Below are positions 1 to 35,751 of a stretch of DNA of 35,751 nucleotides, piece after piece (within the stretch, counting starts at the first letter, position 1; every line of letters begins with the position of its first letter). The translations under genes were made by a program, and so were the position numbers. The notes under the pieces are model-generated. The model saw only the letters and a program-made list of their open reading frames with translations. It was not told where the DNA came from and did no database searches. The stretch is taken from positions 1-35,751 of the forward strand of contig JABABK010000035.1 in the NCBI GenBank assembly GCA_014238285.1, in the 5' to 3' direction. Origin of the DNA: Hellea sp. (lineage in GTDB: Bacteria > Pseudomonadota > Alphaproteobacteria > Caulobacterales > Maricaulaceae).

Positions 1-414
1 ATTGGACCCGACATGTTGCCATTTATAGGCGATATTACTCCATTTAAAGATGGGGCTTTTACCCCAGGAACAAAAATTCCAGTTATTTCAATGGAAAAAG
101 CCAAAGCCATGAAGATCGTCGCCGTGTCGGATTTCGCCGCCTATGATTTCAATGTTCTTTTGCCGATTGGAATTGATGTGAAAGGTCGCCGCGCCGATGA
201 CGTGGCCGAAGATCTCGCGGGCCTCGACGAAGTTGCCAGTGTGCAGCTCGTGAGCGGAAAACACGACATTGAAATTTTGGTGACGCTATCCAGCTTACAG
301 CATATGGGAGAGTTTCTGCTTGAAAAAATATCAAAAATTAAAGGCATAAGGAGCCTCGATCCATCGGTTGCTGTCGAGATCATAAAGTTTGACTTTGATG
401 TGGCGCCGATATGA
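1..414 (+). CDS. Lrp/AsnC-family regulator, 5' end missing
   Basis: The reading frame is open to the first base, so the gene starts outside the window; the first in-window ATG is at 13. What remains matches the C-terminal ligand-sensing RAM domain of Lrp/AsnC regulators: a core beginning KIVAVSDFAAYDFNVLLPIG, then an alpha/beta fold with the typical V-S-G-x-x-D-I-E-I-L-V strand. The winged-helix DNA-binding part must lie upstream, so the 133-residue reading from the internal ATG is not a complete regulator. The stop overlaps the next regulator's start (ATGA), implying translational coupling. The effector is unknown. The family call is fairly secure; specificity cannot be read. Confidence 0.75.
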   Translation: MGPDMLPFIGDITPFKDGAFTPGTKIPVISMEKAKAMKIVAVSDFAAYDFNVLLPIGIDVKGRRADDVAEDLAGLDEVASVQLVSGKHDIEILVTLSSLQHMGEFLLEKISKIKGIRSLDPSVAVEIIKFDFDVAPI

Positions 415-887
415 TCAGAGATTACAAAATTGATGAGCTCGATAGTCAGATCATTGAAATGCTCTCGGGGGATGCCCGGCTTTCAAACCGCAAAATCGCC
501 ACCGAGCTGGGCTTTACCGAAGGGACTATTCGCTCGCGGGTGAAGCGGCTCGAAGAAGAAAACTTCATCCGGTTTACGGCCATTACAAATGTCGCTCATT
601 TAGACCGCCCGCAACTGGCTTTTATCGGTATTCACGCCGAGCAAGAGCATATCCGAAAAGTCGCCGAACAAGTCGGGGGTATTCGCGAAATCAACGCGGT
701 GATTATTCTATTAGGACGGTTTGATATTCTGGCCATCGGACATTTTGAAGGCTTATCCGAAGTCCACCGCGTTGCTAGTAATCAAATTCTTGACCTGGGC
801 GGAGTGCGCCATGTTGAGACGACGGTTGCCGTCGATACGATCAAATATAATAACCGTCTGGCCAAGATTGTGGTCGCTGGGACCTAG
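411..887 (+). CDS. Lrp/AsnC-family transcriptional regulator
   Basis: This is a full-length 158-residue Lrp/AsnC protein. Residues 8-55 form the winged helix (LDSQIIEMLSGDARLSNRKI, recognition-helix region TEGTIRSRVKRLEEE). Residues 65-150 form the RAM domain, with the usual I-L-G-R-F-D-I-L-A strand. It overlaps the preceding Lrp gene by four bases. Family members assemble as dimers or octamers and often sense amino acids or small carboxylates. Two coupled paralogues suggest a hetero-oligomer, which is inference. Nothing in the sequence shows whether it controls the steroid genes downstream. Confidence 0.88.
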   Translation: MIRDYKIDELDSQIIEMLSGDARLSNRKIATELGFTEGTIRSRVKRLEEENFIRFTAITNVAHLDRPQLAFIGIHAEQEHIRKVAEQVGGIREINAVIILLGRFDILAIGHFEGLSEVHRVASNQILDLGGVRHVETTVAVDTIKYNNRLAKIVVAGT

Positions 888-950
888 GCTGATAAGCCAC
901 TGATTTGTACGCGATAGGCATCTTTGACCGTTAAGAACGTCGGATTATGA

Positions 951-979
951 GAAGTTCAGCGCTGTTGCGCGCTAACTTC
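951..979. terminator. Hairpin between convergent genes, possible terminator
   Basis: GAAGTT and AGCGC (951-962, with one bulged C) pair with GCGCT and AACTTC (969-979) around a six-base loop. It lies between the Lrp gene and the end of the convergent TetR gene. No T-run follows on either side, so it is at best a weak intrinsic terminator or an mRNA 3'-end structure. Confidence 0.4.
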
Positions 980-1005
980 AAACTCGCATCACGTCAAACA
1001 TAGTA

Positions 1006-1617
1006 TTACGTCAAAACTGTCAAAAAAAGCTCCAACATGGCATAACGGCGAGGCTTATCAATGACCGTGTCATCAAGGGGTGAAAACATACCAGATAGGC
1101 GCATATCAACATACCCATGCGCCATTGACCAAAGCGCAACGGCGACCGTGTCCTTATCTACATTCGCGTCTGGCATACCGCGTTCGATCTCAAAGCATAA
1201 CTTGTCATAAACTTTGTCCATAACGACAAGTAATGCCGGGTCTTCATGATCAATGAGGTCGGCGCGCCAAAGCAATTGATAGCGATGGGGATAGCTAAAA
1301 CCAAAATCCATAATTGCGTTTGCGAAAACCTTTATGCGGTCTTTTTGTTCAGTGGGGGCTATGCCCAGTTTATCCAGTTTATTAAGCGAAGTTTCAATCT
1401 CATTCAGAATGAATTCAAATTGGCCTTGCGCAATAGCCGTTAGGAGTGCCCGCCTGTCTTTATAGTGATTGACTGGCGCGCTGTGGGAAACACCCGCTGC
1501 CCGCGCCACAGCCCGTATGGTAACGCCGCTAACACCGTGCTGATCTAATAGGGATAGGGCCACATCATAAAGCGCGCGCTTAAGATCCCCGTGATGAAAA
1601 GTATTTGATTTGACCAT
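1006..1617 (-). CDS. TetR/AcrR-family repressor
   Basis: A 203-residue TetR-type regulator. Residues 10-57 carry the N-terminal helix-turn-helix (VTIRAVARAAGVSHSAPVNH, then YKDRRALLTAI). The rest is an all-helical ligand-binding and dimerisation domain of the TetR_C_33/WHG kind. It is divergent from a small membrane protein gene at 1691. The 74-bp gap contains two copies of a 17-bp near-palindrome overlapping apparent promoters of both genes, so it probably represses itself and that neighbour. The inducer is unknown. This is not obviously KstR or KstR2, and its apparent operator differs from the TGCGTAA element seen at the steroid promoters. Confidence 0.88.
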   Translation of the reverse strand: MVKSNTFHHGDLKRALYDVALSLLDQHGVSGVTIRAVARAAGVSHSAPVNHYKDRRALLTAIAQGQFEFILNEIETSLNKLDKLGIAPTEQKDRIKVFANAIMDFGFSYPHRYQLLWRADLIDHEDPALLVVMDKVYDKLCFEIERGMPDANVDKDTVAVALWSMAHGYVDMRLSGMFSPLDDTVIDKPRRYAMLELFLTVLT

Positions 1618-1623
1618 ACGCGC

Positions 1624-1670
1624 ATATTGACAGTGTCTATTTTATGAGTCAATATAGACAGCGTCAATAT
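1624..1670. promoter_or_regulatory. Divergent promoters with paired TetR-type operators
   Basis: ATATTGACAGTGTCTAT at 1624-1640 is repeated in inverted orientation at 1654-1670 with 15 of 17 bases matching. Each copy is itself nearly palindromic (GAC...GTC core). On the plus strand TTGACA (1627-1632) is 17 bp from CAATAT (1650-1655). On the minus strand TTGACG (complement of 1662-1667) is 17 bp from TAAAAT (complement of 1639-1644). The two -35 boxes therefore lie inside the two operator copies. A TetR dimer pair bound here would shut off both the regulator and the gene at 1691. Assignment to the adjacent TetR is inference from position. Confidence 0.72.
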
Positions 1671-1690
1671 TTTGAATCAAGGAGCCCATT

Positions 1691-2101
1691 ATGCCTAAAT
1701 TAGCCCTCATATCGATTACTTTAAGCGCACTCATTTTTGTGGGACTGATACCTTTTCTGGAAATTAGCGACACGCATTTATTAAGTCCCGAGTGGCCCCC
1801 CCACGCTCGGTTTCATAACGCTTGGCAACTTTTAACGAACGGGGCCCTATCAATCTTAGCGCTATTACTCGTCTGGAAAAGCTCCGCGCCAAGAATCGGT
1901 ATGGGTATCGCGCTCATTCTAAATATATCCTTGCTGATCGCTTTAATGACAGGCGCACTTTACGGTGGATCGACCATCATGGTTTCTGACAGTTCTGAGC
2001 GGGCAATTGGCGGCATCAATATTGCCGCAATTATTATCGGTTTTTCCACGGGACTATTGCTGCTGGGCTACCGCGCTGTGCTTTCCAGTTCAAAGAGCTA
2101 A
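1691..2101 (+). CDS. Small four-helix membrane protein, TetR-linked
   Basis: A 136-residue protein with four predicted membrane segments (about residues 3-23, 42-62, 69-92 and 104-128). A conserved-looking P-E-W-P-P-H-A-R-F-H-N-A-W stretch lies between the first two. I do not recognise a named family. AAGGAG at 1679-1684, six bases before the ATG, supports the start. It is divergent from the TetR gene across shared operators and is therefore its likely target, perhaps linked to membrane stress or efflux; that is only inference from context. Confidence 0.75.
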   Translation: MPKLALISITLSALIFVGLIPFLEISDTHLLSPEWPPHARFHNAWQLLTNGALSILALLLVWKSSAPRIGMGIALILNISLLIALMTGALYGGSTIMVSDSSERAIGGINIAAIIIGFSTGLLLLGYRAVLSSSKS

Positions 2102-2173
2102 GCATGGCTATAATTATCTCCCCTAGGCGGTTGGGGCATTGTGTTACGACGACGTGTTGAACTCACGCTCCCC

Positions 2174-2208
2174 CAAAAAAAACAGAAATGAGATATTCTC
2201 CTCATTTC
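2174..2208 (-). terminator. Rho-independent terminator of the flavoprotein gene
   Basis: Read on the minus strand, GAAATGAG, an eight-base loop and CTCATTTC form an 8-bp perfect stem (2185-2208), followed after two bases by eight T residues (complement of 2175-2182). The TGA stop codon of the flavoprotein gene (2202-2204) lies inside the stem. Confidence 0.8.
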
Positions 2209-3887
2209 CCGGCCATTGCTCTCGCCGCGCGGCGGCCAGCATAAATGCCGTCGGCAATCGATAACCCGCTAATATAATTCCAGGAGGCGACTCCGATGGC
2301 GTTACGGCCTCCAGCATATAGACCTTTAATGCCTTTGCCTTTGTCATCCAAAACTTGTCCGGTCTTTTCGTTCACTTTTAGGCCGCCCAAGGTTAGTGCC
2401 GGGCAGGGATATAATTTTGCGGCAAGCCCGATATCTATGGCGATATAGGGGGAGGTCTCTATCAAAGCGATGTCATCTTTGGTTTTGTGGAAAGGGTCTT
2501 TTCCGCTCCGCCCGGCTTCATTATAGGCCGCCACTTCTTGTTCCAGATTATCGGCATCAACGCCTATGATCGCTGCGAGTTCTTTGACTGTTTTAGCCTT
2601 TTTCGCGCCAAATCGAGCGTTTAATTGCGCGAGGGCTTTTTGGAAGTTTAGGGCATTGTCGCCGCTGACATCTTCTAGGGCCTGTTTGACCAGTGGTTTG
2701 TCGAGGATCATCCAGGCTTTACCGTTATGATTTTCAGCTATTTCTACGCCGAGCGTCGCGCCGTAAACCATTTCATTGATAAAGCGTTTGCCTTGCTTGT
2801 TGACGATCAAGCCTTTGGCAAAGGATCGCGGTGGGTTGATAAAACGCCAGGCCGTGACGCGGTCCATATTTTCCGCTTGCCCGCCGACCGTTTGGCCAAG
2901 TCTGATACCTGCACCGGAATCGCCGTCCGTACCCAATGGATAGGCGGTGGTATATTTAGGCGCATAATGTTCGAGCATTTTGGAGTTAAACACAAAGCCG
3001 CCGGATGACAGTAATACGCCTTTATCCGCTTTGATAAAAACCTCTTCACGTCCCGCTTCTAACTCTGACGCTTTGGCCAGCATTTTAAGGGCGCGGCGGA
3101 AGAAAAACTTGGAACCCGGAATAATAGGCGGAAAGGTTTCCATGAGTTTATGCGCCTTGGCTCGTAGGGTGATGTATTTTTCCTGTGAGGCTTCATTGGT
3201 GAATTGCAGGACTTTGACGCCAACCACACGGCCTTTTGAATTTGTTATGAGCTGCTGGACCTCGGTATATGCCATCTTGGTCATGCCTTTGGCTTCCGCA
3301 GACGCGGCCATAGGATCATAAAATGAGCCGCCGAGATTGGTGGCTTTCTTGCTTTGCTCTAGCGGGGCATAGCCGCGATGACCGCGCGCGGCTGGGGCTG
3401 CGTTCTTTTTATAATGCGGCAGCAGAGAATTATCCGAGTGATAGAGAAAATATGTTGGGCCGGGGTAGGAGGTTTTATGAGGCCATAATGTGGGGCGCAT
3501 ATCAACGCCGTGACCGATCATCCACTCAACGGTTTCAACGCTGCGATCACAAAAATCCTTGAGGCAATTATCAGTCACTATCTCGCCGACTTCCATTTTG
3601 AGGTAATTGAACATGTTCTCAGGCGTGTCTTCGACGCCTGCGGCTTGTTGAATCGAGGTACCGCCGCCAGCGTAGATGACTCCGCCGCTGGCTTTGGTCG
3701 CGCCGCCGCCAGCAAATTTATCTACGGCGATAACCTCATGTCCAAGTTCAATGGATTGCAGCGCGCAAGCAATGCCAGCACCGCCAAGACCGACGACCAG
3801 CACATCAGTCTCATGATCCCAGCTTATGTTTTTGTCGCTGCTGGAGGCTTCAATGGATGAAAACCAGTTTTTATCTTGTGGAGTCAT
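2202..3887 (-). CDS. FAD-dependent 3-ketosteroid dehydrogenase, delta4(5alpha)-type
   Basis: A 561-residue flavoprotein of the fumarate reductase/KstD superfamily. The N-terminal dinucleotide site is D-V-L-V-V-G-L-G-G-A-G (about residues 28-38), followed by D-K-F-A-G-G-G-A-T-K-A-S-G-G. The C-terminal FAD segment is G-L-Y-A-G-G-R-N-A-I-G. It ends with N-Y-x-S-G-L-S (Tyr538, Ser540), like the Tyr-x-Ser active-site pair reported for Rhodococcus delta4(5alpha)-ketosteroid dehydrogenase, rather than the Y-x-G-x-G ending of delta1 enzymes. It would introduce ring-A unsaturation into 3-ketosteroids in the cytoplasm. ATG at 3887 is chosen; TTG at 3893 is possible, and neither has a clear ribosome site. 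Family membership is firm, delta4 versus delta1 is not. Confidence 0.78.
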   Translation of the reverse strand: MTPQDKNWFSSIEASSSDKNISWDHETDVLVVGLGGAGIACALQSIELGHEVIAVDKFAGGGATKASGGVIYAGGGTSIQQAAGVEDTPENMFNYLKMEVGEIVTDNCLKDFCDRSVETVEWMIGHGVDMRPTLWPHKTSYPGPTYFLYHSDNSLLPHYKKNAAPAARGHRGYAPLEQSKKATNLGGSFYDPMAASAEAKGMTKMAYTEVQQLITNSKGRVVGVKVLQFTNEASQEKYITLRAKAHKLMETFPPIIPGSKFFFRRALKMLAKASELEAGREEVFIKADKGVLLSSGGFVFNSKMLEHYAPKYTTAYPLGTDGDSGAGIRLGQTVGGQAENMDRVTAWRFINPPRSFAKGLIVNKQGKRFINEMVYGATLGVEIAENHNGKAWMILDKPLVKQALEDVSGDNALNFQKALAQLNARFGAKKAKTVKELAAIIGVDADNLEQEVAAYNEAGRSGKDPFHKTKDDIALIETSPYIAIDIGLAAKLYPCPALTLGGLKVNEKTGQVLDDKGKGIKGLYAGGRNAIGVASWNYISGLSIADGIYAGRRAARAMAGK

Positions 3888-3895
3888 AATCAATA

Positions 3896-3924
3896 TTCGT
3901 AATTTTGAGGCGTATTTCTACGCA
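3896..3924. promoter_or_regulatory. Degenerate copy of the TGCGTAA operator (29 bp)
   Basis: TTCGTAA at 3896-3902 and CTACGCA ending at 3924 form a one-base-shorter variant of the 30-bp element found at the other steroid promoters. It also contains a local palindrome GCGTA-TTTC-TACGC (3910-3923). It lies 9 bp upstream of the flavoprotein ATG on the minus strand. Binding is inferred only from similarity. Confidence 0.45.
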
Positions 3925-3957
3925 GTATGTATCATTTGAGTTAGAAAATGCACAAAA

Positions 3958-3987
3958 ATCGTAATAAAGCCAAGAAAATATTGCGCA
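3958..3987. promoter_or_regulatory. Candidate steroid-regulon operator, copy 1
   Basis: ATCGTAA (3958-3964) and TTGCGCA (3981-3987) are separated by 16 bases, the exact geometry of the elements at 15374, 18855 and 20507. It sits between the divergent flavoprotein gene and the SDR-MFS-hydrolase operon. The left half departs from TGCGTAA at two positions, making this the weakest of the four 30-bp copies. Confidence 0.5.
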
Positions 3988-4030
3988 GTCCTGTCGATTT
4001 GCTAAAGTTTCTCGAGAAGCGGAGGAATCT

Positions 4031-4903
4031 ATGAGCAAACCACAAATCGCATTGGTCACTGGCGCAAGCCGGGGAGCGGGCAAGGGCATTGCCCTAGGTC
4101 TCGCCGAAAAAGGTATGACGGTCTATGTGACGGGGCGAACCAAAACTGTCGGAACGGATAAAGGCTGGCATGGAACGGTGTTACCTGGCTCAGTTGCCGA
4201 GACCGCGCAGCAATGCACAGAGGTGGGCGGGAAAGGTATTCCGGTGATTTGTGATAGTTCTGATGATACTGAGGTCGAGAAGCTATTTGAGCAGATCATG
4301 GAAGAGCAGGGGCGGCTGGATGTCTTGTTCAACAACGCCACTTTCATACATCACCAATTGATTGAACCAAAACCGTTTTGGGAAAAAGAATTAGCCGCAC
4401 AAAAGATCCTCGATGTGGGGCTTCGCTCCGCCTATGTGGCGAGCTGGCATGCGGCAAAAATCATGGCAGAGCAAAAATCAGGCTTAATCGCCTTTGGATC
4501 ATCCTTTGGCGGGACTTGTTATATGCACGGAGCCGCTTACGGCGCACAAAAGGCAGGGGTTGATAAATTCGCCCATGATATGTCCGTTGATCTAGAACCG
4601 TTTAATGTGCAGGCTGTTTCCATCTGGATGGGGCCCCTTAAAACAGAGCGGGCCTCGCAGGCGGCTGAGGTGCACCCCGACCAGTATAAGGATTTGATGG
4701 CAGTAGCAGAGAGCCCGCAATTTACGGGTCATATAGTGCACGCGATTGCTAATGATCCGAAGGCGCAGGAATTAAGTGGTCAGGTTCATATCGGGGCAGA
4801 AATTGCTAAACGTTATGGCCTTAAAGATGATGGCAAGGAGCCACCATCCTATAGAGAGATGCTCGGCGCGCCGCCTAACTTTAGTGAAGCCAAAGTATAT
4901 TAG
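4031..4903 (+). CDS. SDR-family oxidoreductase, DHRS1-like
   Basis: A 290-residue short-chain dehydrogenase with the cofactor motif T-G-A-S-R-G-A-G-K-G (10-19), N-N-A (101-103), a serine at 157/158 and Y170-x-x-x-K174. T-G-R-T after the second strand suggests NADP(H) preference. Overall it resembles the DHRS1 group, whose mammalian member reduces steroids and other carbonyls. GGAGG at 4021-4025, five bases before the ATG, supports the start. It is first of three genes (MFS begins two bases after its stop) and shares a promoter region with the ketosteroid dehydrogenase, so a hydroxysteroid dehydrogenase role is likely but the position acted on is unknown. Confidence 0.82.
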   Translation: MSKPQIALVTGASRGAGKGIALGLAEKGMTVYVTGRTKTVGTDKGWHGTVLPGSVAETAQQCTEVGGKGIPVICDSSDDTEVEKLFEQIMEEQGRLDVLFNNATFIHHQLIEPKPFWEKELAAQKILDVGLRSAYVASWHAAKIMAEQKSGLIAFGSSFGGTCYMHGAAYGAQKAGVDKFAHDMSVDLEPFNVQAVSIWMGPLKTERASQAAEVHPDQYKDLMAVAESPQFTGHIVHAIANDPKAQELSGQVHIGAEIAKRYGLKDDGKEPPSYREMLGAPPNFSEAKVY

Positions 4904-4905
4904 AG

Positions 4906-6048
4906 ATGACGCAAACTAAAAGCCTAATGCCGATTATCATCGCTGTGTCGATGGTATCAGCTATTGGGGGATTGGTTTTTAATACGATGCCATTATTGCT
5001 CGGCGCGATTGGGACTGAATTTGGCTTCGAATCTGATAAGCTAGGAAGTTTATCGTCTAATGCCGGGTGGGGCTATCTTATTGGGACGATATCTGCGCCT
5101 TTTTGGGTCGATAAGGTAAACTGGAAGATCGCAGCCTTGGCCTTTGCTTTATTTGCTGTTGTGACATTTCTGTTTATCAGTCAGTCACCGCCTTCGTCCA
5201 TGGTTTGGAGCTTTGGTGTTTATGGCTTCGCTTGTGCTTTAGCCATTGGACTCGCCACGCGAGTGCTAGCGGACATGCCGGATTTAGAGCGCGCATATGG
5301 CACGCGATTATCTGTAGAGCTTTGGTCAATTGCAGCATTTCTTTATGTCTTACCAGTCTATTTTATAGCCAAGGGCGGGTTTAGTGGAGCTATGGTTGGC
5401 ATGGCTGTTTTCACAGGGCTTTTAGGATTAGGCGCCGGCTTATTCCCTAAGCGAACAACCACTGGCGAAAAAGTCAAATATCCCACTTGGGCAGAAGCGA
5501 GCCGAGGCTGGATTTTGGTCGGGATTTTCCTGCTCTACCTTTTAGTGAACGTCGCCTTGTTTTTCTTCCTCGCGGTAATCGCGCAAAACTATAATCCAAG
5601 TGATAAGGAAATCGGATTGATGTTTCTTGTCTTAAAGTGGCTTGGCGGCGGAGCAGGTGCTGTCGGGGCGATCATCGGTATGCGGGCAGGGTTCAAGCCG
5701 CCCCATTTTATTGCACTGATAATTTTACTGGCGGGGTTGGCTGGCATGTGGCTTGCGCCCGATTTCAAAATTTTTATGGTTTCATCCTGGATTTGGGAAG
5801 TCGGTTTCACTTTGGGGTGCCTCTACGCGACCACGGCCATAACGCGCTTTGACCCGTCGAAAAAACTTGTTGTGCTTGTGCCGGCCACCTTTGGCATATC
5901 CATGGTTTTAGGCGGTAAAATAGGAGGTAAATTATTAGCATCTGGAGACCCTGCTCCGATATATTTTGCAGCAGCTCTTGGGGCCCTGTTACCAGCTCTA
6001 TTTATTCTTGTGTCAAAAGCGCCAAAGATGTCAGTCGGTGCGGCATGA
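4906..6048 (+). CDS. MFS transporter
   Basis: A 380-residue protein with about twelve hydrophobic segments, typical of the major facilitator superfamily in the inner membrane. The N-terminal half contains the S-N-A-G-W-G-Y-L-I-G type helix 2, and a hydrophilic stretch near residues 180-195 separates the halves. It lies two bases after the SDR gene and overlaps the following hydrolase gene by four bases (ATGA). The operon context suggests it imports a steroid or the product released by the exported hydrolase; substrate and direction cannot be read from sequence. Confidence 0.82.
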   Translation: MTQTKSLMPIIIAVSMVSAIGGLVFNTMPLLLGAIGTEFGFESDKLGSLSSNAGWGYLIGTISAPFWVDKVNWKIAALAFALFAVVTFLFISQSPPSSMVWSFGVYGFACALAIGLATRVLADMPDLERAYGTRLSVELWSIAAFLYVLPVYFIAKGGFSGAMVGMAVFTGLLGLGAGLFPKRTTTGEKVKYPTWAEASRGWILVGIFLLYLLVNVALFFFLAVIAQNYNPSDKEIGLMFLVLKWLGGGAGAVGAIIGMRAGFKPPHFIALIILLAGLAGMWLAPDFKIFMVSSWIWEVGFTLGCLYATTAITRFDPSKKLVVLVPATFGISMVLGGKIGGKLLASGDPAPIYFAAALGALLPALFILVSKAPKMSVGAA

Positions 6049-7166
6049 AAATAATGGGTGCTATAGCTTTGGCTTTATGTGCCGCGATTGGCTTTTCCGC
6101 CTGTCATAAAACGTCCAGTGATATCAAGTCCAAGGAAACAAGAGCTTCACTCCCGTTGCCGCCATTTCCAGATTACCCGAAGCCGCAATCAGAGCTAACC
6201 GCGGATCAGTCTGGTGTCATTTATTACCCGACTAATAGCCCGTATGATTTTTCAAGGGTTTTGCATGGTTTTGACAAGGCAACACCAACGATTGGCAAGG
6301 GAACGCTAGTCTTACCGCAAGAAATGAATGCGGATGCGCCAGTCCCAGCCATGATTATCATGCATGGCAGCGGAGGGATAAAAAAGGGCCGTGAATTTAC
6401 CTATGCCGCGCTTTTTGCGAAAAATGGCATAGCGTCATTCGTGCTCGATTATTATGGTCCTCGCGGCGTAACGAATGAAACACCCTATGTGATGAAGACT
6501 ATGGCGACAACAGAAGTTGATATCATGGCCGATGCCTATGCAGCATTAAAGGTTTTAGGAACCCATCCTGCTATTGACTCAAGCCGGATTGGTATAACTG
6601 GCTACTCCTATGGCGGTATGGGTACGCGCTATGTACTGGATAAACGTCTAAAGGCTATTATGGCGCCGAATGTTCCGCCATTTGCGCTTCATATGGATAT
6701 TTACGGCCCTTGCCATCAAAATACAGGTCGTTGGAATACGACGGGCGCCCCATATCTTGCTATTTACGGCGATAGCGATAATTCCGTTGATCCTGTCAAA
6801 TGCGCCGAGGTTCAAGATAAGCTTCGCGAAGGCGGCAGTGTCGTCGAGGCTCATATAATTCAGGGCGCAGGCCATGCTTGGGAAAACGCTTCGCCTTTAA
6901 GTGAATTTGGCGGTGCTTATGTGACGGGTTGTGACTTTTCATGGGATGCGGAAACCGGCGAGTTCTTGGTAAATGGTAAATCCGGCAAATTTCAGTCAGA
7001 TCAAGATATGACCCGTGAGCAGCGCGCTGCTGTTAGGGCAGGGTTAGGTGAATTGGCCGGCGGCTGTATTGGACAAGGTTACACAGTTGGCAATAACCCT
7101 GTTGCAGATAAAAAGAGTAAGACGCTGCAGCTGGATTTTATGAAACGTCACTTCAAATTACTTTAA
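6045..7166 (+). CDS. Exported dienelactone-hydrolase-family lipoprotein
   Basis: A 373-residue alpha/beta hydrolase. The first 20 residues are a signal peptide ending in the lipobox-like F-S-A-C, with Cys20 as the likely lipidated residue. The fold shows H-G-S-G-G (107-111, oxyanion region), the nucleophile elbow G-Y-S-Y-G-G with Ser188, Asp243 or Asp245 in Y-G-D-S-D, and His277 in G-A-G-H-A-W. This matches the secreted dienelactone hydrolase family. It overlaps the MFS gene by four bases. An envelope-anchored esterase co-expressed with a transporter and an SDR could release a steroid from an ester or conjugate before uptake; the substrate is inference. Confidence 0.8.
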   Translation: MKIMGAIALALCAAIGFSACHKTSSDIKSKETRASLPLPPFPDYPKPQSELTADQSGVIYYPTNSPYDFSRVLHGFDKATPTIGKGTLVLPQEMNADAPVPAMIIMHGSGGIKKGREFTYAALFAKNGIASFVLDYYGPRGVTNETPYVMKTMATTEVDIMADAYAALKVLGTHPAIDSSRIGITGYSYGGMGTRYVLDKRLKAIMAPNVPPFALHMDIYGPCHQNTGRWNTTGAPYLAIYGDSDNSVDPVKCAEVQDKLREGGSVVEAHIIQGAGHAWENASPLSEFGGAYVTGCDFSWDAETGEFLVNGKSGKFQSDQDMTREQRAAVRAGLGELAGGCIGQGYTVGNNPVADKKSKTLQLDFMKRHFKLL

Positions 7167-7244
7167 ATATATCGAAAAACAATAAATAATTTGCTTTAAT
7201 CAATATGTATGTTACAGCTCTTGCGAAAGCAAAGGAGCGTAATC

Positions 7245-7949
7245 ATGTCAAATGTTCAAGAATTAGACTTACAAAATATCGCTCGAACCACAGGTTGGCT
7301 TCTTTTAACGAGTATTGTTATTGGGATATTGACGGCGATGCTATTCGCTCAAGGTATCGATATAAACTTATCCGGTGACGTGATTGCCACAGCCGAGAAT
7401 ATGCTCGGTGCAGAAAGCCGTCTCCATGCAAAAGCTTATATGGGCGTATTTTTGTTTGCGCTGGATGTATTGGTTACTGTCGGGTTTTTTCTACTTCTAA
7501 AAAACCATGGCAGATTACTGGCGCAATCAAGCCTTTATATCAGTCTTGGCGGCGCTATTTTAATGCTGCTCGGCACGGTATTTGCTATGAACGCGGCACA
7601 AATCGCAGGGAATGCTGCCTACCAAACATTGGCGGATGCTGATCAAAGGCAGCTTTTAGCGGGCTTACAGGCCACATCCGATTATACGTCTTTTCATCTT
7701 GGCCTCATCCTAACGACCGCTGCGAAGGCAGGGTTTTTCTATCTTTTCTTACGCTCAGGTCTCTTGCCAAAAGTTATTTCCGGATGGGGTGTATTTGCGT
7801 CCCTTTTTGTAGTTGTAACAATTATTACGCGGGACTTCATTCCAGCGCTTGGACACAATGGAATAACGGCGGCGTTTATGATTTCAAACCTGATAGCTAT
7901 TGTTGTGACTGGGCTTTATTTAGGTGTAAAGGGCGTAAGAACGTCTTAA
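7245..7949 (+). CDS. DUF4386-family membrane protein
   Basis: A protein of about 234 residues with six to seven hydrophobic segments and the general pattern of DUF4386 membrane proteins (R-T-T-G-W-L-L-L near the N-terminus, R-L-H-A-K-A-Y-M-G-V in the middle). Function is unknown. The start is placed at 7245 because AAGGAG (7232-7237) sits seven bases upstream; an in-frame ATG at 7209 lacks such a site. Its last four bases overlap the end of the convergent hydroxylase gene, with no terminator between them. It lies 78 bp after the hydrolase operon, so it may or may not be co-transcribed. Confidence 0.75.
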   Translation: MSNVQELDLQNIARTTGWLLLTSIVIGILTAMLFAQGIDINLSGDVIATAENMLGAESRLHAKAYMGVFLFALDVLVTVGFFLLLKNHGRLLAQSSLYISLGGAILMLLGTVFAMNAAQIAGNAAYQTLADADQRQLLAGLQATSDYTSFHLGLILTTAAKAGFFYLFLRSGLLPKVISGWGVFASLFVVVTIITRDFIPALGHNGITAAFMISNLIAIVVTGLYLGVKGVRTS

Positions 7950-8755
7950 TCTCCCGGCGGACCAAAAACCGTTTTTCCAAAGTTTCGCCAAGCGGATTTT
8001 TGGGTGAGGTCTTTGCCAATATCGCGAAATTCATGCAGAGCGATGACAAAGGGGTTATAGCTTTTGATGTTTTTGGTAAGACCGTATTTGACGGTTTCTT
8101 GTTCTTGTTCAAATGTCCCAAAGAGCTTGTCCCAAATGATCAGAAAATTAGCGTAATTTTTGTCGATATATTGCGGATTAGATCCGTGATGTGCGCGGTG
8201 ATGGGAGGGCGTGACGACGATATGTTCGAGCGGGCCTAAAGACCTTATTTGTTCGGTATGGGTCCAAAAACCGTAGACGGTGAGCGCCGACCCCACGGCT
8301 AAAATAGCGAGGGGATCGAACCCGATCAGTGGCAGTGTCCAATAAAAAAATGGTTTGGATAATGGTCCGAACCAGGACTGGCGCAGCGCGGTGCCAAGGT
8401 TCATATGTTCACTGGAATGGTGCGCTACATGGATGGCCCATAAAATTCGTATCCGGTGGGAGGCGCGGTGATACCAATAGAATACAAAATCGATGGCAAT
8501 GGCGAGCCCGATTAGACCCATCCAATTCATTGTAATGTCAAAGAGACGAAACTGATAAACCCAATAATAGAAGACGAGAATTACGCCTTGGGTCGTGAGC
8601 AGCATGACGATGTTTCCAGCCAGCTGTGACATGCTGCCGCCGAAATCTTTCAGGGCGTAGGCTTGTTGCTTGCGACGTGCGGAGATAAAAACTTCAGCCA
8701 ATATCAAAAAGGCGAAAATCGGTAGGACAAATATTTTTGGATCGATATAGTCCAT
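7946..8755 (-). CDS. Sterol desaturase/fatty acid hydroxylase family protein
   Basis: A 269-residue membrane di-iron oxygenase. The histidine clusters are present in order: H-R-A-S-H (96-100), H-V-A-H-H with a following H (109-117) and H-H-R-A-H-H (185-190), among four to five membrane segments. Members hydroxylate or desaturate sterols, carotenoids, alkylglycerols or fatty acids. The ATG overlaps the TAA of an SDR remnant (TAATG, 8753-8757), so it was once the second gene of an SDR-hydroxylase pair. Its place beside steroid genes is suggestive, but lipid modification is equally possible. Confidence 0.85.
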   Translation of the reverse strand: MDYIDPKIFVLPIFAFLILAEVFISARRKQQAYALKDFGGSMSQLAGNIVMLLTTQGVILVFYYWVYQFRLFDITMNWMGLIGLAIAIDFVFYWYHRASHRIRILWAIHVAHHSSEHMNLGTALRQSWFGPLSKPFFYWTLPLIGFDPLAILAVGSALTVYGFWTHTEQIRSLGPLEHIVVTPSHHRAHHGSNPQYIDKNYANFLIIWDKLFGTFEQEQETVKYGLTKNIKSYNPFVIALHEFRDIGKDLTQKSAWRNFGKTVFGPPGD

Positions 8756-8891
8756 TACGCCGTACAGGCTCCGCCGTTAAGTGAAACGGTCTGCCCGGTC
8801 ATCCAGCGCCCGCGAGCGCCTTGACGATACCAAGTCCCATGCCTTGGCCCGCGCCGGTAACGAGGGCTGTTCTGTCTGATAAATTGAACAT
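8755..8891 (-). pseudogene. Remnant of an SDR gene with internal deletion
   Basis: Starting at ATG 8891, the frame gives a perfect SDR N-terminus with T-G-A-G-Q-G-M-G, then hits TGA after about 30 codons. In another frame immediately after comes a classical SDR C-terminus, G-R-W-M-T-G-Q-T-V-S-L-N-G-G-A, ending at TAA 8757-8755. The roughly 200 codons between, including the catalytic Ser-Tyr-Lys region, are missing. GGGAG upstream of the ATG and the TAATG overlap with the hydroxylase gene remain. This is best read as an SDR gene collapsed by an internal deletion with a frameshift. Confidence 0.85.
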
Positions 8892-9063
8892 GTGATGTCT
8901 CCCGAATATATGGCTTTATTGGTACTTGGGGGACACAATTTGGTCAATGCTTGTTTCCTATGCCTATGTCCCAAATCACCCGCTCATCCTCGCGCAAGTG
9001 GAGAACCAGATTCAACGTATTAATAATTCCTGACGAGCTAATTGCCGCAACCACTGTTCTGGA

Positions 9064-9081
9064 TTCCCGCCTACGCGGGAA
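9064..9081. repeat. REP-like palindrome
   Basis: TTCCCGC-CTAC-GCGGGAA forms a 7-bp stem with a 4-base loop. The flanking C-T-G-G-A-T-T-C-C-C-G-C-C wording resembles dispersed intergenic palindromes common in proteobacterial genomes. It lies in the 8892-9162 spacer, in which I see no gene. Confidence 0.6.
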
Positions 9082-9162
9082 GGAGCGGAGGTGGGAGACG
9101 CCATAACCCGTTTAGTTTTGCCGCCGTTTATGGTATGTGCATTTTTCATATAAGGGGCACTC

Positions 9163-9771
9163 ATGAAAAATATAGCGATATCGTCAAAGATTTTTTTGGC
9201 TTTAATAGTCGGGCTTGGAGCGGGTTGCGGGGAAACAAAACAGGTCGCGCCGTCTTCTGTGGAGATTGAAGTTGTGCAAGAGGAAAAACTCCAACCTGCC
9301 ACGCTCGAACCGGCTGTCGAAACTTCAAAACCAAAGCCTAAACCAATGCTTGAGCCTAAACTTGAGCCTGCGCCTACGCCAGTATCGCCGCCAAAGGTTA
9401 TGGGTTTATACGCATTTGACGCCTTTAATCCTGGCGGCGGAAAATCGAGGACCATAGTCATTGATCGCCGAACTGCCCCGTCAGGGCACGGCGTTGCCAC
9501 GCTGCAAATCGAGAGAAGCAGCTCCACCACATTGATGGACATAGGGTTTGACTGCGCCGCCGAGCGTTATGCCTATCTCTATATGGACCATAATGCCGGA
9601 ACCGTCGACGCGGCTAAAATGGCTAAAGTGCAAGGGTTTTCTGATCGGCAACTTAGCGCATTCCAGACAGGCGAGGCCTTACAGCGACTGACGTTTTCTG
9701 ACCTAAACACTATGCCCCCAGAAGATATTGAGCACTTCCGCAAAATAATGGCTATCAGTTGCGCGCCTTAA
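9163..9771 (+). CDS. Exported proline-rich protein, probable lipoprotein
   Basis: A 202-residue protein of unrecognised family. Residues 1-21 are a signal-type hydrophobic segment ending G-A-G-C, a non-ideal lipobox with Cys22. Residues 45-75 form a Pro/Lys/Glu-rich linker with repeated K-P-K-P and L-E-P units. The C-terminal half (about 80-202) looks globular, with two cysteines (in D-C-A-A and S-C-A-P) that could form a disulfide. AGGGG (9153-9157) precedes the ATG. The layout suggests an envelope-anchored domain spaced from the membrane by an extended linker. No function is proposed. Confidence 0.65.
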   Translation: MKNIAISSKIFLALIVGLGAGCGETKQVAPSSVEIEVVQEEKLQPATLEPAVETSKPKPKPMLEPKLEPAPTPVSPPKVMGLYAFDAFNPGGGKSRTIVIDRRTAPSGHGVATLQIERSSSTTLMDIGFDCAAERYAYLYMDHNAGTVDAAKMAKVQGFSDRQLSAFQTGEALQRLTFSDLNTMPPEDIEHFRKIMAISCAP

Positions 9772-9777
9772 ACTACT

Positions 9778-9889
9778 CGCTCACCCCGCTGAAGAGCGGG
9801 GCCCAAGCTATGGTTGAGATCGTCTATTTTTTAAAATCACTATTGCCTTGAATTGAGCGTGGATACCGCTCTTCAGCGGTATGAGCGAA
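9778..9889. repeat. Pair of inverted REP-like hairpins
   Basis: The first unit, CGCTCA-CC-CCGCTGAAGAGCGG (9778-9799), recurs in inverted orientation at 9864-9887 as CCGCTCTTCAGCGG-TA-TGAGCG. Each unit folds into its own hairpin (stem CCGCT/AGCGG, extended by flanking bases), and together they bracket about 65 bp. This is the layout of a REP doublet between two genes. It may also act as the 3' end of the transcript of the upstream gene. Confidence 0.6.
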
Positions 9890-9952
9890 GTGGGGATATG
9901 ATTGCATTGCTGTGCAGGCCGTGGCACAAATCTAAAAACTAAGGATTCTGCC

Positions 9953-11794
9953 ATGACCATCTCCCGCCGCACTTTGTTGCAAACATCTGCGGCCGTTGCC
10001 GCGACAGGCGCTATCACGGCCTGTAAAAAATCAGCCGAAGTTGTTACGCCGCCAGTACCCGTTTCTGTTGATAAACTCCTCGATAGCGCGACAGACCTGA
10101 TCCTGAATTCATATCCTGAAGGCGCATCATCTGCGGGGCTAGACGTGGGCGCGCGTAAGGGACTGAAATCCAAATTGACGGATAGGTCTCCGGCTGGGCA
10201 GGCGGCGATCGAAACTGATGTTCGGGCTATGCTGGTCAAGCTGCAAAACGTTGATACGGCGACGCTTGAAGCTGGTGACGCGCTTAATGTTGATGTGGTG
10301 CGGACCATGTTTGAAACGGCGGCCGAAGGGTTTGATTTTCCTTATGGCGATGTGGCGTCCTTGAATTATAACTGGTCCTATCGCAACAGCCCCTATGCAG
10401 TGGCGCAAAACACCGGCGCGTTTATTGAAATTCCAAGTATGCTCGATAGCTCTCATGCCATTGAAACGGCCGAAGATGCTGATGCCTATTTGATGCGGAT
10501 GGAAGCTTATGCGGGGCAGCTTGACGGCGAGACGGAACGCACCCGTATTGAAGGGGCTAAGGGTGTTGTCCTGCCAGATTTCCTGATGGCGAAAACTATT
10601 GGCCAGCTCAAGACGGCTCTGGCCCGCGATCCGGCCACATGGGGGATTGTGACAACGTTAGCGTCCAAAACCAAAGACATGGCCATGGCTTACGATGAGG
10701 ATGCCAAAATTCTGGCGGAGCAAAAAATCCGCCCAGCCATGGAGCGGCAAATGGCGCTTCTTGAAATGCAAGCCAGAACCGCCACATCCGATGCTGGTGT
10801 ATGGGCCAAGCCTCAAGGGGATGAATATTACGATTGGACGCTGCGGGCCGGGACGACAACAACCATGAGCGCCGATGAAGTCCACCAAATGGGACTGAAT
10901 GAACTGGCCTCACTACAAGCCCGAATGGAACCTATCTTGCAGTCCATCGGCTATAGCAAAGGCACGGTTGGCGCCCGTATGACGGCACTTGGCGAAGACA
11001 AGCGCTATCATTTCAAACAAGGCGATGAAGGCCGTCAGGAAATAATGGAATTCATCCATGCAACATTGGATGAAATCAGAAGTAAAATGCCGGACGCATT
11101 TGAGACCCAAGTTCCGGGCTTTCTCGAAGTCACCCGCATTTCGCCTGAGGTTGAAGACGGCGCGCCGGGGGCTTATGGCGGGGCAGGGTCCATTGACGGC
11201 AAACAGCCGGGCCATTTCTGGATTAATCTGCGTACGCCGGATTTGCACAATAAATTTAACCTGATGGATTTGACCTATCACGAAGCCATTCCCGGCCATG
11301 TTTGGCAAGGCGAATATACCTTTAAACAGCCGCTGATCCGCTCGCTTCTGGCGTTCAATGCGTACTCCGAAGGCTGGGCGCTTTACGCGCAACAGATCGG
11401 CGATGAAATGGGTGTTTATAATGATTTCCCGGTCGGGCGTCTGGGTTATCTCCAAGCACTGGCGTTCCGCGCTTGTCGCCTTGTGGTCGATACTGGTCTT
11501 CACGCCAAACGCTGGACCCGCCAAGAAGCCATTGACTGGTTCGTCACCAATAACGGCTCCAACCCGATTGAAGTGCAAGGTGAGGTCGATCGTTACTGCG
11601 CCTGGCCCGGCCAGGCTTGCGGCTACAAAGTCGGTCATACGGCCATTAATCAACTCAGAGCCAAAGCTAAATCTGAGCTCGGTGATAAGTTCGATTATCG
11701 ACGCTTTAATGATGCGGTGGTGCTCGGCGGCGCGGTTCCGATGACGGTGCTTGGCAGGGTTGTTGACGGGTATATTGCTCGGGAGAAGGGGTAA
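9953..11794 (+). CDS. DUF885-family exported protein
   Basis: A 613-residue protein when started at ATG 9953, which has AAGGA eight bases upstream; an in-frame ATG at 9902 would bury the signal. The N-terminus S-R-R-T-L-L-Q-T-S is a twin-arginine signal, followed by a hydrophobic run and the lipobox-like I-T-A-C (Cys24). The hallmark H-E-A-I-P-G-H lies at 443-449, a metallopeptidase-like HExxxxH motif characteristic of DUF885. It is thus probably a Tat-exported, membrane-anchored zinc hydrolase or peptidase. Nothing links it to steroid metabolism. Confidence 0.87.
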   Translation: MTISRRTLLQTSAAVAATGAITACKKSAEVVTPPVPVSVDKLLDSATDLILNSYPEGASSAGLDVGARKGLKSKLTDRSPAGQAAIETDVRAMLVKLQNVDTATLEAGDALNVDVVRTMFETAAEGFDFPYGDVASLNYNWSYRNSPYAVAQNTGAFIEIPSMLDSSHAIETAEDADAYLMRMEAYAGQLDGETERTRIEGAKGVVLPDFLMAKTIGQLKTALARDPATWGIVTTLASKTKDMAMAYDEDAKILAEQKIRPAMERQMALLEMQARTATSDAGVWAKPQGDEYYDWTLRAGTTTTMSADEVHQMGLNELASLQARMEPILQSIGYSKGTVGARMTALGEDKRYHFKQGDEGRQEIMEFIHATLDEIRSKMPDAFETQVPGFLEVTRISPEVEDGAPGAYGGAGSIDGKQPGHFWINLRTPDLHNKFNLMDLTYHEAIPGHVWQGEYTFKQPLIRSLLAFNAYSEGWALYAQQIGDEMGVYNDFPVGRLGYLQALAFRACRLVVDTGLHAKRWTRQEAIDWFVTNNGSNPIEVQGEVDRYCAWPGQACGYKVGHTAINQLRAKAKSELGDKFDYRRFNDAVVLGGAVPMTVLGRVVDGYIAREKG

Positions 11795-11795
11795 T

Positions 11796-12347
11796 TTGAT
11801 CCTAGCCTATATCATTGCACTTATATTGTTTAGTGTTGTGGCAAACATTATTCCATTTGGATTGATGAACTACTTTGCAGGGAAAACAAATGACCAGCCC
11901 TTGTTTGTATGGGTGTCTATCATTTTATACCTATTTGCCTGTTTTACAATGTTAGGTGCGCCATTTGTTTTCTTGATTTATTTTGAAGGAAAGTATGCTT
12001 TTGATCCCTTCTGGGCCCTAATATTAGGAATTCTTTGTGCTTTACCTAGTCATGCTTTTTTTCATTTTAAGTATGTCAAGAAACGAGAGATAAAGCGTGA
12101 TGATTGGTTGAGGTTTTTAGCGGGCCTGATTTCATTCGTTGTTATGATTTGCACTATGATGGCACCATTAGCATTATATTTTTTTGCTACAGGCACGCCT
12201 TTAACTGAAAGGCCGCCAAATTATAATAATGGTTTGATTTTATTGATACTAGGTGGAGGTCTAGGTGCTGGAATGGTATTTTTTGTATATGATTTTATAT
12301 GTAGAAAATTTCAAATTATCCAGAGGAGCCAAACACATAACAAGTAA
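11796..12347 (+). CDS. Hypothetical AT-rich membrane protein
   Basis: About 183 residues with five probable membrane segments and no recognised domain. The only start compatible with the neighbouring stop is TTG at 11796, one base after the DUF885 stop, preceded by the purine-rich GGGAGAAGGGG; an ATG at 11751 would overlap the DUF885 gene by 44 bases. Base composition is clearly more AT-rich than the flanking genes, with many TTT, ATA and TTA codons. Together with the repeats that follow, this suggests a recently acquired gene. Confidence 0.6.
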   Translation: MILAYIIALILFSVVANIIPFGLMNYFAGKTNDQPLFVWVSIILYLFACFTMLGAPFVFLIYFEGKYAFDPFWALILGILCALPSHAFFHFKYVKKREIKRDDWLRFLAGLISFVVMICTMMAPLALYFFATGTPLTERPPNYNNGLILLILGGGLGAGMVFFVYDFICRKFQIIQRSQTHNK

Positions 12348-12368
12348 GCTGCGTAAACCAATTCGTAG

Positions 12369-12400
12369 GGCGTATAGAGGGCGGAAGCCCGAAATGCGCC
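12369..12400. repeat. Imperfect intergenic palindrome
   Basis: GGCGTAT (12369-12375) pairs with ATGCGCC (12394-12400, one G-T pair), and GGGC-GGAA-GCCC (12379-12390) forms the inner stem. The wording, GTAGGGCGTAT...ATGCGCCG, resembles a widely dispersed bacterial intergenic repeat type. Confidence 0.5.
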
Positions 12401-12488
12401 GTGGCTAAGTGTTTCTGCCAATGGGGGATAACGCTTTCGAATCTATCCTCTCTTTACGGTATTCATTCATTTCCCCCACACTTCGCTC

Positions 12489-12509
12489 ATCCCAAACTTG
12501 ATTTGGGAT
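12489..12509. repeat. REP-like hairpin
   Basis: ATCCCAAA-CTTGA-TTTGGGAT gives an 8-bp perfect stem with a 5-base loop. It is preceded by CGCTC, also found at the start of the 9778 unit, and followed by CCAG, typical of proteobacterial REP-type elements. Confidence 0.55.
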
Positions 12510-12679
12510 CCAGTTTATGGGTTTCAATTGATGGTGAGGGATGTGTCCTGACTATTGCAGCTGGGTCCGGTTTTTCAACGGAATGAGTGGAAAAAAGGGG
12601 AGCAATCAGTATTAGGATTTGAATATGATGACGCCTATATTGGCGTCTCGGTGATTACTATAGCTAATTTTGTTTCATA

Positions 12680-12739
12680 TGAAATCGTCAGAATTTCTCA
12701 TAATACCTGCGTGAAATCGGCCAAATTTCTCATAATGCC
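12680..12739. repeat. Two 28-bp direct repeats at 32-bp period
   Basis: The segments 12680-12707 and 12712-12739 agree at 24 of 28 positions. They begin TGAAATCG and share the exact 13-mer AATTTCTCATAAT followed by a purine and CC. The 32-bp period is about three helical turns. They lie downstream of the convergent SDR gene end with no evident promoter alongside. Confidence 0.65.
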
Positions 12740-12787
12740 GATCTGTCAGGTGGGGGCTGGGGAAGAAATTGGCAATTATAGAGATAG

Positions 12788-13540
12788 CTAACCCACAAAC
12801 ACTTGACCGCCGTCAAGGGCAATCGTTTGTCCTGAAAGATAGCTCGCTTCGTCCATACACATCATGGCGACGAATGCCCCAATATGTTCTTCGCATTCCC
12901 CGACATAACCAAGCGGAATAGATTTCTGGAATTTTTCGGCCTCTGCCGGGTTGCGCTCCATCCATCCGGCAAGGGCCGGGGACTTGGCGTGAGGCATGAT
13001 GGCGTTGACCCTGATGCCGTCTTTGCCCCATTCATTGGCGGCGGCGCGCGTGATTTGCTGCGTGGCGGCTTTGACGGCAGCATAGACCCCGTAATTGCCA
13101 ACGTCCCAGCGTTTCATAACAGAGCTAAGCAGATTGACCACATGGCCTTTAGTTTCTTTAAGGTGAGGATAAGCCATTTTCATCAGCCTGAAAGTGGCCA
13201 TTGGGCCCGACTGAAAATTACCATTAAATTCATCATCGGAAATGGATAAAAGCGGGCCGAGCTTCACTTCCTGAGCATTATTGACCAAGACATCAAGTTG
13301 CCCAAATTCAGCAATAGTCGCATCAAGTGCCGCTTTTAAATCGGCTTCGGATTTGACGTTACACCTGATAGCAATGGCTTTAACGCCGCGCTCTCTAATC
13401 AAGTCAGCACTTGTTTTGCATTTATCCAGCGTCCGGCCAGCCACGGCAATATTGACACCCTTGGCCGCAAGGGCGAGGGCGATGCCTTGTCCTACACCGC
13501 TTCCTGCGCCTGTGATGAGCGCTGTTTTTCCGTCTAGCAT
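12788..13540 (-). CDS. SDR-family oxidoreductase
   Basis: A 250-residue classical SDR: T-G-A-G-S-G-V-G-Q-G (10-19), N-N-A-Q (87-90), catalytic serine at 139/140, Y153-x-x-x-K157, and a C-terminal S-G-Q-T-I-A-L-D-G-G. The Q after N-N-A and N-Y-G-V-Y before the catalytic Tyr are slightly unusual. The start is placed at 13540 because AAAGGGG lies eight bases upstream; ATG 13546 would leave only two. It is the last gene of the hydratase-hsaB-SDR operon, following hsaB by 13 bp, so a hydroxy-steroid or hydroxyacyl-CoA dehydrogenase role is likely. Substrate unknown. Confidence 0.82.
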   Translation of the reverse strand: MLDGKTALITGAGSGVGQGIALALAAKGVNIAVAGRTLDKCKTSADLIRERGVKAIAIRCNVKSEADLKAALDATIAEFGQLDVLVNNAQEVKLGPLLSISDDEFNGNFQSGPMATFRLMKMAYPHLKETKGHVVNLLSSVMKRWDVGNYGVYAAVKAATQQITRAAANEWGKDGIRVNAIMPHAKSPALAGWMERNPAEAEKFQKSIPLGYVGECEEHIGAFVAMMCMDEASYLSGQTIALDGGQVFVG

Positions 13541-13553
13541 TACCATAGCCCCT

Positions 13554-14504
13554 TTACCATAATTCTGGTATGTCTGATCCCGTGATATCGATCACTTTTT
13601 GTAGAAAACTGATGGCTCCCGACAGTTCGTCAGGGGTGAAGTGCTTTTTAATTTTCTCGTCAAGAGTTTTGGATTTGGCTAGAAAGCCCACGACAATATT
13701 ACGGCCTTGATCCGTGATGCTCACCTTTTCCGCTTCTATTTCAATCAAGGCTTTGCGCTCGAGGCGGTCAAAAATTTCTTTGTCCGGAATATGACCGGTG
13801 TGTTCTAAACGAGCGATAATATCGCCCTCGGCTAGGGCTCCGTTTATGGCCAAAGTGGACAGGCAGAAATACTCTGCTTCGGACAGGCCAATATTGCGGC
13901 CAGCTTGACGGACGGGGTGAGACGTTTGAAAGTGAGCGCGGGATATGAGGTAAAGCAGGAAGTTATCTGAGAAGGTTCCATCCGCTAAGTCTACACTAGG
14001 TTCAGTGGGGAGGTCGGATTTTGATTTGTTTTTCTTATCAGCGTATTGACCGCTATGAAAGACAAGTGGTGGTAGATTTTTTTCTTCAAAATCAATGACT
14101 TCTCCGACAAATATAATGTGATCGCCGCCTTCATATTGGAACTGTGTCTTGCACCTGAATAGAGCTGCGTATTCAGGTAATAGCGGAAAGCCTTGATCAC
14201 ATTTCCCCCAATCTACGCCTTCGAATTTACTGTCGCTTGAGCGGGCAAATTGATTGGATAGGTCGCTTTGATGGGAGGCCAATACATGGATATTAAACCC
14301 GCCGGACATTTGGTAGGCTGGCATTGATTGGGCTGTTTTGGCGAGGGACCAAAGAACCAAAGGCGGATCGAGAGAGACAGAATTAAAGCTGCTGGCTGTC
14401 ACGCCTATGGGAGTAGCCTCATCCTCCATTGTCGTCACAATGGTGACGCCCGTCGCGAATTGCCCCAAAGCATTTCTGAACTGTATGGCGGTTGGTAGGC
14501 TCAT
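13554..14504 (-). CDS. hsaB: HsaB: flavin reductase with C-terminal MarR-like domain
   Basis: The 316-residue reductase partner of a two-component monooxygenase. Residues 5-152 are the flavin-reductase domain (F-A-T-G-V-T-I-V-T, G-V-T-A-S-S-F-N-S-V-S-L-D-P-P, G-G-D-H-I-I-F-V-G-E-V). Residues about 180-316 are a winged-helix MarR-like domain. Actinobacterial HsaB has only the first part (roughly 190 residues). The two-domain layout is known from the p-hydroxyphenylacetate hydroxylase reductase C1 of Acinetobacter, where the extra domain tunes NADH oxidation in response to substrate. It would supply reduced flavin to HsaA at 20575, encoded on the other strand 6 kb away. It lies between a crotonase and an SDR gene in one operon. 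Confidence 0.85.
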   Translation of the reverse strand: MSLPTAIQFRNALGQFATGVTIVTTMEDEATPIGVTASSFNSVSLDPPLVLWSLAKTAQSMPAYQMSGGFNIHVLASHQSDLSNQFARSSDSKFEGVDWGKCDQGFPLLPEYAALFRCKTQFQYEGGDHIIFVGEVIDFEEKNLPPLVFHSGQYADKKNKSKSDLPTEPSVDLADGTFSDNFLLYLISRAHFQTSHPVRQAGRNIGLSEAEYFCLSTLAINGALAEGDIIARLEHTGHIPDKEIFDRLERKALIEIEAEKVSITDQGRNIVVGFLAKSKTLDEKIKKHFTPDELSGAISFLQKVIDITGSDIPELW

Positions 14505-14521
14505 TTTAAGTAACTCATGAT

Positions 14522-15361
14522 TTATCCAAATAACTTTGCACGTTGTTCAAGTGCGGCTTTCATACCTTGCTCTCTGACCGTTTTGAAGAAGGCCCGAAAT
14601 GTCGGACTTTGATGAAACTCGGCATCGAGTATAGCAGCTTGATGGGAAGACTTGGTAATGTCCATATTGTCGTAAAAATTATTAGCAGATTGTTTGAGAA
14701 TTATAAGGTGATCGACGGGAGTTTTGGCGATGTCTTGTGCCAGCTCTTGCGTAAACTCGTCTATGGTATCAGGCGAAGTAACATGGTTGATCAGGCCAAG
14801 CGAGAGAGCTTCATCCGCGCCGATAGACTTGGATGTGTATAGTAGTTCTTTGGTTTTGCGCATGCCGATTAAATGAGGCCAAAAGAATAAAGTCGGCGGA
14901 ATTCCAAGGTCGCGTCCCGCAGGATGACCAAAGCTGGCATCGTCCGTGGCAACCACGATATCGCAAGCCGCGAGAAGTTCGCCGCCGCCCGATAGGCAAG
15001 CGCCGTGGACCTGCGCGATGATGGGTTTGGGAAAGCGCCACATAGCGAGCCAGTAGTCGAGGAGTTTGACGATGTCTTTTTCGTCTTGTTCTAGATCAAC
15101 ACCGTCGGGGAAATTGGCAGGATATTGGGACGTAATCCAATCTTCCTCATTAAGGTCATAGCCAACGCAAAACGCTCGCCCCGAGCTTTTAATCCGAACC
15201 ACTGATACATCCGGATCGTCTTTGGCTTGATCCAATACGGCTTTGAGCTCGTCGAGTAATTGCTGTGACAAAGCATTAAGCCGTTTGGGGCGATCAAGCG
15301 TGATCGTCAGGATTTTGTCCTTGGTATCTGTCAGTATGGTGATGTATGTCTGAGCAGACAT
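14522..15361 (-). CDS. Enoyl-CoA hydratase/isomerase family protein
   Basis: A 279-residue crotonase-fold enzyme. The oxyanion-hole segments are G-R-A-F-C-V-G-Y-D-L (61-70) and G-A-C-L-S-G-G-G-E-L (120-129). Glu128 corresponds to the first catalytic glutamate of classical hydratases. The second glutamate position, in F-G-H-P-A-G-R-D-L-G (144-153), is not acidic. ATG 15361 is chosen because the C-terminus-like extension upstream from 15421 runs through the operator, and AAGG lies upstream of 15361. It is first in the operon with hsaB and is preceded by the best copy of the 30-bp element. A beta-oxidation step on a steroid-derived acyl-CoA is likely; the exact step is not assignable. Confidence 0.83.
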   Translation of the reverse strand: MSAQTYITILTDTKDKILTITLDRPKRLNALSQQLLDELKAVLDQAKDDPDVSVVRIKSSGRAFCVGYDLNEEDWITSQYPANFPDGVDLEQDEKDIVKLLDYWLAMWRFPKPIIAQVHGACLSGGGELLAACDIVVATDDASFGHPAGRDLGIPPTLFFWPHLIGMRKTKELLYTSKSIGADEALSLGLINHVTSPDTIDEFTQELAQDIAKTPVDHLIILKQSANNFYDNMDITKSSHQAAILDAEFHQSPTFRAFFKTVREQGMKAALEQRAKLFG

Positions 15362-15373
15362 TAAATACCTTAG

Positions 15374-15403
15374 TGCGTAAAATTTATACCATAAATTTAC
15401 GCA
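15374..15403. promoter_or_regulatory. Candidate steroid-regulon operator, copy 2 (best)
   Basis: TGCGTAA (15374-15380), 16 bases, TTACGCA (15397-15403): perfect inverted 7-mers, with symmetry extending inward (TGCGTAAA...TTTACGCA). It begins 12 bp upstream of the hydratase ATG on the minus strand. A further lone half-site, TGCGTAA, is at 15437-15443. Confidence 0.7.
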
Positions 15404-15454
15404 AATAGGCATCTTTGTCAAAGAAAAATAGCAATATGCGTAATTTTTTGGGAA

Positions 15455-16375
15455 TTAATCTTCTAAAAACTTGTCTTTAAGCTTCTGTCGGGTTTCATCG
15501 TCGATTTCAAGACCATCTCTGAAGAAACCATCAATTGACCCATATCTGCTTTCCATTTCCGCGAAGGTCGCTTCAATGGTCTCTTGGCTGACGCCTAGGA
15601 TCTTCCGAAACAGTGCCTCATCGATATTGCCGGGGATTTTCTTGTCGATCTCCGCGATCCGGGCGGTGTTGTAGTCTTCAAGGACTTTATTGCTCAATAG
15701 GAAATCTTGCTGGACTGTTTCCTTTGGGACACCAATGGCCAGCAGGAATATTGCGCCGCCAAAGCCCGTGCGATCCTTGCCTGAGGTGCAATGAAACAAA
15801 TGCGGCGTCGCATCGTCATTGGCTAGCTCCGCTAACCATTGACCCCAATAGCTCCGATGGGATGAGTTAGTGATAAAGCGGCGATGATCGAGCAAATCAG
15901 ATATCTCTGCGTCTGTGATCTTGCCCATGACAATGCGCTTGCCCAGAGCCCTTATATCAACGGGACGATCATTGATTGGCAGAACTTGATATTTGCTGCC
16001 GGGATAATTGGCAGGAATTCTATCGGGTTCCTGAATACGTTCTGGTTCGCTGCGAAGGTCTGTTATGGCGCGAATGCCGAGGTCCGCGAAAGCGCTCATG
16101 CCTGCGCTATCAAGGTGAGCTAAGCTATCTGATCTGTAGACCATATTCCATTTAACGGTTTTCCCGTCTGCGGTTTTATAGCCGCCCATGTCGCGAAAGT
16201 TCTTTGTGCCGGGAATGGACAAAAGACGGATGCCTTGGGAGTTGAATTTAGCGAGATGTTGGGTTGGAATGATATGGGTCACGGCTTCGGTTTCGCCGCC
16301 GCGTTTATAGGCGATAAAAAGACCGAGGCTTATGCCAATGAGGAGTAATAAAAGAGTGACTAGTAATCGTTTCAT
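15455..16375 (-). CDS. Membrane-anchored tyrosine phosphatase-like protein
   Basis: A 306-residue protein with one N-terminal membrane segment (about 3-22) and a periplasmic catalytic domain. N-F-R-D-M-G-G (59-65), D-L-R-S-E-P-E-R (106-113) and the P-loop H-C-T-S-G-K-D-R-T-G (195-204, nucleophile Cys196) define the Tyr_phosphatase_3 / DSP-like family, which acts on phosphotyrosine or phosphoinositide-like substrates. It is the last gene of the SDR-SnoaL-MFS operon, 14 bp after the MFS stop. Its link to steroid metabolism is unexplained; hydrolysis of a phosphorylated substrate before transport is one speculative role. Confidence 0.85.
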   Translation of the reverse strand: MKRLLVTLLLLLIGISLGLFIAYKRGGETEAVTHIIPTQHLAKFNSQGIRLLSIPGTKNFRDMGGYKTADGKTVKWNMVYRSDSLAHLDSAGMSAFADLGIRAITDLRSEPERIQEPDRIPANYPGSKYQVLPINDRPVDIRALGKRIVMGKITDAEISDLLDHRRFITNSSHRSYWGQWLAELANDDATPHLFHCTSGKDRTGFGGAIFLLAIGVPKETVQQDFLLSNKVLEDYNTARIAEIDKKIPGNIDEALFRKILGVSQETIEATFAEMESRYGSIDGFFRDGLEIDDETRQKLKDKFLED

Positions 16376-16389
16376 TGGAGTTCCTAATA

Positions 16390-17595
16390 TTAGATTCTGG
16401 GTTTTGTTCTAACAAATATCATGACGAATGCGGCTAGGGCAGCGACGGGAATTAAGGCCTTAAAGGCTTGCTCGTAACTACCGTTTTGATCATAGGAAGC
16501 GCCGACAAAACCCATAGCGATGACGGCTAAGAATACTGTGATTAAATTCATCATGCCGATTGCCGGCGCAAAATGCTCACGTCCAAATGTGTCTGCCGTA
16601 ATGCTGGTCCACACAGGGTAGATGCCTCCAATGGCAATGCCCACGCATGTGGCGACAATAAGGAGCGTTATGAATTTTGTCGCCAGTATGGCTGTCAACA
16701 AGAAGGCGATGTTTGACGCGCAGACGAGGGCGAACACCCATCTTTTATCAAACCGTTCTACCATCCAGCCGATGGCGAGTTTGCCTAATATAGCCGAACC
16801 TGCGACGACTGTAGGAATTAGTGTCGCTTGCGTGTTGGTGAAACCAAGGTCTTCACCGAATGGTTTTAGGGAAATGAGTAGGGCTTGATCGCATCCTAGT
16901 AAGAGTCCGCAGGCTAGCCCTATGATCCAAAAATCTCTATTTTTCAATATTTTGGAAGGGTTTATTGCCACGATTTCTTCAATCACGGTTTCCGAAGCCC
17001 CGTCCGGATATTGGCCGATATCTTCGGGCCTAGAAATAAAGTATTTGAGGATAAGCGCCGTGGCTATGACTGCGATAGAAATGCCCATGATTAGAAGGGC
17101 TTGACGCCAGCCTTTAGTCTCAATCAAATGACTAAATATAGGCTGTATTAAAAAACCGCCGGCGGATGTTGAAACGGCAGCGATACCAAGGGCTCGGCCG
17201 CGCAATTTATAAAACCAATTCGTGGTCAGCGCGTTGGACATGAATGGTCCGCAGGCGGTAAAGCCAAATCCAATCGGAAGGGCGATGACCCATAGCATTT
17301 GTTTTGGCGATTGCATTTGAGACAAGGCGATGAAGCCCACCGCGAACGCAAAAATACCGATCAGAGCCAGCGGCCTTGGATTAAATTTACGCAGATTACT
17401 GCCAACGATGGCCGCCCAGATGGCCGCGCTAAGAAGAAACACCATCATGCCAATATTTGTCTGTTCGCGACCTAATCCAAATTCGGCTTCAATAGGGGAA
17501 ACGAAATGCTGGAAGGAATAAAAAGTTGCGCCGGCCATAAGCATAGCTGTGATGAAACTTGCCCCTAAAACATGCCACCCTCGAAAGGAGATCAT
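16390..17595 (-). CDS. MFS transporter, monocarboxylate/OFA-like
   Basis: A 401-residue transporter with twelve probable membrane segments and the pattern of monocarboxylate-porter or oxalate/formate-type MFS proteins: short N-terminus, R-G-W-H-V-L-G-A-S-F in helix 1, L-R-G-R-A-L-G-I-A between helices 4 and 5, and a cytoplasmic loop around residues 190-210. Its ATG overlaps the SnoaL-like gene by four bases. Located in an operon under the 30-bp element, it is a good candidate for uptake of a steroid acid or export of an intermediate. Direction and substrate are not visible. Confidence 0.83.
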   Translation of the reverse strand: MISFRGWHVLGASFITAMLMAGATFYSFQHFVSPIEAEFGLGREQTNIGMMVFLLSAAIWAAIVGSNLRKFNPRPLALIGIFAFAVGFIALSQMQSPKQMLWVIALPIGFGFTACGPFMSNALTTNWFYKLRGRALGIAAVSTSAGGFLIQPIFSHLIETKGWRQALLIMGISIAVIATALILKYFISRPEDIGQYPDGASETVIEEIVAINPSKILKNRDFWIIGLACGLLLGCDQALLISLKPFGEDLGFTNTQATLIPTVVAGSAILGKLAIGWMVERFDKRWVFALVCASNIAFLLTAILATKFITLLIVATCVGIAIGGIYPVWTSITADTFGREHFAPAIGMMNLITVFLAVIAMGFVGASYDQNGSYEQAFKALIPVAALAAFVMIFVRTKPRI

Positions 17596-18065
17596 CGGAA
17601 ACTCTTGAGATTAGATTTCAGTAAATCTTGAGTTTTTTCTTCACCCATCACGCGGCTCTCACGCCGAGCGATTTTCCAGATGTTGTCGTCCTTTTTCATA
17701 TCCCATTTGTTAAAAGCGAGGCGCATCAAAACAGGCATACCGTCGTTTTTATTATAAACGCGGGAATAGCCTAATACGCTAGCGCTTTCGCCCGTAACTT
17801 TAACCACCAATGGTCCGACAGTATGGGCGCAATTAGGTAGGAGGGACTGATGCATATCCGATGATAGCATGTTGCGAATAGCCTTATGTCCGACAAGTTC
17901 AAGGTCATCTGCTTCACCGTCACGACCAGCGCGCGGGCTGCTGACCACATAAACCGCGTCTTTCATATGGCAAGCTAGCGCCGTATCAATATCGCCGCAA
18001 TCTGCCGCCAGGCCATAAAGGCCTATGACATTGCGAATGGCGAGCTCTGCTTCTACGGCGTTCAT
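17592..18065 (-). CDS. SnoaL-like / NTF2-fold protein
   Basis: A 157-residue protein with the NTF2/SnoaL_4 pattern: N-terminal helix (A-I-R-N-V-I-G-L-Y-G-L-A-A-D-C-G-D), D-A-V-Y-V-V strand, then H-T-V-G-P-L-V-V-K-V and W-K-I-A-R-R-E-S-R-V near the end. The fold is shared with ketosteroid isomerase, scytalone dehydratase and small subunits of ring hydroxylases. Tyr17 may align with the isomerase active-site tyrosine, but I do not see the isomerase catalytic aspartates, so isomerase activity is not supported. It lies four bases after the upstream SDR gene and overlaps the MFS gene. A hydratase, isomerase or binding role on a steroid intermediate is plausible. Confidence 0.78.
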   Translation of the reverse strand: MNAVEAELAIRNVIGLYGLAADCGDIDTALACHMKDAVYVVSSPRAGRDGEADDLELVGHKAIRNMLSSDMHQSLLPNCAHTVGPLVVKVTGESASVLGYSRVYNKNDGMPVLMRLAFNKWDMKKDDNIWKIARRESRVMGEEKTQDLLKSNLKSFR

Positions 18066-18069
18066 TTGA

Positions 18070-18828
18070 TTATTGGCCCAGCTTATGGGCTGCTTCAGCG
18101 ATTTTTAGAAAACTTGGCGGTTCGCCCCCGCCGTGGACTTCAAGGCATGCACCTGAAACGTAGCTGTTATCAGGATTGGCTAAGAAAAGACAGGCTTTGG
18201 CGATATCGCCGGGTTTTGCCATACGTCCCATGGGCAATGAGTCTGATAGATGGGCCATGCCTTTATCGCCCCCGTAATGGTCGGCGCTGGCTTCTGTTTC
18301 AACTAATCCAGCAATGATGGCGTTGACCCGAATGTTCGGGGCCCACTCCATGGCGAGTGATGTGGTGACGTTGAGGAGGCCTGCTTTGGCCGCGCCGTAC
18401 GCCATGGAACCGGGTGACGACCGGGTCGCAGAAACACTGGAAATGTTGATAATGGAACCACCGGACTCACTTAACGCCTCATAGGCAGCTTGAGATAAGT
18501 AGATGGGAGCCAAAAGATTTAGTTTTACGACGGCCTCGGTTAGGCGAGGGCTGGCATCTTTGGAGGCAATAGGCGGGCCGCCGCCGGCATTGTTGATAAG
18601 GCAGTCGATGCGTCCTGTTTTTTCAAGGGCAAAATCGATCAGAGCTTTGGCGGCGTCGGCCTCTCTGATGTCGAGCGCAGTAAAATAGGCATTTTCAGGG
18701 ATGTCGATGAGGTCTCGCCGTCCGCAAATAATGACTTTGGCGCCTTGATCCAAAAAGGTTTGGACAATACCGCGCCCAATGCCGCGGCTGCCCCCGGTGA
18801 CGATAATCGTTTTATTTTCAAAAATCAT
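18070..18828 (-). CDS. SDR-family oxidoreductase
   Basis: A 252-residue classical SDR: T-G-G-S-R-G-I-G-R-G (11-20), N-N-A-G-G-G (79-84), catalytic Ser130/131, Y144-x-x-x-K148, and V-S-G-A-C-L-E-V-H-G-G-G at the C-terminus. G-R-R after the second strand favours NADP(H). It heads the minus-strand operon, divergent from fadD3 across a 111-bp region containing the 30-bp element. Pairing with fadD3 makes an IpdF-like 5-hydroxy-HIP-CoA reductase or a hydroxysteroid dehydrogenase the leading ideas, but sequence alone does not decide. Confidence 0.82.
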   Translation of the reverse strand: MIFENKTIIVTGGSRGIGRGIVQTFLDQGAKVIICGRRDLIDIPENAYFTALDIREADAAKALIDFALEKTGRIDCLINNAGGGPPIASKDASPRLTEAVVKLNLLAPIYLSQAAYEALSESGGSIINISSVSATRSSPGSMAYGAAKAGLLNVTTSLAMEWAPNIRVNAIIAGLVETEASADHYGGDKGMAHLSDSLPMGRMAKPGDIAKACLFLANPDNSYVSGACLEVHGGGEPPSFLKIAEAAHKLGQ

Positions 18829-18854
18829 AAGGACTCACATCAGGAATCGTATTG

Positions 18855-18884
18855 TGCGTAATATTTCTAGGCATATGTTGCGCA
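18855..18884. promoter_or_regulatory. Candidate steroid-regulon operator, copy 3
   Basis: TGCGTAA (18855-18861), 16 bases, TTGCGCA (18878-18884) lie between the divergent SDR and fadD3 genes. An extra TGCGTAA at 18918-18924 lies 15 bp before the fadD3 ATG. Half-site spacing is identical to the copies at 15374 and 20507. Confidence 0.68.
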
Positions 18885-18939
18885 AAATGCTCGAAATGTA
18901 TAGTCAAACTGTCTTAATGCGTAAAAAAACTGGTGATTC

Positions 18940-20451
18940 ATGACGACTATCCCTCAGCTTGTATTTGATCAAGCCGCTAAAAAGCCAAAAGCTTTGGCTA
19001 TTAAAGATGGGAATATTGCCTATAGCTATGCCGATCTGGCGGCTCGCGTGCAAAAGACCGCTGGCGCCATGAAGGCATTAGGGCTTGGCAAAGGGGATCG
19101 ATTCGCTATTTGGGCGCCAAATTGCGCTGATTGGATCGTTGTGACACTAGCCGGTCAGATGTTCGGCGCGATCATGGTGACGCTCAATACCCGTTATAAA
19201 GGCACTGAGGCGGCGGACATTTTAAGCCGCGCTAACTGTAAAGTGCTGTTCACCGTTAAAGGCTTTTTGGGACTTGATTACCCAGCTATGCTAGAGGGGC
19301 AAAAGATTGAATGTCTCCATCATATTGTTTTGCTCAAGGATGATCAAAACCCAGATGTGTTTGATAGCTTTATTGGCGGGGCTGAACCTGTAACGCAGAT
19401 CGCGGCCAATTCGAACGATGTATCTGACATAATCTTCACGTCGGGGACTACTGGCGCTCCCAAGGGAGCGATGACTAATCATGGCCAGAATGTTGAAGTA
19501 TTTCAGGCTTTCACTTCAGCAATTGGTATGAATGGAGATGATCGGTATCTAGTGGTCAATCCGTTCTTTCATAGTTTTGGTTATAAAGCTGGCTGGCTGG
19601 CATGTTTAGTAGTCGGCGCTGCGATCTATCCGCTGGCAGTATTTGATCCCAAGGCTGTGCTTGAGCAAATAGAGCGCGATAAAATATCTGTTATGCCGGG
19701 GGCGCCGACAATTTTTCAAACGCTTTTGGCCCATGCGGATTTAAAGAAACATGATATTTCCTCGCTTCGTGTCGCGACGACAGGCGCAACAACAATTCCT
19801 GTCGATCTTATCCGGCGAATGAATGAGGACTTAGGGATTGATGATGTCTTCTCAGCCTATGGACTTACTGAATCTACGGGTGTTGTCAGTCTTTGCCGCA
19901 AAGGCGATGATTTTGCCACGATCGCAACGACTTGCGGTCGACCTTTGCCTGGCACGGAGTTGCAAGTCACCGACGATGATGGTGTGGCTGTGGCTTCCGG
20001 CGAAACGGGCGAAATTTGGGTGCGAGGCTTTAATGTCATGCAGGGCTATCTTGATAATCCTGCTGCAACCTCAGAAGCGATAACCCGTGATGGTTGGCTC
20101 AAAACAGGGGATATTGGAGTTCAGGACGCGCAAGGCTATATTAAAATCACGGATCGCAAGAAGGATATGGTGATTGTCGGCGGATTTAACTGCTATCCGG
20201 CGGAGATCGAAAAAATGCTTCTGCAGCATCCAGATATTACCGATGTAGCTGTTGTCGGCATACCTGATGAGAGGCTTGGGGAGGTGACGGTTGCTCACAT
20301 TGTGTTGAGCGGCGAGCTGACAGAATCAGATGCGATTGTTTGGTGCCGTGAGCATATGGCGAATTATAAAGTACCGCGCTCTGTTAGGTTTCATCAGGCT
20401 CTCCCGCGCAATGCCTCTGGGAAAGTGCTGAAATTTCAGCTTAAATCTTGA
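18940..20451 (+). CDS. fadD3: FadD3: HIP-CoA ligase
   Basis: A 503-residue acyl-CoA synthetase close in length and sequence pattern to mycobacterial FadD3, which forms the CoA thioester of HIP, the ring C/D fragment of steroid degradation. Motifs: I-F-T-S-G-T-T-G-A-P-K-G (165-176, phosphate loop), N-P-F-F-H-S-F-G-Y-K-A-G (207-218), Y-G-L-T-E, T-T-C-G-R-P, G-W-L-K-T-G-D, D-R-K-K-D-M hinge, and the catalytic lysine Lys495 in R-N-A-S-G-K. It is a single-gene unit between two copies of the 30-bp element. The FadD3-like pattern (L-N-T-R-Y, G-Y-K-A-G-x-L-A-C-L) makes the specific call well supported. Confidence 0.88.
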   Translation: MTTIPQLVFDQAAKKPKALAIKDGNIAYSYADLAARVQKTAGAMKALGLGKGDRFAIWAPNCADWIVVTLAGQMFGAIMVTLNTRYKGTEAADILSRANCKVLFTVKGFLGLDYPAMLEGQKIECLHHIVLLKDDQNPDVFDSFIGGAEPVTQIAANSNDVSDIIFTSGTTGAPKGAMTNHGQNVEVFQAFTSAIGMNGDDRYLVVNPFFHSFGYKAGWLACLVVGAAIYPLAVFDPKAVLEQIERDKISVMPGAPTIFQTLLAHADLKKHDISSLRVATTGATTIPVDLIRRMNEDLGIDDVFSAYGLTESTGVVSLCRKGDDFATIATTCGRPLPGTELQVTDDDGVAVASGETGEIWVRGFNVMQGYLDNPAATSEAITRDGWLKTGDIGVQDAQGYIKITDRKKDMVIVGGFNCYPAEIEKMLLQHPDITDVAVVGIPDERLGEVTVAHIVLSGELTESDAIVWCREHMANYKVPRSVRFHQALPRNASGKVLKFQLKS

Positions 20452-20506
20452 AAAATACCTCATAAACTACGCAAAACAGCATTTTTGATGCATTTATTTA
20501 TCAAAA

Positions 20507-20536
20507 TGCGTATTAAATCGCATTGATTACTGCGCA
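20507..20536. promoter_or_regulatory. Candidate steroid-regulon operator, copy 4
   Basis: TGCGTAT (20507-20513), 16 bases, CTGCGCA (20530-20536) lie 38 bp upstream of the chosen hsaA start and are the only such signal ahead of the long hsaA-to-fadE operon. A lone right half-site CTACGCA is at 20467-20473. Confidence 0.65.
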
Positions 20537-20574
20537 TTAGCTGTTAGTTTGAGAAAAAACGAATGGAGATATTT

Positions 20575-21726
20575 ATGGGCAGTAACAACGGATTAGATGT
20601 TTCAAACGCCCTTGACGTTGTATCTGAATGCGCCGCTGAAGGCCGTAAAAACCGCCAAGTCTCTACTAAAGCTGTTGAAGCTATTCGGGACACAGGGTTC
20701 TTTAGGTCATTCTTGCCAAAGCAATATGGCGGGCTTGAGTGCACGCCGCAGGAAATTTTTAAAGCGGCCATAGACATTGCGGAGCGCGATATGGCGACGT
20801 CGTGGATTTCAGGCATTATTGCTGTTCACGCTTATCAATTATCGCTTATGGATCCAAAAGCGGCTCAGGATGTTTACGGAGCAGGGCCCGATACTTTGGT
20901 TAGCTCATCTTATAATCCGACGGGCGCTAAGGTTGAAACTGTCGATGGCGGATTTAATCTTTCCGGCCGTTGGGGCTGGAGCAGCGGGTCTGGGCATTGT
21001 AGCTGGGTACTCGTCGGTGGTCTTATCTTTGATCAAGGGCCAGAGAATATACATTACCGAACTTTCCTTGTGCCTCGCGCTGATTACGAAATTGAAGACA
21101 CTTGGAACGCTATGGGTCTTCAGGGCACTGGCTCAAATGACATCGTCATGGATAAGCCAATGTTTGTGCCGGAATATCGTACCCATCACCAAATGGACGG
21201 GTTTAATCGCAAGCATTACCAAGACAATCCAATGTATAGTATTCCTTGGGCGCAAATGTTTGTCCGTGTGGTTTGTACGCCGGCGATTGGCGCGGCTAAA
21301 CATGCGCTTAGGCTCTTTATCGAAAACGCGACGGGCAGTTCAACTGATCCGACACGGCTCGCTGGCGATCCAGATGTGACTCGCCGGGTGGCTGAAGTTG
21401 CTAACCTGATCGATGAGACGGAAGCGATTATGTATCGCAATTTTGACGAGCTCATGGACTGCGTTCAAAATGATCGCGAGATCCCGATTGAGGACCGCAT
21501 CAAGTATCGTTATCAGGCTAGCCTAGTGATTGAACGTATGATGAAAGCCGTTGATATGTTGTTTGATGTTGCCGGTGGTCGGAGTGTTTTTAATGGTTCA
21601 CCTATCCAAGAAATTTGGCATGACATTCACATTGCTAGAGCGCATGTTGCGAATAACCCGATCGGCTTTGCCCGTAATTGGGGCGCCGTTAAGCTCGGCG
21701 GTGAAAACAAAGATGTGTTCATCTGA
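20575..21726 (+). CDS. hsaA: HsaA: 3-HSA hydroxylase, oxygenase component
   Basis: About 383 residues of the acyl-CoA-dehydrogenase-fold flavin monooxygenases. It uses reduced flavin from HsaB to hydroxylate the phenolic secosteroid 3-HSA to the catechol 3,4-DHSA. The pattern matches mycobacterial HsaA along its length: F-L-P-K-Q-Y-G-G-L-E, T-S-W-I-S-G-I-I-A-V-H, S-S-S-Y-N-P-T-G-A, S-G-R-W-G-W-S-S-G, G-L-Q-G-T-G-S-N-D, I-H-I-A-R-A-H-V-A-N-N. GGAG (20565-20568) six bases before ATG 20575 supports that start over ATG 20563. Its stop overlaps the hsaD start (TGATG). It heads a run of at least sixteen same-strand genes. Confidence 0.9.
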   Translation: MGSNNGLDVSNALDVVSECAAEGRKNRQVSTKAVEAIRDTGFFRSFLPKQYGGLECTPQEIFKAAIDIAERDMATSWISGIIAVHAYQLSLMDPKAAQDVYGAGPDTLVSSSYNPTGAKVETVDGGFNLSGRWGWSSGSGHCSWVLVGGLIFDQGPENIHYRTFLVPRADYEIEDTWNAMGLQGTGSNDIVMDKPMFVPEYRTHHQMDGFNRKHYQDNPMYSIPWAQMFVRVVCTPAIGAAKHALRLFIENATGSSTDPTRLAGDPDVTRRVAEVANLIDETEAIMYRNFDELMDCVQNDREIPIEDRIKYRYQASLVIERMMKAVDMLFDVAGGRSVFNGSPIQEIWHDIHIARAHVANNPIGFARNWGAVKLGGENKDVFI

Positions 21727-22556
21727 TGTCTATAGCTGGCGGTCCGCCAGAAGGACATTATGTGCAAGCTGGACCAATCCAGATGCACTATTTGGAATTC
21801 GGCGATAAGTCCAATCCGACAGTGGTTTTCTTACACGGCTCAGGGCCGGGGAATAGCGCTTGGGCAAATTTTCAGTTTAATGCTGAGGCTTTCGCTGATG
21901 CCGGGTTTCATGTGCTTTTGCCGGATTTAATTGGATTTGGTTATACAGATAAGCCCTTGAATTTAGGAGATTATACGCTGGCAATGTTTTGTTCGACGTT
22001 AGTGGAGTGCTTAAAAGCACTTGGTGTCGAAAAATGCAGTTTTGTCGGCAATTCCCTAGGGGGTGGTGTCGCAATACAGGTCACGATTGATAATCCTGAT
22101 AACGTCGATAAATTGATCTTGATGGGACCAGGATGCCTTGAGGAACAAGGCGCTTATTGGACTATGCCGGGGATTGTCAAAATGATGGAAGCCAATAAAG
22201 CGGGTATGAGTAAAGAGACGCAGGGCGATGTTATGCGTCTTTTCACATACGATCCAAAACATGTCACACAAGACTTGATTGATATGCGCTGGGCGATTGC
22301 ACAGGATCAACCCAAAGAAGTTTTGACGACGATGAAGACGCCTGAGCTTGGGTCTCGTATGACGGAACTCATATGCCCAATCTTGACGTTTTGGGGCAGG
22401 CAGGACGAGTTCATGCCGCCGCAAGGTAAGGCGAAATGTATCGAAGCGAATGAGACGTCTCGCCTGATAGAAGTCAATGCTTGTGGTCATTGGGTCATGA
22501 TCGAGCACGCAGACATGTTTAACAATGTATCCATTGATTTTCTGAGGAACGGATAA
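21726..22556 (+). CDS. hsaD: HsaD: meta-cleavage product hydrolase
   Basis: A 276-residue alpha/beta hydrolase that cleaves the C-C bond of the ring-fission product (DSHA), releasing HIP and a C6 hydroxydienoate. H-G-S-G-P-G (37-42) supplies the oxyanion hole, the nucleophile is Ser110 in G-N-S-L-G-G-G, the acid Asp227 in G-R-Q-D-E-F-M-P, and the base His255 in A-C-G-H-W-V-M-I-E-H. Length and motifs match the HsaD/BphD family. It is coupled to hsaA by TGATG and to hsaE by TAATG. Steroid rather than biphenyl specificity is inferred from the neighbours. Confidence 0.9.
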   Translation: MSIAGGPPEGHYVQAGPIQMHYLEFGDKSNPTVVFLHGSGPGNSAWANFQFNAEAFADAGFHVLLPDLIGFGYTDKPLNLGDYTLAMFCSTLVECLKALGVEKCSFVGNSLGGGVAIQVTIDNPDNVDKLILMGPGCLEEQGAYWTMPGIVKMMEANKAGMSKETQGDVMRLFTYDPKHVTQDLIDMRWAIAQDQPKEVLTTMKTPELGSRMTELICPILTFWGRQDEFMPPQGKAKCIEANETSRLIEVNACGHWVMIEHADMFNNVSIDFLRNG

Positions 22557-23341
22557 TGGGCATACGTATCAATCATAAAGCCCTTGGGCAGGAGCTGTTC
22601 GAAGCTCTAGCAACTGGCCGTGCTATTGGAGCGCTAACGGAGCGCCATCCAGAACTTAGCATAGATGATGCCTATAAAATCTCGCTCGAATTTTTGAAAA
22701 TCCGCCAAAAGAAAAACGGTGAAAAAGTTATTGGCAAGAAAATCGGTGTAACATCAAAACCGGTTCAAGAAATGCTGGGTGTGTTTCAGCCTGATTTCGG
22801 GTTTCTGACAGATGCTATGTTAAGCCATGATGGTAATGTGCATACGGATTGCCACATCGCGCCGCGGGCCGAGGCGGAAATCGCTTTTAAGCTTAAAAGC
22901 GGCCTAAGAGGGCCCGGCGTGACAGCTCAGGAAGTCATTGATGCCACGGAATATGTGCAGCCCTGTTTTGAGATTGTTGATAGCCGCATCAAAGACTGGA
23001 AGATTATTATAGGAGACACCATTGCCGATAACGCCTCTTGCGGTGTGTTCGCACTTGGCGCGGAGAAAGTGGATCCGAAAGGTTTTGATCTGGCGGCTCT
23101 AGAAGTTGTCGTAGAGAAAAACGCTAAGGAGATTAGTCGAGGCATGGGATCTGCGGTACAGGGCGCGCCGGAAAATGCTGTTGCGTGGCTCGCCAACACT
23201 TTGGGCGAATATGGTATTCCGTTTGAGGCAGGTGAGATAATTTTATCCGGTTCTTTAGTGCCGCTTGAACCTGTGGTTCGAGGCGACGAAATGTTGATGA
23301 CGATAGAAGGCTTCGGTTCTTGTGCCGTCGCGTTTGTGTAA
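22556..23341 (+). CDS. hsaE: HsaE: 2-hydroxydienoate hydratase
   Basis: A 261-residue member of the 2-keto-4-pentenoate hydratase family (MhpD/BphH type). In the steroid pathway it hydrates 2-hydroxyhexa-2,4-dienoate to 4-hydroxy-2-oxohexanoate. Typical segments: [31 protein letters not shown] (metal-ligand glutamates), [10 protein letters not shown] and G-E-I-I-L-S-G-S-L. Its start overlaps the hsaD stop and its stop directly precedes hsaG. The C6 specificity is assigned from context. Confidence 0.88.
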
Positions 23342-23348
23342 GGTCGAA

Positions 23349-24293
23349 ATGATGAGTAGTAAAATTAAAACAGCGATCATTGGGTCCGGCAATATCGGGA
23401 CTGATCTTATGATCAAAATTGCTGAAAGCTCTGATGTATTGGAAGTCGGTTGTGTTATCGGCATCGATCCAGCGTCTGAAGGCCTTGCTATGGCTAGAGA
23501 GCGTGGCTTTGCTACCAGTCATGAAGGTGTGGAAGGCGCGCAAAAGCTTGATGTTTGGAAGGATGTCAAAATCGTCTTTGATGCGACCTCAGCTTATGCC
23601 CACGCGAAGCACTCAGCGATTTGCGAGGCTGAGGGCAAGCAAATGGTTGATCTAACACCTGCCGCAATCGGCCCTTACTGTGTGCCTGTTGTTAATATGG
23701 ATGCACATTTGGACGCGCCCAATGTCAATATGGTGACTTGCGGCGGGCAAGCGACCATTCCAATGGTCTATGCCGTGACGCGGGTCAGCGATAGCGTGCC
23801 TTATGCTGAAATCGTCGCGTCGGTTTCGTCGCGCTCGGCTGGTCCGGGAACACGCGCTAATATTGATGAGTTTACCAGAACGACCGCGCAAGGAATTGAA
23901 AAGGTAGGCGGCGCGGGAAAAGGCAAAGCTATTATCATCCTCAACCCCGCTGAACCTCCCATGCTGATGCGTGATACGGTTTATGCACTTTCTATCGGTG
24001 GCAAAGAGGACGATATTCGAAAATCGGTTGCTGATATGGCCGCTGATGTTCAAGCTTATGTGCCGGGTTATCGTCTGAAACAAGAAGTGCAATTCGAGAA
24101 ATTTTCAGGAAATAATAAACTACATATTCCGGGACTTGGTACTTTTGAGGGCACAAAAGTTACAGTGTTTCTAGAGGTCGAAGGCGCGGGGCATTATTTG
24201 CCAAAATATGCGGGTAATCTGGATATTATGACATCTGCGGGTATGGGAACAGCTGAAGCTATTGCGCGCAAGAAATTTGGGGCCGCAGTATGA
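23349..24293 (+). CDS. hsaG: HsaG: acylating propionaldehyde/acetaldehyde dehydrogenase
   Basis: About 314 residues. The NAD site G-S-G-N-I-G-T-D-L (12-20) and the catalytic Cys131 in [11 protein letters not shown] identify the MhpF/BphJ/HsaG family, which oxidises the aldehyde channelled from the aldolase to an acyl-CoA (propionyl-CoA in the steroid pathway). The start at 23349 follows AAGG (23340-23343) at five bases and leaves a short gap after hsaE; an in-frame upstream ATG at 23322 lies within hsaE. It overlaps hsaF by four bases, as expected for partners of a bifunctional complex. Confidence 0.9.
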
Positions 24294-25330
24294 CGGGCGT
24301 AGTTATAGACCCCACTAAGGACCGTCTTTATATCCAAGACGTGACTCTACGTGACGGCATGCATGCCATACGTCACCAATATAGCGTGGAAGACGTTCGC
24401 GCCATTGCCAAGGCATTGGATGAGGCGGGTGTAGATGCAATTGAGATAGCCCACGGCGACGGGCTTAATGGCGGCGCTTTCAACTACGGCTTCGGGGCGC
24501 ATACTGATTGGGTGTGGATCGAAGCCGTATGTGATGTGGTAGAAAACGCCGTCGTCGCCACATTAATTCTGCCCGGAATTGCAACAATTGATGAGTTAAA
24601 ACGCGCCTATGACCTTGGGGTTCGCTCTGTTCGCGTCGCGACCCATTGCACTGAGGCCGATGTGTCTCGCCAGCATATCGAAATGGCTAGAGAACTCGGT
24701 ATGGATACGATCGGCTTTCTAATGATGAGCCATATGGCGGAGCCAACGCACTTGGCACAGCAAGCTAAACTCATGGAAGATTACGGCGCGACTTGTGTTT
24801 ACGTGACTGATTCAGGTGGTGCGCTTGATATGGATGGCTACGCTGATCGTTTAAAAGCTTATAATGATATTTTAAAACCGGAAACAGAACGGGGCATACA
24901 CGCCCATCATAACCTGTCTCTCGGAGTCGCTAATTCGATCATTGGTGTGCAACACGGCGCGCGAAGAGTGGATGCTTCCTTGGCTGCTATGGGGGCTGGC
25001 GCCGGAAACGCACCACTCGAAGTTTTTATCGCTGCTATTGACAAAAAAGGCTGGAACCATGGCTGTGATGTTTACAAGCTTATGGACGCGGCTGAAGAAT
25101 TAGTCCGGCCTCTACAGGACAGACCCGTGCGTGTTGACCGCGAAACTTTGAGCTTAGGCTATGCTGGTGTATACTCATCATTTCTGCGCCACGCCGAAAA
25201 AGCGGCTGAAGACTACGGTCTGGATACACGAGAGATTTTGGTCGAGCTAGGTCGCCGCCGCATGGTTGGCGGGCAGGAAGATATGATTGTCGATGTTGCG
25301 CTCGATATTTTGAAAGCAAAAGGAGAATAG
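24290..25330 (+). CDS. hsaF: HsaF: 4-hydroxy-2-oxohexanoate aldolase
   Basis: A 346-residue DmpG/MhpE/HsaF-type pyruvate aldolase that splits 4-hydroxy-2-oxohexanoate into pyruvate and propionaldehyde, passing the aldehyde to HsaG. Catalytic and metal residues are visible: V-T-L-R-D-G-M-H (18-25 with Arg21 and Asp22), and H-A-H-H-N-L with His203 and His205 as metal ligands. D-S-G-G-A (173-177) and the C-terminal interface domain ([14 protein letters not shown]) are typical. Overlap with hsaG (ATGA) fits a co-folded complex. Confidence 0.9.
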
Positions 25331-25332
25331 AT

Positions 25333-26232
25333 ATGGGTGTTGCTAATCTTGGATATGTCAGGCTGCAAATGCAGGACCCGGCAGGCTGGGCTAAGTTCGC
25401 TAAAAATATTCTTGGCTTCGGCGCCGCAAAAAGCCGAGACCGTAAAGGGACAAAATATTTGCGTATGGATAAAGCGCCATTTCGTTATATGATTGAAAAG
25501 GGCGAGGCAGATGGTTTTGTTGCTGCTGGTTATGAGATGTCGTCAAAGAAGGCGTTTGAAGATCAAATTAAAGTCTTTGAAAAAGCCAAAGTTGATTTGA
25601 CGCGCGGCGACGAAAGAGAGTCAAAGCGCCGGGCTGTCAAAGGCTTTGCGTCTTGCGTTGATCCCTCGGGAAATATTGTCGAAATATATTATGGCCGCGA
25701 CAAGCAAGAGCCATTCACGCCGGGCCAGGGTATCAAAGAATTTAAGACAGGAAAAATGGGACTTGGCCATGCGGTTCTGCCTGCCCCGGAAAACAAGGCG
25801 ACCATTAATTTCTACCGTAAAGTCATGGGATTTGGGGTTAGTGATGATCTTAGCTTGCCGGCTTTTGCCCCCGGAATGCCGAAACAGCGTATCTATTTCA
25901 TGCACGCTGATAACCCGCGCCACCATACGCTTGGGCTTTATAATTTTCCTAACCCCTCAGGTGTCATTCACTTAATGGCCGAAGTTGGCGGTATGGATGA
26001 GGTCGGCTATTGTATGGACCGCGTCAAAGCCGCTGGCTTGCATATTTTTGCAAGCCTCGGGCGTCATTCAAATGATGAAATGGTCTCGTTCTACTTTTTT
26101 GCGCCGGGCGGTATTGGTTTTGAAGTCGGCTATGATGGTAAACAAGTCAAAGATTGGTCAAAATACAAGCCCACAAAAACCACATCAGGCGATCATTGGG
26201 GTCATGAATATGATTTTCCGGTTATCGGATAG
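25333..26232 (+). CDS. hsaC: HsaC: extradiol catechol dioxygenase
   Basis: A 299-residue type I extradiol dioxygenase with two VOC modules. Iron ligands are His146 (G-L-G-H-A-V-L), His213 (V-I-H-L-M-A-E-V) and Glu264 (G-F-E-V-G-Y-D), at the spacing usual for the family. It opens the catechol ring of 3,4-DHSA at the meta position. AGGAG in the last codons of hsaF serves as ribosome site. It is placed after hsaF here, whereas mycobacteria have hsaC beside hsaA/hsaD; the content is the same. Confidence 0.9.
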   Translation: MGVANLGYVRLQMQDPAGWAKFAKNILGFGAAKSRDRKGTKYLRMDKAPFRYMIEKGEADGFVAAGYEMSSKKAFEDQIKVFEKAKVDLTRGDERESKRRAVKGFASCVDPSGNIVEIYYGRDKQEPFTPGQGIKEFKTGKMGLGHAVLPAPENKATINFYRKVMGFGVSDDLSLPAFAPGMPKQRIYFMHADNPRHHTLGLYNFPNPSGVIHLMAEVGGMDEVGYCMDRVKAAGLHIFASLGRHSNDEMVSFYFFAPGGIGFEVGYDGKQVKDWSKYKPTKTTSGDHWGHEYDFPVIG

Positions 26233-26242
26233 AAAGACATAG

Positions 26243-27121
26243 ATGAGCTATTCAGTTCTAGATAAACGTATGTCCGTTTCGGATATTGTTGGCCGATTAG
26301 AATCGGGCATGACAATAGGTATTGGCGGGTGGGGCGCTCGGCAAAAGCCAATGGCGCTGATCCGCGAAATTGTTAAATCCGATCTAAAGGATCTCACCAT
26401 TGTATCCTATGGCGGGTGTGATGTCGGAATGCTAGCGAGTGCCGGTAAAATTAAAAAACTTGTTTTCAGTTTCGTGTCGTTGGATGCTATTCCGCTTGAA
26501 GCCCATTTTCGCCGAGCCCGATCAGCCGGGGAGTTTGAGGTTATGGAAATTGATGAAGGTATGTTCCAATTGGGCCTGAAGGCAGCCGCGCAAAATCTTG
26601 ATTTTTTACCCTGTGTTGCAGGACTTGGAACAGATGTCATGACATATAACCCGGATATCAAAACAATCAAAAGTCCGTATAGCGATGATCATTATGTGGC
26701 CATGCCAGCTATTCAGTTGGACGTTGCGCTTTGCCATGTGAGTGAGGCTGATCAATGCGGGAATAGCCATATTGGTGGACCCGATATGTTTTTTGACGAA
26801 TGGTTCTGCCGCGCTGCTAAAACATCTTATTTGACTTGCGAACGCATTGTTGAAACGAGCGCATTTAACGATGACCACAAAATTCTTCGTATGCCCATAG
26901 AGAGAAGCTTAGTTTCAGGCATCGCGGAAGTGCCCTTTGGGGCTCATCCGACATCAAGCGGTCCGGAATACGGTTTCGATGTACCTCACCTCAAAGCCTA
27001 TAGCTCAACGGCCAAAGAGGGCTGGGAAGGTTATGTCTCAGAATTTGTTGAGGCCGAAGATTATGTTTCAAAAGTAGGCGGTGCTGATCATATACGCAGC
27101 CTGCCATTGCCGGCGTTTTAG
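26243..27121 (+). CDS. ipdA: IpdA: COCHEA-CoA hydrolase alpha subunit
   Basis: A 292-residue class I CoA-transferase-fold subunit. The N-terminal G-M-T-I-G-I-G-G-W-G loop (22-31) and M-E-I-D-E-G (101-106, with Glu105) fit mycobacterial IpdA, in which, as I recall, a glutamate at that position is catalytic. With IpdB it hydrolytically opens steroid ring C of COCHEA-CoA rather than transferring CoA. It is 10 bp after hsaC and 9 bp before ipdB. Generic glutaconate or 3-oxoacid CoA-transferase activity is the alternative, made unlikely by the neighbours. Confidence 0.87.
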   Translation: MSYSVLDKRMSVSDIVGRLESGMTIGIGGWGARQKPMALIREIVKSDLKDLTIVSYGGCDVGMLASAGKIKKLVFSFVSLDAIPLEAHFRRARSAGEFEVMEIDEGMFQLGLKAAAQNLDFLPCVAGLGTDVMTYNPDIKTIKSPYSDDHYVAMPAIQLDVALCHVSEADQCGNSHIGGPDMFFDEWFCRAAKTSYLTCERIVETSAFNDDHKILRMPIERSLVSGIAEVPFGAHPTSSGPEYGFDVPHLKAYSSTAKEGWEGYVSEFVEAEDYVSKVGGADHIRSLPLPAF

Positions 27122-27130
27122 GAGGGTAAT

Positions 27131-27925
27131 ATGACTGAATACTCCTTAGCCGAACTCTGTATCACTGCTGCTTCTGAAATATTTCGTGACGAAACTCCTG
27201 AAGTGTTTGCGACATTGATCGGTACCCTGCCTAAGCTCGCCGGTTATGTTGCGAAAGAAACTTTCTTGCCGGGTATGATGATGAGCGATGGCATCTATTA
27301 TCTAGCGGCAGAACCTGTTCACGTCGGGAAACGTAGTGTGGATTATGTTGTCAAAAAAGAAGGGCGGATTGGATATGAACGTGTCTTCACTATCGTTGCC
27401 AAAGGTAATCGTCATGCTTTTGTGGGACCGGTTCAAGTCGATCAATATGGGCAGATGAATCTGTCATGTATTGGCGATTACGCCGCGCCTAAAGTGACTA
27501 TGCTTGGCGTTAGAGGCCTGCCTGGGAATACTGTGAATAACCGAACATCTATGTTTTTCGCCAACCACAATAAGCGAGCTTTAGTGGCGGGTGAAGTCGA
27601 TATGGTCAGCGGAGCCGGATATAACCCGACGCGCTATCCGAACGGTAAATACCCAAGAGGATTAGATCACCGTCAAATCATTACAAATCTCTGTATTCTT
27701 GATTTTGAAGGGTCGAATCATAAAATCCGCGTTCGGTCTTTGCATCCGGGGGTCAGTTTTGAGGAAGTCCAAGACAACACTGGATTTGATTTGGTAAGGC
27801 CGGATAATATTCCTGAAACTGCCCCGCCGACAGATGAGCAGTTAGCGATCATTTCAAAATATGATCCTAACAATATGCGATCGTATATTTTCAAAGACAA
27901 TCCACCCGTGAGGCGTGCGTCATGA
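27131..27925 (+). CDS. ipdB: IpdB: COCHEA-CoA hydrolase beta subunit
   Basis: A 264-residue CoA-transferase beta-type subunit paired with IpdA. Features: L-P-K-L-A-G-Y-V-A-K, F-V-G-P-V-Q-V-D-Q-Y-G-Q-M-N-L-S, G-V-R-G-L-P-G-N-T-V-N-N and L-H-P-G-V-S-F-E-E-V-Q, all in the order usual for IpdB and glutaconate CoA-transferase beta chains. AGGAGGG immediately after the ipdA stop is a strong ribosome site. It overlaps the next crotonase gene by four bases. The AB complex acts in the cytoplasm on the final carbocycle. Confidence 0.87.
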   Translation: MTEYSLAELCITAASEIFRDETPEVFATLIGTLPKLAGYVAKETFLPGMMMSDGIYYLAAEPVHVGKRSVDYVVKKEGRIGYERVFTIVAKGNRHAFVGPVQVDQYGQMNLSCIGDYAAPKVTMLGVRGLPGNTVNNRTSMFFANHNKRALVAGEVDMVSGAGYNPTRYPNGKYPRGLDHRQIITNLCILDFEGSNHKIRVRSLHPGVSFEEVQDNTGFDLVRPDNIPETAPPTDEQLAIISKYDPNNMRSYIFKDNPPVRRAS

Positions 27926-28830
27926 CAAATGAAACTGTCCCAAAAGTTGATGTTGATATCACTTATGAAGAGGACCATCCGGTCCTTTATGACGTTGAAG
28001 GGGGGGTAGTATACCTAACGCTTAATCGGGTCAAATATCATAACAGCCAGAATGCCCAGATGCTCTATGCTCTGGATGATGCTTTCTTCAAAGCGACAGG
28101 TGATGATGATGTAAAAGTCATAGTTCTTCGCGCTAATGGCAAACATTTTTCGGCGGGACATGACATTGGAACACCGGGGCGTGACTTTCATGTTGGCCGT
28201 GAAGATCGTCGCTCTATGAACTACAACCACGACAATAAGCCTGGCGCAGAAAAGGCTTATGTTCGCGAGCAAGAAGTCTATCTGGAATTTTGCCGACGCT
28301 GGCGCGCTGTGCCTAAACCGACGATTGCACAAGTGCATAAGGGCTGTATCGCCGGCGGCCTCATGCTGGCGTGGGTCTGTGATTTGATTGTCGCGTCTGA
28401 TGATGCATTTTTCCAAGACCCCGTTGTGCAGATGGGTTTTCCTGGCGTTGAGTATTTCGCTCATCCGTTTGAACTTAATGTCCGTCAAGCCAAAGAGTTC
28501 CTCCTGCTCGGAGAGCGCTGGAGCGCGCAGCGAGTTCTAGCCGCTGGCATGATTAACAAAGTTGTACCGCGTGAAGATCTAGAAAGCGCAGTTAAGGCTT
28601 GGGCCGAGAAAATCGCGACGCAACCACGCCTCGCCATGGCGCTAACCAAACAGGCTTGTAACCACATTGAAGATTTGCAAGGCAAACGAAGCGGCATGGA
28701 TATGGTCTATGGTTATCATCATTTCGCTCACGCCAATAATACCATTGTTAAAGGTGATTATATTGCGGGATTTGATGGCAAGAAAATGGCCCAAGCTAAT
28801 AAACAGGCCAATAAGAAGAAAGACGGTTAG
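27922..28830 (+). CDS. Atypical enoyl-CoA hydratase-family protein
   Basis: A 302-residue crotonase homologue with intact oxyanion-hole segments H-F-S-A-G-H-D-I (75-82) and G-C-I-A-G-G-L-M-L-A (141-150). Aligning these with rat hydratase, the position of the first catalytic glutamate is Met148 and that of the second is Val168 (F-Q-D-P-V-V-Q-M-G-F), so neither acid is present. It has about 20 extra N-terminal residues and a Lys-rich C-terminus. It sits between ipdB (ATGA overlap) and ipdC (TAGTG overlap). A hydratase is doubtful; hydrolase, isomerase or retro-Claisen chemistry is possible. Confidence 0.82.
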   Translation: MTNETVPKVDVDITYEEDHPVLYDVEGGVVYLTLNRVKYHNSQNAQMLYALDDAFFKATGDDDVKVIVLRANGKHFSAGHDIGTPGRDFHVGREDRRSMNYNHDNKPGAEKAYVREQEVYLEFCRRWRAVPKPTIAQVHKGCIAGGLMLAWVCDLIVASDDAFFQDPVVQMGFPGVEYFAHPFELNVRQAKEFLLLGERWSAQRVLAAGMINKVVPREDLESAVKAWAEKIATQPRLAMALTKQACNHIEDLQGKRSGMDMVYGYHHFAHANNTIVKGDYIAGFDGKKMAQANKQANKKKDG

Positions 28831-29888
28831 TGCATAAAGCCCTTAATACGCCTTTGACCCAAGCTCTTGGGTGCGACTATCCCGTTATACAAACGGCGAT
28901 GGGGTGGGTCGCGACGTCCGATCTTGTATCGGCAAGTGTACAGGCTGGAGCCTTTGGTTTTTTGGCAGCGGCGGTTATGAACTCGGAAGAGTGCGAAGCC
29001 GAAATCAAAGCTATTAAATCGAAAACGGATAAGCCGTTTGGCGTGAACATCCATGCGTTCCAACAAGACGTCGATCGCATCATAGATATGTGTATCGATT
29101 ACGACGTTGCCGCGCTATCATATGGTCGTGGTCCTTCACCAAAGATCGTGGAAAAAGTAAAAGCAGCAGGTCTTAAATGTGTACCGACGATAGGCGCGAG
29201 TAAACATGCGCTTAAGGCCGTGAATATGGGCGCGGACATTTTGGTCTGCCAGGGCCAAGAAGGCGGCGGCCATACAGGCTATACACCCACATGGCTATTG
29301 CTAGCTCAAGTGATTGACCAGAACCTTGGCGTACCTGTTGTAGCTTGCGGCGGATTTAAAGATGGGCGGGGGCTTGCGGCTGCGCTGACATTTGGCGCGG
29401 ATGGTATTGCCATGGGGACACGCTTTATGATGACCTCCGACAGCCCGACACCTGATGCGACTAAAGCTGAATATCTAGGTTCCGAGGTCACGAAAATTCC
29501 GGTTTCGACCAAGCTCGATGGCCTACCTCAGCGCATGGTCATGAATAGGATTTTGGCTGATTTGGAGAACTCGTCCAAGATCGGCATGTTGATTAGAGCC
29601 CTGCAAAACGGAATGAAATACAAATCCCAAACTGGCATGTCGATGACGCAAACCATCAAGACGGCTTGGGGTATGGCAAGTAAAACAGATATGACTCTGG
29701 GTCAGACTATGATGGCGGGTAACGCGCCTATGATTATCCAAAAAGCCATGGTTGAAGGCAAGCCAGATGAAGGTGTTTTGCCAAGCGGGCAAGTGGCCGG
29801 AATCATTGATGATCTTCCGAGTTGTGCCGATTTGATCTCGGGCATTGTCACGAACGCTGAAACACATTTGAAACGGGTGGGCGCATAG
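28830..29888 (+). CDS. ipdC: IpdC: FMN-dependent enoyl reductase-like protein
   Basis: A 352-residue member of the nitronate monooxygenase / 2-nitropropane dioxygenase TIM-barrel family. P-V-I-Q-T-A-M-G-W-V (18-27), Q-G-Q-E-G-G-G-H-T-G (141-150) and the phosphate-binding end A-C-G-G-F-K-D-G-R-G...G-A-D-G-I-A-M-G-T-R-F match IpdC, the flavin enzyme placed in ring C/D degradation of HIP-CoA in mycobacteria. The start is GTG at 28830, sharing bases with the upstream TAG. Order ipdA-ipdB-crotonase-ipdC-echA20 closely parallels the actinobacterial locus, supporting the specific call. Confidence 0.85.
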   Translation: MHKALNTPLTQALGCDYPVIQTAMGWVATSDLVSASVQAGAFGFLAAAVMNSEECEAEIKAIKSKTDKPFGVNIHAFQQDVDRIIDMCIDYDVAALSYGRGPSPKIVEKVKAAGLKCVPTIGASKHALKAVNMGADILVCQGQEGGGHTGYTPTWLLLAQVIDQNLGVPVVACGGFKDGRGLAAALTFGADGIAMGTRFMMTSDSPTPDATKAEYLGSEVTKIPVSTKLDGLPQRMVMNRILADLENSSKIGMLIRALQNGMKYKSQTGMSMTQTIKTAWGMASKTDMTLGQTMMAGNAPMIIQKAMVEGKPDEGVLPSGQVAGIIDDLPSCADLISGIVTNAETHLKRVGA

Positions 29889-30650
29889 ATGCCAATACAT
29901 CAGACAGTAAAAGATAATATAGCCGAAGTCATTTTTGATTTCCCGCCTGTCAATGCGTTTAACGGCGAGACTTGGAACGAAATCCCTAAAGTCGTTACCG
30001 AGCTTGGGCAAAGGCCTGATGTCAAGGTTATTCTCATTCGATCTGAAGGCAAAGGCTTTTGCGCGGGCGTTGATATCAAAGAGCTCGCCGATGATTCATC
30101 GGCTATTGTTGACGTGAATAAAGGTAATTACGAAACTGGCTTAGCTATCCACCAATGCGAAGTGCCTGTGATTGTAGCGGCCCATAAATTCATTATTGGC
30201 GGTGGCGTGATCATGTGCGGCGCAGCGGATATCGTGATTGCCTCTGATGACGCTTACTTTTCCTTGCCAGAAATTGATCGCGGCGCCATGGGCGGCGCGG
30301 CTCATCTGCAAAGAATGTTAGGCGTCGCCAAAGTCCGAGCGGTTTTTCTAACTGGCGGCAAAATCTCCGCGCAAGAAGCGTGGCGTTTGGGCGGGATCGA
30401 GAAAGTCGTGCCAAGAGATAAATTGGTCGGTGAAGCCATGGGGTATGCAAAGACTTTAGCCGAAAAATCTCGAGATGCTCTTCGTATCGCCAAACAAGCT
30501 CTAAACGGCATTGAGCCATTTGACGTAGACGCGTCTTATCGCTGGGAGCAGGGCTTCACTTTTGAAATGTATATGCATGAGGACAGTCAAAAATCCCGTG
30601 ATGCTTTTGTTGAAACGGGTGAAGCTGCCAAGTTTGAGGGTGAGAGCTAG
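29889..30650 (+). CDS. echA20: EchA20: ring D hydrolase (crotonase family)
   Basis: A 253-residue crotonase-fold protein matching mycobacterial EchA20: P-P-V-N-A near the start, G-F-C-A-G-V-D-I-K-E, G-G-G-V-I-M-C-G-A-A-D, L-P-E-I-D-R-G-A-M-G and the shared C-terminal A-S-Y-R-W-E-Q-G-F-T-F-E. The first hydratase glutamate is absent (Ile in the GGGVIM stretch) and the second is present (L-P-E-I), as in EchA20. EchA20 hydrolyses ring D of HIEC-CoA to give COCHEA-CoA, the substrate of IpdAB. It follows ipdC directly. Confidence 0.85.
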   Translation: MPIHQTVKDNIAEVIFDFPPVNAFNGETWNEIPKVVTELGQRPDVKVILIRSEGKGFCAGVDIKELADDSSAIVDVNKGNYETGLAIHQCEVPVIVAAHKFIIGGGVIMCGAADIVIASDDAYFSLPEIDRGAMGGAAHLQRMLGVAKVRAVFLTGGKISAQEAWRLGGIEKVVPRDKLVGEAMGYAKTLAEKSRDALRIAKQALNGIEPFDVDASYRWEQGFTFEMYMHEDSQKSRDAFVETGEAAKFEGES

Positions 30651-31808
30651 TTGAATATCGAGTTCACATCCGCGCATAATGCATTTCGTGTAGAGGTTCG
30701 CGAGTGGCTAGTGACCCATGTTCCCACTACGAGATTGCCTAGCTTTGACACCCAAGAAGGTTTCGAGGCTCACAGAGTATGGGAGCGTACGCTTGCTTCT
30801 GAAAAATGGGGCAATGTAAATTGGCCCGCCGAATATGGCGGACGCGGCCTTGATCTGACCCATTGGTTGATCTTCGAAGAAGAATATTACCGGGCTGATG
30901 CACCTTTGCGGGTTTCGCAAAATGGTATTTTCCTACTGGCGCCAACAATCATGGAATATGGCACGCCAGAACAAAAAGCACGTTTCCTACCGCCTATGGC
31001 ATCGGGTGATGAGATATGGGCGCAGGCATGGTCTGAGCCGGGCGCTGGTTCTGATATGGCAGCTATTCGGACCAAAGCTGTACGCGACGGCGACGATTAT
31101 GTGGTGACAGGTCAAAAGACTTGGTCATCACGAGCTGTTTTCGCTGATTGGTGTTTCGCGCTCGTGCGGACAGAAGTGGGCAGTGAGCGCCATAAAGGTC
31201 TGTCGAAAATTCTCATCCCGCTCGATAGTCCGGGGCTTACCCGAAGACCCATTGCGCAGCTTGACGGTGATCCGGGGTTTGCGGAACTTTTCTTTGATGA
31301 AGTCCGTGCGCCTGTCGCAAACCTATTAGGTCCAGAACATGGCGGCTGGGGCGTGGCTATGGCAACGGCTGGTTTTGAACGGGGGTTACTATTACGATCG
31401 CCAGCGCGGTTCCAAGCCACGGCGGCTCGCCTGGTTAAACTCTGGCGAGAGCATAAAGACCGACTGTCATCTGGCGTAGGCGAACAAGTCCTCCAAGCGT
31501 GGATGGACACTGAGCGGTTCTGCGCGGCCACTTATCAACTTGTGGCGCGTGTACAGGCAGGCGCGAGTATTTCATCAGAATCCAGCGCGAATAAAATATT
31601 CTGGTCAGAAATGGACCGTCATATGCACCGAACGGCTATGATCATTATGGGGGCAAAGGCCGAACTAGAAGAGGGTCTCGATGCCATTGATAATGGTCGT
31701 TGGCTCGATGGATACATGTTTAGCCTTGCCGGGCCAATCTATGCAGGCACAAATGAAATTCAGCGCAATATCTTGGCTGAGCGCGTACTTGGGTTGCCGC
31801 GGAAATGA
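30651..31808 (+). CDS. fadE30: FadE30-like acyl-CoA dehydrogenase
   Basis: A 385-residue acyl-CoA dehydrogenase, the same length as mycobacterial FadE30, which acts on a HIP-CoA derivative. Shared signatures: W-P-A-E-Y-G-G-R-G-L, S-E-P-G-A-G-S-D-M-A, V-T-G-Q-K-T-W-S-S-R-A, F-E-R-G and the C-terminal I-Y-A-G-T-N-E-I-Q-R-N-I-L-A-E-R-V-L-G-L-P-R. The start is TTG at 30651, abutting the echA20 stop, preceded by a purine-rich G-A-G-G-G-T-G-A-G-A-G. It is followed by a structured repeat element before the next fadE gene. A sister FadE role is possible but less likely. Confidence 0.8.
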   Translation: MNIEFTSAHNAFRVEVREWLVTHVPTTRLPSFDTQEGFEAHRVWERTLASEKWGNVNWPAEYGGRGLDLTHWLIFEEEYYRADAPLRVSQNGIFLLAPTIMEYGTPEQKARFLPPMASGDEIWAQAWSEPGAGSDMAAIRTKAVRDGDDYVVTGQKTWSSRAVFADWCFALVRTEVGSERHKGLSKILIPLDSPGLTRRPIAQLDGDPGFAELFFDEVRAPVANLLGPEHGGWGVAMATAGFERGLLLRSPARFQATAARLVKLWREHKDRLSSGVGEQVLQAWMDTERFCAATYQLVARVQAGASISSESSANKIFWSEMDRHMHRTAMIIMGAKAELEEGLDAIDNGRWLDGYMFSLAGPIYAGTNEIQRNILAERVLGLPRK

Positions 31809-31836
31809 TGGGTGTGTTGAATAGAACTTCATTAGT

Positions 31837-31980
31837 CCTCTCCCTTGAGGGGGGAGGTGTCCACGTAGTGGACGGTGGGGGTGCGTCGGCAAAGCCGACC
31901 ATCAAAGAAGCGCTTCGCGCGTCACCCCTATCGACTTTTTGGCTGACGCCAAAAACCCACTTCCCCCTTCAAGGGGGAAG
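31837..31980. repeat. Structured repeat element with six hairpins
   Basis: Between two fadE genes lie six consecutive palindromes: CCTCTCCC/GGGGGGAGG (31837-31857), GTCCAC-GTA-GTGGAC (31859-31873), GTCGGC-AAA-GCCGAC (31885-31899), GAAGCGCTTC (31907-31916), TTTTTGGC-TGAC-GCCAAAAA (31936-31955) and CTTCCCCCTT-C-AAGGGGGAAG (31960-31980). The first and last are imperfect inverted copies of each other, so the element has terminal inverted repeats, like a MITE or composite REP element. It reads through in places but has no protein-like sequence. Confidence 0.75.
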
Positions 31981-32001
31981 GCTACAGTGGGGGGCTTTCT
32001 A

Positions 32002-32979
32002 ATGGATTTCCGCTTCACACAAGACCAACAGGACTTAATTGATGCAGCGAAAACTGTGTTTGACGGAGAGAATACAGTTGAACGCATGCGAGCGATGGCG
32101 GCTGGTGACGAGGTCTCTGATTTGTGGCCGCAATTTGCAGAGTTAGGTCTACTGGGAGTCATGGCGCCTGAAGAAGAGGGTGGTTTAGGCCAGCCCTTGG
32201 TTGTGATGACAGGTATAGCGGAAGTTGCCGGATATGCTGGCCTGTCAGACCCTTTGGTGGAAGTATCAGGAATTTCTGTTCCAGGAATGGTGGACGCAAC
32301 ATTGACGGGCCCAGAGTTGATTGATGTCATCGAAGGTAGGTCTATCGTCGCTGTTCAATCGGATATACGTCCGTATGTTTTCATGCGGCCTGAAGTAGAT
32401 TATTACTTGTGTTGTGACGATTGGTCTTCGACCAAGCACGAAACACTGGGAGGAATTGATTCAATAATAGAGGTTAATTCAATCGACCCTTTACGTTCTA
32501 TTTCAATAGTAACACCTACTGGGATTGGGGCTTCCAAAACCAGCGGCGCTGTCCTAACAGCCGCCCAACTCGTTGGCCTATCCCAGCGCATGGTCGATAT
32601 GTCAGTGGAATATGCCAAAGACCGACACCAGTTCGGCAAGCCTATTGGTAGCTTTCAGGCGATCAAACATCATCTTGCGACGGTATACACCCAGATTGAA
32701 TTTACGCGGCCCATGGTTCATCTTGCGGCGCTTAAAGGCGCGCGCGCTGTCCACACGGCGAAGATTGCGGCGATTGATACGGCGATGCTGGCGGCCGAAA
32801 CAGCCATTCAGGTTCACGGCGGCATGGGTTATACGTTCGAAGTTGATTTACATCTGTTTATGAAGCGGGCTTGGGCGCTGTGTGGTGAATGGGGCGACCG
32901 TAATTATCATATGAAGAAACTAGAAGATTTAATCTTGAACGGTGACGAAGAACTCGGCCCGGGCACGACGTTTAATTAG
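32002..32979 (+). CDS. Short acyl-CoA dehydrogenase, FadE31/32/33 type
   Basis: A 325-residue acyl-CoA dehydrogenase, clearly shorter than the usual 380-390. The N-terminal helical domain (D-F-R-F-T-Q-D-Q-Q-D-L) is followed by a reduced middle beta domain and an intact C-terminal four-helix region with D-R-H-Q-F-G-K-P-I-G-S-F-Q and Q-V-H-G-G-M-G-Y-T-F-E. Short subunits like this form alpha2-beta2 heterotetramers in steroid degraders. The start is placed at 32002, where the homologous N-terminus begins; GGGGGG at 31989-31994, just past the repeat element, may serve as ribosome site. The likely partner is the truncated fadE at 35028. Confidence 0.83.
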   Translation: MDFRFTQDQQDLIDAAKTVFDGENTVERMRAMAAGDEVSDLWPQFAELGLLGVMAPEEEGGLGQPLVVMTGIAEVAGYAGLSDPLVEVSGISVPGMVDATLTGPELIDVIEGRSIVAVQSDIRPYVFMRPEVDYYLCCDDWSSTKHETLGGIDSIIEVNSIDPLRSISIVTPTGIGASKTSGAVLTAAQLVGLSQRMVDMSVEYAKDRHQFGKPIGSFQAIKHHLATVYTQIEFTRPMVHLAALKGARAVHTAKIAAIDTAMLAAETAIQVHGGMGYTFEVDLHLFMKRAWALCGEWGDRNYHMKKLEDLILNGDEELGPGTTFN

Positions 32980-32988
32980 GAGAGTAAA

Positions 32989-34137
32989 ATGGCGGAAGCT
33001 TATATTATTGATGCGGTTAGAACGCCGACGGGCAAACGCAGGGGAACACTGCAAGACATTCACGGCGCTGATCTTGGCGCCCATGTGATTAAAGAAATCG
33101 TGGATCGCAATAATATTCCTAACGAAGATTATGACGATGTAATTTTTGGTTGTCTTGATACGGTTGGGCCATTGGCAGGTAATATTGGCCGCTCAGCTTG
33201 GTTGGTCGCAGGGTTTGATCTGACTGTCCCCGGTGTTACAATTGACCGGCAATGCGGTTCATCTCAACAAGCGGTGCACTTTGCGGCCCAGGCCGTCATG
33301 AGCGGAACCCAAGACGTAGTCATTGCTGGCGGTATTCAGACCATGAGTAAAATTCCTATAGGCGCTTCCATGATAGCGGGGCAGGCCCTTGGGTTTGATC
33401 ATGTATTTCATACGTCTCCGGGCTGGGTAGACCGTTTCGGGACGCAGCCTGTCAATCAGTTTTACGGCGCGGAAAAAATCGCGGAAAAATGGGATTTTTC
33501 TCGCCGCGATATGGAAGAGTTTTCTTTGGCATCCCATCAACGGGCGGCCCATGCGCGGGCCGAAGGTTGGTTCGACCGTGAAATCTCGCCCATTAATGGC
33601 CTCTCGCAAGACGAGACGATTCGCGATACCTCCATTGAAAAAATGGCGACCCTTGATGTTCTGCAAGAAGGCGGACGCATTACCGCAGCTGTGGCGAGCC
33701 AGACCTGTGACGGTTCCTCCGCCATGATCATTGCGTCGGCAGATGCGGTGAAGCGCTATAACCTAAAACCTCGCGCTCGTATCCATCATTTGGATGTGAT
33801 GGGGGATGATCCGATTCTGATGCTGGCAGGGCCGATTGCGGCCACTAAGCGAGCCTTGAAACGCTCTGGTATGTCAGCCAACGATATTGCCATTGCTGAA
33901 TGTAATGAGGCCTTCGCGCCAGTGCCAATGGCATGGATGCAAGAGACCGGATTTGCCCACGAGCAGACCAATGTAAACGGTGGCGCAATTGCGCTGGGTC
34001 ACCCTCTGGGCTCTACTGGAACAAAACTCATGACGACACTCCTTCACGAACTAGAGCGCCGCGGTGAACGTTACGGCCTCCAAACTATGTGTGAAGGCGG
34101 CGGCGTTGCCAATGTGACAATTATCGAAAGACTGTAA
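32989..34137 (+). CDS. fadA6: FadA6: steroid-pathway thiolase
   Basis: A 382-residue thiolase with the complete catalytic set: Cys89 in D-R-Q-C-G-S-S-Q-Q, His338 in G-G-A-I-A-L-G-H-P-L-G and Cys368 in M-C-E-G-G-G. Length and pattern match mycobacterial FadA6, the thiolase of the HIP-CoA branch. It follows the short acyl-CoA dehydrogenase by 9 bp, with GGAG as ribosome site, and precedes an SDR gene by 1 bp. It would perform the final thiolytic cleavage after ring C opening. A general acetyl-CoA acetyltransferase is the fallback call. Confidence 0.85.
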   Translation: MAEAYIIDAVRTPTGKRRGTLQDIHGADLGAHVIKEIVDRNNIPNEDYDDVIFGCLDTVGPLAGNIGRSAWLVAGFDLTVPGVTIDRQCGSSQQAVHFAAQAVMSGTQDVVIAGGIQTMSKIPIGASMIAGQALGFDHVFHTSPGWVDRFGTQPVNQFYGAEKIAEKWDFSRRDMEEFSLASHQRAAHARAEGWFDREISPINGLSQDETIRDTSIEKMATLDVLQEGGRITAAVASQTCDGSSAMIIASADAVKRYNLKPRARIHHLDVMGDDPILMLAGPIAATKRALKRSGMSANDIAIAECNEAFAPVPMAWMQETGFAHEQTNVNGGAIALGHPLGSTGTKLMTTLLHELERRGERYGLQTMCEGGGVANVTIIERL

Positions 34138-34138
34138 T

Positions 34139-35017
34139 ATGAAAATCTGTGAAAACAGAACTGTTATTGTAACAGGTTCCGGCGGCGGTCTCGGGCGTGC
34201 CTATGCACTCGCGCTCGCTGAACATGGCGCAAATGTCATGGTCGTGGATATCAATGCCATCGCTGCAGATAAAACCGTTAATGACATCCGCGCTGCTGGT
34301 GGTAGAGCGGCCTATAATCTTGGCGACATCACGAGCTATGACGGGGCAGGCGATATTTTCAAGGCGACGCTGGATACCTTTGGTGATGTCCACGCAGTCG
34401 TCAATAATGCGGGCAATAACCGTGACCGTATGTTTACATCTTTGACCGAAGCGGATTGGGACCAAGTGATCAATGTTCATCTTAAAGGTCATTTTTGCTT
34501 GTCCTCCCACGCCGCTAAATATTGGCGCGGTAAGTCCAAAGCAGGTGAAGATATCAGCGGCCGTATTGTCAACACGTCCTCTGGTGCAGGATTGCAAGGT
34601 TCTGTCGGGCAGACTAATTACTCGGCAGCCAAAGGCGGAATTCTGACTCTCACGCTCAATCAAGCGGCGGAGCTTGCTCGTTACGGCATCACAGCTAATG
34701 CAGTTGCCCCACAGGGCCGAACAGGCATGACAGAGAAGGTCTTTGCCGAAATGATGAAAATACCAGAAGATGGTAGTTTTGATGCCTTTGATCCGGCGAA
34801 TGTAGCGCCGCTCATTGTTTATCTATGCAGCGAAAAATCATCTCATATTACCGGTCAATGTTTTGAGAGCTTTGGCGGAAAATTATCAATTGCTCAGGGC
34901 TGGAAGACAGGCCCTGTCAAAGATAAAGGCGCGAGGTATGACGTGGATGAAATTGAACAAGTGGTTGCAGAGTTAACTGAAATAACACCGCCTGCTCAGC
35001 CAGTGTATGGGGCGTGA
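34139..35017 (+). CDS. SDR, 17beta-HSD4/Rv3548c-like
   Basis: A 292-residue SDR with T-G-S-G-G-G-L-G-R (12-20), N-N-A-G-N-N (89-94), Ser147/148, Y161-x-x-x-K165 and a long C-terminal extension (S-H-I-T-G-Q-C-F-E-S-F-G-G-K-L then G-W-K-T-G-P-V). The V-V-D-I-N strand end favours NAD. This extended layout is seen in the 3-hydroxyacyl-CoA dehydrogenase domain of multifunctional enzyme type 2 (HSD17B4) and in Rv3548c-like proteins of steroid clusters. Located between fadA6 and a fadE, it probably oxidises a 3-hydroxyacyl-CoA just before thiolysis. Confidence 0.82.
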   Translation: MKICENRTVIVTGSGGGLGRAYALALAEHGANVMVVDINAIAADKTVNDIRAAGGRAAYNLGDITSYDGAGDIFKATLDTFGDVHAVVNNAGNNRDRMFTSLTEADWDQVINVHLKGHFCLSSHAAKYWRGKSKAGEDISGRIVNTSSGAGLQGSVGQTNYSAAKGGILTLTLNQAAELARYGITANAVAPQGRTGMTEKVFAEMMKIPEDGSFDAFDPANVAPLIVYLCSEKSSHITGQCFESFGGKLSIAQGWKTGPVKDKGARYDVDEIEQVVAELTEITPPAQPVYGA

Positions 35018-35027
35018 TGTTTAGATA

Positions 35028-35751
35028 ATGGCTTATCCCTTTACCGAAGACCATGACATGATCCGTGACGCCGTCCATGCGTTCGCGCAGGATTGGTATG
35101 ATGGCGGTAAGGGGCCAGCGCGTGTCTATCAATCCGGGCAAGGATTTGATCCGGAGGCCTGGAACACATTGTCCCAAGAGCTTGGTATGGCTGGTATCGC
35201 CATTGATGAAGAATTTGACGGCGCAGGGTTAGGGGATCTTGGCCGGGTTGTCGTCATGGAAGAGCTTGGCGCTAGCCTATGTTCGGTTCCATTCTTGATG
35301 GCTGGCGGGATTTGCTCGGATATCCTGCAAAAACTCGGCACTGATCACGCAAAGGCGCTTTACCTACCTCGTGTAGCATCGGGTCAGATAACACCGGTTT
35401 ATATTGAGGGTATCAACGCCTTTACGATAAAAGACGACATAATGTCAGGCGCGGTTTATCAGGTCATCTTTTGCGACGCCGCCAGTCACTTCATTGTTTC
35501 ATTTAAAGATGAGAAAAGCATTCGGTTAGGCGTGGTAAGTGCGGCCAATACCAATGTTCGTGTCGAAGCTGTTTCAACCTTGGACCCAACACGCAGCCTT
35601 ACCAATATTTCTTTGGTCGGTGTGCCAATCGATGACATTACGATTATTTCCCAAACTAATAGAACTGCTTTGCAGGCTGTTGTCGATCAGTCCTTCATTG
35701 GTTTAGCGGCCGAGTGCATAGGCGGCGCGGAAGCCTGCCTCAACATGACCC
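35028..35751 (+). CDS. Acyl-CoA dehydrogenase, 3' end outside window
   Basis: From ATG 35028 the frame stays open to the last base (241 codons). The N-terminus M-A-Y-P-F-T-E-D-H-D-M-I-R-D-A-V and the stretches L-G-M-A-G-I-A-I-D-E-E-F-D-G-A-G-L-G, V-V-M-E-E-L-G-A-S-L and A-A-E-C-I-G-G-A-E-A-C are those of the acyl-CoA dehydrogenase superfamily. The middle domain is short, like FadE32/33-type subunits, and S-E-P-x-A-G-S-D is not found. With the subunit at 32002 it could complete a heteromeric enzyme. The C-terminal half cannot be assessed. Confidence 0.82.
   Translation, partial: MAYPFTEDHDMIRDAVHAFAQDWYDGGKGPARVYQSGQGFDPEAWNTLSQELGMAGIAIDEEFDGAGLGDLGRVVVMEELGASLCSVPFLMAGGICSDILQKLGTDHAKALYLPRVASGQITPVYIEGINAFTIKDDIMSGAVYQVIFCDAASHFIVSFKDEKSIRLGVVSAANTNVRVEAVSTLDPTRSLTNISLVGVPIDDITIISQTNRTALQAVVDQSFIGLAAECIGGAEACLNMT

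Follow-up and report, generated by a model that had tools for sequence, protein, structure and literature searches.

A candidate tandem Lrp/AsnC regulator pair and its putative helix-phased operator array at steroid-degradation promoters of Hellea sp.

The TGCGTAA-type repeats at the steroid-degradation promoters of Hellea sp. probably serve as the operator through which two tandemly encoded Lrp/AsnC proteins, AsnC1 and AsnC2, control a dedicated steroid regulon. Judged from sequence, the regulator is very probably encoded at positions 1-887 of the window (the whole stretch analysed, 35,751 nucleotides of contig JABABK010000035.1) by a tandem Lrp/AsnC gene pair of which the first gene is cut by the contig end. 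An earlier note on this DNA had ascribed the repeats to one dedicated regulator that it could not name; the pair, recognised at the left edge of the window and conserved in the compared clusters, supplies a candidate. Control of steroid breakdown in such marine bacteria has been largely unknown so far, and the candidate pair, the exact operator and the list of target promoters given here make the question directly testable.

With the half-sites defined as F (TGCGTAA) and R (TTACGCA), the full operator is an alternating array of the form R-N33-F-N16-R. The array repeat is 63 bp, equal to six helical turns, with successive dyads 31.5 bp or three turns apart, and the operator occupies 70 bp with three half-sites or 92 bp with four. 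The arrays in the window are as follows.

3896..3987, no strand assigned: four-half-site array F3896-N15-R3918-N33-F3958-N16-R3981, single half-sites with at most 2 mismatches, in the interval from which the flavoprotein gene (minus) and the SDR-MFS-hydrolase genes (plus) diverge
15374..15443, minus strand: array F15374-N16-R15397-N33-F15437, all three half-sites exact, ahead of the hydratase/HsaB-like/SDR operon, which runs on the minus strand from a probable start codon at 15361
18855..18924, no strand assigned: array F18855-N16-R18878-N33-F18918, separating the divergently transcribed SDR (minus) and fadD3-like (plus) genes
20467..20536, plus strand: array R20467-N33-F20507-N16-R20530, upstream of the hsaA-like operon, which starts at 20563

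All half-site and palindrome coordinates of the earlier note held on re-inspection. Its 30-bp operator corresponds to a real palindrome that understates the unit, the palindrome being part of a 70-bp or 92-bp array with an N33 member. The lone half-sites at 15437, 18918 and 20467 each lie exactly N33 from their own palindrome and are third array members. N33 likewise separates the palindrome at 3896 from that at 3958. Compared with TGCGTAA-N16-TTACGCA, the palindrome at 15374-15403 has 0 mismatches, that at 18855-18884 has 1, and those at 3958-3987 and 20507-20536 have 3 each, placing the latter two outside the 2-mismatch limit of the genome scan; the N15 form at 3896-3924 has 2. Outside the four promoter regions, the window contained only two pair matches with 3 mismatches each, at 14834 (N15) and 7196 (N33), and the claim that accessory genes lack the motif stands apart from the loose pair at 7196. 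Upstream alignments of related loci showed the 18855..18924 array to be kept and R-N33-F-N16-R to be visible in most rows before hsaA; the alignment for the hydratase gene gave nothing, its other rows being non-orthologous upstream regions.

The inverted repeats spaced 16 bases apart at steroid promoters are present beyond chance. The window was compared with 200 dinucleotide-shuffled versions of itself. N16 pairs with no more than 1 mismatch, of which the window has 2, averaged 0.00 per shuffle with a maximum of 0; N33 pairs under the same limit, also 2 in the window, averaged 0.01; and three-part arrays allowing up to 3 mismatches, again 2 in the window, averaged 0.01 with a maximum of 1. 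Spacing was further evaluated in 18 loci picked by regulator-protein homology and not by motif: 17 of 23 homology loci plus L093, with five weak matches (L084-L088, 22-40% identity) and a partial copy (L082) left out. In these loci, the F-to-R distance of 23 occurred 28 times against a mean of 0.83 per distance, the R-to-F distance of 40 occurred 22 times (mean 0.70), and the same-orientation distance of 63 occurred 29 times (mean 1.59). In 61 genomes the three-part pattern gave 85 matches and the reversed control 5; arrays were repeated in ten related genomes with the reversed control near zero, and all 10 matches of G010 fell inside 48 kb of 3.45 Mb and all 8 of G021 inside 54 kb. Pairs alone were only modestly enriched over the reversed control in the own genome (N16, 17 vs 9; N15, 14 vs 9; N33, 14 vs 4). 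This modest enrichment, and the weakness of two of the four N16 palindromes, would suit chance repeats or ordinary promoter elements, an explanation of negligible probability in view of the window shuffles, the spacing peaks, the excess of three-part matches across the genomes and the arrays that precede AsnC1 in 10 of 17 loci (0.01 expected).

The putative target genes downstream of the arrays are as follows.

2202..3887, minus strand: FAD-dependent oxidoreductase (probable start 3887), PF00890, NF005511 above cut-off
4031..7166, plus strand: SDR, MFS and hydrolase genes, target
12788..15361, minus strand: genes for a hydratase, an HsaB-like reductase and an SDR, target, the HsaB model scoring 138 bits against a cut-off of 230
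15455..18828, minus strand: SDR, SnoaL-like, MFS and phosphatase-like genes, target
18940..20451, plus strand: FadD3-family acyl-CoA ligase, NF005801 674.6 bits, above the cut-off of 657
20563..29888, plus strand: hsaA-like, hsaD-like and following ring-degradation genes, target, with a provisional right boundary of the operon

The HsaA model (326.6 bits, cut-off 450) and the HsaD model (181 bits, cut-off 400) both scored below cut-off. Elsewhere in the own genome, sites were found at kshA (C142), a kstD-like gene (C140), a TonB receptor and SDR (C166), an SDR operon (C76), an OYE-like/MFS-CoA-ligase-KshA-like region (C110), and at the end of C110 directly before the start of AsnC1. These results support the proposal of one dedicated steroid regulon, the sites at kshA and at the regulator's own promoter having been anticipated for a genome-wide scan. 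Matches with 2 mismatches also occurred on further contigs, with open reading frames listed for C55 and C77.

The regulator genes at the left edge of the window comprise the following.

1..90, plus strand: foreign C-methyltransferase-like fragment with which the contig starts, PF08484 on residues 1-38 of the open reading frame 1-414
91..414, plus strand: AsnC1, C-terminal part only, RAM domain PF01037 1.3e-13 (open reading frame 1-414)
411..887, plus strand: AsnC2, Lrp/AsnC-family regulator and candidate operator-binding protein, AsnC-type HTH and RAM domain

Positions 1-90, which comparison with other AsnC1 proteins also set apart, are probably an assembly chimera and not part of AsnC1. The N-terminal HTH part of AsnC1 lies at the right end of C110 (49 codons from L011:18421), the last 9 bases of which are identical to window positions 91-99. 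This part was read by eye, and the corresponding profile match (PF13404, 2.7e-11) comes from the orthologue in G009; the AsnC-type winged HTH is thereby present in both proteins, in AsnC2 within the window. AsnC2 matched PF13404 (2.4e-12), PF13412 (4.1e-13) and PF01037 (1.4e-09), the last representing the C-terminal RAM (Lrp/AsnC ligand-binding) domain that the window part of AsnC1 also contains. Profile matches to E. coli Lrp (2gqq) had E-values of 5.6e-15 for AsnC2 and 2.0e-07 for AsnC1, and those to LrpA (1i1g) 9.9e-15 and 7.1e-12; in all, 19 (AsnC2) and 16 (AsnC1) distinct structure-linked sequences were matched, FL11 (1ri7) and AsnC (2cg4) included.

Other regulators were considered. The TetR gene at 1006-1617 adjoins the cluster, and apart from it and the pair no regulator gene was recognised in the window; the known steroid regulators KstR, KstR2 and EdcR are TetR-type according to the available text of PMC8700777. 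A role for this gene as reader of the arrays is nonetheless very improbable and was rejected: no match was found at E 1e-6 in the other fetched loci, many with arrays, and its own promoter has a different inverted repeat (arms 1624-1643 and 1651-1670) with no close half-site. NikR-like and IclR-like proteins recognise sites with long spacers or several half-sites, and such a regulator was dropped once the conserved Lrp/AsnC pair turned up. Near the G010 cluster, a CRP-like gene had no match among the compared loci and a response regulator only paralogue matches of 29-30%.

The Lrp/AsnC pair was present in 5 of 5 clusters compared. AsnC2 occurred in 10 of 61 genomes and HsaA in 8, and all 8 HsaA genomes carried AsnC2 and arrays; G003 had arrays and AsnC2, with HsaA not found. 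At least two array matches and AsnC2 occurred together in 9 genomes, arrays without AsnC2 in 2, AsnC2 without such arrays in 1 and neither in 49 (Fisher 3e-8, relatedness ignored). Arrays with at most 4 mismatches preceded AsnC1 in 10 of the 17 homology loci used for the spacing statistics (0.01 expected from shuffles), and none was found there in the other 7. In the own genome, 136 bp separate the array from the start codon of AsnC1. The pair follows a CoA-ligase operon in four loci; read-through as the reason for the missing array was rejected for 3 of the 4, in which an opposite-strand gene intervenes. The pair might instead be a passenger, with the array bound by another regulator encoded elsewhere, as could be argued from G001 and G005, in which arrays were present and AsnC2 was not detected. 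Both of these genomes are incomplete (77% and 82%), and the arrays before AsnC1, the co-occurrence of pair and array, the suitability of the array geometry for an Lrp-type oligomer and the palindromes kept beside divergent pairs in other orders and in a gammaproteobacterial MAG make the passenger explanation unlikely. In G025, AsnC2 was present and the exact three-part pattern had no match.

Divergent sphingomonad and gammaproteobacterial relatives of the pair keep the N15/N16 palindrome. In the gammaproteobacterial MAG, AsnC2 is 41% identical and TTCGTAA-N15-ATACGCA precedes both AsnC1 and the HsaA homologue. The distance of 23 occurred ten times in ten sphingomonad-type loci (mean 0.54), with 2 of the 10 palindromes inside open reading frames (L117, 7609 and 28570). 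N33 was not enriched in these loci (2 vs mean 0.61), and no palindrome was found in L094, L121 and L122, where a pair homologue is present.

The half-site distances of 23, 40 and 63 align with the helical repeat, a trait of Lrp-type operators, and the pair may bind the array directly and act jointly. A/T tracts were phased at 10.5 bp across 53 aligned arrays, a phasing that none of 2000 column permutations and none of 500 row shifts equalled and that would be expected if the DNA wraps the protein; most arrays in the alignments and in this analysis came from the motif-fetched regions excluded from the spacing statistics. Binding to sites separated by two or three turns, and wrapping of the DNA, are reported for Lrp-type regulators in the available text of PMC2995911 and PMC10201364. 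It is tentatively proposed, as a serious possibility, that the two paralogues jointly, perhaps as a mixed oligomer, wrap promoters into a nucleosome-like particle and form the missing counterpart of KstR/KstR2 in several alphaproteobacterial orders and at least one gammaproteobacterium. Lrp/AsnC regulators respond to a small-molecule effector, usually an amino acid, and are often octamers that bend or wrap DNA. An Lrp-type oligomer, perhaps containing both AsnC1 and AsnC2, would wrap promoter DNA on the array and keep RNA polymerase away, and a steroid-derived metabolite binding the RAM domains would cause it to let go or change shape.

Repression by wrapping is favoured because the half-sites lie among promoter elements. 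In upstream alignments they are close to start codons and among conserved promoter-like blocks, in two Sphingobium loci they lie, by eye, between TTGACA and TATATA, and a promoter scanner found TTGACA-16-TAAATT at 15421-15394 (minus) inside the 15374..15443 array. Of 7 operator regions scanned, this was the only one to yield a candidate, so that repression rests mostly on elements seen by eye. Activator sites usually lie upstream of promoter elements. The scarcity of canonical promoters also fits weak, activator-dependent promoters, and the available text of PMC10201364 and PMC2995911 reports that other Lrp/AsnC proteins may activate, or both activate and repress. Binding of the array by the pair with activation as the main effect, or with activation at some promoters and repression at others, is possible though not probable, given half-sites near start codons and within the sole promoter formally found.

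Compared with DNA-wrapping Lrp/AsnC proteins of the feast/famine family (E. coli Lrp and AsnC, Pyrococcus LrpA and FL11, Sulfolobus Ss-LrpB, Acidianus Ah-BarR), the pair has the same two domains, putative operators of several helix-phased sites and probable autoregulation, but its predicted targets are steroid-degradation genes rather than amino-acid metabolism, and it comprises two tandem paralogues whose putative operator alternates strictly between spacers of 16 and 33. According to the available text of PMC10201364, no Lrp-DNA complex with two different spacing lengths was on record until the one described there, and the half-sites here, 23 and 40 bp apart, differ from the imperfect palindromes of 13-17 bp usually described (PMC2995911, available text). 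As with KstR, KstR2 and EdcR, dedicated steroid-gene control would proceed through palindromic operators with autoregulation, the protein family being other than TetR and the EdcR operator, TnnCnnTACnAnTnGTAnnGnnA, being a compact palindrome in contrast to the 63-bp repeating array (PMC8700777, available text). The Comamonas testosteroni regulators TeiR/TesR (LuxR type) and HsdR (LysR type) likewise govern proteobacterial steroid degradation, but belong to other families and are described as positive regulators, with no such array mentioned in the available text of PMC8399759 and PMC6678751. If the proposal is correct, Lrp/AsnC control would extend to steroid carbon sources, and the system would supply components for steroid biosensors, and its natural array would allow DNA wrapping by an Lrp-type oligomer to be studied.

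A pair of this kind has already been noticed in print in a bile-salt cluster: two contiguous Lrp/AsnC genes, NCHOL11_RS15865 and RS15860, of Sphingobium sp. Chol11 (PMC12882949) resemble it, by description only, in lying in an alphaproteobacterial steroid-type catabolic cluster. In the available text of that paper no operator is described, and the function proposed for the two genes lies in amino-acid metabolism. Apart from that remark, no description of the operator and no tie of Lrp/AsnC to steroid-gene control was found among the open-licence papers that literature searches listed. The plasmid-borne pairs compared here are from Sphingobium and Novosphingobium strains other than Chol11. The pair and its sites were also found in the named isolates Hellea balneolensis DSM 19091 and Sphingobium herbicidovorans MH.

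The earlier note had proposed that inverted TGCGTAA half-sites with a 16-base spacer form a 30-bp operator at four steroid promoters, and all of these half-sites are present at the positions given. The three half-sites described there as lone were also found, but a spacer of exactly 33 bases separates each of them from the closest half of a palindrome, with alternating orientation. The same spacing separates the 3896 palindrome from that at 3958. The operator unit is an array reading R-N33-F-N16-R, or F-N16-R-N33-F on the other side, that repeats every 63 bp (F, TGCGTAA; R, TTACGCA; Nx, x-base spacer). Two kinds of dyad arise from the inverted half-sites and are 31.5 bp (three turns) apart. 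Two of the four N16 palindromes, at 3958 and 20507, have three mismatches each and would not stand alone. No description of a TGCGTAA array operator was found in literature searches.

Since regions fetched with the pattern are unable to test spacing, the analysis was performed with 18 loci (309 kb) chosen only via homology to the regulator protein (17 of the 23 loci of one search plus L093 from another family). The F-to-R distance of 23 occurred 28 times compared with a mean of 0.83 per distance (next highest 4), the R-to-F distance of 40 occurred 22 times (mean 0.70, next highest 3) and the same-orientation distance of 63 occurred 29 times (mean 1.59, next highest 9). With up to three mismatches allowed and only spacers of 32-34 and 15-16 searched, all loci used together gave 74 three-part arrays, whose combinations were 33/16 (55), 33/15 (9), 32/16 (6) and 34/16 (4).

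Two N16 pairs having one mismatch or fewer were observed in the window versus none in 200 dinucleotide shuffles, while three-part arrays occurred twice versus an average of 0.01 in 200 such shuffles. A scan of the whole Hellea genome (3.74 Mb, 168 contigs, at most two mismatches), with the reversed pattern as control, yielded 17 versus 9 pairs for N16, 14 versus 9 for N15 and 14 versus 4 for N33; therefore, pairs alone are just modestly enriched. The three-part pattern gave 85 matches versus 5 for the control in 61 genomes (Hellea and 60 relatives). These matches were spread over 13 genomes, with one apiece in G028 and G030; all ten in the single-contig genome G010 were inside 48 kb of 3.45 Mb, and all eight in G021 inside 54 kb.

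A genome-wide search had been predicted to reveal a site at kshA, and an array or palindrome outside the window indeed adjoins kshA (L013, KshA_C domain). Sites are also adjacent to the following:
L015, a kstD-like flavoprotein gene (3-ketosteroid dehydrogenase models the best fit, below cut-offs; array or palindrome)
L012, genes for a TonB receptor and SDR/SnoaL proteins (array or palindrome)
L014, an SDR/DUF1214 operon beside a sulfotransferase (array or palindrome)
L011, an OYE-like/MFS-CoA-ligase-KshA-like region (array or palindrome)
Within the window, the FadD3 family model was satisfied above cut-off; the HsaA, HsaB and HsaD models were below cut-offs, and those gene names therefore denote the best fit. 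Ten other genomes contained at least two array matches. The genes around the sites were compared in G010, G021, G035 and G009, and some promoters in G002, G006 and G007; G001 and G005 were left out. A strong array with one mismatch in G010 (L051 5583-5652) precedes genes without a match in the compared loci, possibly an extra branch of the regulon. Two differing copies of the fadD3/SDR array (L101 11133 and L104 2470) were found in G006, a genome listed with 8% contamination, indicating either a duplicated cluster or a mixed bin.

Among genes common to all five clusters of Hellea, G010, G021, G035 and G009, the sole regulators recognised were two adjacent Lrp/AsnC genes, which are the leftmost genes of the window:
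AsnC2, 411-887, complete
AsnC1, truncated at the contig start
Up to about base 90, the window instead holds an unrelated methyltransferase-like fragment joined to AsnC1 (PF08484, residues 1-38); this end of the contig is probably chimeric. AsnC1 actually begins on another Hellea contig, C110, that stops inside the gene after 49 codons from L011:18421 and whose last 9 bases are identical to window 91-99. A site at the regulator's own promoter had likewise been anticipated, and on C110 an R-N34-F-N16-R array begins 136 bp ahead of the AsnC1 ATG. When the 350 bp before AsnC1 were searched in 17 loci containing the pair (at most four mismatches), an array was found in 10 versus 0.01 in shuffles of the same stretches, and none was found within this distance in L070, L072, L075, L076, L079, L080 and L081. 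The pair in L072, L076, L079 and L080 is 3' of a CoA-ligase operon carrying its own array; an opposite-strand gene intervenes in L076, L079 and L080, so read-through would explain only L072. Overall, the observation in the earlier note is confirmed and enlarged and its interpretation as one regulon is supported; the Lrp/AsnC pair is now a strong and testable candidate for the dedicated regulator. A separate 20-nt inverted repeat (1624-1670, arms 85% complementary and 7 nt apart), unrelated to the steroid array, lies in the promoter of the TetR gene (1006-1617).

AsnC2 matches were detected in 10 of the 61 genomes (best per genome 281-311 bits) and HsaA in eight, all of which also contained AsnC2 and arrays. 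Tabulating at least two array matches against AsnC2 gave 9/2/1/49 with a Fisher value of 3e-8, which overstates independence because relatedness was not corrected for. Arrays were present and AsnC2 was not found in G001 and G005, which are 77% and 82% complete. Arrays and AsnC2 were present in G003, listed as 100% complete, and HsaA was not found at threshold, perhaps reflecting a partial steroid pathway. G025 contained AsnC2 and palindromes, with arrays of N32 only.

Regulators of the Lrp type are described as binding clustered sites at spacings of two or three turns and as wrapping the DNA (PMC2995911, PMC10201364), and a statement in PMC10201364 has two spacing lengths within one Lrp-DNA complex unobserved before the case it reports. 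In 53 distinct 33/16 arrays, mostly from motif-fetched loci, the A/T content outside the half-sites was periodic with the strongest period at 10.5 bp; equally strong phasing was obtained in 0 of 2000 column permutations and 0 of 500 row-wise shifts. Such phased A/T tracts would be expected for DNA bending around a protein. Aligned upstream regions placed the half-sites amid conserved promoter-like blocks. The sole formal promoter match, TTGACA-16-TAAATT on the minus strand (15421-15394), is within the hydratase array, and a scan of six other operator regions gave no candidate. By eye, F is located between TTGACA and TATATA in two Sphingobium loci, the latter hexamer being unscorable by the scanner because a final T is demanded. 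Repression through wrapping of promoter DNA is favoured, although activation or dual control is possible instead; repression would be lifted once a steroid-derived ligand occupies the RAM domains.

Hellea is placed in the Maricaulales, Alphaproteobacteria, and the pair turned up in three more genomes when 385 from this class were searched. The pair in L093 (G209) is 58-65% identical and TTACGCA-N33-TGCGTAA-N16-TTACGAA lies ahead of a CoA-ligase operon; L095 (G383) has a single N16 palindrome, and the pair in L094 (G304) is present with no palindrome. In the gammaproteobacterial MAG UWMA-0258 (L083), AsnC2 is 41% identical and TTCGTAA-N15-ATACGCA precedes both AsnC1 and a HsaA homologue (61%). 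AsnC2 matched 300 plasmid records, all below 60% identity, eight of which were examined. A KshA homologue (55%) in Novosphingobium sp. KACC 22771 is preceded by a perfect palindrome, and a KstD-like gene (42%) there has a weaker array beside it. Sphingobium sp. TomTYG65 and S. herbicidovorans MH have one palindrome before the gene in the hsaA position next to hsaC, with the Lrp/AsnC pair at the other end of this run of genes. In ten distant loci (the eight plasmids, L094 and L095), distance 23 occurred 10 times versus a mean of 0.54, with none in L121, L122 or L094, and N33 was hardly enriched (2 versus 0.61); therefore, the pair is accompanied by the N15/N16 palindrome, and the N33 extension has a narrower distribution. 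Two of the four palindromes in L117 are inside open reading frames.

The regulatory mechanisms of bile-acid-degrading Proteobacteria are called largely unknown in a passage of PMC8399759, and the Sphingobium clusters as presented in portions of PMC10653915 show neither regulator nor motif. Two contiguous Lrp/AsnC genes are described for a bile-salt cluster of Sphingobium sp. Chol11, where a link to amino-acid metabolism was suggested (PMC12882949). On plasmid pNL2 of Novosphingobium aromaticivorans (L119), tandem Lrp/AsnC pairs occur twice in a single catabolic region (19435-20477 and 26804-27843), and tandem pairing of this kind may be more general among sphingomonads.
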